Origin: Asterochloris sp. CNOR1
Taxonomy: Eukaryota; Chlorophyta; Trebouxiophyceae; Trebouxiales; Trebouxiaceae
Length of the DNA: 64,000 bases
NCBI GenBank assembly: GCA_963969365.1
Contig: OZ017762.1
Coordinates: 186,001 to 250,000, forward strand
Direction: 5' to 3'
The number at the start of each line of letters is the position of its first letter. Position 1 is the first letter of the stretch. The position numbers and the translations under genes are program-made. Below are positions 1 through 64,000 of the stretch, in pieces. The notes beneath the pieces are model-generated. The model worked only from the letters and a program-made list of their open reading frames with translations, was not told where the DNA came from and searched no databases.

Positions 1-183
1 AGATTCTGAGACTGGTCCCCTGACACCAGGCCCTGTTAGGGCTCTTGCTGAGCATCCTGAAGATGCTGAGGTTGAGGAGTGTTCTAAGGATGAGGAGGCT
101 CCTGGGGATGAGGTGCCTTATGAGAATGAGGATCAGCTTGCTGCTGAGGCTCAGGCTCAGGCTGCTCAGGTTGCTGCTGCTGC

Positions 184-288
184 TCAGGCTGCTGAAGCTC
201 AGGCTGCTGAAGCTCAGGCTGCTGAAGCTCAGGCTGCTGAAGCTCAGGCTGCTGAAGCTCAGGCTGCTGAAGCTCAGGCTGCTGAAGC
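184..288 (+). repeat. 15-bp coding tandem repeat
   Basis: About seven near-perfect copies of a 15-bp unit (aggctgctgaagctc) encode a five-residue AAEAQ repeat. The minus strand of the same stretch gives a Leu-rich or Gln-rich shadow frame, which is an artefact of the repeat. Confidence 0.9.
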
Positions 289-998
289 TGTAGCGTCCGG
301 TGCTGCCTCACGATTGTCTGCAAAAGCAGACCTCTCAAAGGCAACCTCAGGGTTCCTAGCGGTCAGTGACCTGTAGTGCCTGAGGGCTTTCCCCTCCAAG
401 AAGGTAGAGGTCACTGGCACATACTGCACTGGGTCCAACAAGGCCATTTGCAAATATGCCAACATGGAATGCAAGAAGTCATGCACCTCATTGGCATCTT
501 TGACGGCACTGCCAGATTTTGCAGGCTTGGCAATCAGGTCTTGAGGCTGTTTGTCATTGACACGCCCACCTTTCAGGCCAGCTTAACCGAACACAAGCCA
601 GGGCTTGAGGCAAGTGAAGAGCAAGCAAGGCAATGCCAGACCTCAAGGAGATGGAGGGCTGGTAGAGGTGCAGCGCTGGTCTGGAGCGCTGGCTGATAGC
701 TGTGCTGTACTGGCTGTATTGCTGATAGACTTGAGAGCGATAGAGAGAGAGGATGGGGAACCTGGTTAGAGGTGAAGGCTTGGAAGTCCTGGGAGTCCCA
801 GAAGTGTCCAGAGTGAGAAGTAGTGCCCTTTTATAGTAGCTCTTAGTAGGGGCTGAAGCTAATGAGGCAGTTGGTACAGCAGAGCTTCCCAAGGAAGTTG
901 GATCAGTGCTCCATGCGGCTTGAATAGTCAAATAGGTTGACTAGTCAGATAGGTCATGAATGGCAGCTCTTATGAAGGGAGCATCCTGCAATGCTACA
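289..998 (-). mobile_element. 710-bp LTR-type insertion (solo LTR or small non-autonomous element)
   Basis: The element begins TGTAGC and ends GCTACA, an inverted terminal pair of the TG...CA kind used by LTR retrotransposons. It is flanked on both sides by GAAGC (284-288 and 999-1003), a 5-bp target-site duplication. It sits inside the repeat-coding exon, and the host frame is continuous when it is ignored. On the minus strand there is a TATA-like CTATAAAAGG (near 828-837) and, from about 580 down to 290, an open stretch with a gag-like look (FLEGKALRHYRSL). A gag-like segment would be unusual in a solo LTR, so a small gag-bearing non-autonomous element is an alternative. Confidence 0.75.
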
Positions 999-2060
999 GA
1001 AGCTCAGGCTGCTCCTGCTGCTGAGGCCCATGCTGAGGAGCAGCAGCAGCACAAGCCTGTGTTGACAGAGGCTGATCTGCTACCTGTACCTGCGGCTGCT
1101 CCTGTTGGTGCTGCTGCTGAGGTCAGTTGCCTGAGTGCATGTGGTGCATTGCTTTGTACAAAACAATACTGAGTCCCATTGCTACCTCTGCAATCTGACT
1201 ACAGAAGTGCAGCACAGAGCAGAATAGATGAGAGTGCTGTCAAGGAAAAGGCAGAGGCAAAAGATGCAAGGAAAGCTACCAAGCAGCAGGCTCCAGCAAG
1301 CATTGAAGAAATTGACAGGAGGAAGCTCAAGAGACTGAGACTTGTTGGCTGCTGACATGCATGTACACATGTATTCTCCTGCATTTCATGATCCGTATGA
1401 GTATGGAGGCGAATCACGGCCATACAAATTTCCAGGTTTTGATGTGGACGTGACTCAGCTCTTTTGGCAAAATCACGGACGGGACTTCTAGGCAAATCCT
1501 GGCTACTCATGATTGGCTTTCCATTACAGATCACAGGCAAATCTGCTACTGGATGATTTCAGGGTCAGGTGAAGCCAACACAGGCAATCAGCCTACGTGG
1601 AGAGCATGTCCACTGAGATGTGCCTACTTGATTTTGTCATGTTGAGACACACTTTTGAAGCCAGCGTGTCCCGCAGTTGCAGGCATTTATTGAAGAACAA
1701 CAAGCCAAAGTCACTCCCGTGCGGCATGCTTACCTGACTTGGAAGGCCACCCGTTGTTGCTGATGATAGGATGCAAACAACTTTCCATGCAGGAGACACA
1801 TCTGTAAAGGTTGGTGCACCTACATTGAGGATCCAATTGTAAGTAAGAGTGGCTGATGCAGGGTCGAGCTGGGCAGTCCAGTCACAAGCTCAAGCAGTGC
1901 GGGACTGTTGCGGTCATGCAACAGCCCTTGTCATGCGTCCACTGAGCTTCACAGACTGATCAGCACTGCTCAACACAGGTCAGGGACTTGACAAATCAAG
2001 TGAATGTTGCTAGAAATCTGAAAATATTGCAATGGACAATGTCAGAGAGAGGCAGCTGAG

Positions 2061-2799
2061 TCATCCCCCACCTGGAGGCTGAGCAGAGGCCCCTCTGGGC
2101 GCCGGGTCTGAGCCTGCCCCTGCGAGCAAGCAGCACCACCTCAGGCAGGTCGCTAGTGTCTCAGTGTCTAAGGCGGGGCTCATGTCCACCTGCAAAGCAC
2201 TGCCGGTCAGAGCCAGACATCCATGCATAAAATCGTATTCTAACACACTGGGGGCAATACTGTTATGGATAAGTATAAGACGTGTCATGCAGCTGAAGGT
2301 AAAAGCAATGACGACCAGAGCCAGACATGATTGACACAGCGCAGACTGCTCCCCCGCCATAGGTTCAGAATCTCCTCATGATTTTTGAGCGCCGTGAGAC
2401 GGGCTGACTGGAACAATAGTTGCTCAACTTGCAGCACAATCGTGCACCCCTGATGCAATGAAGAGAGCGAGTGCAGATGCCCCCTGCATGCCCAGACTTT
2501 GGGGCCTCCAGGCAGCAGCCCTGGTATCAGGCCCATGGACAGCGTCCCCCACAAGGTGCACCACCTGCTACATGACATGCAGGTCACTCCTTGCAGCCCT
2601 GGTCGGGATGCTCACCTCCAGCCACCTGTTGCCTAGAGTTTTGAAAGCTTTGTAGCCTCTCCTCTGCCCGCTCCCATATTAGCTGCGATTTTGGACTGAG
2701 TCGTTGGACTGAGTCTGCCTCAGCCCTCCACTCTTGCTTGGCCTTAACCACATCTGCAACCAGCTGGGCCTCACAATCCATGCCTCCAGCCACCAGCAT
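2061..2799 (-). CDS. Hypothetical minus-strand gene, structure uncertain
   Basis: Not recognised. A first exon could run from ATG at 2799 down to 2616, where a good donor (GAG followed by GTGAGC on the minus strand) occurs; it encodes a charged, helix-like segment rich in Glu, Gln, Arg and Lys. A last exon could start after TTTGCAG near 2190 and end at TGA at 2061. A middle exon near 2450-2570 is possible. The motif ggtggctggagg occurs both at the start and at the donor of the first exon, and the sequence gtctggctctg occurs twice before the last exon, the same junction-copy pattern seen in the well-supported genes. No conserved domain seen. Confidence 0.25.
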
Positions 2800-2944
2800 C
2801 AATGCGCAATCATGTCGCGCTTACTCACGCTGTCGTTGGCTGCACCTGGCGAAGGGCACATGTCATGAAGCATGAAACAGGAGGCAGGACACATGGGACC
2901 CAGCGTCCAGATAGGCCACCGTGTGCTGGAGCAAACTCAGTGCA

Positions 2945-4035
2945 GTCAGCCTGACCAGTGCATTCAGATCGACCAGTGCTGTCAGACTGTTCAGTGCAAT
3001 CAGACTGTTCAGTGCAGACAGATCGATCAGGGCTGTCAGACTAATCGGGCTCTGGAATATGTGTAAGTGCTGTCACTGTGAATGACATGCAGACATTGTT
3101 GAGACTGCTCGGTCAGTGGATTGCTGAACCAAGACGCTTTGAGATATCTCACAGAGCTGCCTCAAAAGTTGCTGAGGCCCTCAGCATCCATGGTAGCTGT
3201 GACAGAGCAGCCCCATATGGTGTAGGCCTCTACTCACTGTGAGGAACGCAGCAGGAGACCTGACGGCCTGCTCCTGCACGATAATGCTGCTGTGGAGCTG
3301 CTGGCCTGGTCAGCTACTGGAGGAGCGCCGCTGCCTGCAATACAGTGCACATTGCATGCCCCAAGAGCTTAGGGCTTCCAGGCGGTAGCAGAGGCACAGT
3401 GTCTGGTGACATGAGGGCTTCTCCACAAGCAGCAGGTGCCTGCTCTGAAGGCACACACATGAAGCACCAGTCAGGTGCTCCACCTTCTCTTAGAAAGCGT
3501 CGAAACTAACCTTCAGTATGACAATGCACGCTGTCTGAGACTGGAGAAAGTGTGCGTGGTTGACTTGAATTTGGAGTTCCTGGCTATATGAGCTTGGTGC
3601 CCGCCTTTAGCAGCATTCAAGGGTCCAACCCTGCAGGGGCCGCCTGATCCTGGCCAGGTTTTGGGAGCTCAAAGCTCTGGCGGCATGCAGCTTGTCCTGT
3701 ACTGCAGGAGCTGATCAGTAGTCAAAGCCAGCAGCACCACCTAGGCATTGTTGTGCAGGGGTAGGGCGTCAGGTCTCCCGCGCTGTTCCTCACACGTGAG
3801 TGGAGGTTTGCACCATATGTGGCTGCTTTGTCACAGCCACTTGAGAAGCTGAGGGCCTCAGGTACTTGTTGAAGCAGTTCTATGAGACATCACAGGTTGT
3901 TTTGGTCCTGTCCAATGTCAACATCGCATGCACAACTTACAGAGTATGCCCCTGCTTCAGAGCCCAAACAATCTGACAGCACTGGTTGATCTGACTGCAC
4001 TGATCACTGTGACAGCACTGACCAATGGGAATGCA
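2945..4035. mobile_element. Foldback element with ~450-bp inverted arms
   Basis: The left arm (about 2945-3400) and the reverse complement of the right arm (about 3640-4035) align in the same order over most of their length, for example gagacctgac, catatggtg, gggctctg and gaggccctcag occur in both. The spacer is about 240 bp. The outer part of each arm is made of short direct repeats around cagtgctgtcagact, which is how classical Foldback elements are built. I see no intact transposase. A possible target duplication was not identified, so the exact ends are uncertain. Confidence 0.7.
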
Positions 4036-4636
4036 CTGATGTGCTGCCAGTGGGCCTGCTCAGGCTCCTGTTCAGGCTGATGAGGAGCCTCCCCCTTCTG
4101 AGGATGATGACATGGCTCCTGATGCTCCTGCTGAGACTCTTGTTGCTGCCTCTGCTGAGGCCCCAAAGCAGCCTGCTGGTCCCGCTGCTGAACCAGCTGT
4201 TGGTGCTGCTGCCTCTGTCCTGTGCAGCCTGTTGCTGCCTGCTGAGCCTCTTGTGGAGCCTGCTGCTGCCTCCAAAGCCTCCTAAGGTGGGCTGCTGACT
4301 GCATGTGCTGCAACTCACTGCAGCATATGCTGAATCCATTTCCTGCTGCAGTGCACCAAGTTTGACATCATGCCTGCTGCTCAGAAGAAGGTTGCCAAAA
4401 AGTTGGCCAAGAGAAAGAGGACCCCGGAAGAACAGAAGGCACATGACAAGAAAAGCTCAAGATCCCCCCCTCCCCTAGCTGATCTCTCCCTGCTCATTCT
4501 TATCCCCCATGGGGTGCTTGAGCCTGAAGCCAGCAGACTCCCCCAAAGGCAGCAGGACTGGACTGGTGTTTCGCCTGACACATGCAGTCACGATACAGTG
4601 GCAGCATCACTTCCAACGATTCCCAACGATTTCTAG
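4036..4636 (+). CDS. Ala/Pro-rich acidic reading frame plus Lys/Arg-rich segment, possible relative of the gene at 2-1355
   Basis: Not recognised. Frame 1 of this stretch is open from about 4038 to a TAA at 4285-4287 and is rich in Ala, Pro, Glu and Asp. Its end (gttggtgctgctgc) matches the end of the 1004-1121 exon, so the two may be paralogous pieces. A second segment after CTGCAG at about 4350 contains a basic run (KKVAKKLAKRKR at about 4385-4420) and ends at 4636. The basic run resembles a nuclear localisation signal. How the segments join, and whether this is a live gene, cannot be decided; the foldback element lies directly upstream. Confidence 0.3.
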
Positions 4637-5299
4637 CTAAGTCCAACGGGAGTCCAAATGGGCTTGGTGCCCGGCTTGAGCGAAATTCGTAGGTTTAACC
4701 CGATATGAGCGGTGGGATTCTGGCGAATATAAGGGAACTCAGGTGGATGCGTACGTCTCATGCCATAATGCTTCGCGGCAGCAGTCAATGTCCCTCATAG
4801 GAGTTGCTGTATTGCGGCAGTCATGCTTCAGGCCTCCCTCCTGATGCAGCCTGCTGAGCCTTTGCCGGAGCTCCCTTTCGCTGCACACCATAGTGGTCCA
4901 TGGTTCAGTCCTCACAGCTCCACCTGAACACTACACTTGCCTAACATTTGCCTCATTTGCCGCAAACTAGGATTGCCGCAATCATAATCTGCTTGATCTT
5001 CGCTTGCAGTGTCCCCTGATCATTTGTCAGATCAGCTGTGAACATCAACCCTGTTGCATGTGGGAAAGAGCAGTATTCTTTTTGGCAGGGGAGGTGCTGT
5101 CACAGCTTACAGGCCGGATGAGGTCTGCATTGAGTGTCCAGAAGAGCGAGTTCGTCTGCTACTTTTACCTTAGAAATTAGAAGGGCTCACTGTAAAATAG
5201 CCCAGCTTATGCTGCAAGTTCATGCAAGCTGAAAGATCTCGCAAACGGGCCATTAGTGACATCTCGGATCTCCAGCCCGCACAGCATCCCCACAAGAAA
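4637..5299. promoter_or_regulatory. Upstream region of UBA1; no gene seen
   Basis: No convincing reading frame. An AT-richer word, gaatataagg, lies at 4724-4733 but is about 570 bp from the UBA1 start, so it cannot be called its TATA box. The phrase cttggtgcccg at about 4670 also occurs at 3593 inside the foldback element, suggesting a shared repeat. Confidence 0.3.
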
Positions 5300-8200
5300 A
5301 TGGCTGTGGCGATGGACACCTCGGGCACTGATGGGTAAGCTGCAGCAGCAGCTTGCCACCAGATCAGACATCTATTGGCTGCTGCACTGCTGAGCAGGCA
5401 GCTGCATATGTTGCTGTGGAGCTGCCATGCACGCTGCTGATGCTCGCTGCATCGGCACTGCCAGGCAGCAGACAGACTGGCACACATGCACTGCACCAGC
5501 CTGAGCACTTGTCAGCTCGCACCAGACTCAGGTGATATGCTGCGCTCCGTGCACAATGATTTGTCGTGCGTCATGACCACATCAGAGCAGCTGCGCATGA
5601 GGACACCAGCTCAGGGCTGCAGGCAGCAGCTGGCACTCTCTGTTTGCCACCAGAGATGCCATTGGAAGAGCACAAGGCTGCTGTGCTATGCTGCAGGCCG
5701 CATGCAACTGTCCTGTGTTGCCGCAGCAGCAGCAGGCTACTTGCCAGCTCTGAGAGTACACAGTGTCGCTGTCTCCTGCAGGCCCTTGCACCATCTGACA
5801 GCAGCAGGCCACTGGCCAGATCCAAGCTTAGACAGTGCTGTGCTGGTGTCCCACGCAACTGCAGCTGGCTGCCTGTCAAATCTCAGCTTACATTGCTTGC
5901 TGTCACATGCAGGCCCATGCAGCAGCTGGATGAGGACCTTCACAGCAGGCAGCTAGCAGTATATGGCAGGGACACCATGCAGCGCCTGCAGCAGGCGTCA
6001 GTGCTGGTCATTGGAGCTCGTGGCCTTGGCATCGAGATCTGTGAGCCCCATGTGGAACAAGAGCTTTGAGGCAGCAGCCTCTGCAAGAGCTTCCAGCAAT
6101 ATTCTGCCCGACTTCTGTGTAAAGGACTTGCCACTGAAGGAGCCAGAAGCCAGCATGGCCGTTCCCCCTGGCTGCCTGTTTCTTTGCTATGTTGCTGCTT
6201 TCCTGGACCCAGACTCAGGGCTGGCCTACGTCAGCCATTACAGTGCCCTGGTTGTCACATGGCAGCCTGTTGTGGCTGGCATCTTCAGCTGGCCAGGGTG
6301 AGAGCCAGGGGCAATGGCTGCAACCAGCCAGCAGATGCACGTGCATGCACTCAGCTAGCAGGTACACGCCTTGCTGGAGCCCCTTGCATGCTGCCGTGGA
6401 GTAATGTATGCATTGCTAATGCTTCTTGTTCCTGGTCTGTCCTGCAGCCAAGAATGTGGTCCTTGCTGGCGTGAGGTCGCTGACCCTGCACGACGACCAG
6501 CCAGTTACGTGGGCAGACCTGAGCGCTCAGTTCGACCTGACAGAGGCCAACCTGGGGCAGAACCGGGCAGAGGCCTCCAAGAGCCACCTGCAGGAGCTGA
6601 ACACAGCTGTGGCCGTGACTGCTTCTCAGGAGCCGCTGACGGAGGCCGTCCTCAGCCATTTCCAGGCACAGCTTCTGCTCATGCAGGCTGTGGGCCTGCT
6701 GCCTTCAACTGCATTGGCTGGGCAGACGCTGCCTAGCTTGAGTAGCATGTGGTGGATGGTTTGGAGGGTCATAGGCTGCTTGCTTTTCCAGTGTTCATGT
6801 ACTCACCACAAGTGCATGGTCATTCATTGAGGTGCGGCCTTGCTGACTGGGTAATCTGGGAAGCAGCAACTGCTGCACAGCTGTGGGTTGCTGCACAAAC
6901 GCAATGCAGAATGCAAGCAGAGTGGCGCCTGGCCCTCTCTTGGCCAGCCGTGTGAATGCACTGCGCCTGGATGTGGTGGTGTGCATGCCACAGCTGGCAC
7001 TGAACAAAGCCGAGCCATCAGGGTTGCTCAATGCGCAAAGGCTGTCATCCCTTCACAAATGTGGGCCTTGCTGCAGGTGGTAGTGTGCACAGAGCTGGCC
7101 CTGAACAAGGCTGTGGACATTGATGACTTCTGCCACCGCAATGCGATTGGCTTCATCAAGGCAGACACATACGGCGTCTTTGCCCAGGTCTTCTGCGACT
7201 TTGGGGATGACTTTATAGTTCACGATGTCAATGGTGAGCCAGCAGCACGGCGTGCTTGGGCCCAGCCCTGCAAGGTGCTGCTGTGCTGCTGCCCCACTTG
7301 TCTGGGCAATAAATAAGCACGCAGTGTTCAGTCAGTGGCCTGGTGCTCTTCAGGCTGCCAGACAGCTTGGCAGCCACAACCAGGCGCTGAGCAGGCACAC
7401 ATATGCTGCAGCACCTCCCTGACTCAGTCGCCAGTGGCCGCCTAGCAGTCTGCACTTCCTGTGAATTGCTCCTTCATGTGCATGCTGATGGTGTTGAAAG
7501 CTGAGATGGCGCCTTGCAATGGTGCAGGGGAGCAGCCCACAACTGCCATCATTGCTTCCATCACGCCTGGCAACCCCACGCTGGTGACGTGTGTAGACGA
7601 TGAGAGGCTGGAGCTTGAGGTGGGCATGCTGACCCATTTCAAATATTCAGTATGTTGGGTCAAGAGCTATTGACGGTGACTCGGCGGGGAGCATGCCCTG
7701 AAGTTGCAGTTGAGGAGCAGGCTGGCAGAATAGTCTCTCCGCTCTTGAGCTGGGTGTCATGCTGCTCAAGTCCCTACTGGCCTTGCTCACGTCCTTCTGT
7801 TTCCTGGCTGTGGCTGCCTTTTGGGCAGCTCTGTGGCCTTCCCGTTCACGTGATGTCTGAAAGTGCATCTCACATGTTCCAGGTCCTTGGGCATAGTGCT
7901 TTGCAGTCACCTTTGCTGCTGGTCCGGTGGCCATGAGTTGGGACGTGATTTTTTATCAGAGTTATGCAGCAGCCTGGCTGGCTGCGTTGCTCCTATGCTG
8001 CATTGCTGGCTGCAGCAGTCTCCAATTCACCTCAGAAGCTGGAGCATTCCACAAAATTTGCGGACCTTTTGTTGAGTTGAGGCGTGCGGGTCTGGCTTGC
8101 AGGCAAGACAAGGTCTGAGTGTGTGCACAGCCCCAAACCTGGAGGGTCCATGGCAGAGGACAGCTCTACATGCTGTCCCAAGCGCTGCAGTCTCATAATG

Positions 8201-11200
8201 TTGAAAACATCTGTGTACAGATTTGATCCTATGATGATATGAGCCTGCTTCAGCTGAGCGTGGCTCAGGGTGGCGCGCAGGAAGACATGCTTTCCTGCTG
8301 CAGGATGGAATGTTTGTCACCTTCAGCGAGGTGGAGGGCATGGCAGAGCTGAATGATGGCAAGCCTCGTAAAGTGCAGAATGTCAAGGTAGGAGCACTGC
8401 TGCACACTTTGAAAGTGATGCATGCTGAAGGGGGCTGCCAGCAGGAACAGCTGCTTGTCAGCTTGCGAGCGGAGACCACGCTGAAGGTTTCATGAGGCTC
8501 TGCATGATGTGTCTCTGATTTGCGGGCGTTTATAAGGTTTTGTGTGAGAGTGTGAACAAACGGCATCCTTCCACATGCAGGGCGATAAGGTGCTCTAATG
8601 TGTGGGCCTTGCAGGGCTTACCACTTCATTTCCAAGGCCACAGCGCTCAGCTTTGAAGCTTGCAACAGGGGCAGCACTGTGCAGAGGCCAACCCCCAAAT
8701 GGCTTCATCTTGCTTTGTCTCTTATGCAGCTTGAGTCTCACTCCTTCAGAACTGATGCCGACACCACCAGCTATGAGCCTGACAACAGAGGCAGAGTTGT
8801 GGCAGACAGCAAGCACCCCAGGCAGCTGACTCTTTGCTTTGATGTGTGCTGCAGGTCAAGGCCCACTCCTTTGAAATTGATGCTGACACCACCAGCTACG
8901 ACCCTTACAGGAGGGGCGGCATTGTGGCAGAGGCCAAGCAGCCCAAGAAGATCAACTTTAAGCCGCTGCGCGATGCACTGGCAGACCCTGGTGAATTCTT
9001 GTTCAGTGACTTTTCCAAGCTGGAGCGCTCAGCCACGCTGCACGTGGCGTTCCAGGCGTTGGAGGCCTTCAGGGTGAGCTTTGCAGGGTCAAGCTCTGTG
9101 TGGCAAATTTTGGCTGCCTGAAAGTCGGTGCTGTTTGGTGGCCAGTTCTGCCAGCCAGAGCTGTCTGCCTGTAAACTCACAAGGCCTTCCAGGCTGTTGG
9201 GTTTGAGGGTCAGCTTTGTGGGGTTTATCTTTTGGGCTATGAATGACCTCTGTAGGATTCTGGGATGGAAACGCTTTATCCTCAAGCTAGAGCACCCAGC
9301 TAGGCTACATGTTCCCGATTAGGGGGGCTGGTAGGATCACTGTGCCAGCTCGCTCCCTCTAGGCAGCCATGCTGCGGGTGGTGTTTGAAGCTCTGGAGGC
9401 TTGCAGGCCGATCTTTGCTGTATTCCTTCTCGCTGCGCGCCAGCAAGCTCACGACAAGCAACGTGCAAGACAAGCAGGCAGCCTGTCCCAGCACCACAAT
9501 GCTCAGGACACAGCCTCAAGGGTGGCACACCAGCAGCTGCCCCTTTGATTTGATTCAAATTTGAGATACTGACTGCCCTGCAGGCCAAGGCTCGTCACTC
9601 TCAACGTGAGAAGGCAGCTGCCATGGTGGCTCACCAGCAGCCCCATTTTTGGATTGCTCGCACAGCTCAGTGTTGTACCCATGTCCCTGCAGAACAAGCA
9701 TGGGCGCCTGCCGCGGCCACACAATGCTGAAGAGGCAGCAGCCCTCTTGTCAGTAGCCAAGGAGCTGGCTCAGCAGGCCTCTGTGCAGCTGGAGGAGCCG
9801 GTGGTGGAGCAACTGGCCTACACAGCCGCTGGCCACCTGAACCCCATGGCGGCCATGATGGGTGGTATTGTGGGCCAGGTAGGCAAGTTGCCTGCACATG
9901 CGACTAGAGAGCCTTCATCAGCAAAGTTGAGCGCTTGCCTGGGAGCAGTTATAGCTAAAGAATGCGCGCAGCTTGCACGAGAGACACACAGCTAGGCCGC
10001 ATGGGTTACATGAGTTTGCGTTACACAAGGCAGCATCAATCTCTGGATCGGCTGCATGATACCCTGCAAACTCCTGCAGACACCTCATTGGTCTCCATGC
10101 GGCTGCAGGAAGTGATGAAGGCTGTCAGTGGGAAGTTCCACCCCATCCATCAGTGGTTCTACTTTGACTCAGCGGAGTCGCTGCCTGAGATCAAGCCAGG
10201 GTCTCTGGATGTCGCACCCAGGGTAAGTATATGACTTTCTCAACCAGTGTGAGCATTGCAGAGAGTTGCTGCCTGGGGCCATGCCTGGGTTTTTTCCTGG
10301 AAGCACCCAGATTGACCAGGAAGGATCGGTGATTCAAATCCAGTGTGAGCCTTGCACAAATCCACTGCTTGGAGCCAAGCAATGCTTTCCAAAAACTGCA
10401 CACAGAGTTGGCATGGCAGCCCCTTGTCAGCTGATTGGCCACTGCCAGCTGACAAGTTTGGATGCTAAGCCTTGGTTCCTGGGAGTTTGTCAGACTTGGG
10501 CCACTACTTGGCAGGGGGCCCTCTCTTGAGAACATTGCAGACAGTTGCCAGCCTTCTGCCCAGGAGCGCCCATCGTTTGCGATTATTCCCCCCGCAAACA
10601 GAGGTGCAAGGTGCTGTGCAGGACAGTACTGCTGCTGCACAGCTGTGCTTAGTCAAGTGCCCTGCTGGGCAGCAGAGCAGCCGGTGTCACAGCCACAGGT
10701 GGCACTGTGGGCTGGCTGCAAGTGGCAGACCTCATAAGGTGTTCCTGTGTGAGGCATTACTGTTGCTGCGCGTCTGTGCTCAGTTGCTGCCCTGCTGTGC
10801 TGCGGAACAGCCGCTGTGACGACCAGGCTGAGGCTGGGGCCTGCCCCTGCAAAGACCTCATGGGGTTCCCGTGTAGAGATTCACTGCTGCTGCACATTAT
10901 GATTCAATAGACAGCTTCATACTTTGCTGCAGAACATCCGGTATGACGGTCAGGCTGGCGTCGTGGGCTGGCAGCTGCAGCAGCAGCTTGCAGACCTCAA
11001 GGTGTTCCTGGTAGGGGCAGGCGCTCTGGGCTGCGAGTTCCTCAAGAACTTTGCGCTGATGGGCATTGGCACGGGGCCCAAGGGGCAGGTGAGGCTCTGT
11101 GAAACCTGGGCAGCTTGTGGCTTCTGGGCTCTGCTTGAGGCAGCTAGGTAGGCGTGGCGCACATGAGCTTTGAGGTTGACACGGGGTTTGGCTGACAACA

Positions 11201-14200
11201 TATGCTGCAGCTGGCAAGCTTTGTCTGCTTTGCTATGGGACAGGTCCCCTGCTGACCTCAAGTGGTGCATCGTCAAGAGTTGCCTGGAGAGTTCCACGAC
11301 TTGCCTTCCTGCATACCTTCCTGCCTGTTGCAGATCATTGTGACAGATGATGACGTGATCGAGAAGAGCAATCTGAGCCGTCAGTTCCTTTTCCGAGACT
11401 GGAATATTGGCCAGTAGGTGTTGGAGCTTCTGGGAATGCTGTCTCCTACTTTGCAGCAGCACCTGTGCTGGTTGGTGTGTGTTCTAGGTCCAGCTTTGCC
11501 TGTGCCTCGAGCAGCACAGCCGCCTTTGTTGCAGTTCAGGGTGCCTATAATGTTCCAGACCATCTCGACATGTACAGCAGTGCAGCTTGGGACAACACAA
11601 GCACCTGCCTCTCGATCATGCCTTGGGAAGTACAACCAGCTCAGCTCTACGGCTTGCTGCCCATGCCTGTTCTTGTCATGTGTCTGCCGCCTCAAGCCCC
11701 AGGTGGCAGCCATGGCCAACACGCAGATTGGGGCACCAAGAGCCAGCCCCTGGCGGTTCGTATGCACATGCACCAACAATGGAGTGTCATTTGCCTGCAG
11801 GTTCAAATCCGAGGTGGCAGCCACAGCCGCCACCCGCATCAACCCGGCCCTTAAGGTACGGTATCTGGCTTCTGAAACGAGCACAGCTGTTCAGACCTAC
11901 CTCATTCGTGTGAACTACCGGCACCCATCTGGCACCCTATTGGTTGCCTTTTCATGCCTGCATTGTGGGCGGGGCCCCTGCCTTTGCCACCGACAGCAGC
12001 ACCTGTTGCTGTGCACATCTTCTGGCTAAGCAGAAGAGTGCCGCCAGCACAACGGGACACCCTGTCCTGAGTTGTGTGCAGCAGGCAGGCCTGGGGCGGT
12101 CAAGGCCTACTGCTAGCTTAGGCTGTGAGGCCACCGATTACAGTCAGATCCACATGTGCAGAGCAAGGCATGCTGCTAGCTGTGACACCAGCCCTTAGAG
12201 TGATGTTTCTGTGTGCAGTTCAGGACCCACTGCTCGCTTAGAGGGCTTCAATCCTCATAGTGTCCGCTGTGCAGGTGAAGGCCCTCCAGTCTCGCGTGTC
12301 CCCCGACACAGAGTCTGAGTTTGACGACGCCTTCTGGAGCGGGCTGGACCTGGTGGTCAATGCTTTGGACAATGTGAGCTTGGACTGTAACTTCCTCGTG
12401 GTGACCGGTGCTGCCGCTTGCACTGTGTAGTGTGGCATGGTATTGCCTGCGTGTGGTGCTGCTGGAGCTGGATGCTAATGTCCTGGACATTGTCAGCCCC
12501 AGGTTGCAGACCTTGACCTTGTGTGCAGCGCCTGCAACACAGGCGTACTTGACCCAAATGCTGCCGACATGCCCTGCACAGAATGGTGGGCTGGCCGCAA
12601 GGTGTCTGCAGCCGTTGGTGGTCTTGCCTCAGCAAGATGCTGTCCTGCTGTCCTGTTATGCCTGTGATTGTACCAAAGGATGAAGGGAAGCTCCCTGAGC
12701 TGCTGTCAGGATCCAGGCTGCCGCTGCACAAAAGACGCCCCCAGGACGACTCGCGGCGTGACTGCCTGCGTTTGGTGCAGTCCGGGTGCAGCATCGCAGA
12801 ATGCGTGCTTACAAGGCCATCAGCTGCTGCTGCCGTGCCCTGAGCCCCGCCGGCCTGTCATTGCAGGTCACGGCTCGCCTGTATGTGGACTCACGCTGTG
12901 TCTACTTTGCAAAGCCTTTGCTGGAGTCTGGGACCCTAGGGCCCAAGTGCAACACGCAGGTGGTGCTGCCCCAGAAGACAGAGAACTATGGTGCGCTGCC
13001 AGGGCTGACTGCAAACAACGACAAACTTGGCTGTTTCACGTGCTTTTATGCCTGTAGGCATTGTGCTGCTGCCTGCAAAGCAGCCTTCTGGGCCCACAAG
13101 CCACTCTCAGTAAGGAGCTACGCAGGCGCTGGTGTGCAGCCTGGCAGCTTTGCTGCACAGCATTAAGGCATGAGAATCAAGGCCTTGTGTTTGCTCCTTG
13201 CTGAGCCCCAGCAGGCACCGCCTAACCTCTGTTGCTCCCTGCAGAGACCTCAAGGGAGCCTCCTGAGAGGCAGGCCAGCTTGAAGTATCAAGGCGGCTGT
13301 GTTCCAAGCAAGCACTGCCTGACTGTTGCTGCCCCAAGCAGTGCCTGACCTTTGCTGTTTCCTGTCCTGCAGGAGCCTCAAGGGACCCTCCTGAGAGGCA
13401 GGCGCCCATGTGCACCCTGCACTCCTTCCCCCACAACATCGACCACTGCCTGACCTTTGCGCGCTCAGAGTTTGAGGGCCTTCTGGAGAAGGCGCCTGCC
13501 GAGGCCAACGCTTTCCTGCTCAGCCCTGAGCAGTACCTGAATGGCATTCAGCAGGTGGGTCCAGGCTTTGCCAGCAAGGTGTTGCATGGAGCGCCTTGCC
13601 TCAAAGTGCACTGCTTCAGAAGGTGTTGGCCTGATGGTAAGATTGGCACCAAATCAGGCCAACAAACAACCTCTGTGGCCTGATAGCAGCGATCGAGTGC
13701 GATGTTATCCTGATTGACTGTCCTTTGCTGCAGGCCTCTGACGCCTCAGCCAGGGAGTCGATTGAAAAGGTGGTGGAGGTCCTCTGTGGGGAGCCAATGA
13801 GCAGCTTCAATGACTGTATCAAGTGGGCAGTGCTGCGCTTCCAGGTCAGGCCCTGGCACTGGTTTTGCTTTGGCTGGTCAGCTCAGCTTGGGCGGTGCCT
13901 GCCAGAGATAGCAGCTGGCCTCATGCAATGGGCAGTGCTAAAGCTTCCAGGTCTAGGGACCTTGTGCAATTTGGCATGCTTGCAAAATCTGTTTGAGTAG
14001 GGCTAGCGCCCATCTTGGTGCAACTCCAGCTGCAAATTTTCAGCCTTTGCTGGTCAATTCTCGTCTGTTTGAGCCTGTCCATTGGCAGCTCCAGTGATTG
14101 CATAAGTTGGCGGTGCTGCGCCTTTGGAGGACCTCTGGTACCTGATTTGGCATACCCCTGTCTGCCCTGTTTTGTGCTGCCTACTCTGTCCAGCTAGCAG

Positions 14201-17200
14201 CTCTTGGGGTTCATTTGAGGGCTGCCTATGCTTGGCCTGTGTCTGCCCACAGGCTGAGGATTGCCTCAAGCAGGCAGTGCTCTTGCCCCAGGCAAGGAGG
14301 CATGCGGGCTGGCTGTGCCTGACCCTGCTTGGTCTCTGGTGTGCTGTCCTGCTTTCGGCTCCTGCTAGCTTGGGTGCCACTCCAGCTATGATTTTAGCAC
14401 CTGCTGGTCTGGCCTGTGTCTAGGAGGACAGCAGCTAGCTTTTCCAGCTCCAGCCTGCTGTCCTGGAGGCGCAGATGGCCCCAGCTGGTGTACACCTCAA
14501 TTAGAGGCCACCACAGGCCATGTGACTGCAGTGCCTTTTGGCAGCCGGCCGCCTCGCACATAAGCATCATGGTCCACCCTGCACAGCCTTGTTGCTGCCA
14601 TCAAATGGGCTGCTGCCATGACAGGCACCAGTGCTGACATGAGCCATTTTCCTTGCAGGCTATTCTCAAGAAAAGCATTACTATTCATGGCTTGTCCACT
14701 GATATCACCTCGGAGTGTGCAGGCTATGTTGCATGACAGCAGACTCCAGCTGAATCAAAGCTTTTGTGAGGACCCCATGGTTGATGCATGACCCTTCCTG
14801 TTGGTATGTGCAGGCTCTTTTTAATGACAGAATAGCCCAGCTGGTGTACACCTTCCCAGAAGATGCCACCACTGCCAGCGGGACCCCCTTCTGGTCAGCG
14901 CCCAAGCGCTTCCCTACCCCCGTCAGCTTCACAGCCAGCGACGGCTCCCACGCTCGCGTGATCCAGGCGGCTGCCCTGCTTAAGGCTGAGGTGCATGGGC
15001 TGCCCCAGCCTGCCTGGGCGCTTGACCTGCAGCAGGTGAGGCCGTGCAGGCTTGCTTGTGATCCAGTCACATGGCGGAGGTGTGTTGCTCAAGTCTCAAA
15101 GCACAGCCTTGCTGCAGTCCTGTGGCTCCCCTTCTCTGTGCAGCACAACTCAGTTGTAAACAAACCTGTGCAGGTGGCAGAGGCGGCTGGGCAGGTGCCT
15201 GTGGCTGAGTTTCAGCCGCAGCAGGGGGTGCACATTGAGACAGACCCCACCAAGACGGACAAGGCGGGGTCAGGGGATGATGCCTCCATCATCGATGGCA
15301 TGGTGGCCCAGCTGAGGGTGAGACCCACAGCATCAGAGGCTGTCCATGTCCTCAAGGGTGCCAGGTGCTGGATACCAGCCTGAGGTCCTGGCTGCGTGGC
15401 ATTGGCCTGGCTGCACACCTTGGCTGCTGGCCATGCTGGATTTGAGACACAATGCTTCCACCCTCAATGGTATGGTGACCCAGCTAAGCGCAGGACCAGC
15501 AGGCTATAATGGCTGTTGTCATTCCATCAGGTGCTCTATGTGCAGCTCGTTGACCCACCTGTGTGAGGGTCACCGCCTTGCACACCTGATGCAAGTACGC
15601 TGGTCATGGAACCTGGGCCATCATCAAGGGCATCGCCGGCTGAGGGATGGCATGCTGGAATCCAGGTTCATCGTCGAGGGCATTGCCCAGCCCAGAGCCC
15701 GTCATGCCTAGAGCTGAATCCATCATGAAGGGCATTGCCCAGCTGAGGGCAAGTCTACACACGCATGGGGCTTTAGATTCCTCAAGGGCTGTCAGGCAGT
15801 GAATATGCAGCTTGACATCCTAGCGGTGGGTGGCAAACCTCCAGGTCAGAACATCTAACTCTTTTTCACATAGCCTTCCTAATCTGCAGGAGGCTCAGAG
15901 CAAGCTGCCCCAGGGGTACAAGTTGCACCCCATCACCTTTGAGAAGGATGTGGACAGCAACCATCACATGGATCTCATTGCTGGCTTTGCCAACATGCGG
16001 GCGCGTAACTACCGGATCCAGGAAGTAGACAAGCTCAAGGCCAAGCTCATCGCCGGGAAGATCATCCCAGCCATTGCGACGACCACAGCCATGGCCACAG
16101 GTGGGTGCTGAGGGGCACCACTTGGACAAGCACCAATGCCCCGATGGCTAAGATGGTGGCCACGATGGGGGTTCTGAAATTTGTCAAGACAGGCACCGGC
16201 CAAATGGTGCCGACCCTTTGACTGGCTTGGTGTCTCCCAGCTGCGTGCGGACCTTATGTTCCAGGAGCTGCTTGGGCCTATCCAGGACAAGCCACTGCAT
16301 GGGCACATCAGCTTGGTCCCACCCCTCTGAAAAAGAAGAGCTCAACATGTTCCTTGACCCTGTTGTTGTGCCCGAAGTTGAAGATGATTCAAGCCCTGCT
16401 CCAGGCGTCCTACACAGCCGCCTTTGCTGAAGCTCTGGCTGTCCAGCTTTTGCCAGCCCATTGACTTACAAAGGGCGCGTCTCCTGTGCAGGCATGGTGT
16501 GCCTTGAGCTGCTCAAGGTGGTTCAGGACAAGCCGCTGGAGGCGTACAGGAACAGCTTCGCTAACCTGGCGGTGCCAGTGTTTGCCATGGCCGAGCCCAT
16601 CCCGCCCAAGCAGTTCACCTTTGGCGACCTGAGCTGGACACTGTGGGACCGCTGGGTGCTGGAGGGGGACCTTACAGTGCAGCAAGTGCTGGACTGGTTT
16701 GTGGTGAGTCCCACTGTGCCGGAGGGGCAAGTCACGCTGGCCTTGACACTGGTGCTGGCTAGCGACTGTCCACGCTGACTTGGCCTCAGCGCGCCTTCAG
16801 CAGCTGCAAGGGACGGCGGCTCACAGGGAGCCAGCACAGCGTTATGATGCTGCTCGAAGGGTGCCGGGCCTGTGTATATGTTGCCCTGCCTCACTCAGGG
16901 GGACGGCAGCCCTGGCAGGCTCCTGTGTTGCCTGCCAGCCTCCCTTTATGACCATTGTGCGCCTGCCACTTGCAACAGCAGCTGCGGCACCCTGCTGAGG
17001 ATCTGGCTGCCTTGAGCCTGCCTGTGCCTCATCCGAGCAGCCTGGCTGCTCAGGGGGTGGGGCAGATGTGAGATGATGCTGTTTGCTGCCTCTGCTCAGA
17101 CGGAGTGCCCAGGCATGCAGTAGGTGGGGCTGCCTCCTCCTGCACAACTGGCGGCTTCAGTCTTGGTTGTATGCTTCCATTGGGCGCCTGCTGCGCTCGT

Positions 17201-17464
17201 GCCTCCCAATGAATTCAGGGCAACATCACTGTGCAGGCAAAGGGCCTGGAGGCCTACAGCATTTCCTGTGGGCAGAGCCTGCTGTACAACTCCATCTTCC
17301 CCAAGCACAAGGACCGTCTGCAGAAGAAGATGTCCACCCTAGTGGCAGATGTTGCCAAGCTGACTGTTCCCTCCAACCGCCAACACTTTGATGTGGTGGT
17401 GGCCTGTGAAGGGCCAGATGGGGATGATGTTGATGTCCCCCTGTGTTCCATCAAGTTCAGATGA
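5300..17464 (+). CDS. UBA1: Ubiquitin-activating enzyme E1
   Basis: Activates ubiquitin with ATP and passes it to E2 enzymes through a thioester; nucleus and cytosol. 21 exons: 5300-5334, 5913-6040, 6448-6665, 7077-7233, 7528-7619, 8304-8387, 8855-9073, 9693-9878, 10109-10222, 10933-11088, 11334-11413, 11801-11855, 12275-12373, 12867-12990, 13373-13554, 13734-13844, 14814-15035, 15174-15317, 15890-16100, 16492-16703, 17237-17464. All phases agree and give 1,018 aa, close to plant and animal E1s. Seen: [11 protein letters not shown] near the start, a degenerate first nucleotide fold, the active [11 protein letters not shown] fold (exon 10), [19 protein letters not shown] (exon 11), and the catalytic Cys in [15 protein letters not shown] (codon 13411-13413, Cys596). 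The C-terminal ubiquitin-fold domain ends with HFDVVVACE. Exon 1 is only 12 codons with start context agaaaATGGC. Intron 3 has a GC-type donor (CAG/GCACAG). Many introns hold copies of neighbouring exon ends. Confidence 0.96.
6968..7015 (+). repeat. Degenerate copy of UBA1 exon 4 start
   Basis: gtggtggtgtgc and agctggcactgaacaaag repeat the start of exon 4 (7077 on: gtggtagtgtgc, agctggccctgaacaagg). The shared word agctgg lies 101 bp upstream of its exon counterpart. It sits in intron 3. Confidence 0.85.
8739..8822 (+). repeat. Gapless degenerate copy of UBA1 exon 7 start
   Basis: 84 bases align without gaps to exon 7 bases 8864-8947, 125 bp downstream, with 65 of 84 positions identical by hand count. 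The copy is preceded by its own AG (ttatgcag). Translated in register it still reads like the exon ([13 protein letters not shown] against [13 protein letters not shown]). It lies in intron 6. Confidence 0.95.
10688..10880 (+). repeat. Two degenerate copies of UBA1 exon 10 start
   Basis: Intron 9 contains two successive versions of the exon 10 stretch 10943-11016: one about 10688-10755 and one about 10816-10880. The shared word gacctca falls at 10728, 10854 and 10993, spacings of 126 and 139 bp. Both copies keep a ggtgttcct or gggttccc match to the exon. Confidence 0.85.
11685..11745 (+). repeat. Degenerate copy of UBA1 exon 12
   Basis: Inside intron 11, a stretch reading caggtggcagccatggcca matches exon 12 (gaggtggcagccacagccg), and the surrounding translation ([12 protein letters not shown]) parallels the exon ([12 protein letters not shown]). 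Confidence 0.75.
13241..13280 (+). repeat. Near-identical copy of the start of the UBA1 catalytic-Cys exon
   Basis: In intron 14, cctcaagggagcctcctgag... (13248 on) matches exon 15 from 13376 with 26 of 27 bases identical, 128 bp apart, and is preceded by CTGCAG in both cases. Similarity ends before the Cys codon. This is one of the least decayed copies in the window. Confidence 0.92.
13921..14295 (+). repeat. Series of copies of UBA1 exon 16 end with donor
   Basis: The exon 16 end (aagtgggcagtgctgcgcttccag/gtcagg at 13821-13850) recurs in intron 16 as gggcagtgctaaagcttccaggtctagg (donor-like GT at 13951, 106 bp away), then more faintly near 14098-14130 and 14270-14295. The intron is 969 bp, the longest in the gene. 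Confidence 0.7.
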
Positions 17465-17755
17465 TCCTCTCCCGCCAGATAACGTAGCTTAGCAGGTTTC
17501 ATTGCATCAGTGGCCCGAATGAAGCCAAATTGCTGCTTGTGAATTTTAGTATCCCTTCAAAGAGCCCTCTGGCTCCGAGACAGATTCATTCCCAGTAGAC
17601 GAGGCCAGAATCTCTGAACGAGACAAGCAACTTGGGCAGGCCCATCTCCTCTGTGTTGTTGTGACGCGGGGGAGAAAATCCGCATTGAGGAGCAGAACAG
17701 AGCTGCATGCTCTGAAGGATGCTGCAGTCACCAGCTGGCTGCTTGGTGTGGCCCA

Positions 17756-18171
17756 ATGCACACCAATTCAACCAATCCTCAGGAGGTTTGTTTTTGGCAC
17801 TGTTGCGTGAAGCCCTACCTGCCTTGCGTGTTGGGCTGCATGCAAGCACTGACACATGTGCCGCTGTGCTTTGCAGACCGAAATGGTGGACCAGTACAAG
17901 TTAGATGGGGTAGGAGTGGAGGCGGACGTGGTTGCCAGCAATGCAGGAGCACCCACCTCTAAGAACGTCAGCTGGCTGGTGAGTTAGCCTGCCCAGCCCT
18001 GCTCTGACGTAAGCAGACAGATATTGCATCTCGTGAGTCGCTGTCCTGCAGGACTTGCATGGCCAGGACCTTTACATGGTCCGCGAATTTGAGCCCTCGG
18101 ACAACGAAGATGACGCCTCTGAGTCTGAGGAGTTGCAACATCACAGACAAGGCTGCTGCACCATCATGTAA
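17756..18171 (+). CDS. Small acidic protein with C-terminal CaaX box
   Basis: Not recognised. Three exons (17756-17785, 17877-17978, 18052-18171) keep phase and give 83 aa. The start ATG is the only one that opens in frame directly before a usable donor, but a longer 5' end cannot be excluded. The C-terminal half has a VREFEPSDNEDD acidic patch, then a basic linker and the tail GCCTIM. CTIM fits the CaaX consensus, and the neighbouring Cys could be palmitoylated, so membrane attachment by a prenyl group is the likely fate (inference). It lies 291 bp downstream of UBA1 on the same strand and is tail-to-tail with TRIP13. Plant genomes encode small prenylated proteins of unknown role; whether this is one needs a search. 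Confidence 0.6.
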
Positions 18172-18459
18172 GAGCAGCGACATTCCTGACGCCGTTACCT
18201 GTTTCCCCTCTCTGTGTTTATGTTTTTCAACCCCATGTTTCCCTGAGTGTGACATCTGACCGTGCCTGAAGTGAGCCCGCTGTGGTCCTCAGCAGCGTAT
18301 AGCACTGCTGCTGTCAAAGTGAATGAAGTCACTGAACAGCCTTTGTTTGAGGGGGACCCTATTGCATGCTGTCTTCAACACGCCAACCAGCAGCTGTGCA
18401 CAGTCAAGTGGAGTTTGCTGTGAGGCCCTGCCCTTAAGTCTCCAGTTCAGAGTTTCACT

Positions 18460-21400
18460 TCAAGTCTGAAGGGCGTCACTGCATGCTGTTTGCAACATGC
18501 CGGCCAGCATCTGCTCGCTGGTGCACTCAAGCAGCCCTGGCCCGCGGGCGTGGGCCAGGAAGGGCAGTCGTCTGAGGGCTCGCCCGCTCCACCCTGAGCA
18601 TGCGCTGCACACCCGGTGCAGTGCCAGGCTGGGCTGGTCCTGGCAGGCTGCCTGACTTTCCTGTGGCTGGCTGTCCTGCCTCTCAGAATGCGATGCCATG
18701 GGCTGGTCCTGGCAGGGCGGCGCCTGCTGGCTTCCCAGCTGCCCCTCAAAGTGCGCAGCCACGCAGTGCCAGGGCTGGGGCAGCGAGTTGGCGCCGCCGA
18801 TCACGCCTGCCCGCTGCAGCTCCTGCACCAGGGCACAGGCTGTCGCAAAAAGTCCTGCTGCACAATGTGTTTGTGCTGCCGCGGACCCCAGAGCCAAGAC
18901 GCCGGACCGTGGGGCACCCCAGTCTTCATGCAGCTTCATTGGACAGGCGAACCATCAATGTTGGCCTTCAAGCAGCTGCTCCTGTCACTCTGCTCTGCTC
19001 AGCTGTGCCAAGACAGGTCCATATCCACAGGGTCTGCATCAGAATTGCCTGCCTGAAGGTGGCTGCGCAAGGCAGGCATATCAGGTCTGCAGCTGCTGAG
19101 GCCAGTCAGAGCAGCCATGTAGACTGAGCGTCCAGCCAGTGACGGCTTGTGTTGCTGATGGAAGCCTTCTCCAGGCATGGTCTTGAGCAAAGGATGCAGA
19201 GGTCCTCTCGAGCTGCATATCCTCCCCCAGCATTGGTGCAGGAATGCAGTCACTGACGAGAGCTGCCATCTGGTGTCAGCACTTCAGGCAAGCCCTGCTT
19301 TAGAAATTGCTGACTCAGAAGGCGGATTTGTCTGGAAGCAATGTGGCAGGCATGCCTTACAAGCTGCACACAATATGCTGCCTCACAGGACGAACAGCTC
19401 CCTAGCCCGCACACCCTGCTGACCCAGAGGCAGCTTGGCATGACCTCATACTGCGCATGCAGGGCCATTGCTCTTGCTGCCTGCTGCTTCACAGGACAGA
19501 CAGCTGCCCTGCAAAGTTTGCTTACCTGGTGGCAAGTGGTAGGTCGAACGCAAAGAAGGGGCTGTCTAAGCTGCATGCAGCCTCCCAGGATGAACGACAA
19601 CACCAACCACGCAGTCCGCTTGCCTGAAGGCAGCTCCGCAGGATCTCGTACTGCGCACGCAGGGGTGGCGGCCCGATGTATGCGCGTATGTCTGCTCTGT
19701 CCACAAAGGCCAGGTCTATCGAGTCTGGCAGGTTGCTGGTTGTCAGGACCATGACCTGCAGGTAGCAGCATGACACACCTTGAGAGCAGTGCATCCTGAC
19801 ATTGTTTCCTGTGGTGGGGAATGTGCTGTGCCAGGTCAGGATGATGACCTGCATGTGGCAGCATGCAATGGCTTACTTTCCATCCAACATTTCTAGAACT
19901 GACATGCTCTAGTGGTGGGTGAGGATGTTGCGGACACGAGCAGCATCCGCGGCAGGCTGCTTGTGTGCAAGCAGATGGAGGTAGCATGTTGTTGGTCATG
20001 GCAAGGCCCCTCCGTGAGCCTGTCGTGGTACAGCAAAACATGCTTTACGGACTCGTGGCTGCTGAATGGTGGTGCCCAACCGCCTGTCATGCTGAAGGTC
20101 TCAGCTGTCATTGACTTACTTGCTAGGCAGGACACTCTCATGTCACAAGGCCAGCACCTGTGTATCAATAGAGGTGAGAGGCAGCACACATCCCTTCAGA
20201 CCCTACAGGAAACACCCCTGCGGCAGCAGAGGGCGCTCACACCGCTGTGGCCACAAGCATCTCTGTTGCGGTGCTGCTGGACACAGCCTATACTCTCCCC
20301 TGAAATGAGCACTTGCTCACCGCCTTGTGGCATGAACCTGCACACTTTGCTTTCTGTGAGCAATGCAGATTCCCCAGGCCTCAGACTTTGGGTCCCCTTA
20401 ACCATCATCTACCCCTCACTGGTCCACAGTCAAGAGTGGCCACCCCGTGGTGAGGTTCTGGCCAAGGTCATGGTCAGTAGGCCAAGCTTTACCAGGGCGC
20501 CAGAATTGCTGACATGGGGGGTGCACATGTCAGGTATGCTGGGCTGTAGCGAGGCGAGCTTGCTTTCTGAGACACAGAGCTGATGGCGACCTACGCCTGC
20601 GCCGTACAGTCCACAGGGGAGGCAACAGTGGGGCCAGAACCCTGCATCCACTTCGTTCACAGGCCAAGACAGCTCATGTCTCTCATTGCTCAGTTGAGCA
20701 TGCTCAAGCACTCACATTGTTGAACCGCTTCAGCGCGTCCAGCTGTGTCAGGAGGGCGTTCACTGCCCTGATGGAGTCTGAGGGCTCCCCGCCGCTGATG
20801 GCTGCCTTGCGCGCCGCCGTGAGGGACTCCACCTCGTCAATCAGTACAAAGGTGAGGCAGTCCGCATCCTCCAGAGTTTCCTGCACCGGCAAAGGGTGCG
20901 CTCCAGTCAGGCTACAGGACAGTAAGTGAGGCATAGTAGGCCCTCTCCTGTATGTCCAACAGGCTGCACATGCCTGTGAATGATGAAGTCTGGTGAGCCA
21001 GCTCACCAATCAGAACAGGGATGAGCAGTCTAGTCGGGGCATCTACATTGCACAAGCACAGTACGTTTGCAAACTGTGCTGGACAGGCAGGCTGGCCACA
21101 GTGCTACCATGTCCCTCAGGCTGTGCAGCATACGAGAGAGCAGGGCAAGTTCCTGCCAGTGCAGCCTCCATGCATTGGAGAGCTGCACAGACGGTGCCAT
21201 TGCTGCCAGACTGCCAGCCCATTAGAGCACTGGCCAGCTGCAAACATCAAGCCCACATGCAGCCTCCATGCTCCAAAATGCGCCACAACTGGTGCTACCA
21301 TGCACCTTTATCCTGGCGAAGTAGAGTGGCTGCCAGCCTGCCACCTGTGAGTGCATTGGCCAGTATGGTCAAGTAACCCCTGGCAAAAGGGACTGGCCGC

Positions 21401-24395
21401 CAGCCCCCTGCCACCTGTGAGTGTGTTGGCCAGTACGATACAGGTAGGCTCGCTGCAATGTCTTGGGACAGCTGCACCAATGGTGCCAAACCTCACCTGT
21501 ATCCTGGCAAAGAGACGGGAGACCAGCTTCCCGCTTTCGCTGAACCATTTGCTGAAGAGGCTGTGTGCATTGACCTCCACTAGCTGCCCCCGACTGAACC
21601 TGCATGACATTGCAGAGCTTGTCTTGCATGAAGGGCTGGGGTTATGCTTACTCCCATTGAGAGCTACGCAGCTGACTTGATGCATGCAGACAGGGCCTCC
21701 TGTGGGACTGGCCTATGCAGCGCACAGCTGTGAAGGGACGCATTGAGAGGTGTTCAGTTTTGTTGCGGTGCTAGGCAATGGCAGACAGGTCTACCCCATG
21801 AGGTACATCAGATGCAGGGGCAGGTCATGTCTGCGGTGCCAGCGGGCCAACTTCACATGGCGCCTCACCTCTACTGCATGAGAGGCCTTCCATGTCCCCG
21901 AATCCACTGACCCTTTACTTAGTCAGACCATAAGTCAGGCAGTGCAAGCGCTACTGAGGCCTGCCTCCAATGCTCACAGGGAACCCCCGCTTCATTGAGG
22001 GCCCCATGTCTACTGCTCAACAATATATAGGGGAGGCCCCTCACCTGTCCCCAAATCTGATGACCAGCTTCTGAGCCAGAGCCTTGGCCAGGCTGGTCTT
22101 GCCCGTCCCTGGCGGTCCATGCAGGAGCACCACCCTGCAGCCACAGAGATGCTTGCTTAGAAAGCTGGGTACCAGTGCTGAGGTGCCCAGCAGCTGCAGC
22201 AGTCGCCCTGTGCTGTAGACGCCAGCACAGCTGCCAGAGCACCACATGTCCACGTGCTCAGCTGAGGGATCTCTTCACAGAACAGCAACACATCCTCAAG
22301 TCATGCCAAATGCAAATGAGCTTGCGGCAAGAGTGCACCCAGCGAGTTCGTGCTTCACTCCAGTTTGGCAAGCCCTCAAACCTTTTTCAAGTGGCTCGTG
22401 AGCAGGGCACGCCCCAGCCGTCAGGTAATCAGCTCAGGGTTCCCCATGCAGAAAGCCAGTCTGTGGAGTTCAGTGTGTCACGTGCCACACCACTCTGAAG
22501 AGGATCCCACCTATTCCAGGTTACAAGCTGGGGGTCCACCTTTTTGTCTGCAAAAAATAGAGCGCTGGTGGCATACTGAAGCAGGTGCTGCTTGACGGCG
22601 ATGTCAAAGACCAGCGCCTCCCACAGGCCATGGAGGTGCCTGTGGGGCAGCGCCCACTCCCTGCATCAAGCATTCACTGAGGACCTTCCGGGGGGAAAGA
22701 GAGCAACTCTGATGCCTATGTCACCCACACATCCTCTGGGTCCATGAGCGGCAGGGCAGCACCCCTCCCTGCAAGCAAGATGTGTCTCGAAACTTGTCTC
22801 TATGCATAGCTTTGCCAGCTCACTGCAGCTGAATGGCACAGCTCTCTCAGCATGGAAAGTGTGAGGCAGGTGCTTGACTCTCCTGGTGCCCATAGGGCAG
22901 CACCCACTCCCTGCTTGCAGGGGCTCAAGCCTGCCTGTGAAAGGTTAAGCTGGCCACCAGGCCAAGAAGTCTCGACTAGGAGCTGTGCTGGCAGGCAGAG
23001 GCACTGCGTGACACATCACGCAGAGTCTGTCATGGCTGCAGGGGAGGCAGCAGCTTCAGAGTTGCCTAGTAGTGGGCAGTGCTGAGCCAGCGAGATGCAC
23101 AGCCTGACTACAGGAGTTGGCATATGTAGGGGCGGTGAGCCATGCGTGAACCCAAACTTGTGCAACCAGGCCGTCTGCACAATGCTTACAGGCACACCTC
23201 ATGCTGGCGTGGCAGGGCAACCAAATGCTTGCCTGAATGAGGAGACGTGGTCCTCTTCCCCAAAATTGTCATCATCAGCTGCCTCATCGTCATTGAGCTG
23301 ATAGACCAACACCGAAAGAAGCCTCTGCAGCATGGGTAGCCTCATGAACAGGATTGGCTTGTGCATGCCTGCATGGTCAGAAGGGCCAGGCACACAGCTG
23401 ACTTCCATATCTGTCTGTAGTGCAAGGAGCAATGTCAGCGACCTCGATGCTATTGAGCTGGTGGACCTTTTTGAGATCCCTCTGCAGCAGGAAAAACTGT
23501 TCCAGGGGCACCTTGTTTCACAAATCAAAGCAATACAAAGCAGTTGACAGGGCCAAGGTGACCGACAGGCCAGGCAGTGAGCTCATTCTGCAGCACGAGG
23601 AGCTCATTCAGCAGTTTGACATACAGTACAACATGGCACTGAAAGGGCAGTCCACATAAGGATGCTGCCCAGCCGCAATCTGGCAGGAACCTCAGCATGC
23701 CTGCACACCAGCTGATGGAATGCTAAGGCATTGGAGTGAGGGATTCAGGCTTCTTTCACTGCTTGTGGGCCAGGGGAGAGAGTGCGCAAGCAGGCTGGCA
23801 GCACTACCTGGTAGACCCCATGCACCGCAGGACAGCGCAGCTGTGGCGATCCAAAGGCAGCATGGCTGTTTCATGTCCTTGCAACAGGGGCAGGCAGTAA
23901 AAGTGGACCCTGCCCCAAAATTGGCCCCTGGGTGGACCACCGCGGTCCACAGACTGTTCTTGACGGCAGGCAGGCATTCACCACACAATCTTGGCAATTT
24001 GCCCCTTTCAAAATCATAGGACGCGACTCAGGAGGATTGGAAAACATGTCTGGCATTTGCTACCACACAGGGTGAGTCACACAAGGCGACTGCATCTGCT
24101 TTGCCTGGCATGTGTAGAGGCTCACAGCTGCTGTCTGGCATGCACAACTGGCTTGTCTTACCTGAAAGGCCAGCAGCCTGCGCCCATGGTGCTCCTCTGG
24201 CACATCGCTCATGCTGAGCAGCGCCACATGCTGATCCAGAATGGCATTCTCCCCTTTTTGCACCTCCACAGGGCCATTGCACACAGTCAGGGCCCGGGTG
24301 TTAAGATAGGAGAGCACAGCATCTCTGATCGCGGATGGATGCAGGCTGCTGGCCTGGTGCTGCTGGACCTCCAGAGCAAGGGCAATGCGGTCCAT
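18460..24395 (-). CDS. PCH2: AAA+ ATPase TRIP13/PCH2 (HORMA-domain remodeller)
   Basis: Remodels HORMA proteins (Hop1/HORMAD, MAD2) in meiosis and the spindle checkpoint. Eight exons, given high to low: 24395-24162, 23324-23233, 22660-22511, 22134-22045, 21599-21497, 20880-20716, 19755-19624, 18822-18460. Phases agree; 442 aa against about 430 in animals. Seen: N-terminal substrate-binding part ending [11 protein letters not shown], Walker A GPPGTGKT (about 165-172), [13 protein letters not shown], Walker B FVLIDEVE (about 234-241), sensor TTSN, arginine-finger region FVDRADI, and the C-terminal [10 protein letters not shown]. Introns 2 and 7 have GC donors (CAG/GCAAGC). The last exon has a long, poorly conserved insert, so an extra intron there is possible. 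Introns carry several copies of exon ends. Confidence 0.93.
19440..19500 (-). repeat. Copy of TRIP13 exon 7 end and donor-proximal intron
   Basis: On the minus strand, cgcagtatgaggtcatgcc repeats the exon 7 end (cgcagtacgagatcctgcgg). The word ctgcgca lies at 19451 and 19651, 200 bp apart. The match continues past the exon into the following intron, so the duplication spanned the exon-intron border. Confidence 0.8.
19822..19853 (-). repeat. Copy of TRIP13 exon 7 start with acceptor
   Basis: Minus-strand tgcaggtcatcatcctgac matches tgcaggtcatggtcctgac at the true exon 7 start, 93 bp away, including the AG acceptor. Confidence 0.8.
22744..22930 (-). repeat. Two copies of TRIP13 exon 3 start with acceptor
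   Basis: Minus-strand gcagggagtgggcgctgccc at exon 3 (22660) recurs as gcagggaggggtgctgccc and as gcagggagtgggtgctgccc. Plus-strand word ctccctgc occurs at 22657, 22765 and 22907, spacings 108 and 142 bp. All three follow an AG. Confidence 0.9.
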
Positions 24396-24711
24396 GAGAC
24401 TGTCTCTGACTGGGCAGGGCCTTTGCTACATCAGCCATCGCCAGAGGCTTATGGCGGGGGCAGGGCCGCCTAAGCTGTCGAAGAGAATTTTCATGGCACT
24501 CTTCCGCCTCATGTGCGGCTATATCGACAAAGTGCAAGCAACGTGCCAGCCCCTCCGGCAGCTCGAAGGTTTGACCAGTGTTGACCTGCTTAGCAGTCTT
24601 GCCCCTGCCCTTGTCTAAGGGCAGGACACAAGTCGTCTGATATGTTATATTACAGAGGGGATCAGCTGCAGCATCACACCAAGAGAGGGGTTTTGGTGGG
24701 CAGTCGATCAG
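24396..24711. other. TRIP13 upstream / profilin downstream spacer
   Basis: No gene seen. It holds the profilin 3' region and presumably the TRIP13 promoter, about 316 bp in all. Confidence 0.5.
24650..24654 (-). terminator. TGTAA poly(A)-signal-like element of profilin
   Basis: TGTAA on the minus strand lies 58 nt past the profilin stop codon. TGTAA is the usual polyadenylation signal in chlorophyte algae. Confidence 0.5.
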
Positions 24712-26784
24712 TCAGATGCCCTGCCCGATCAAGTAGTCTCCCAGGTTCTCAACAATCAATGTGCAGTCTGCCGGCCGGACGCCCTCAGAGTAGATGCCTA
24801 TTACCATGGCTGAGGTGGTCTTCTTGACCGTGACGCCGCCTGCAGGCACCAGAGAAGGGGTGGAGCGCTGCAGTGTTTGTTCAGCCCCTTGCTGAGGATA
24901 AGCACGGCAGCGGTCAAGATGGGGGCTGCATGTCTGGGCCTGACACATGGCAGGCAAGTCAAGGCCAGTCCCAGAGCCCGTGCCTCTGCGACTACAGATG
25001 CGCATCACTGCCTCTGCAGGGATGCTGAGATGCATTGGGGCAGCTGCCTGGTGTGCGGCATTGTCAGGCCACACAAACAGCTCTTTGCTCTGGTGCATCC
25101 TGCTCAGAGGCCGTGAAACCCTGCGGCCCAGCCCTCACCTGCACCTTTTTTCCCCCGGTGTACTGCACCAGGCTCTCCAGCAATCACCATATACTTGACG
25201 CCACCGACCTTGAGGCCGTTCTGGGCAAGGGTGCCTGCAGAGGCAGGGACAGACTCAGTGCAATCAACCTTCAGTTGAAGCTGCCTGTAGAGGACACTGG
25301 GAGAGGCTGTTTTGGGCAAGGGTGCCTGCAGACAATGGAAGATGTGTGCTGTGCAAGCTGCCGGTGAAGTTGCCGGTAAGGAGGAGTAAACTGGTCTGGG
25401 CATCCGGCCCTGCAGGAAGCCAGACAGGGCTGGCTGACAACGTGAGGCCAGGTTGCCTAGATAGGCAAAGCTTGCAAAGGTGTCGCCAAGTCTCACACCT
25501 CTTTATGAAAAGGTACCGGCAGGCAAACAGAGAAATCTCAGGGCAGTCAAGCTTCAGGCAACGCTGCATGTTGTGTTCAAGGAGGCTAATATAGGCAGAA
25601 GCGCCTCTGTGCATGGTGTAGCAGCTAAGCCTTGAGGCAAGGCTGCCTGTAGGGACAAGCTTGCGGGGTGAGGCTGTGTGCAGTGGCAAAGGTTGCCTTT
25701 TCTTTGAACCACCCTGGGCGTGGCTCCCTTCAACGCAAGGTGACTCATCAGCCCAGCTTGTATGAGAGGACCAGCTCTTGCTCTCTTGTCCGCAGGTCCG
25801 TGGCTGGCTATGGTAGACCACCCACTGGTCTCCAATTTGACAATGCAGAGGGTGTCTGCTTCTGCCTGGCTGTGCTTTGGGAACCCGTCCATAAAAGTAG
25901 GCTATGTGTGACTCCCACAGAACTGATGTTGGTGCTACCAATGCCCTGACTGGAGCTCCAGCAGAAGCACTCACTACTGTCATCAACTGCTTCAGTCTGC
26001 TGCTAAGACCAGCCCAAGCAGTGCAAGTACTACCCAGTGCTACCAGCAAACTCACTGTTATCAGAGAAACCCCTCCAAAGGGCGTCTGCTTCTGCCTGGC
26101 TAAGTTCTGGGAACTCTGCACTCTGTGCCCACACGCCTCCGTCCTGCCCCACAATGGCTGCATGGGTCAGCTGGCCCCCATTGGGAAGCTCCACCTGCAC
26201 CACACGGGCTTGATCGGTCTGGTGCAAATAGACAAAGTTACACTGTGTGTTGGCTGCCACAGCAAAGTGGGGCACTCCCTGCCATGGGTCTGGCAGCAGC
26301 ACCTGCAAAGAGCAATTCATGGCAGCCTAAGATGGCCACTACCTGCTGCTGCAGGGGACTCCTTGAGCACTAGCACAGCGGCTGAGATGCGTCACTCAGC
26401 GCAGGCAGGGCAAGCGCAGCTGCAGAGGGCAGTTTGTAACACCTTAGCCCCTTGATGCGCACCATGCCAGCACCTCGATGAACAGGTCAATCTTGGTGCA
26501 GAGCTGGGCTTTTGGCAGCGCAATGCTCTGCTCAGGCTGCTCCTTCAAACAGGCCATTGACAGTACAGCGCAAGAGGCAAGCCGACTTCCTGGTGCTGGG
26601 GCATGCCAGAAGACTCACCCCTCTTTCCCCTCCTGCACCACCCCAGCAGTTTGAAGGAGGCACCAGCCCAGCAGCAGAAGCAGCCCAACAGCAGCAGCGC
26701 TGTTGAGCAGCAGGATGCAAATACATCCGCGTCAGTGTTGCTGCGCACCATTAGGTGGTCTGTGATGTAGGCATCCCAGCTCAT
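24712..26784 (-). CDS. Profilin
   Basis: Binds actin monomers, poly-proline and phosphoinositides; cytosol. Four exons, high to low: 26784-26749, 26194-26056, 25234-25145, 24839-24712, total 130 aa, the normal profilin length. Seen: the N-terminal start [26 protein letters not shown], the core [16 protein letters not shown], then GGVTVKKT and the C-terminal [11 protein letters not shown]. All junctions keep phase. A TGTAA element follows the stop. It is head-to-head with WDR75. Introns contain exon copies. Confidence 0.96.
25305..25335 (-). repeat. Copy of profilin exon 3 start with acceptor
   Basis: Minus-strand gcaggcacccttgcccaaaa repeats the exon 3 start gcaggcacccttgcccagaa nearly perfectly, in intron 2 just upstream, AG included. 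Confidence 0.9.
25820..25895 (-). repeat. Copy of the profilin exon 2 3' half
   Basis: Minus-strand ccaggcagaagcagacaccc matches exon 2 (ccaggcagaagcagacgccc near 26090). The neighbouring translation [12 protein letters not shown] parallels the exon [12 protein letters not shown]. It lies in intron 2, downstream of the exon it copies. Confidence 0.88.
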
Positions 26785-27336
26785 GTCTCCTCACAACGCG
26801 GCTTTCTGTGCCAGGTCAACAACCTGTGTCAAGCTCTGCATAAAAAGGACAGGTGAGTCTGGGCCAATGCCAAGGAATCGCTGAATTTGGAATGGGGCAG
26901 CTGATCACAGCACTACCTTGCAGAATGCCATTGTCTTGTCAATGCGCATGAGGCATCAGAGCAGTGATGCACGCATTGGAGGTGCCAGGATCACGCATGG
27001 CCACAGGATGCTGGGGAGCTCATTAGATCATAGCAGCAGCAAGGCATTCACACATAGCGACAAAGGCTGCCTGTCATGCAGCACGGATTCAGCAACAGGC
27101 TTTCACCAGGCCTTGCTGTTTCTGTGTACCGCGCTGGCAGTTCACCTGTACGCGTCTGGATCCCCCTTTGAAGATATTGCTTCAGGCGAGGGCCGTCCTT
27201 GATACGCTTCAAAAAGCCCTAGCGCTAGGGCCGCACATTCGCTTTCTTACAAGCCTCTCCCTCCCGGGAAGTTTATGCAGCATTTGCACAGCAACGACCA
27301 ATTCTGGGGTTGTTGTGAGCAGGTTGCCCTGTCTGC
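26785..27336. promoter_or_regulatory. Shared upstream region between profilin and WDR75
   Basis: 552 bp between two divergent start codons. No coding exon is convincing. It must hold both 5' untranslated regions and promoters; no clear TATA box or motif was recognised. Confidence 0.5.
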
Positions 27337-30300
27337 ATGGGAGAGCTGCTGGGAGGCCGCCTCACGAGTACCAGACCAGCCTGCACCTCTGATGGACTGG
27401 TCCTCCTGCCTGCTGGCCAAGAAATAAGGGTCTACCAGGCTCACAATGCGCAGTTGCTCGGGCGGCTGCAGGGACATCAGGGTCTGGTAACCACAGTGCT
27501 CGCAGACCCGAGCAATGGCAAGCAGGTCTGTCTCCCAAACTTAGCTCCTACCTACTCTGCAAGCAACTGTGTGCCTGTTTATCAGATGTGACCAGTTGTT
27601 CAAGCTGCGTGCAGGTCTACTCTGCATCTCATGACGGTACATTCAGACTGTGGGATGTTGCTGCTGCCAGCTGCACCCAGACCTGGGACGTGAAGGCACC
27701 AGTGCACGGAATGGTGAGGCAGCAGCTGCAAGGCTCCTGCTGTGCATGCGCTTCATCCTGTGTGCTGCATGCAAAGCTGAGAGGAGCTGTGCCCTTGTGG
27801 TTCTGCAGGCGCTCGCCACTGACGGCAGCTTTGCTCTGGTAGTCATTGGCTCCCCAGAGAGTCAGGTGCGAAATGTGCATGCCAGCACACTGGCCTGAAA
27901 GAGATATCCAGCCGCCATTTACCTGTGTCATCCAGCATGCGTCCATCAAGTAGCCTCAGAACCTGTCGCTTGGCAGAGCTACTTGCACCACTTGCCTGCC
28001 GGCACTGCCACATGTTGGCTTCATCTTTGGCTTACTGCTGCTAAGGTCCAGTTTGGCTTACTGCTGCTGAGGTCAGACTCCGCACATCGCACATGGCCAG
28101 GACGTCACTAGATTGCTCGCCAGTGTTCCAGTGATGAGCTGTCTTGGCTGTGGACCTGGAAGCACACATTCTGGGCGTGCCTGGCAGGGTCATGGGGAGT
28201 GAACAGCTCGGCAAGGCTTGACTTATGCTGCTGCTCTGGCTGCTGCCCAGGCCCTCGCTGCACTGTGTTCCCTGCAAGCAAAGACAGGGGAGCATGAGAG
28301 ACTGCTGTCTGTCAGAAGCAGCCTTGTGGCAATCTGCTCACATCAAAACCATCCGTCACTTCTAGGGTTCGCGGCTGCAGCTGCGGCGCATCAGCCTGAA
28401 GGCTGAGCCCTCCAGTGGGCAGCACAAGAAGACGGCAGGGAGACCTTCTGCCTCCCCATCTGTCCTTGGGAGCATTGTGTGGAGTGGGCAGCCCCGACTG
28501 GCCCTGGGCCATGCCCATGCCAGCCCAGTGGCAGTGGGTCACTCACGGAGGACTGTGCTGGTCTGTGCGGCAGCGAGGGGCACCCCTCTCCCTCTGGACC
28601 ACTCTCGCAACATCACGGTGAGGCTTCAGGGGTCGACAGATGCCCATTGCGCTGCCAGCCTGGTGGCAGTGGGGCGCTCTTGAAGTACTGTGCTGGGTCT
28701 GTGCATGGCACAGGGATGCCCTCTGCCTCTGGGCCACATCAGTGTGAGGTTTGTGGGCCCATGGTGCTGCTTGTGCTGCTGGGTGCTGAAGCAGCCTTGA
28801 GCCTGTTGCAGGTGCGCATCGGGGCTGTCTGCGTGTGCTGCCCAGTGCTCAAGCAGCCTCACCCTGTCACTGAGCCAGCCCTAAGACTGTCATCGTCGAC
28901 CTATGAAGGGCCATCAGCTGGCTTGCAATGCAGCAGCAAGCAGCGGGGATGAACAACATCTGGCAGTCAGTGAAGCCCTCGCTACCAAAGCAGGGGACCA
29001 CGTCTCCCCTGCAGGCTGCAGCTGGTGGCAACACACTTACTGGGCAGCCAACACATACCACACTCGGCAACCACACTCAATCACCGCAAACCACCCTGGT
29101 GCTGCCTGTGCTGCAGTGCACGGCAGTGGACCCCATCTTCCAGCAGGTCGCAGCCGGCGACACCTCAGGACGCATCCTGCTGTGGCCAGGCGTGCTGCAG
29201 CAGGTGCCAGGGTACTCCAGTGCCCACCCCAGCCATCGACCCCAAGTGCCAGGCGCTCCGGGGGATGCTCAGGTGCTTGGGCACTCCGCTGCCCGCCCTG
29301 GCCTGGGCAGCGCATCTGCCACTGGCGGCAGCACGCCTCAGCCGGCACTCCCCGTCCGCACAGAGCACTGGCATGCAGAGGCTGTTGGCGCGCTGTGCTT
29401 CAGCGTGGATGGAACCCTTCTGCTGTCGGGGGGGCGGGAAGCTGTGCTGGTGAGTTTCAACCCACCATCCTGCTGAGGGCGTTAGCTGGTCACTCAAGTA
29501 ACCCTGCCACTGTCTGGCATGCTGTTTGAGCCGGGGAGGGCACCGTTTCTCTGCTGTGCACCGCGAGGGGCCTGTTCGGCTCCTGGACTGCCGTTCTGCT
29601 GAAGGGCACCAGCCTTGTCACCTGACCATCATTGCTTGTTTGGCAGGTGGACTGCTGTCCTGCTACAGGGCCTAGCCTTGTCATTCAAGCATCGCTCCTG
29701 CTTCCCTCTGGCAGGCACTAGGTCGTGATGGGGAGCTGCGTGAGTTTGCTGTGCAGCAGGAGGGGTTTGTTGGGCTCTTGGGCTGCTGTTCTGCTGAGAG
29801 GAACAGTGGGCGGCAAGTCTTGACCAAACAGCCCCACCAGCGGCATACGCAAGCTGGTCCAGCCTGGTTCTCACCTGGCCTGGCGTGTTCAGGTCGTCTG
29901 ACACCTGCCTGCCCAGGGGTGTGGTGCAGGAGCAGTCTGCCTTGCTTCTGCTCTGTGTGCAGGGGTCATGAGCACCCATGCCCCAGCACGAGCTGGGCTT
30001 GGCATCGTTGAGTGCCCTGCGCATGCTGTGACCTGAAGTCCTGGCGTATGACTTGAACCCTGCGGCTTCCAGGTCATCTGGTACCTGGAGTCGGGGCAGA
30101 GGGGCTACCTGCCGCGGCTAGGGGGCGCCATCACTTCCATCGTGCCCGCCCTGCACGATGAAGCGTGTTACATTGTCAGCCTGGACACCAACCAGATTCT
30201 GCTGGTGGGACTTGCATGCCTGGCCATCTGTCACAGGGTGCTGCATGTGAGCTGTGGCACAAGGCACTGCCTGTTGGAAGCCTGATTGGCAGTAGTTCAC

Positions 30301-33300
30301 CTCGCCAGGACTCTATGATGCCACCTGCCGTGTGTCACCCCAGACACCAGTCCAGACACCACTGCTAGGGTCCTGGCAGGACTGGTGAGTTCTGTTGGTT
30401 GGAGCATTCACCTCACAGTGTGCTGTCTGGGAGGCCTGCCTGGCTGGAGGCATGATTGGTCTGGCAAGGCAGCAGATTGCCTCACTAGGAGGCTATACTG
30501 CCGCCTTCTGCGTGTCAGCCCAGACACCAATGCACCCTGCTGGTGACTCCTGGTGGTTGGAGCATCCGCCCCACAGGGTGCCTATCAGTGAAGCACAGAA
30601 ACCCCTGCCTGCTGCCTGGCTGCAACCCTCATGGTGGCGGCAGGTCACCTCGGCACCCAGGCTGCTGCAGATGCTGCTGACTGTTGTGCATGCACTGCCT
30701 GTGATGCACTGCAGCATACAGCACCCTGCTGATCACACCTGGCTGATGCAGCTCTGTGCTCCCTGCAGGTCAACACAGCAACCAGGCTGGTGCAAAAGCT
30801 GCTGACGGGGGTACGGTCGCCACCTGTGGCGCACCCCGGCAGCGCAGCGTTCGGCGGGCTGCTCATGCCTGGCACGGGGCACCTGATGCTGCCAGTCAGC
30901 AACAGCATCCTGCAGTTCTTTGACCTGCAGAAGGATGAGCAAGCTCAGCTCTTACAGGTGAGACACTTGAGCTACACATGGGATGCTGTCTCTGCCATCA
31001 GGCAGGGCGGGATATGGCAAGCAGGCCTTGCAGTGGCACAGCATGCTGCATGGGGGGGATCAGGCGGGTGAGCATTGCATGTGTAGCACAACAAGCAGGC
31101 ATACCTGCTGCTGGTGAGAGGCCGCATTGAGCATCTCGCCTGCAAAGCATTGTCAGCTTGGCTTAGCTGTCTGCCTGGCATATGTCTTCACAGCAGACAC
31201 AAGCTGGCCCCTGTGCCTCCAGACTCTTCCACAAAACCACTCAATGGCCCAGCATGCTGCCTGGCACATGCCTGTCCCCTGATCACAGGGCTTCTGTACC
31301 TGCAGGTTCTTCCGCGGAACAATCTGAGTGCCCCGGCGCTGGGCAGCATGCAGCAGGGGCAGGCTGTGGACCGTCAGGTGGTGCAGGCAGCCGTTGACGC
31401 ATCAGGGAAGGTGCTGGTCACTGTAGATGTGAGGCCCGCCCCAGCCAACCATGCCAGGCGCGGCGTAGGTGAGATACCCGTAAGCCTTTTGCAACACGTG
31501 GGGTGTTGTGAGCTTGGCGGGTTCTGGTGTGTGTGTGCTGCCATGTATGAGAGATGATGTCTCTGCAGTCACAGTAGGCGCCAGACGGACAGGAGGCCTG
31601 CTTCAGACGGCCATGCCAGGCGCAGTGCAGGTCAGACTTGCATGGGGCCCTGCTCGCTCGGGCCCTGCTCTCTCAGGCCCACAGCACTGGGTTTCATAGT
31701 GAGTACCAAAACTGCTAGGTGCAGCCATGTCTGATGTGGCGTGTTGATGGTGCGCAGATGTGGCTGATGTGAACCGCAAAGGCAGTTCCAGGCAGGGCTG
31801 GCATGTTTGCCTTGGCGTGGGTGAGGCTTGGGGCAGGCGCTCGCAGAGGGTGCTTTCCTGTTGATCATGCGAAGAGGGGCTGTTGCTTGGCTTGAGTGTC
31901 AAGCTGTCCCTTGGGGCTGAGGCATCCAGTGGAGGCTGGCCATGCACCTATACAAGGTGGAGCTCCATGCACTAGGATCAGGCACTCTCTTAGAGAGTAC
32001 CACTGTTGCAGTTTGGTGGCAGAGGGCCTCGCTTGACCAGTCCTTCTTGAAACACTGGGTGCTCAGGCTGAACACAGGATGCTCAGGCTGGGTGCAGGGT
32101 GCTCAGGCTGGATACAGGATGCTCAGGCATCCAGCAGATGCTGGGCGTGCAGCGAGCTGCATGCAGTGCCTGCACTTGGTGCCATGCAGTGAGGGTATCT
32201 ACCCATTGCCCATTCTGCGCTGCAGAGGCAATTACCCAGTGCTTGAGGTTCTGGCAGCATCAGGAATTGGCTGGAGAGGCTGCGAGCTTTGTGCAGACGG
32301 CAAGCTTCGAGGCGCCGCACAGGTAGACCCTGCCTTTGGTTGAACTGTTAGCAGCTGTGCCACCCTAGTTGACTATCTGTTCAGCAAGGTGGCACCTTCG
32401 CAATGCGTCACGTGTAAGATGTGGCCTCAATTATGTCCATCATCCAGATGCTGGCTTGCGTCCAAGGCGTTTGCTGGGACATGAGCACAATACAAAGGGC
32501 ATGCCATATGTCAAACTTCATATGCAGCTGCTCTGCCAGCTGTTATAGCTAAAGTTGGTCCTGGTGTCCACAAGGTGCCTTGCAAATTGGACTTGGGTTT
32601 GAATCTGCCTGTGGGATTCGGCGGCATGCTCGGTAAAGTTGCTCTTGGTATTAAGATGACCTTCGGTTGCCTCTGCCAAAGTTTGGGGCTTTATATGCAG
32701 AGGGCTGTTGCAAAGGGCCCAGGCTCCAGACCCTGGCAGCGCAAGCATCTTTGCCCTCAAGAGCATATGAAAGGTGGCTGTGCCTCACCTCTCCCAACTA
32801 CTCGTGTTGAGGCGCTGCTCCAAACTCATGATCTTTGGTCAGGTCCATATTCAGGGGTGACTCATCTGACAGCAATATCACTCCACTTCTGTGGTGCCGC
32901 AGGAACGCTGCGCTTTCAGCTGCAGCTCCAGTGGCTGGGGTGCAGCTTCTTTATAATCGCTGGCCCACTTACAGGTCCAGAGTCAGGCTGTGACTGTTCT
33001 GACAGCAACTTTACACCCCGTCTGTGGTGCTGCAGGGAGGCTGCGCTCACAGCTGCAGCCTGTGCCCCTGATGGCCAGAGTGCCATCACTGGCGACCAGG
33101 GCGGAATTCTGAGGGTCTGGCGCCGCAAGGGGCGCAGCCTCACAGCCCAGAACCATGCAGGATGGGCCTGCACTGCAAAGGCTGCTGCGTCTGGTGGGTC
33201 CTCAGCTGTGCCTCTGCATGCGTGACCAGCACAAAAAGCTGTCCCTGCTCCCCCCAGCAACTCACTGGCTGTGGCTTCACGGGGAAGGTAGCTGCGTCTT

Positions 33301-35291
33301 CCAGGTGCTGATTTTGCATGACTGGTCAGAAGGTGTGGCTGCTTGGCAGTGTTGGCCAGCACATCTGGTCATTGATACCTGCCAGCACCATAAGGGCCGG
33401 CTCTGCAGTGCTATGGCTGCCTTCCCAGGTGGGCCCTGCACCGCTAAGGCTGCTTTGTTGGGTCGGCCCTGCACCGGGAGGGCTGCTTTGTCAGGTGGGC
33501 TGCTTTGTCAGGTGGGCTGCTTTGTCAGGTGGGCGCTGTGCTTGGCCTTTTTGCAGATGTTGCCAGCAGGTACCATTGTCGTTTGCTCGGCCTGATCGTG
33601 CAGGCGGGGCCTTCATGGCAGAGCTTGCTGCATCTGACGGGTTGCTTGCACTGTGTCTGCATGCCTTCCCAGCATGCCCTCCTGGGGATGGGTATGCACG
33701 GCCAAGGCTGCTGCATCTGATAAATTCTGCATGCAGCAAGAGGCGGCTGTCTGCCCTTACACTCTATTTCCACATGTCGCAGGCCCCTGCAGCATAATGA
33801 AGTCAAGGGCCTGGCAGGGGCCTCATGCACAGTCACTAGCATGCATGTTGTGCCGCCGCCTGATTGTTGGCATGTTGGGTCCACTGCAGCCGGGCTCACC
33901 TCGTGCAGGTGCATGCGCCGCCCACCTGCTTGGGTAACAGCAGGCTCAGTGCCCATTCCCTCTCCACTGTCCCCTGTCTGGTGCCAACTGCAGCCCTGTT
34001 GAAGGCCTTCACTGCCTGCCTGCAGAGGGCCCCATTGAGCACATAGCAGTCAGCCCTGACGGCTCCCTGCTGGCCGTCAGCAGCCAGGAGCACCTCAGCC
34101 TGTGGGACACACGCCAGCTGAGGTCGCTGCGCCACATGCCGCTTCCCTGGAAGGGGTCTGGGCACCCCATGCAACTTTCTTTCTTGGGCAGCAGCGGGCG
34201 GCTGGCAGTCTGCAGCCCAGTGGGTCGCTTCGATTCTGCTGCTGGTGCTGGGGCAGAGCAGGAGACCCCTGAGGGAGAGCAACAGTGGACGGGACACCTT
34301 GCAGTCTGGAGCGTGCTGCAGGTGAGCTCAGTGCTTGCACAGGCCACTGCAGCTGTAAAGTTGCTTAGAACAGACTGGGAGGATCTTTCGCATCTGCGCC
34401 GCTCTTTTCACAAGGCGCGCTTCTGCCACTTCCAGTTCCCTGCAGTGCCTCTGGTGGTACATCAAACTCGTAGTGCTTATGGCAAGTCCACAGGATGGAC
34501 TGAGGGACACACAGCTTCTGCTTTGGCCTCTTTGCAATGGCAGCTCTTGCCACTGCTGTCCTTGCCTCATTTTGCCTCTGGTGCTAGTGTTCAACGCACT
34601 ATAACGTCAAGCCTGATTGGCCCCAGAGCAGCACAGCTACGTTGAGGACCAACCCAGGGTGGGGATGCCCTTCAGGGGAAAGTCAGGACTTAACCCTGGC
34701 CAGGTGCTTCAAAACCACCCGGAATCCAGCAGCAGCTGACAGTATGTTCAAAGCCTGAACCGCCAAGTCATGCTGCAGGGCCGTCTGGAGTGGCACCTCA
34801 CGCTGCCGGTTACTGCCATGGCAGCAGACCCTGAGGGTTCCTGGCTGGCTGTGGCTGTGCTTCCGGGCGGGGGCAGTGCCAAGGCAGCTGTGCTGCTGTT
34901 GGCAGCCGGCAGCCCAAAGCCTGTGCAGGCGTGGAGGCTGCAGGGCTCGAGTGCTTGTCTCCTGCACTTCGCTCCGCGGCTGTCGCCCCTGCATGCTGAC
35001 TGGGAGGGGCCAGTGGCTGGCTGTGGGCCGCTGGTGGTGGCCACAGAGGACCGCGCCCTGACAGTGCTTGGGAATCGCAGGTCCCCCAGGCCTGATGAGG
35101 CTGATGCATCCCAGCCAATGGCAGTTGACAGCGCCCCTGTGTTGCCCACTTTGACGCCACCACCTAGCAGCCTCTTTGCACTTGACAAGCACCGGCCCAA
35201 GCAGATATTGTTTGATGTGCCGTCCCATGTCCTGCCCCCCATTACAGTCATGGCCCCCGCTTTCTTGAACCCGCGCTTGAAGTCACGTTAA
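27337..35291 (+). CDS. WDR75: WD-repeat protein WDR75/UTP17 (t-UTP of the small-subunit processome)
   Basis: Nucleolar factor for rDNA transcription and early 18S rRNA processing. 14 exons: 27337-27525, 27615-27713, 27809-27865, 28381-28617, 29117-29449, 30073-30204, 30769-30957, 31306-31468, 31569-31630, 31930-32010, 32228-32322, 33036-33193, 34026-34321, 34779-35291; 867 aa against about 830 in human. Seen: WD units such as SASHDGTFRLWD (exon 2) and AGDTSGRILLW (exon 5), the family stretch ALCFSVDGTLLLSGGREAVL (exon 5), LPRLGGAITSI (exon 6), VSPDGSLLAVSSQEHLSLWD (exon 13), and the C-terminal KHRPKQ...PSHVLPP. Exons 9-11 are the least certain; exon 11 uses a GAG acceptor to keep phase. Introns carry strong exon copies. 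Confidence 0.9.
28638..28760 (+). repeat. Copy of the WDR75 exon 4 3' end including donor
   Basis: The last ~110 bases of exon 4 and the first intron bases recur directly behind it: ccagcctggtggcagtgggg against ccagcccagtggcagtgggt, and tgtgaggtttg against cggtgaggctt. The donor-like GTGAGG at 28744 is 126 bp from the real one at 28618. Confidence 0.93.
30636..30700 (+). repeat. Copy of WDR75 exon 7 start with acceptor
   Basis: From gcaggtc at 30640, 35 of 42 bases match the real acceptor and exon start at 30765, 125 bp downstream, without gaps. Intron 6 also holds a larger two-fold repeat (about 30270-30400 and 30430-30570). Confidence 0.92.
32060..32127 (+). repeat. 20-bp intronic tandem repeat
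   Basis: Three and a half copies of a 20-bp unit beginning tgctcaggctg in WDR75 intron 10. Confidence 0.85.
32867..32940 (+). repeat. Copy of WDR75 exon 12 start, acceptor and upstream intron
   Basis: tgacagcaa...cttctgtggtgccgcagg...gctgcgctttcagctgcag repeats tgacagcaa...gtctgtggtgctgcaggg...gctgcgctcacagctgcag. The shared tgacagcaa is at 32867 and 33000, 133 bp apart. The unit includes about 30 bp of intron before the AG. Confidence 0.92.
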
Positions 35292-35463
35292 CGATGCATG
35301 AGATATGGTTTGCTTGTCAGTAAAAGCTCTTCCACCAGCATTACTCAAGCAATTGAAGAACTTCATCTCGGCTTGTCATTTCGCCTTTCCCCCGAGGGGT
35401 CACAGCAACGCGCAACTTAAATCACGCTTCGAGCTGCCCGGTGCAGGGCAGATCCAGCTCAGT

Positions 35464-36346
35464 ATGGCATCGGAGAGCCCTGACAGTGCAGCAGAGAAAG
35501 GCGTGAGCCCCAAGACGCCCTCTCCATCCAAAGGAGGCATACCTCGCAGCCCAAAGGATGGAGAGGGGGCTCCTTTCCTTGATAAGGCGCATGGACAAGC
35601 GGGCACCACTGGGCAGAACACCTCGGAATCTGCCACAAAACCAACTGTCAGCGCCACTCAAGCAGGCAGCTATGCCACAACCAAGTCTGTAGGCCAGATC
35701 GCTTTGGGTACAGCGCTGATCACCCAGGTGAGCTAGGCAGCACCTGCCAGCCGCCTCTTGAAAAGCCTCAGCCTGGCTGTTCATCGCTTTGAACTCTTGG
35801 TGGCCTGTCATGTGGCTGGTCAGTTGGGTGCAACTGCAGCTCCGCAATACAGCACATGCTGTTGAGCTATTTGCACCACAAGTGGCAGAGCCTCCGCAGG
35901 CTGCGCAAGCTGTGTTGTTGGTCACATGCAAGCACCACACTCCTTGACAGCTCCGCAGCTTTTTCCCAAGGCCCAAGTGCTGCCTGCAGAACACAGCCCT
36001 GCTGAGGCAGCTGCGCACAGCCCCTCAGGGAACACCCAATCACGTCCTCAATCACCTCCTGGTGGCCTCAATTGTGATCAACGCCATCTCAATTGTGCTG
36101 GCAGCGCTCCTGGCCACTGCCAATCAGAAGGAAAAAAGTGACACACCGTCTTCAAGGACTGTGGCAAAGTTGATAGATGACCCAGGCGCACTGAACACGC
36201 GCCTGATGGCCATGGACACTGCAGGGACCCATTTCTTTAGTGCCTGGCTAACCTATGTAAATGTGCTTGTGACCTTGCTGGGAACAGTGCTGCTAATTTT
36301 GAATGCTGTCATTACAGGGCTGGCCCCAGCAAATGCAGAAAGCTAG
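35464..36346 (+). CDS. Ninjurin-like two-helix membrane protein
   Basis: Two exons (35464-35727, 35990-36346), phase 0 join, 206 aa. The first ~70 residues are Ser/Pro/Lys-rich and look disordered. Then comes a helix TKSVGQIALGTALITQ running across the junction into NTALLRQLRTAP, followed by two hydrophobic segments (about residues 108-128 and 172-196) separated by a ~45-residue loop. The order short amphipathic helix, TM, loop, TM ending in NVLVTLLGTVLLILNAVITG matches animal ninjurins (KKSAAESMLDIALLMANASQL ... NIFITAF). Ninjurin-1 oligomerises to rupture plasma membrane in lytic cell death. The assignment rests on pattern, not on a search; a generic two-TM protein is the alternative. It is 172 bp behind WDR75 and 305 bp before Tudor-SN. 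Confidence 0.6.
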
Positions 36347-36651
36347 CATTGTTGAATGCGACGTTTTGCCTGCTGCAGACATGAAGGTGCAGTTCCCTCG
36401 CCACTTCAGGGTGTCAGGTTGCTAGCTCATGCCCAGCTGGAGACTAGATGGGGTGATAAGTGTTGGGCAATACCACAGTAAAAGAGTCGGTCCGCCCCTG
36501 TCCAGCTCATTGTGACCTGTTTGTGAACAGCCATGCTGAAGGGAGATGCTGGTAGGAGGAGATCTTTCTTTCTCATAGGTATTGACCTAAAGTCCGTTCT
36601 CCACAGATCAAGCCCAGATCTGCTGTTGAATCACCCCTTGTTCGATTCGTC
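36347..36651. promoter_or_regulatory. Spacer between the ninjurin-like gene and Tudor-SN
   Basis: 305 bp without a convincing frame; presumably the 3' end of one gene and promoter of the next. No motif recognised. Confidence 0.4.
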
Positions 36652-39600
36652 ATGGCAACTGGATGGCTGCAGGGCCGAGTGAAGGAGGTATCACCATCAT
36701 GGCACTGCAATATTTGACTTGTCTGCAACGAGCACCTGGATCCTGAATTGATGCCAGCAGCTCCGTCACTGCAGGTAGTGAGTGGGGATACTATTGTGGT
36801 GCAAGGTCTGTCCAAAGCAGGCAGCATCCCACCTGAGAAGCGGATCACCTTGAGCTCCCTCATTGCCCCCAAGCTGGTGAGCACAGCAGGCTCTGAATGC
36901 CTAGGTTTCAAAGCACAAATCCAATCTGTGCTGCAGATGCATGCCGTGGCTTGCACAGCAATGCTGGTGCTGGACCTTTAGCACTGCGTTGTCGAGCTTC
37001 GGAGACCGCGCGTCACCAAGCCACTGCAGCAGCATGCCGCTACCTGATTTGCGCTTGTCTCAGACGTGTTGGTGGGGCTGGTGCTGCCAACAGCTCTGGC
37101 AGTCAGGATTGCTTGCCTAGCTGGGGGCCGAGCATACACAGGCTGTCTGCAGGGGGGTAGGGCGTAGCCAGACCTCAACAAAAAGCCATGCAGAGAGGAC
37201 CTGCGCTCATGTCACAATTGTCAGCCCCGCACCTTCAACCTGGGAACGCTGGACTGCCTGCAGGGGAGGCGGGATGGCTCATCAAGTGACGAGGCCTTTG
37301 CCTGGCCGGCCAGGGAGTTCCTCCGCAAGAAGTACATAGGGCAGGCCTGCACCTTCAGGGTGGACTACACCTTGGAGGCAGTCCCAGGCAGGGAGTTTGG
37401 CAGCATCTTCTGCGGCAGCGACAACCTGGCGCGCTCCGTCGCGGCAGCTGGGTGGGCCAAGGTGACGCCGGCTGGGCCACCAGCTGCCTGCTACTTCTCA
37501 AGCGTGATGCATGTTCGCGTGTGGCACCTGGTCTGCATGTGGCACCCAACTCAGAGCACTGCCTCAGAGCCCCAAGTGCCCCACTTCTGCTGAAGCTGAC
37601 CGGCGTGTGCGTGGGCTGCAGGTGTGCGTTCCTGCACGCCAGCAGAGCTGCTCAGCGTCACCTGTGTCAGCCTGCGCCCATGTGGGTGCAGAGAGCTGCA
37701 CCTCAACTGCCGTTCTCACGTCAGGCAGCATGGCTGTTGCACATCTGCGCCTGTGTGGCTGCAGGTGCGCAGTTCAGGGGGGCAGCAGAGCCCCTTCTAT
37801 GCGGAGCTTGAGGCAGCCCAGTCGGCGGCGGAGGCCTCTGGCCTGGGAATCTGGAGCAAGGTCAGCCAGGGTACCTCATGATGCTGCTGACATGAGTTGG
37901 GTGGCAGGTGCTGCATTGGCTGCAGGCCTGAGGGGCTGTGGAACAAGTCCTGCCAGGATGTAGATCTTACCATGATGCAGGGTGCCACCTGTTGGGGTGT
38001 GGCCTAGGCTACATGACGAGGGGTGCCATAGTGCAGGGCCCATCAGCTGTTGTGCTGACTGCCGGCCTGGCTGGTTTGGCCCAGAACTGTATGCTCTCAA
38101 AAAATGTTATCCTCACGTGGTGACCTTAGCACGGCAAACTCACTGGCTTTGAAGGAAACGAAACCTCTACATTTGGCCTTGCTGCACTGAGCATGCAGAC
38201 AAGCTGTGGGCTGTTAATGCAGTCTGCAGTGACTGCCAGCTCAACATCGGGGCTTGCTCAGCTCAGAGTTGGGGCTTTGGCATGCTGCAGGACTCATCTG
38301 CGATGGCTAAGGCAATACGCAACCCTCAGGCTGAAGGTGAGCCTCATATGAGCATGAGGCTGGGTGCCGCTTGCGTGAAATGCATCCTCAGATCCTATGG
38401 ATGAGTTTCAAAGTTTTCAGACAGCGCTGTTCCTTTGTCAGGCGAACTTGAGCAGGTCACAAGATGTAGTCCACGCCACAACATTCTGTCAGATGCAGGC
38501 TTTGTCTAGGATGGGTTGATGGTGGGGGATGCTGCTGTTGGGGTAGGGTCCCATACAACTGCTGCTGAGATTGCGCCCTGCAAAAAGAGTTAGGCCTTCC
38601 TGGGAGCCGACCTTAATGGGTTTTGCACATGCCTGCACTGCTAGCACCTTGACGACACTTGCAATTCCGGTGACGTCTGCCTATCTTCAGTACACCTGAG
38701 CATTTACCAGGTTGTGTTGCCTCTGGCGAGGCCAATTACAGGCTCAAGGCCACCCCGTTGTCTGCATCTGCAATGCAATGCTCATGCTCAGCAGTAAGGC
38801 CCTTGACTTGAGTGAATCGACACTTGGCAGAGCTCCCCTGCGGTGGCTGTGGCTATGCTGCAGCAGCATGTGGGCAGGGCAAAGCGCCCACCAGACACCC
38901 TGCCAGCACTGGTTTAGCGGGACATTTGCGCCTGCACTCACTGCAGGGCAAGGTACATGGATGTCCAGATGCTTGTAAGGGCAAGTGAAAGGACTGCAGG
39001 GGCAGGGCTGCAGTCAACAGAGTATGCAGGTCAGGATGAAGGGGTATCCAGCTGCTTTAAAGGTCGGGTGATATGACTGCAGGAGCAGGGGCTGCAAACA
39101 AAGTGCAAAGGATGCCTATGCCCTATATGCACCAGAGAATGTAGTACCCTGCTGCAGTAGACGGACCAGGGTGCATCAGATAGCCACCAACCTGCTGAGC
39201 ACCACTGGCCCCTGCCCTGCAGTGGATGCAGCCACGCTGCTGCAGCAGATGGGCAAGGGGTGTCCAGTCCCAGCCATCGTGGAGCAGGTGGCTTCGGGGT
39301 CGTCCATGCGCCTCACGCTGCTGCCAGACCTTCAGAGCGTGTTTGTGGGCATCTGTGGCGTGACCTGCCCCAGCATGGGCCGACGCCCGCCACCTACTGC
39401 AGCGGCTGCTGCAGGTAGAACCTTCCTTTTCTCCACTTTTGCGGCACCATCTCCCCGCAGCTACTGCATGCTGCCCACGTGACACTGTTGTGTGACAAGT
39501 CCGGTTGCCTTCTGCATGCGCAGCGCTGCATGGGGTTGATGGAAGATGGTGCTGCCATCCTGCCTGTGCTGTCCGGCCTGCTGTGCAAGCGCCAGCTTGT

Positions 39601-42600
39601 TGTGCCTTTGTCGCCTTGCCATCTGTCTAAGCCCCGAAACTGCCTGCCGAGCAAGGGCCAGCGCCCATCACTCAACAGCTGCGGCTGCAACTGGCTCTCT
39701 GATCTTCACTGCCCAACTCGATCCCATGGGGCTGCCATTTATCTGTTTTGCCTTGCTCTTGTCCCTGGCAAGTTTCTGTCCAAGGCTACAAAGCCAAAAG
39801 GTGTCGTACTGCACTGGTAGCTCTGCTGTTCTGACTGGTGTGCTGTCCCTGTGTGCTTCCAGGGGGAGGCGCTGCAAATGGGAGTGGACATGAGAAACAG
39901 GAGAGCGCTGCAGCGGCAGTCGCGGCGCCAGCAGGAGATGCCTCAGGTGGGGAAGCCTTGCATCAAGCGTCATGTATTGGTCAAGGTTGTGAAGTGCAAA
40001 CAGCAATAGTAGAGGACAAGAAGCTGGCTGTGTTGCCGGCAGGGGACGCCTCCAGCCTTACTGTGAATATCAAGTGCATGTGTCAGGGTTGTGCAATGCA
40101 ACAGCAATGAGGGAGATTGAGGACAGCGTTACAGCTGCACTTGTGATGACGGCAGAGGATGCCTCAGGTGGGGTGCATATTCAATGGGATTGATGCAGAT
40201 TTCAAATGCATGCACCTAACAACAAGTTGTGGGCCACCCAAGGGGTTCCGACTGGGAGACTGTGTTTTGAAGGCCTTGCTCTGAGGGTGTTGTGGAGGTG
40301 GAGGTTTGGGTCTTGTGCAGGTTGCAGGACTTACGCTTCTTGCAGATTGAAGTCTCACAATTGGGGGTGGCCGTCCACGAGCAGGAGTAGCGGCTCAGGT
40401 GCTGCCGTGCTTTTTTGAAAAGCAGCTTCAACGCTGTCCAGATCTCTGTGGCCGCAAAGGCTGTGCAAGCTCACTTCTGGACTCAGAGCAGATCCTCTGC
40501 ATGTCCAGATATGTGATCAGAGATGCTGTTTGCATTGCTGAAGGCTTCTCACCTGCAGAATGACCCCTGCAGCTGCTGCTACACCGCAGCCAGAATCCTC
40601 TGCCTCGCTTGTCCCATTGGGTAGTGCTTGCTGTAGCATCCACTTGCTGTGCACTGAACATGCCTGCACTTGCCTGCAGCTACCATGCCACAACCCGAGC
40701 CCTTTGCGCGAGAGGCAAAGCACTTCACTGAGACCAAGTGCTTGGGGCAGGAGGTCAGGTGCGCATTCAGTCACACAATGTGTGTCCGAGCAGACTTGGC
40801 CGTGTTGGAGGCAGATGACTGCACACTTACCTTCTGCTGCAACCCTGAGCACTCGGTGGCAGTCTAGCTGTCGACTGGTTGCAGATCTGGCTGCCTCGTC
40901 TGCTGCCGCCATGCTGAAACATGCAATGAGTGCCAACTGCGACGCCGATGAGTTTGTGCGGCGTCTGCCCTGCAGGGCCATCCTAGAAGGCGTAGACAAG
41001 TTTGGAAATCTCTTTGTCCAGGTAGGGTTCGCTGCCCATGGCCCTCAACAATCTGCACAAGCTCAAAAAAAAGCCAGCCCTGCTGCCGCAATTGCAGCAA
41101 TTGTCGCAGCAGACAGCTATCTATGTGCGCAGCATGCGGGCATTCAGTGATTGAGCACTGCAATATGCATGTGACTGATATAGCAAAGGGTTTTGCAGCA
41201 TGCTTGAAGCCGCTGCTTGACCTACTGGCTGGATCCCCCTCAAAGATCCTGCAGAGGCCTCTCATTGCTCACTGCCATAAGCTAGGTTGCCTGCAAACAT
41301 TGGCCCTCCCACAGACAAGGTGTGGTGCTGTCAGTGATGATTGTCATACTTGGCGACCTGCTGGCTGCATCTTGTTTCAGAGTGTAGCAAAGGCGACAAG
41401 TACAGAGGTTGCAGCAGGCCACCGCTGTGTGCACAGCATGTGCCTGCTGCAACCAGTCAAACGACCTGCTGGCTGCGCCTTGCTTGCAGATCATGTACAG
41501 CGAGGGGGACAAGCCTGTCAGCCTCAGCGAACAACTTGTCAGACTGGGTTTGGGTAAGGTGAGTCTTGGTGTAGCGGTGCCAGCACACGCGTTGCACAGG
41601 TATGTCCCTACATACTACTTCACACTACAGTACTCCAGGTTGGCAAGCCTCCAGCCCAAGCAGTGAAATTGTGCCTGCGGCCGCCCCAGCAGAGGCAAGC
41701 TGAGTGTGGGGAAGATGTCCAATATCACCAAATGTTGATGGTTCAAAGCAAAACCACCATCTGATTCTTCATGGTGTGTTGTGACGGACTCCAGACGTAA
41801 TGCTGCATGTTTGCAGACAACAAACCGCAAAGCCACAGGTGAGTGAGCTCATTATCGTTTGACTAGGCGCCCCACCCTGAGGTTCAGCCCTTAAAAGGAC
41901 CTGCTGGACATTGGACCTGGCTGCCTGTTCCTGCAGCAGTGTGTTTCACAGTCATGCTTACCCTATTCCCTGCATCTGCAGCTCGTCAATTGGGGCGTGG
42001 AGATGATGACCCAGGGAGCCTTCACCCTGCGGGAGGCCGAGCGCAGCGCCAAGGGGCAGAAGCTGCGCATCTGGCAGAACTACACGGCCCCTGCCAGCGC
42101 AGGTCGGTCCATGGCGTCCCATGCTGGGTCAGCGTGGCCTCACTGCACACAGCTGCTGGAAGTGGGGACGGATTCCCAGCATAGTCACTTAACCAGTATG
42201 AGCAGAGAGTTTCCTGCGTGTGTATGGTGTGTTGACTGTTCACTGATAATCACAGTGAGCAAGTAATTGGGTGTGGGCGATGCTGCAGCCAGCAGCCTCT
42301 GCTGGCAAGGCCCCAGCAGAGCAGGTAGGAGGCTGACAACACCCAGCAGTCGAGACGTCTATTGAAGGCAGTGAACCTGACAAGTCTGAGCCAAGACTCC
42401 CTCTACAGTATGCCGCTTGCGCATCCAGGACCACAGCTGTGCCCTGCAGGCACCAAGTTGGCAGACGACTTCACCGGCAAGGTGGTGGAGGTAGTGTCAG
42501 GCGACTGCCTGGTGGTCAAGGATTCGGCGTCCGGCGTGGAGCGGCGAGTCAACCTCAGCAGCCTGAGGGCGCCCCGCATGGGACGCAAGGGGGAGCGCCC

Positions 42601-45600
42601 TGAGACATACGCCACAGAGGCCAAGGAGTTCCTGCGGCAGCGCCTCATAGGTGTGTGGCTTGCGGCGGTATGGGCGGCTATGGTCAGTGCATGACACCAG
42701 CGCAGCGGTCATCGAGTGAAGTGCCTCATGGATGAGGATCTCTTAGGACATGTGCATGAGGTATATGCCATGAGCTCACCAAGTTTCCACGGCTTTGCCT
42801 CATGAGGGCCTTGATGGGTTGCTAGGATTGCCGCAGCGCCTCATCAGTCTGCTTGGTGCAGGCAAGGAGGTGGCAATCAGCCTGGAGTACACCAGACAGG
42901 TGCCTGCGGCAAAGGCCCCTGCAAACCAGAGGCCCACAGCAGCTGGCCAGCAACACCTGCGCTGCATGCCCTGCAGGCAAGGAGGTGGCAGTCAGCATGG
43001 AGTACACCCGAAAGGTGCCTGTGGCAGGAGCAGGCGGGCCTGCTCCAGGTGGAGCACCTGCTGCAGATAACAGGGACATGGCTTTTGCCACCGTGACGAC
43101 AAAGGGGAAGGACGGAGCCCAGGGCGGCAGCAACAATGTGAGTCTGCTGCAGCAGTTGTGCCCGGGAAACTATGTGATTTGTTTGTGAACAGTTTGTGCT
43201 GCTGCATGGTCTTGCCTTTGGTTTGGATGTCCTTCAGCTTGCTGAGTTTATGAGTGTGCTGTTATTGCCCAAGGTGACCACTTCAGATGTGTCTACTGTG
43301 GGTGGCATGAGCTAGCCACCAATATTTGTTTCTGCAGAAAGCCACATCCTCTCTGCTGCGCGTCAATTGCTGCAGCAGGTGGTGGAGCCGATGCTATTGC
43401 ATGACCTGGCCACAGGCACCGCGCTTGCCGAGAGCAGGCACTCAGACAAGTAGCTGCTGTTACTGTCACCTGGACTGGCCCCGCTGCTTCCATTGCACTT
43501 CCACCCAACTGGCCCGCTCGTGCTGCTGCATGTGGCAGAGCGAATGCTGCTCCCTCAGCGGTGTGGCCTGCATATAGCAGGGCTCTGGACAGGTACAATT
43601 GCTGCAGATGCTGCACGATCTCGTTACAGTGGCATGTGCTGCTGCTGCAGGTGGCGGAGTTGATGCTGTTGCATGGCCTGGCCTCCATCGTCCGGCACCG
43701 CACAGACGACGAGCGCAGCGCCTACTACGAGGCGTTGCTGCAGGCTGAACAGGTGCACTGTCTGCATGGGCCTGATACTGTCTAGCACTTGGCCCTCAAG
43801 TGACAGAATTGAGTGCCTGCCATACACGGGGGGCAGGGCAAGCTTTGCTGCAGTGCCTGCCTTTACAGCTAGAGGCGGAGCAGCTGCGTTGGCAGGGCCT
43901 GCTACTGTCCAGTACTTTGTTCAATGCCCTGATTACTCTGCCCCTGCCTTTGCTTGCTGAAGCTTTCTGCCATCTGCCACATGGAAAGGGTTGTCTGGCC
44001 AGACAGCAGCTGAAAGCCCTTGGTGCACTTCCTGATTGTCATGCCCATGCCTTCCAATGCTGGACCGGTCTCCCCTTGTGCCCTGCAGAAAGGACGGTCC
44101 AGCAAGAAGGGGCTCTACAGCAGTGGGGAGCCGCCAGTGCACCATCTGAACGACGTGTCCCTGCCCGGGACGGCAGCCAAGGCCAAGCAGTACCTCCCCT
44201 TCTTCCAACGCGGCCGTCACAACGCTGTGGTCGAGTTTGTGCTGAGTGGCAGCCGCTTGAAGGTGAGGGCTGCACAGGCACGCCTATTGCAGAGCACGGT
44301 GTGCACTGCTGCATGCTGCACACAGCGCTGCAGACTGGGCTGCGCCAGCCTCACCGTGTTGCTGTGGCAGTTCCGTTCAGCAGCAGCCACTCAAAAGGTG
44401 AGGCAGTGAACCATCTTGGGTCTTGGGCTCAGTCTCCTGGCGTCCACCTCACCAGGCTCACTGGATCGCTGCAGAACAGCTGGTTCTCAAGCTCATGTTG
44501 GCGTGACCAGTGAGGCGCCGACCAGCCTGCATGTGCCTAGGGAACCTACACATGGAACCCTGTTCCCTGCCCGCTATGCTCAAGCTGCAAAGCTTACCTG
44601 TGCCCAGCCGCGTGCTGGCAAAGCAACATCCTGCTCCTGCCTGCTCTGCAGCTGGTCATGTTAGGGGAGGGCGCCTGCCTCATGAGCACACCAGCCCATG
44701 CCTGCCTGTAGTGCAACAGACTGCATGCCTTGCAACTGCAACATCCCCAGGGAGGGAGCCTGCTTGTCCACACCTGCGTTGCGGAGGGCCCCATGAGACA
44801 TCAGACATGTCACCGCCCCTTGGTCTGCCCTGCAGCTTTACATCCCCAAGGAGGGCGTCTGCATCGCCTTCTCCCCTTCAGGCCTGCGCACGCCGCAGCG
44901 AGCCATGTCCGGCAGCGCGGGGCGAGCCGCCACCCAGGCAGAGCCTTTCTGCGACGAGGCGCTCGCCTTCACGCGGGAGCACTGCCTGCAGCGGGAGGTG
45001 AGCCCTGCCCTTTGAAGACACGCAACAGCCCAGTCTCTTGTCCATTGTCGCATGAAGTGCTGCTGCATGATGCAGATTCCATTGCGCACAGGTGTACCTG
45101 GGCTCTTCGGCTGCCAGCTGTCGCAACACAAGTGGTAGGCATTGCTTGCGTGCAGAAGGGCTGCCTCAAGAGCTGCTGGTCTGGCTGCAAGTCCAGATCG
45201 AGATTGAGACCTTGCACTGCAGGGGCACCTTACTGGGCACGCTGACCCTCAGCGGCTGGGGCCGACGTCCCGGGGGGCTCTCTCAAGAGCTGCTGATATG
45301 CCTGCAGGTCCAGATCGAGATCGAGACCATGGACCGTGGAGGCACCTTCCTCGGAAAGCTGACCCTCAACGGGCCACGGGGGAGAACCTGGGACCTGGGG
45401 CTGTCCCTGCTGGAGGCTGGCCTGGGCAAGCTGCACCCCAGCTTCGACGCCGACCGCGTGGCTGGCGGCCGCGCGCTGCAGCAGGCGCAGGAGAAGGCAC
45501 AGAGCCAGCGCCTCAAGGTGTGCGGCCCTGCACCTGTCAGAAGCCTCTGGGGGTTTCATCAGAGATGGCCACCGCCTGTGCATCATGACATGTGGGAAGA

Positions 45601-48600
45601 GACAGAGGCTGCAGCATGTGCAGTACAGGGTACTTGATGGGCCCGCTGATTAGTGCAAACTATGGTGAGGAGTTGAGTGCTTCAGGAGGCACAACAAAAG
45701 GCAGTTAGTCGTTGTACGCGGCTCTGCATTTGTTGCAGGGTTGGGAATCTTGATCAGAAGTGGCTACTGCCTGCGCAGCATGCTTTGTGGGGAGGGGCAT
45801 AGGCTGCAGCGTGCGCAGCACGGGGCAATTGAATGGGAGGGGTGACCAAAAATTGTTGTGGGGTTAGGTGCTACAGCAGGCAGGCAGTGCACATGGCCCT
45901 GCATTTGCTGCAGGATACTTCCCCCCCCCCTAGCATGAGATCTGAGGAGAGGGCACTGCAATTCACAAAGCAAGACGTCTGCATGCTCTGTACAATCATG
46001 TTGCGTGCAGGTGTGGCACAAGTGGGAGCCCTCAGCGGAGGACGAGGGCGACGCCCAGCCTCAGCTCAACGGGCATTCTGCAGAGCTGCAGGAGCAGGTG
46101 GTGGTGTCAGTGACTGAGGTCATCAGTGGGTCCATGTTCTATGCTCAGGTGAGGCGGCAGTGACAGAGGTCATCAGCGGGTCCATTGTAGCGTGAGAGCA
46201 AGCAATGCAAGGCCAGACCTCAGATAGGTTGAGGGCTGGTAGAGGTGCAGTGCTGGCTGGAGCGCTGGCTGGTAGCTGTGCTGGCTCGTGTTGGGTCAAG
46301 CCTGTAGCATCAGGTGTTGCCTCACGCCACATCCAAGTCACATGCTCAGGTGTTGGTCAATGACAGAGCTCATCAGGGGGCCCATCTTCTATGCTCAGGT
46401 GAGGCAACGATACAGACTCAGGACAAGGGGATGACGGCAGCTGAGATCATGGGCTCCCTGTTTACCAGGCTCCGCCTTGAGCACAGAGGGGCTACTCAGC
46501 CTAGGCAAGTAGCCCACACGGCAGGTCAGGAGCCTCCCCTGGCCCCCCAGCAGGAACAGCTACATTCTCCCCTGCACTTTTGCAAGAGAGACTGTGGCTG
46601 TAAGCCCTTTCCAACTTCCTGCAGTCCACAGCAGCTGCAGCCAGTGCCGCAAAGGCACATAACAGAGCACCCAAAGATCTCTTGATCTCATGTCTCTGCA
46701 TGTCGCCAGAAGCTGCCTTCCTGCAGGCAGAGCTGCAGCCCCTGCGCCTGACAGGCAAGCCTCACCGACCTTCTGCAAGGTGCAGTTCCCCTCATCAAGG
46801 ACCTTGGGCAGGCCCTTTGTGACACACAATCATGATGGTCGTGAATGTTTACAGGGGCTAATCAGGTCCTCACCAGCCTTTTTCTTCCTTCTGCAGATGG
46901 CCACGGCGCAGTTCCCTGCTTCAAGGCACGGCAGGCCATTGCGTGACACATCATCATGATGGTCTCAATAAGTTACTGGGGACGACGAGGTGCTGACCAG
47001 CCCTTGTCTGCCTGCTGCAGATGGCCAAGGAACCGCGCCTGGCTTTCCTCCGCGAGCAGCTGCAGTCCCTGCCCCAGATAACGAACGGGGCAGGCCCAGC
47101 GCTGCAGACCGGTGCCCTGTGCGTGGCCCAGTTCCAGCTGGACAAGCAGTGGTACCGTGCGCGGGTGGAGCGCATCGTGAGCCGGGACCCTGTCAACCCC
47201 AAGTACCAGGTGAGGGAGTCCTGCCTTGAACGTGCTGAATTCAAAACCGCTGGTCTCAACTGGACAAGCAGCTCCACTGAGCAGCCTGTCCTACACGTTG
47301 CCAACCACGTCAAGATCCACTTCATCCAGCTGGACAAGCAGTGGCATCACGCTTATGTGAAGTCCCTGTGAGCCAGGAACCTTTGATTCTGGCAGTTGGA
47401 AGCAGATGACTTTCTTTGAACTTGGCATCTTGCCTGCAGGTCATGTTCATTGACTTTGGCAACCGGGATCAGGTGGCAGGCAACCAGGTCCGGGCGATTG
47501 ACCCCAGCCTGGCCGCAGTTCCTGCTCAGGCTCATCCTTGCAAGCTGGCTTATCTCAAGGTGGGCTGGGGGTTGCTCAAGCTCCTCTTTGATTGGCATGC
47601 TCCTTCCCAGTAGCTGGCGCCCATCCTAAGACTCACCCATGCAATTTGACTGGCTTGAGGTGAATTGGGCTGCTTAGTGTCATCATAGCTGGCAGTGCCA
47701 GCATTCACACTGTTGCGTTCTTTGCGCACCAGAGGCTCGAGTGTGGCACAGAGGCTGCCCCGACATCACGCTCACTGCCGCTGACATCTGTTCCCCTTGT
47801 GGGCAAGGCAGGTCCCTTTGCCTAAGAACGAGCCTTATTTGGAGATCGGCTGTGACAAATTCTGCAGCAGCTTGCAGGCATTTGCCCGGTGTGTTCACTT
47901 CAGGTCCCCTCACCCGAGGACGATTTTGGCACAGAGGCAGCCCAGCTGCTGGCAGAGCTGTCCGGTGGGGGCAAGGAGCTGAATGCCACCATTGTGCAGC
48001 GGGAGCGGTCAGCCACCAAAGTAAGACTCCCTGGGTTCCTTCTGCTTACTGTCTGCATTCACAGTCTTCATCCGGGGCACTGTCCTGGCTGCTAAAGGCA
48101 ACAAGCTGCAGCGCCATCGTGCAGTGGGGCAGTCAGCTACCAAGGTAAGCATCCTTAGCCCTCCTGCGTGCTGTCAGCATCAATGATAGTATTAAGTCAG
48201 AGCAGTGTCCTGGCTGCTGGAAGTAAAAAGCTGCAGTGCCATGGTGCAGCTTGAGCTGACAGGCATAGATGCAAGCATATCATGCCTGCCTGTGTGCACA
48301 GCATCGGTTGACAGAGTGGTCAGTAAGCAGCAAAGCTGCCCACCGCAAGCGTGGCTCAGATACTGCTGACTGGTCACAAAAGCTTGGCAGAGTTATCCCG
48401 CACCTGTTCTGTGTACCAAGAAGGCAGCCCATGCGCAGCAGAACAGGCTGCAAAGCCTGGACCCTATGCCTCAGCTGCTGAAGAACTGCTGAAGCTGCTG
48501 CTGTGTGCAGGGCCAACCAGCTGTCCTGCATCTGGTGCTGTACTCTGGGGAGGCCAAAATTGAGCACAGCGTCAACGCAGAAATGGTGTCAGCAGGCCTG

Positions 48601-48996
48601 GCAAAGCTCTTGGCCCGCGTAAAGGTGAGACTCCTCCTGTCCCATGATTGGCTTGGCAGCGTGTATCTTGTACCAGTCTCCACAAAAGTAGGCCAGAAAA
48701 TCCACTTTGTGTTGCAGTCATCTCAATCATCTGCAGGGTGCACGCTCAAAAGCATGCAGGCAGCGCAACAATCTAAGCAGCTGTGTTGCAGCTGGCCTAT
48801 TTGCCTGGGGCCTTTTGCCTGACTTGAGAACGCCTTTGTTGTGCAGTGCCTCAAACTCTTCCTGACCGCATCAAGTATATGCCTGCAGGCTGGGCCAGCC
48901 AGAACTGCACTGGAAGAGTGCGAGGCTGCAGCTAAGAAGGCTCATCGCGGCATTTTTGAGTATGGTGATGCCCCCGACTCAGATGATGACTTGTGA
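36652..48996 (+). CDS. SND1: Tudor staphylococcal nuclease (SND1/TSN, p100)
   Basis: RNA-binding regulator (decay of edited or micro-RNAs, stress granules, splicing). 23 exons: 36652-36687, 36775-36876, 37264-37461, 37765-37860, 38291-38336, 39223-39414, 39863-39946, 40680-40758, 40976-41021, 41490-41558, 41982-42102, 42450-42650, 42977-43137, 43651-43752, 44089-44262, 44836-44997, 45308-45517, 46011-46148, 47021-47209, 47440-47559, 47904-48020, 48511-48624, 48889-48996. Every phase agrees; 954 aa against 910 in human. Seen: four SN-like repeats, each with an [16 protein letters not shown]-type helix (exons 3, 8, 12, 16), the linker [18 protein letters not shown] (exon 15), the Tudor core [10 protein letters not shown] and [12 protein letters not shown] (exons 19-20), a split fifth SN fold, and an acidic C-terminus. 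Introns hold many exon copies and one transposon-derived fragment. Confidence 0.95.
37605..37730 (+). repeat. Copies of Tudor-SN exon 4 start with acceptor
   Basis: gggctgcaggtgtgcgttcc and then tgtgggtgcagagagctgca resemble the real tgtggctgcaggtgcgcagtt at 37755, each followed by a faint exon-like cagcagagc. Confidence 0.65.
40040..40175 (+). repeat. Two copies of Tudor-SN exon 7 end
   Basis: The exon 7 end (cagcaggagatgcctcag/gtgggg) recurs as cggcaggggacgcctccag and as cggcagaggatgcctcag/gtgggg. The word gcctc occurs at 39940, 40048 and 40161, spacings 108 and 113 bp. The last copy keeps the full donor. Confidence 0.9.
41360..41430 (+). repeat. Copy of Tudor-SN exon 10 start
   Basis: ctggctgcatcttgtttcag followed by caaaggcgacaagtacag parallels ctggctgcgccttgcttgcag followed by cgagggggacaagcctg at 41470-41520. 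Confidence 0.8.
42858..42925 (+). repeat. Copy of Tudor-SN exon 13 start with acceptor
   Basis: gcaaggaggtggcaatcagc and gagtacaccagacaggtgcc repeat the exon 13 start; copy at 42862, exon at 42977, 115 bp apart, AG present in both. Confidence 0.93.
43368..43560 (+). repeat. Two copies of Tudor-SN exon 14 start
   Basis: gtggtggagccgatgctattgc (43379) and gtggcagagcgaatgctgctcc (43532) repeat gtggcggagttgatgctgttgc at the exon start 43651; the nearer copy is 119 bp away. The farther one is preceded by cagcag. Confidence 0.88.
44742..44800 (+). repeat. Copy of Tudor-SN exon 16 start
   Basis: aacatccccagggagggagcctgc repeats tacatccccaaggagggcgtctgc at exon 16 (44839 on); the match then weakens. 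Confidence 0.75.
45180..45290 (+). repeat. Copy of Tudor-SN exon 17 start with acceptor region
   Basis: gtccagatcgagattgagacc at 45191 repeats gtccagatcgagatcgagacc at 45308, 117 bp apart, and the following aggggcaccttactgggcac matches the exon too. The flanking intron words ctcaagagctgctg are also duplicated, so the unit spans intron and exon. Confidence 0.95.
46150..46405 (+). repeat. Copies of Tudor-SN exon 18 end with donor, split by a repeat
   Basis: Exon 18 ends gaggtcatcagtgggtccatgttctatgctcag/gtgagg. The intron repeats tgacagaggtcatcagcggg at 46161 and later gagctcatcagggggcccat with atgctcaggtgagg at 46363-46405. Between them lies the transposon-derived fragment at 46199-46330. Confidence 0.9.
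46199..46330 (+). mobile_element. Fragment related to the element at 289-998
   Basis: About 87 bases (46199-46285) match 621-706 of the first element closely (gggctggtagaggtgcag, tggagcgctggctg are exact). It is followed by tgtagcatcaggtgttgcctcacg, a version of that element's left end (289-312). The order of the two blocks differs from the first element, so this is a rearranged or partial copy. Confidence 0.75.
46770..46945 (+). repeat. Direct repeats before Tudor-SN exon 19
   Basis: ccttctgcagatggccacgg (46893 on) copies the exon 19 acceptor and start (cctgctgcagatggccaagg at 47011). Its following gcagttccctgcttcaagg also matches gcagttcccctcatcaagg near 46783, a further unit upstream. Confidence 0.85.
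47240..47395 (+). repeat. Copies of the Tudor exon 19 core
   Basis: The word agctggacaagcagtgg of exon 19 (47136) recurs at about 47329 as agctggacaagcagtggcat, followed by gtgagccagg against gtgagccggg. A weaker version (aactggacaagcagctcc) lies at about 47257. Confidence 0.9.
48050..48265 (+). repeat. Two copies of Tudor-SN exon 21, first with donor
   Basis: Exon 21 ends gtgcagcgggagcggtcagccaccaaa/gtaaga. The intron has gtgcagtggggcagtcagctaccaag/gtaagc, with the donor-like GT at 48145, 124 bp after the real one at 48021, and a fainter third version (aagctgcagtgccatggtgcag) at 48225-48248. Confidence 0.93.
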
Positions 48997-49367
48997 CATC
49001 TGCCAAGCATCTCCCCTCCCCCCATAGATTTTGCAGGCGCAGGCCAGAATTGAAGCGCTTTCTGTGTGCGTCCATTTCATGCATAAAGATTGAGCAGCAA
49101 CGATACGTTGACTGCATCATATGAAATGATCAACTATTCTCTGTAAGTCAAGGCAGGCCCGTTGTAGCTATGCCTACTGGCAGGTCGAAAAGCATGCCAT
49201 AAAGGGGTAAGACTGCCAACAATCCCAAGCAGCATTTGGGAATGTTCAGGCAGCACGCAGCGCCCACTCCAAAGTGGCTGCTGTAGGGTAATGTTCATCT
49301 CAGCTCAGCATTCCACAGACAGCACGCTCTGCCATCCACATTGCCTGCCGCTGGCCCCTCGAACGTG
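48997..49367. other. Tail-to-tail spacer between Tudor-SN and MGAT1
   Basis: 371 bp holding both 3' ends. A TGTAA at 49142-49146 on the plus strand, about 145 nt past the Tudor-SN stop, may be its poly(A) signal. Nothing else recognised. Confidence 0.5.
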
Positions 49368-52300
49368 TCAGGGAGGCGTTGTTGTTGGCTGCGCCTCCTT
49401 TCGTGCGGCCCGCAGTGCCTCCATCCGCTCTCTGGCCCGCCTCCGACTGCCTCTCAGGACGGCGCCTGTGCTGTCAAAGCGAGTGACAGCATCAGGATCC
49501 CGCTGTGGCTCTGTGAAGTTCAAAGAGGGGGCAATGAAAATCCTGGCCTCTGCGACTGCCACTGTCACAACTCCATGGTACCCAGCCCTGGGCACGCCTG
49601 CACATAAGCACGGCGCCTAGTAGCAAACAGCGGTGTGTAGTTTCTCAGACAGTTAAGGAGGTTTGCCTGGTGGCAGACAGCAGTGCTTTTGAGCCACAAG
49701 CAACAGGCAGTGGCCTGCATGCTGCAGCCAGCAACCCTCCAAGGGTGACACTCACCATCCTTCCACTCCCTCAGCATCTTGAGCTGGCCTGTGATCTGCT
49801 CAAAGTGCTCCTGGCTGTCGTACATCAGCTTGACAGGGCCCTGCGCGACTTTAGCTGCTGCAACATCCGGCACAGTCCTGCAGCAAGGGGAAACAAACTG
49901 CGCACTGTGCCAGTGTGTCTCCAGGACTTGAGGGTCCAAGGCTTGCCTCCTGCTGCCCTCCACTGACCCTGACCCTGTGATGCTGCCAAATTCATATTCC
50001 AGGGATGGTAGATTGGCTGTCATGAGTCCCTGCTCATATGCGCTGCTGTACTGCCTCTCATCGGTGGAATGCCCAGGGTGATGGCTGTCACGAGCCTGGG
50101 CCAGTGTAGCATCAGTGCAGCACCACCAACCGGCCCAGGGCATTGCCTGCATCCAGGGATGGGCACCACATACCGCAGGTAAGCCCTTGTGCATCAGAGT
50201 GCTGGGTGCAAGCCCTCAGCCCTATTCCAGCACACCTGGCAGAGGCCAATGTCGCATTCAGGTTCCGGTCGTACACCACAGGGTCCAGGTAGGTCAAGTC
50301 CTGCTGCATCCAGTCGATGTCAACCTCATTTAGCTTGATGGGCTTCAGGAAGCGCCGATAAAACTGCCCCTGGGAGGCCCCCACCTGTCCGAAATTGTAT
50401 GTGCGGCAGACCTGCAAGAGAAAGTGGCTGCGTGAGCTGCAGAGATTGCCAAGACGGGCAAGCAGTGTTCAGGCCCAAGCTTCTCCCAGCAGGCCTGCAG
50501 GGCATGACTGAATGCCTTTGGGGATGCACCAGTCTTGGTGATGGCGTGAGGCAGAGTCCCCATGAGGAGGCCTCCCGTGCACCCCTAAGGGACGTGAGGC
50601 AGCAGCTCCATGAGGTGGCTTTCCCAGCTACTGAACCTGAGGTCACGGTTGTCGTGTGCCGAGAGGGCCCTCAGGGTGCATGTGCCTCATGCGCACATAT
50701 CTGCAGTATCACCAATGGAGTTGGTGTCATGCTTCTGGTTATCAACCCACAGTGCTCTCGTGAGCTGGAGAGCAGGCTGCAGTTTGCAGCAGCAGCATGT
50801 CTCCCTAGGCATGCATCAGCAGCGAGAGCAGTAGTTGTCTCAGACTGACCTCAGGGCGGATGCACTGGCGCCCCTGCCGAGTCTCCCGCATGCGCATCCA
50901 GTCATCCCAGTAACTGTCAGGCCACCTGTCCCTGCAGCACGGCATTCCTGATGCTGACTGGCGCCTGTATGTCGCTCAACTGGCTGAACCCCACATACAT
51001 GCATGCGTGAGGGTAGCCCCACCTGAGCCCCTGCCAGACTTGCTGGGTGGTCATCCACCCAAGGCCGGGGAAGAAGTCTGACCGGTACAGGGCCTGGCTG
51101 TCCTTCACCTGCAGGTCAAGGGTGTTCACAGGGTCAGCAGCGATGCTGCAGCTTTTGCAGTTGTGGCTGAGATTACAACCAGACGTTGTTCGATGCTTCT
51201 GGGATCACATACAAGGTGCTGCCCAAGCACTGAATATGCTGGCAAGGGCTGCTGAGCACCTGGCACAATCTCCTGCTAGATGTGCAGGGCAGACCCCACC
51301 TGCTGGATGTGCAGGGCAGACCCCAATTCCACAGTCCAAGAGAGGAAGGTACGATACTCAGCCCTCTCCTGCAGTGGGCACTGCCCCAGGAGGCAGCCAT
51401 TGCCTTTTGGACGCCAGTGCAGACAGCATAAACGTCCTCTCTAGGCTTAGAGACTCATCCATTGGCTTGGCCAGAATCCCACGACAGGGAATGCCGTGAA
51501 GGTGGGACACATCATGCGGCAAGTACCTCAAGGCAGCACAGGCCACCACTGACTGCTGCACCTGTCTGGCAGAGTGAAGCTAGAGTCTGGCCAGGACAGA
51601 GTCAGTGGGGCACACCAGCCAAGCAAGCCTGTGATCACTTAGGCTGTGATGCAGTCCAGTCCCATCGAGAGAGCCAGCAGCAGCATTCAACTGAAGCAGT
51701 ACACCTTGGCGCACCCACCAATTCTGATCAAAGTGTAGCTCTAGGGCTGGGACGTCAGCAAACCCCTCATACAGGGGGCATGCAGACCAGCTCAAGCACC
51801 CACACAGCGACTCACCAGCCGGTCCTGACCATGATCGTTCCAGGCTGAGATGCAGTAGAGGCTTGTGTCCTTGCTCATCAGGGCGGCCCCTGCCTCAAAG
51901 TAGGACAGGAAGTCCACTGCAAACTCCATGTCATCCTACAGGGCAGTTGACAGCAGAGAGTCCATCGGGGACTCCTGCATCATTGGCAGCACGATGCAAG
52001 CCCATAATCAGCACATGCAAGATGGCATACATTTGAGAGGTGTCTGTGGTTGCAACATCCCAAAGCCTGATGCAGAAGCCTGCATGCGAGTGGCAGCACT
52101 TATGCAGAAACTATATGCAAGGGGCAGCAGCAATGTGCTCTGCATGGCCCAGACCTCGCTACGCCACCTTCACCACCCTTCATGCCCTTGAGCATGGCCA
52201 ACATTCCCACCAAAGAACGACAACACAGCAATGCAAAGAATGCAGGTATTCCAAAAGTGCCTGGGGCCCAAGAAGCTTACGGCTGATGTTTCTAGCGCAA

Positions 52301-54796
52301 GGGGCATCATATTCCCTGCTTGAGATGGAGTTATGGTGGTTGCATGTCTCAACCACCTGCCCGGCTCGCTCACCTTGTTGCTGGAAGCACTCAAACAGCT
52401 GCCCAGAGTTGTACTGGCGGAGGCTGCTGCTTGGCTGGCATCTTGAACACATGTCACCTCGACATTGGGGACACAAGTGCTGCATGCACTCCAACATCTG
52501 CCCAGCCACTGAAAAGTCTGACTCCATTATGGCATGTTTCTGGTGCTGCAAACAAACGGTCCAGTTGAGGCCAGCTCACCTCCACAACAACAACATTGGG
52601 GTACTGGAAGCAGTCAAGCAGCTGCCTGAGGATGAACTGGTAGTGGTTGGCGATGCGGTAGTAGACAAGGGACTCCCGGCGGTTGCGCTTGATGGGCTCT
52701 ACCAGCTCTATGTGCTGAAGGTACCTGCAGAAGGCCAGCACTTGTTCCAGGCGTCAAATCTGTAAGTGCACTTGGATGTCTCTTGGCTCTGCTGTCCTCT
52801 GCAGGTACCTGCAGGTAAAGGGCAGTATGGTGGCAGATCCGTGATGTGCTTGCTTGGCTCCATGCCGCGCATACATGGGCTGCAGGGACTTCTGGAAGTG
52901 CCACCCTTCTGCAGGGGCCTGCAGGCCAAGAGTCAACTTGTGGTACCTGAGTTGACCTTACTGTCAGGGTGGGGGTGGGCACCACCAGCCCAGATGCTGC
53001 AGGCAGCAAATGACTTGAGGAACCGCAACCAGTCCTCTTGAACCTTAAGGTCTGGCCCAGTGTAGCCTGCTTTACACTTGCCCCAAGCCCTTGGCTTGTG
53101 TTGAGCTGAGTCTGTAGCGTCCAGCGTTGCTTCTCGCTACATTGTGGTTGAGGAGGCAGTGTGTCCTCAGGCAGCAGCGCCACGACAGTGACGCGAGCCC
53201 AGCCTGCTGCCTTGACACAGGCGCAGCTTGGACATGCACACATCAGCAAGCCCACATCTACGCCACTGAACTCAGCCAGCTCTGATTGGGGTGTGCACTC
53301 TGTCCTCGGCAACAGAGCCCTTGACATGAATCAAGGGCAGTCTAAAATTCCTCTCGTCAGCCAGCAGGCTGGGCCCACCTCACAGCAGGGCCGAAGGACT
53401 TCGCCAGCCCCGCCACAGCTGAATCGCTGCCGTCCTGGGAAATAAAAAGGGGGAACTTGGTCCTGCAGGGCAGCAGGGGGCTGCTCTCTTCAGCATCAGG
53501 TGATGCTGCCATGCACAGCAGCACCTCTGCCAAGCAGCCAGCAGGCAAATGTGTTTTGGCTTAGTTTTTGACAAAGCCAGAGCCCAAACACAGAGTCAGA
53601 AACATGCTGCCCTGCCACTGTGTTTGGGAAGCCATACCCTGCAACACCGGACACCTGACTCATAGCACCAGCGCCTCTGCAGTCTGCAGTGAGGCCCTGT
53701 ACTCAACCCTGTTGGGGAATGGTGCCGGCTGTATACAGTACTAGATCTCCCTTCTTCACTGTGCAGCTGCCCCGCACAGTGCACACAGGCTGGTGAGGAA
53801 CCACTGTCAGAGCGTGCTACCAGTGATGCCCACAAAACACGACCACAACGGCACTCTCGGTGCCCCTCCTGCTGCACTGCATACAACGACAACCCTGCGC
53901 GGAGTGCAATATCATAACCTGCCCAGACTGCGCATTTCATATGGCCAGGAGACTGTCAAAAATCCCAAGATGTGCAATGTTTGATGTGCTCAGACTGGGC
54001 ATTCAATGTGGCCACGAGATAAACAGGAAGAATGACAAGCATTGCAGCCGCCTGGTGCCCCTTGGCGGAGTCCTGCATCCTGCACAGCAGCTGGGAGTCA
54101 CAGGGCAGGGGCTTGCCACAAAAGCTGTAGTCTGTCAGTGACGCGCAGTGCCCAAAACCCATGGAGTGCGGCAGGCGCACCCAACCTGTTTGCGGGGTCA
54201 CGCGACCAGCGCAGCAGGAGAGAGGCCATGGCTCGTTGGAGGTAGTCTGGCCTGTTGAACGCGACCATGACGACGGCAGCCACCACTCCTGAGGACTCCT
54301 GCTGATTGCTGACGCAGCCTGTGGCTTCATTCCCAGGCGGGAACACTGCCTGGTGGCCGCCAGTGTGTGCTCCCACTGCTGCATGAGTGCCGCTGGCGTT
54401 GATGCCTGCAGGGCAACAGCAGCACTGAGCTGTGGGGGGCCACAAGGAGGAATGCGGCTTGAGATGCTGAGGTGCACTGCAAGAACAAGCGTGGGGTGCA
54501 GCTGATCACTCACCCAGTGCAGCTTCAGCTTGTTGCAGGCTGGCATCTATGTGATCGAGCTGATGCTGAAGATGCTGCACATTTGCAGTGCCTGGCGGGT
54601 CCTCAGCTGGTCCATCAGCAGCTCTGTTCAGGAGACGGTACAGTGTCACCTAGCAGTGGCAGTGCAGTAATTCATCAACATGCATCTTGGAGGGCCCTGA
54701 AGTCAACCTTGCCAGCCGGATGGGCAACATCCAGCTCACCTGAAGCAAGAACACGATACAGGCTGCAGCAAGCAGCGCCAGGCCTCGAATCGTCAT
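49368..54796 (-). CDS. MGAT1: Alpha-1,3-mannosyl-glycoprotein 2-beta-N-acetylglucosaminyltransferase (GnT-I)
   Basis: Golgi enzyme that adds the first GlcNAc to Man5 N-glycans, opening the complex-glycan route. 11 exons, high to low: 54796-54740, 54649-54514, 54405-54186, 53462-53379, 52724-52580, 51935-51816, 51108-51023, 50931-50850, 50411-50236, 49877-49756, 49597-49368; 485 aa. The start gives a type II anchor (LALLAAACIVFLL) and then a Gln/His-rich stem. Seen: VVMVAFNRPDYLQRA, FPLFISQDGSD, YRIANHYQF, the metal-binding VVVVEDDMEFAVDF spanning exons 5-6 (EDD about 214-216), CISAWNDHG, LYRSDFFPGLGWM, YWDDWMR, RTYNFGQVG, IKLNEVDIDW and PRAGYHGVV, all in family order. The divergent RELCH gene starts 74 bp away. 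Introns carry exon-start copies. Confidence 0.95.
52795..52935 (-). repeat. Copies of the MGAT1 exon 5 acceptor and start
   Basis: On the minus strand the exon 5 junction ttctgcag/gtaccttcag recurs as ctctgcaggtacctgcagagg near 52800-52820 and more loosely as gcaggcccctgcagaaggg near 52908-52926. Confidence 0.7.
53090..53140 (+). mobile_element. Short fragment with the TGTAGC...GCTACA termini
   Basis: ttgtgttgagctgagtctgtagcgtccagcg resembles 46288-46318, and tgtagcgtcc is the left end of the element at 289. Here TGTAGC and GCTACA lie only 29 bp apart (53112-53140). No target duplication seen. It is in MGAT1 intron 4. Confidence 0.45.
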
Positions 54797-54870
54797 GCAT
54801 TATGGAGTCAGATGCGCCTTGTGACATGAAGAAAAACCCTCTCCCCAGTTGACAGTCCTGATCTGGCCTC
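54797..54870. promoter_or_regulatory. 74-bp divergent promoter region, MGAT1 / RELCH
   Basis: The two start codons face away from each other across only 74 bp, so both 5' untranslated regions and core promoters must overlap here or lie inside the opposite gene, unless one gene has an unseen upstream non-coding exon. No TATA box is visible. Confidence 0.6.
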
Positions 54871-57800
54871 ATGGAGCCCCCAACTGCCAGACCTGGGCCT
54901 GCAGAGGACGCTGACATTGCCTCCATGGCATGCCAGTTCTTGATCTCCCAGAACTACCTGCTCAGTGCTTTCGAGCTCATGGTAGAGGCACAGGTGCAAT
55001 GCTGCAGCTCTCTGCTGTTTTTCTGACCAGCCAATGAACCCAATGCAGATTGCTGTGACATCAAACATCACACCGCTGCAGGAGAGTGGCAATGAGCAGC
55101 AGGTGGAGATGCTCTCACACTTCTTCTCCGATCGTACAAAGTTTCCACCAGAGAAGCTGGCAGAATTTGAGCTGGGGGATGGTGCGTAATGAAGGACAGT
55201 GTGAATTTTAGCAACTGTGTCTGTCTTGCTGTATTTTGCTGTGCGGCTCAATGTGTGGCAGGGCGGGCATGCTTTGCGCTTAGTGACCAGCACGAAAATC
55301 AACAATACAGGCTCTGTGATTGGTTGAGGTTGCGAGGCCACTGCATGATGTGATCTGATACCTGCTGCAAGTTCTGTGCCGCAGGGCAGCAACTGGTATT
55401 TGCTGATGCTCCTAGGGGAAGCTGGACTTCTGCTGAGTTGTGTGCTTTTCATGTGTGGACCTGTGCTTGCTTAGCTTGTGACACAGCCCCTCTGCCAACT
55501 TTTGCTTCCCCTGACCTCCTGGCTTGCCTGTCTGCAGCTGTGAGTGCTCAGAAGTTAGCGAAGGAACGTGAAGCGCAGCTCGGCGCCACACAGTATCAGC
55601 TGAGGGTGCTGCAGGAGGACATGACTGACATGCAGGTATGCTGAATCGTGCTTCGGTTGCCCTGCACTGCATGGAATAGCGTGGGGAGGTGAAGCTGTGC
55701 ACATTGCAGTTTCGGTAATGCAACAAGGCACGAAGTCGCCGGGCTTCTGCCCTACCTCTGCCTTTTATGTCTGCCTGCTAGGTGCATGGGGGTGCTATGA
55801 GGCCTGTGAGCCATCTTCCTGGCTGTTGCAGCAGGCTGAAGCTGGCAGGCCGATGTGATGCGATCCTGCTGGCCGTTGCCGCAGGCTGAAGGCGGCAGGC
55901 TAATGTGATGCAATTCTGAGGGCTGCTGCAGCAGGCTGAGGCCGGCAGGCCAATGTGCGTGCAGGCTCAGCAGGACAGCAGGGCAGGCACAGGCGCAGCC
56001 AGCCCTGCACAGACAGCAACTGGCGATGCTCAGCAGCTGCCCGCCTTTGGCCTGGGTCTGCAGGACGGCAGCGGACAGGCGCCACAGGGAAGCCAGGAAG
56101 CTGCAGCACTGCCAGCCAGGTGAGTTCCCACAAGTGCTTGAGACTGCCTGCTGGCGGGGCATGGGCAATTGTTCTGATTTGAGCATGAATAATATAGACG
56201 ATTGCCACTGGAATAACATAGACGATTGCCACTGGACAGGGGGCAGGCTGCAGCACTGCCAGCCATGTGAGTACACGTGTGTGCCTGCAATTGCCTGCTG
56301 ATGGGTTGTGGGTACTGAAATCATATTGAGCATGTAACACCTAGGCAATTGCCACTGGGCAGGGGGGAGGCTGCAGCACTGACAGGCTAGTGAGTTGCAC
56401 ACTGCACATGTTCCTGTGGCTGCTTGCTGATGGCGAGGGAGTTGCGCATGGTCATCGTACCTGGGCTCTAGCGTGGAACACCCCCTTGGAGACTGGTGTC
56501 TTGGTGCCTCCCAGACAAACAGCAGCTGTGTGTCCCTGTACTGCAGGGAGCTGGCCCAGCTACACTCCTCCATGCACGCCTACCTGGCGCGTGCTGGCTA
56601 CAAACTGACAGCCATGACATTTGCTGAGGAGGCTGGGTCCCATGTGGCAGGCGCAGCTCAGAATGGCACGCTTCTGAGCATGTTTCAGGGCTACCAGCAG
56701 TGGCAGGCGGCCATGCAGGAGGCAGAGGTGAGTCTATGGGGCAGCCCTGTTTGTGATGCGGCACGCTGCGACATCTGAGGCAAACATTTCTTGGGAGGCC
56801 TGCTGCTGTGGGAGATCAGATGGCAACGAGCACGCGGTCGGTGTAGAGGACAGGCTCTTTCCTTCAGCAGTGCTCAGCGCTGGAAGTTTTACAGGGCAAA
56901 ACAGGAGGCAGCCTTCTTTTCTGAGGAGGAGGGAGCCTAGTCCACAGGCATGAGGCTTGGAAGTGTACAATGATCACCAGCGCTGCCTGCAGGAGTGCCG
57001 AGCAGCTGCCCAGGAGCTGCAGGGGCAGTTGGAGGCAGCACAGCGCCAAGCAGATGACATGCAGGTGGGCAGGCATATGGACGCACCCGTCAATTGCTTG
57101 TGGCAGCAAGTCGAATGGCCATGGATCACTATTCGTGCGGCACCCTTGCGGCTGGGCTACCAGCCAGGTCACCCTACCGCTGCCTGTGGCAAAGGTCAGG
57201 CTGCCATCAGTCTCCTGCAGCGCCTCTTGTACATTTGGGAGCTTTCAGGCACAGCTCTGGCTGAATTCAGCACGCTGTCGTGTTGGCATTCTACTGTGTG
57301 TGGGACCAGGCAGCCAGCCGCCAGAACGCGCAGCACAGCTGATCTGAATGGATGTGGGGCCTGCAGTTTGGCTGGTACACAGCAACTCTGAGGTGCCTCA
57401 GGCTGCACATGGTTCACTGCAGGGGGTTGGTGGCAAAGCACATCCTGGCCTCAGACTGCTGCCACCAGGATGCACAACAGCCTGTGCTGTGCGGGTCTGC
57501 AGGCTGCCCTGGATGCTGCCAACAGCGACAGCGCCAGGCTGCGGTCTGAGACAGACATGCTGAGGCAGCAGGTGGAGTGGCAGCAGCAGCAGCTGCTGCA
57601 ACCGCTCCCCTCGCGCTCTGTGGAGAGCCAGAAGCAGGTGGGGTGGGCTGCAGGGTCCAGCCCTGCTGGGTGTTTGCAGTCTTGAGAGGTCAGCTCATGT
57701 AGAATGTCAATCAAAGGACACCCATTGCTATCAGTAAAGGTGGCGGGCCTCCACCTTCAGCAACCCTGCTGCTCTGGTCAGGCCACTGCTGTCAGTTCCC

Positions 57801-60800
57801 CTCCCCTGCAAATGGGTGCAGAAGGACAGACATGAGTTGACAACAAAGCAGTTGCTGCATGTCTGCCCACCTCTGCAAACAGAAGCGGCACAGGCTTTGT
57901 CTTGTCCCCTGTGCCTTTGAATGTGGCTTGTTCCTCCTTGTGCAGGAGCCGGCAGCTAGAGCAATCACTCAAGAGGCACTGTCAGGGGCAGAGGCAGCTT
58001 TAGATGCCATTGCACGCCAGCTGCCAGCCCTTGTGCAGCACCTACTGATCAAACAGCGACATGGTGAGCCTTGCCTTCCATAAGACTGCACAAGCATGGG
58101 TCATGTCTTGCTGGCTGCCCTGTACAGTGCAGCACCTGCTGAGAGCCTTGGTGGCAACCTGCCAAAATCCAGAGTGCGCATGCATGGGCACAGCAGCAGA
58201 GCCTGACAATACCCATGCACTGAATGTTACTGCGGTTGAGGCGTCCATCACTGGCAAATGTCTCCACAACAGCATCCACACTTAGCTTCGCTCATGGAGC
58301 ATGCTGATCAGTGCGCATGGCTCCACAGGCTACATTGGTTGTCAGATCTGCCTGTCAATCTGCAAGTGTCCGTGCATGTGCAGAGATTGTGCCTGCCCTT
58401 CTGGCCATCATCCGGCAGCAGCAGGACGGCCTGGTGCGGGACCAGCTGGTGCATACCCTGTTCAATCTCGTCAAGAAACCTAATTCGGAGCAGCGAAGGG
58501 TCATTCTGGACAGCTACATCGAGCTGGCAGTGCACCTGGGGCCAGCCCGCACCGCTGCAGAGCTGCTGCCACAATGCTGGGAGCAGGTGGGCTGAGCAGC
58601 TTGCCAATCTGTCTTGCTGGCGGTGCTGCCAGCTGCAGCAAGGGTGGCCTTGCCCACTTGCTGCAGGGCTGGTGTCTTGATGCTCGCAGCAGGTTCAGCT
58701 GAGCCCAACATAGCACCGGGTGCAGCACAGCAGGACCCTGCCCTTTTTGCTGCAGGCCTCTTGCCACTCGCTTGTGGGGCCAGGTGGGCTGAGCAGACTG
58801 CCTATTAAGCTGGCCATGCATCTGAGCCCAGCGCGGGGGTTCAATGGCTGAGTCCAGCTGCTGACACGCGCGAGAGCAATGAGTTTGCATGGCTTGATGC
58901 TGACCTTTGAAGCTGACCTGCTGCAGGTCAATCACCGACATGCAGAGCGCAGGGTGTTGGTGACGGAGGGCTGCGCCCGCTTGGCAGCCCACGTGACTCC
59001 CGACATGCGCGCGTCCCTCATTCTGTCAATGTTCCAGCAGCTAGCCTCAGATGCAGACTCGTCTGTGCGCACAGCTGTGGCCTGCGGCGTGGCTGACGTG
59101 CTGCCCCACCTACCAGACTGGGGCAAGTACCACACAGTGAGTTGGAGGGGGCGAAGGGCCTGGCTGCAGTTGTCAACTCCTGTGTCTGCACAGCTGTGGC
59201 CAGCAGTGTGAATGGTGTGCTGCCCTACCACTGGACTGGGACCAGAAACACAGCAAGTCAGATGTTGTGAGTAGGGTTAGTAGCGGTGTGTTAGCTCATG
59301 AAGTGCTCTGTGGCTGATGGACTTCCTTTTTTTCTGGAGTGGGACAGTCATGAGTAAAGGCAAGGTGGCATGCCAAGCTCATGGTGGCTTCCATAGCCTG
59401 TTACATGGTCCTGCCACGTGGGGCCGCATCTGTTATCAGGCACCACTGCAGCCAGAGGGTGACCTGCTGCTGTAAAGCCGCTCAAAATGGTTGCCTCATT
59501 GCTGACCAGGGCAAGCTGCCGACTGTCAGCATTTCAGCCTCAGGTCATCCTGCCACCTACGCCAGCTTGAGGCCATTGCATCACATTTTACTTAGGCAAG
59601 ATACATGCCATGTGCACCTTGTGCGCAGAAGAAGGCTCTGTGCATTCCGCTGAGCCCTGAGGGCTCCCTGGCAATCGGCAAGGCCGTCTTTTGATGCTCC
59701 AGAGCTCAGGTCAGACATCTGCTCTATGTGCAGGTAGAGGCTTTGTGCCTTCAGCTGAGCCAGGATGGCTCCCAAGCTGTGATCGATGCAGTGTTCGTGT
59801 CGCTGCTGCCAGCGCTGTTAAGTTGGTTAGCACAGGCTGGCAGCATGCTGCAGAGCTTCATGCTGGCAGTTCTGGAGGCTGCCACCTCTCTGCTGGAAAG
59901 GTGCGAAGGTGCTGTCATGACGTCACGCAATTGATGTTACATTGTTTTGCACAGGTGATCTACCATCTAATTGCTTGGCCTGGCTGATGACACTCAAGGG
60001 ATTTGTGTCACTGTGATACCCTCAGCCTCTGCCCGGCTGAGCATCACCTCCCTGTACGCAAGGGTGTGTCTGTGGCTCCCAAGTGGATGACCTGCTGGTT
60101 GGCAAGTCGCAGTCCTATAGAAGCAGAGAAGTCGCTGTCTCATCTCTTCTGCAGCAAGCGGTGTCGTTATTAGGCAAAATGATCAAGTGGGAGAACGACT
60201 CAAGGGTCTATGATGCAGCCTGGCAATTTGGTGCGGGATGAGTGCGCGTCATGGCTCCACCTCATATCTCCTCCATGGCAGCCTGCGCTTGTGCTGCTTT
60301 CAGTGAGCTGCCTTGCTTGTCAGATGCCTGGCATCAACATCATTGGCGTTGCCTTTCGCGTGTCTCTCGCATGTCAGCCTGCACTTGTGCTGCAGCTGAC
60401 GCCGGTGCCCTGGCAGTCAGACTCCCACAGCTTTGTGCCCACTGCCTTGACTCTGGTCATGTGCACTCAAGCCTGCCTTCATGCTGCATCTGAACCACTG
60501 TCACTGCCTGTCAGGTGCCCTTACCTTGGCGGGACAGAGGAGCGTCTCATAGAGCAGCAGGCGGCCTGCCTGCGGGCTGTCACAGACCATCAGCAGCGCC
60601 AGGTGAAGGCAGCAGGTTGGGTCGTCCCTCACCCTCACACTGTGGCAGACAAAGATCCACCATCTGCTGCATAAAACATCACACATCTTGCTGGCATTTC
60701 CCTACCTCCAGTATATGCCCTGCACCTCTCCACCAGTACCAGTGCATGCCACCTCAAGCTGGCCTCTGTGGCCCTGCATGTGCTGGTGCTAATGAGTGTG

Positions 60801-63800
60801 TACACTGCTAGACACGATCTGACCATCATCAAGCCAAGTCAAGCCTATATCAAAGTGCTGCGCTCTTATGGGTGCAGGTGTTGCTGCAGGAACAACGCAC
60901 TGATGCACATGTACCCTGTTAGGCTCAAGTCAACTTTCGTAAAGTCCTAAAGATAATGCTGTGACTCTGCAGGTCCAGGTGTTGTTGAGGCTATACACTG
61001 CCATGCTGCCCAGCTTCAGGAGTCATGCTCTACTTGCCAAGCCAGCATGGGTGCAGGGTGAGTCCCCCAGCTGCAGCGCTGCTGCTCTGCTGCATGGGCA
61101 GGTGGCTGGTCTTGCACTGTGGGCTGCAGGGCGAGCTGTACTGGATGGGCGACAGCGTAGTGCCTGGATGAAGTAGTCAGCTGCTCAGCTGACTACAGAG
61201 CAGCACGCACCACAGCTGATACCTGCCTGGACAGTGCTGCTCACCAGTCTACACATGCAAGCATAGCCAGTGCTGCCCTGGGTCATGGCAATACAGGTTG
61301 CTCCTGGGTGCCAGGCATGCTGCAGCAGAGATGCAACCCTGCCAGCACACCCCCCTGCCTTCGGCAGAAGACAACCCAATCTGACGCCTTGTGGCCGTTG
61401 CACGCCTGCACTTCTGGCAGTGCCCCCATGCTTTCTTATTCTGCATCACATCCCGTGAATGGCAGAACAGGTGGACCCGTACCTCCTGCCCACAATGCAC
61501 GGGGCTCACAGCGCGTCAGCCGTGCCCACCTGCAGGTGCTGATCAGACATCCCTGCCCCCAATCGGCCGTGCCCGCCTGCAGGTGCTGATCAGGCATCCC
61601 TGCAGGAGGCGTCCCTGGAAACTGCAAGCTCTGTGGGGAGTGGGAACCACTCACATGCCGAGGCGGCAGCCAAGCTGCAGCCTGATGTGCAAGGTGAGAC
61701 ACCAAAAGATGGTTAGTGTCAAGAAAGACCTGGACATCAAGACATCCATGGGTCTCGAACAAAGCAACGTGCAGTACCTGGCCCTCCCATGCTACCAGCC
61801 ACAGAAGTCTGCTGCACGGGCGAGGGCAGACACACAGCTGCAGGGCAGATATGCTCGTCATGATCCTCGAGGCAGTGCTGCACCACCCCACGTATGACCG
61901 AGTTGCATGGCGGCCAGTACCTGGTACTCATGCAGTCCTACAAGTACAGACAACCCTGGGCACAAGGGCTAGGGTTGTGTGGCCACTGCTGATTGCTTGC
62001 GAGGCAGCAGCAGAGCAGGCAACAAAGCCCAAAAGAGAACAGTTCAGGGGAATGAATGCTCCTCAGGAGCTGTTCAAGCTATGCACCAGTCTACCACTTG
62101 CTGCAGAGTGCTCTGCTATCCTGCAGGAAACATCAAGGTAAACGATGGTCAGCTGCAAGCCGTAGCAGCCCCTCGCACCGTCCCTCAAGGCTCTGAAGCC
62201 AGCTCTTACTTTGTTGTAATTGTTTGCTCTGCAGGCAGCAGCAGGGCAGGCAAATTGGCATCTCACTAAACAGGAACTGGATCGCAGGCAGGCAACAGCA
62301 CATCAGGGTTCTCAAGCTGTTCCTCGCTCGTTACTCAGTGGTGTTTGTACTGTTCTGTGATGAGTTGCCCTGCAGGGAGTCTGCAAGAAAGGCAGTGTGA
62401 CCCCTTCTGAGAGTATGCACCCCAGATGAGAGACACAGGTTTCAGGCATCCCATAGCCCCTAATGCTCTGCAGCAGTCCCCACTTAATGTATTGGCTCTG
62501 TTGCTCTGCAGGAAGCAGCAGGGCAGGCAGCATGGCACTTCATGAGGAAGGTCCAGGGCTGCAGGCAGTCCACAGCCCCTCAAGCTCTGCAGCGGTGTCC
62601 CAGTCGCCGTGGGAAGACCTGTCCCTATCAGATAGCATTGCCCCCCTGCAGGAGAGCAGCCATGCTGATCCGTTGCGACCCAGCAGCAGCGCAGGCAAGG
62701 TTCCTGCTCTCATGCGTGCGTCACATTGCCTGACGTGCTTGCTTGATACCAAAGGTGATGACCCATTGCCAGTGCTAGTTCATGTGCCCAGACTGGCAGA
62801 TCAGTTCAGCAAAACACGCTGCCTGTTTCCTGCACTGTGTTGCACGGTGGAGGGCAACAGTGTGAGCCACCGTTAGTATGTGTACCATTGCAAGGACTAT
62901 CCGCTCCTGTCTTGCCACTGCAGACCTGGCTGGCCAGGCATTGCCGGCAGGAGCCAGTGCTGCTAACAGCCAAGTGGACATGGAGGCCACCAGCGGCCGC
63001 AGCCGTGCAGAGGCGGATGCAGCTGCTGCCGTGCAGGCCTTTGCCTGCTGGGCTCACAACCCACCGCCAGAGCTACCCTGGGAGGCGGTCGATGACTTTG
63101 TGGTGCAGCACCTGCCACAGCTGCTGCGGGTGACCTGGATGATCCCACCCCACCAGGACATGGAAGCTCTCAGGTGCGTCCACTGCACAAGCCTGCCTCT
63201 GTTCAGATGCAGAGGTGCGGGCAGGTCAATTCTGAAGCTGAGCTTGAGATCAGCCATAGCATGGCATCGTATGGTGCCACAGTGTCCTGGGTGGTGTTGG
63301 ACAAGATTACACGGGGGCTTTGGGTGAAGTTTGCAGCGATGGTGGCTGGCTCGGACTTGGAGCCAGCTGGTGTGGTGGTCTCTCAAATGCTGCTAGTCGA
63401 AACATCAAAGCTCACAGGTGCTTTCGAAGCTACAGATACGTCTGGTGTGCAAATTGGTCTGGCATGCTGCAGCACCCATCTGGTGGCCTGCCTGGCGTGC
63501 CGTGCTGAGGGCATCCTCACCTGCTGCAAGGTGCCCACTGCGGCTGCCACAATCACCTGACTTTGAGGCTGGTGTGCATGGCTGCAGGCGCCGTCTGTGT
63601 GCCTCCTTGAAGGCCATCTGCACCTGCTTCGGGGTGCCCTTTGCAGCTGCTGTCGTCCAGCCGGTGGCCACAGCTGCAGCCGCCACACCCCTCAGCGTGC
63701 CCCAGCCAGTCACGCACCCCATCCTAGAGGAGGTGAGCTCTCCTTCTGGTGTGCTCAGAGTTTGTGGTATGTGTCTGCCATGACCCCTCCTGCCCTCCCC

Positions 63801-64000
63801 CCCTTGAAGTCAAATATGGTGTGCCAATTACCCCCCTTAGCAACGTCTCAGCATGTCACTTGCCTCACATCTAAACAGGTGAGCCTTCTGGAGATTCAGA
63901 GCCTGCTTAAGTATGCACAACTGCTGGGGTGTTGCCTATGCTTGCCCTTGTGGAATGAGGCAGAAGCTGTCCCTCCAAACTTCTCACACATCTGCCATAT
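54871..64000 (+). CDS. RELCH: RELCH-type LisH, coiled-coil and HEAT-repeat protein (5' part)
   Basis: In animals RELCH binds RAB11 and OSBP and tethers recycling endosomes to the trans-Golgi for sterol transfer. Exons seen: 54871-54993, 55049-55181, 55538-55635, 55965-56119, 56547-56727, 56993-57064, 57503-57637, 57946-58063, 58384-58586, 58927-59136, 59734-59900, 60515-60602, 60973-61057, 61583-61693, 61849-61923, 62512-62694, 62924-63173, 63588-63732; 844 codons so far, then the window ends. Seen: an N-terminal LisH helix pair (ACQFLISQNYLLSAFEL), coiled coils (exons 3, 6, 7), a second LisH-like block HAYLARAGYKLTAMTFAEE (exon 5), then HEAT-type helices (exons 8-11: VRDQLVHTLFNLVKKP, RVLVTEGCARLAAHV). 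Phases agree throughout. Intron 16 has a GC donor. Exons 12-16 are less conserved and less certain. Confidence 0.85.
55805..55964 (+). repeat. ~52-bp tandem repeat running into an exon
   Basis: Three copies of a unit containing gttgcagcaggctgaagctggcaggccgatgtg sit back to back in RELCH intron 3 and end at the acceptor of exon 4 (55965). Confidence 0.88.
56095..56395 (+). repeat. Three tandem units of RELCH exon 4 end plus donor
   Basis: Exon 4 ends ctgcagcactgccagccag/gtgagt at 56120. Intron 4 repeats it as ctgcagcactgccagccatgtgagt (GT at 56267) and ctgcagcactgacaggctagtgagt (GT at 56390), spacings 147 and 123 bp. The intron parts in between are also duplicated (attgccactgg, gcctgctg), so whole exon-end-plus-intron blocks were copied. 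Confidence 0.95.
61535..61610 (+). repeat. Copy of RELCH exon 14 start with acceptor
   Basis: cctgcaggtgctgatcagacatccctgc precedes the real cctgcag/gtgctgatcaggcatccctgc by 47 bp (GT at 61536 and 61583). The short spacing is unlike most other copies. Confidence 0.9.
62000..62260 (+). repeat. Two copies of the RELCH exon 16 start
   Basis: gaggcagcagcagagcaggca (about 62000) and ctgcaggcagcagcagggcaggca (about 62230) repeat the exon 16 start ctgcaggaagcagcagggcaggca (62507 on). Confidence 0.8.

Follow-up and report, generated by a model that had tools for sequence, protein, structure and literature searches.

Introns of this trebouxiophyte-like green alga, which has a genome of 56.4 Mb, contain decayed copies of the edges of their own neighbouring exons. 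At least one such copy was found in 31 of the 62 introns of two homology-checked sets pooled, and the copies are real both in the window (the whole stretch of 64,000 nucleotides analysed) and outside it. The explanation that we favour, and hold to be probable, is that introns were lengthened by local direct duplication, mostly in a past episode after the split from the sampled green algae. A non-transposon origin of intron sequence is, to our knowledge, poorly documented; here, half of the checked introns still reveal their source, the neighbouring exon edge, so that one genome suffices to measure how fast, by what amounts, and when introns grew. The copies would illustrate intron growth by local duplication, and they also offer natural decoy splice sites for studying spliceosome choice.

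The copies were detected by aligning 45-nt exon edges to the adjoining intron, with introns drawn at random from this genome as the null; as mirror controls, the exon start was compared with the downstream intron and the exon end with the upstream one. The predicted set comprises 539 introns, 450 of which were long enough for this test. At p ≤ 0.004, the exon end was recovered in the downstream intron at 33 of 376 edges and the exon start in the upstream intron at 27 of 386, versus 2/251 (start in downstream intron) and 1/262 (end in upstream intron) for the mirror controls. Set against the mirror controls, the similarity is specific to edge and side. Beyond the window, the corresponding counts are 19/273 and 15/281. 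A high-confidence filter was passed by 111 of the 472 non-transposon introns; 14 of 37 are positive in the window and 19 of 74 elsewhere. The earlier note had placed such copies in introns of nearly all genes. An intron at p ≤ 0.0034 is present in 20 of 31 predicted genes with at least three tested introns each (about two would be expected by chance, by our own reckoning; the gene at 27.7–36.1 kb was merged with SND1), whereas about half of the checked introns are positive. Transposon loci L009, L014, L020, and L021 were dropped from the high-confidence intron and 31-gene sets and from the random introns of the homology-checked tests; they were kept in the 539-intron edge test and in the counts of direct and inverted pairs, distance density, intronic and intergenic pairs, AGGT geometry, and identity distribution.

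Five window genes were checked against homologues: UBA1 and SND1 on the plus strand, and TRIP13, profilin, and GnT-I on the minus strand. Of their 40 introns, 21 have one or more edges at p ≤ 0.01, and 22 of 80 edges reached p ≤ 0.001 versus 2 of 70 mirror controls. The exons of this set are predicted ones that homologues support and were picked by hand; for intron 6677–7076 the donor is uncertain, and GnT-I exons were mapped partly to homologue-aligned stretches. All five of these unrelated genes carry copies; the count of eight genes out of nine given in the earlier note must be amended, since seven genes are recognised in the window, and those at 27.7–36.1 kb and 55.0–63.7 kb are taken from the gene model only. 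The features are the following.

5222–18302, plus strand: UBA1 (ubiquitin-activating enzyme E1), predicted gene span (self-trained gene model; exons checked against 11 homologues).
8725–8825, plus strand: UBA1, copy of acceptor and exon start 8850–8950, period 125 (75% over 101 nt, p = 0.0005).
9364–9418, plus strand: UBA1, copy of exon end and donor 9030–9084, period 334 (75%, p = 0.0005).
9464–9514, plus strand: UBA1, copy of acceptor and exon start 9688–9739, period 224 (73%, p = 0.0005).
10628–10825, plus strand: UBA1, two graded copies of acceptor and exon start near 10933 (repeat family D3, offsets 257 and 127).
11674–11722, plus strand: UBA1, copy of acceptor and exon start 11785–11833, period 111 (76%, p = 0.0005).
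13238–13275, plus strand: UBA1, copy of acceptor and exon start 13366–13403, period 128 (89%, p = 0.0005).
14079–14202, plus strand: UBA1, copy of exon end and donor 13794–13916, period 284 (67% over 130 columns, p = 0.0005).
16208–16314, plus strand: UBA1, copy of acceptor and exon start 16451–16558, period 241 (62%, p = 0.009).
19375–19464, minus strand: TRIP13, copy of exon end and donor 19575–19664, period 200 (72% over 92 columns, p = 0.0005).
19835–19865, minus strand: TRIP13, copy of acceptor and exon start 19742–19772, period 93 (family D11, 87%; not significant in the 45-nt edge test, p = 0.63).
22885–22914, minus strand: TRIP13, copy of acceptor and exon start 22635–22664, period 250 (87% over 30 nt, p = 0.0005).
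25846–25884, minus strand: profilin, copy of exon end 26076–26114, period 230 (85%, p = 0.0005).
42857–42911, plus strand: SND1, copy of acceptor and exon start 42972–43026, period 115 (91% ungapped core, p = 0.0005).
43368–43459, plus strand: SND1, copy of acceptor and exon start 43640–43740, period 272 (69%, p = 0.0005).
45149–45255, plus strand: SND1, near-abutting tandem copy of acceptor and exon start 45266–45372, period 117 (alignment of 107 nt; exon compared with human SND1, 3bdl).
47325–47382, plus strand: SND1, copy of exon end 47133–47191, period 192 (75%, p = 0.007).
52381–52426, minus strand: GnT-I, copy of exon end 52604–52649, period 223 (74%, p = 0.0005).
55810–55957, plus strand: 50-nt tandem array up to the predicted acceptor in the last gene, 55.0–63.7 kb (gene model only).

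The UBA1 triple array is evenly spaced, with copies at 10658 and 10788 and the real site within 10915–10952 (steps of 130 and 127 nt).

The second homology-checked set consists of Cpn60/TCP1-family genes on six other chromosomes (C1, C2, C4, C6, C8, and C14). Here, 10 of 22 introns are positive, as are 10 of 44 edges versus 0 of 44 mirror controls. Of 67 family matches, 38 lay in the loci examined and yielded 31 neighbouring exon pairs, of which 22 were accepted; four were left out for a profile gap, two for missing sequence, one for want of a good junction, and two because two genes had been split at a coordinate boundary. The effect therefore extends over several chromosomes. Chance, shared splice consensus, base composition, or gene-model error could be invoked instead, given that the gene models are predictions and that several predicted UBA1 exons have no homologue counterpart. 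However, mirror controls are low, shuffled introns yield 0.4 pairs at threshold 16 and none at 18 or 20, and the homology-checked sets give a stronger signal, not a weaker one; we find such an artefact scarcely credible.

The 38 checked copies are 62–88% identical to their exon edges over alignments of 25–225 columns. At least 8 nt are aligned on each side of the junction in 22 of the 38, which supports local direct duplication spanning the junction, and nine significant edges have two or more copies at p ≤ 0.02 each. Local repeats are nearly all direct (180 direct versus 2 inverted pairs at 60–300 nt), and pair density drops steeply past a separation of 300 nt. Purely intronic pairs also occur, 36 at period 40–160 and 22 at 160–400. 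Among the best-preserved pairs several abut, with 121 nt aligned at period 119 in locus L015 and 107 at 117 in SND1. At three thresholds, only 17%, 25%, or 38% of intron length consists of legible duplications; that duplication is the main source of intron length, as had been proposed, is plausible. Intergenic repeat pairs numbered 3 against 12.8 expected, a comparison for which true intergenic sequence is too scant to be trusted.

The mismatch by codon position in the 38 edges is nearly flat (0.209, 0.193, and 0.232), and therefore the copies are not coding and decay without coding constraint. This flatness suggests error-prone copying at birth, and slow exon evolution explains it equally well. 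An intact TGCAG acceptor and parts of the reading frame persist in some copies, as would be expected of functional alternative exons or splice sites, known from tandem exon duplication. We regard such a function as very improbable: coding constraint on both copies was not seen across the 38 edges, most copies are partial exons, and the predicted UBA1 exon 9363–9521, made up of two copies, is without an equivalent in the 11 homologues. The latter case, produced by a self-trained model, indicates that gene finders will call exon-edge copies exons. The splice AG is intact in 10 of the 16 copies covering it, about the neutral expectation by our own comparison, and GT/GC in 6 of 10; no clear purge of decoy splice sites can be noted. 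Repeat-induced mutation was also considered and rejected, C>T or G>A changes not being dominant beyond CpG.

The copies in UBA1 are lineage-specific. At sites where the gene differs from Trebouxia, they agree with their own exon in 42 cases, with Trebouxia in 2, and with neither in 29; they are younger than the split from eight sequenced green-algal relatives. A comparison of the presence and absence of copies in P450 paralogues was abandoned, as the loci were too diverged.

Young copies are scarce. The earlier note took duplication to be ongoing, and some pairs agree with this: the wider set of predictions has 199 clusters at period 40–600, 18 of them with a core at 90% identity or more, among these L020 (99% over 108 nt, in a locus that also has transposons) and L019 (91%); L015 reaches 88% over 121 nt. 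Yet identity reaches at least 90% in 9 of 89 junction pairs and in 4 of 59 intronic ones, while 23–27% would be expected at a constant rate; at scores of at least 32, there are 6 pairs against 33.8 expected. The log-likelihood is −43.1 for the constant rate versus 12.3 for free rates, and simulation led to the rejection of uniform, constant-rate tandem duplication. Decay at CpG lowers early identity and, in our judgement rather than by simulation, hardly explains a several-fold deficit. Continuing duplication at a constant rate is accordingly improbable.

Junction pairs account for 32 of 45 (0.71), versus a share of 0.31–0.36 expected under uniform placement at a constant rate, and the expectation is stable across indel settings (0.32–0.35). 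In addition, the copies are short for their distance: the median ratio of aligned length to period is 0.38 over 35 edges, versus 0.92–0.95 expected for full-unit tandems at matched exon identity. Both features would be expected if a transcription- or splicing-linked process preferentially placed short exon-end copies in the adjoining intron, with non-uniform placement, and the excess persists at t = 0.2–0.4, where a share of 0.45–0.52 is expected (P = 0.0003–0.007). However, if the events are older, the share expected under uniform placement becomes 0.65 (t = 0.25–0.5, exon rate 0.2) or 0.81 (t = 0.3–0.5, exon rate 0.1), and these simulations match core length and score as well. Simulated junction pairs decay more slowly than intronic ones; larger indels lower the expected aligned-to-period ratio only partly, and old age does better. 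Purely intronic pairs and abutting tandems also speak against junction-directed copying, for which we know of no mechanism; we consider it a rather unlikely alternative.

The cost of uniform placement lies in the amount of sequence. With free rates, the insertions needed at t < 0.4 come to 1.23 or 2.08 times today's intron length (bootstrap ranges 0.19–2.06 and 1.22–2.58), and the total needed to 3.2 or 7.4 times that length, which strains the model. Survivorship accounts for the junction excess only if the events were old and very numerous, and an old burst is not rejected. A true junction bias of about two-fold is likely. The wider proposition, that a past lineage-specific process favoured the copying of exon ends and splice sites into neighbouring introns about 2–5 times over the intron interior and that much intron sequence genome-wide is therefore fossil material from the genome's own exons, is put forward only tentatively, as a minority possibility.

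According to the favoured explanation, local direct duplication of stretches would have left two copies now about 90–350 nt apart, probably mostly in tandem. Where a duplication crossed a splice junction, splicing would keep the outer copy by using the first donor or the last acceptor, and the inner copy, an exon piece with its splice site, would become intron and decay neutrally. Duplications entirely within introns would also have happened and would have faded faster, because both of their copies mutate, whereas an exon edge is nearly fixed on one side. The bulk of the legible events would date from one episode in the history of this lineage, following its separation from the sampled green algae. 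Against local duplication stand the short aligned-to-period ratio, the heavy inserted sequence needed, and the mirror controls positive in 2 of 70 cases. The lesion may have involved slippage, or offset nicks that were then repaired by end joining. In 2016, Schiml reportedly described tandem duplications that arise from adjacent single-strand breaks.

Several known systems resemble these introns in part. In the potato RdRp gene, as described in PMC4974935, a tandem duplication reaching from the 3′ part of an intron into the exon that follows made an exonic piece intronic. The duplication likewise crosses an intron–exon boundary, but that account concerns one gene and one new intron, whereas in the alga introns that were already present became longer, and this in many unrelated genes. 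Local direct duplication with one copy becoming intronic is shared with the creation of introns by AGGT tandem duplication (Rogers 1989, as described in PMC4974935; Drosophila cases in PMC2891723). The geometry of that model (offset equal to intron length, at least 32 of 60 matches) was found in 2 of 512 introns (0.0 expected), and one of these two, the one in the window, is an artefact of a false 3-nt predicted exon. Since this geometry is essentially absent, existing introns grew, rather than new ones being created.

Tandem-duplication insertions of 10–1000 bp in rice, ascribed to patch-mediated double-strand break repair (Vaughn and Bennetzen 2014, via PMC7407515), are similarly short, local, and direct, and represent a common type of plant insertion; exon-edge fossils in introns are not part of the account of them in PMC7407515. 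Introners, presented in PMC9860276 as element copies spread across many genes, are likewise a large-scale lineage-specific intron change, but each copy in the alga matches its own neighbouring exon. An all-against-all blastn search (E ≤ 1e-8; 18 10-kb loci, 8 P450 loci, and the window) for introner-like mutual similarity gave 22 rows, read as transposon-like, overlapping, or paralogous. Finally, direct repeats of 4–30 bp have been described at or near intron borders (Rogers and Bendich 2025, PMC11782384). They share with the copies their direct orientation and proximity to splice sites, whereas the copies in the alga are decayed, align over 25–225 columns, and are located within the intron.

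The earlier note had claimed that the introns of this alga contain decayed copies of the bordering exon ends, and this was confirmed by an edge test, in which 45 nt from either end of each exon were aligned to the adjoining intron and the score was compared with that of random introns. As mirror controls, exon starts were aligned to the downstream intron and exon ends to the upstream one. A significant edge (p ≤ 0.01) was found in 21 of the 40 window introns with homology-checked exons, and at p ≤ 0.001 there were 22/80 such edges vs 2/70 mirror controls. For predicted introns (p ≤ 0.004), the test detected 33/376 exon ends and 27/386 exon starts, compared with 2/251 (exon starts, downstream intron) and 1/262 (exon ends, upstream intron) in the controls. 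The feature is not limited to the window: of 22 introns in Cpn60/TCP1-family genes from six chromosomes, 10 contain a copy, with 10/44 edges at p ≤ 0.001 vs 0/44 controls (1/44 controls at p ≤ 0.01). These introns were located by profile hits, only the splice-site weights being taken from the gene model. Among high-confidence predicted introns, copies were found in 19/74 on other chromosomes and 14/37 in the window, and one or more significant introns (p ≤ 0.0034) occur in 20 of 31 predicted genes. The signal grows with the certainty of the gene structure.

The window belongs to contig C17. Together, the 21 contigs of the genome, of which 18 are large, span 56.4 Mb. The sample comprised 64 kb and 180 kb, plus short loci, and the gene model was trained on the window and 18 pieces of 10 kb, one per large contig at the same position. 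Gene models are predictions, and the firmest figures are those from the 62 homology-checked introns. The trained model predicted six gene spans in the window, where UBA1, TRIP13/PCH2, profilin, SND1, and GnT-I were identified by homology; two more genes presumably resemble WDR90 and RELCH. The nearest relatives of the UBA1 protein are those of trebouxiophyte green algae (Trebouxia, 66%; Coccomyxa, 65%). Two TRIP13 introns on the minus strand (23232–22661 and 19623–18823) begin with GCAAGC, i.e., are GC-AG introns. The 3′ splice site of predicted introns is mostly TGCAG, stronger than plain CAG; self-training may sharpen this preference. The gene-poor left end of the window contains two arrays:

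Window 140–289: short tandem array, 15 nt
Window 2937–3042: short tandem array, 18/54 nt

Window positions 1850–4750 are 71–74% similar to an element in L014, a sampled locus outside the window. This element looks like a DNA transposon because of its matching inverted arms of about 390 nt (7114–7502 and 9555–9943). Other stretches are common to L014 and three further sampled loci (L009, L020, and L021) at 88–99% identity.

Local repeats at 60–300 nt are almost exclusively direct (180 pairs vs 2 inverted). At the 38 significant edges of the checked introns, periods are 88–356 nt (median 174), identity is 62–88% over gapped alignments, and at least 8 nt are aligned on both sides of the splice junction in 22 cases. 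Multiple copies per edge, also reported earlier, are present at 9 of the 38; in one UBA1 intron the copies are evenly spaced, with 130 and 127 nt between each other and the real site. In the L022 locus (reverse strand, about 5401, 5613, and 5941), the end of one exon of a gene that we take to be RuvBL2-like is repeated twice downstream in decayed form, and the gene model mistook these copies for exons. Several of the best-preserved pairs abut, such as those in the L015 locus (121 nt aligned at period 119) and SND1 (107 nt at period 117). The median aligned fraction of the period is 0.38, vs 0.92–0.95 expected at similar identity (35 edges compared), which is explained in part by old age.

A local direct duplication across an acceptor would give the order tail–head–tail–head; if the last acceptor were used in splicing, the protein would be unchanged and the first head turned into intron. 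For duplication across a donor the situation would be mirrored, the first donor being used. The copies and their adjacency are observed directly, and from them we infer tandem duplication as the event and this splicing outcome. Within introns, 58 duplicated pairs have a period of 40–400, and repeats wholly within exons number 7 vs 16.2 expected from random placement. Summed pair periods make up 25% of intron length in the checked introns (17% at a stricter and 38% at a looser threshold).

At the working threshold, these introns contain 32 junction pairs (19 acceptor-type and 13 donor-type) and 13 purely intronic ones. Junction pairs are thus 71% (32/45) of legible pairs, against 31–36% expected if placement were uniform and the rate constant, a gap unaffected by indel settings. 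If all duplications were old, uniform placement would give a junction share of 65% for an exon rate of 0.2 and t = 0.25–0.5 substitutions per site, or of 81% for an exon rate of 0.1 and t = 0.3–0.5, since most pairs still legible would be anchored in an exon; however, more inserted sequence would be required than the introns hold (with wide bootstrap ranges). At t = 0.2–0.4, the expected share is 45–52%, and the data lie above this (P 0.0003–0.007). We ascribe the junction excess to survivorship together with a bias of about two-fold, the latter probably real though not proven.

The earlier view of duplication as ongoing was not borne out. The checked introns contain 6 strong pairs vs 33.8 expected under a constant rate, with a log-likelihood of −43.1 vs 12.3 for free rates. 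Only 4/59 intronic and 9/89 junction pairs are at least 90% identical, while a constant-rate simulation expects 23–27%. Fast decay of CpG sites, where mismatch in copies reaches 0.46, lowers early identity but seems hardly to account for this deficit. The legible events are thus mostly old, a few young pairs being exceptions. CpG is strongly depleted (observed/expected ratio 0.31 for the checked introns and 0.48 for exon edges), and TpG and CpA are in excess; together with the CpG mismatch, this points to CpG methylation. The three codon positions hardly differ in mismatch (0.209, 0.193, and 0.232), which shows that the copies are non-coding. For the 38 edges, exonic third codon positions seem to have diverged far less since the copying than the intronic copies have, suggesting that silent sites are constrained or that introns mutate faster.

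At sites where UBA1 differs from the Trebouxia protein (12 edges), the copies match their own exon in 42 cases, Trebouxia in 2, and neither in 29; against seven further homologues the counts are 35–42 for the own exon and 2–5 for the homologue. The UBA1 copies therefore arose within the alga’s own lineage.

Literature searches of an open-licence library turned up no description of copied exon edges as a feature of introns throughout a genome. The Rogers model of intron creation by tandem duplication differs in its fixed geometry, which is nearly absent here. In a single potato gene, duplication across an intron–exon boundary created a new intron (PMC4974935). In rice, tandem duplications of short stretches are a frequent kind of insertion and are attributed to break repair (PMC7407515).
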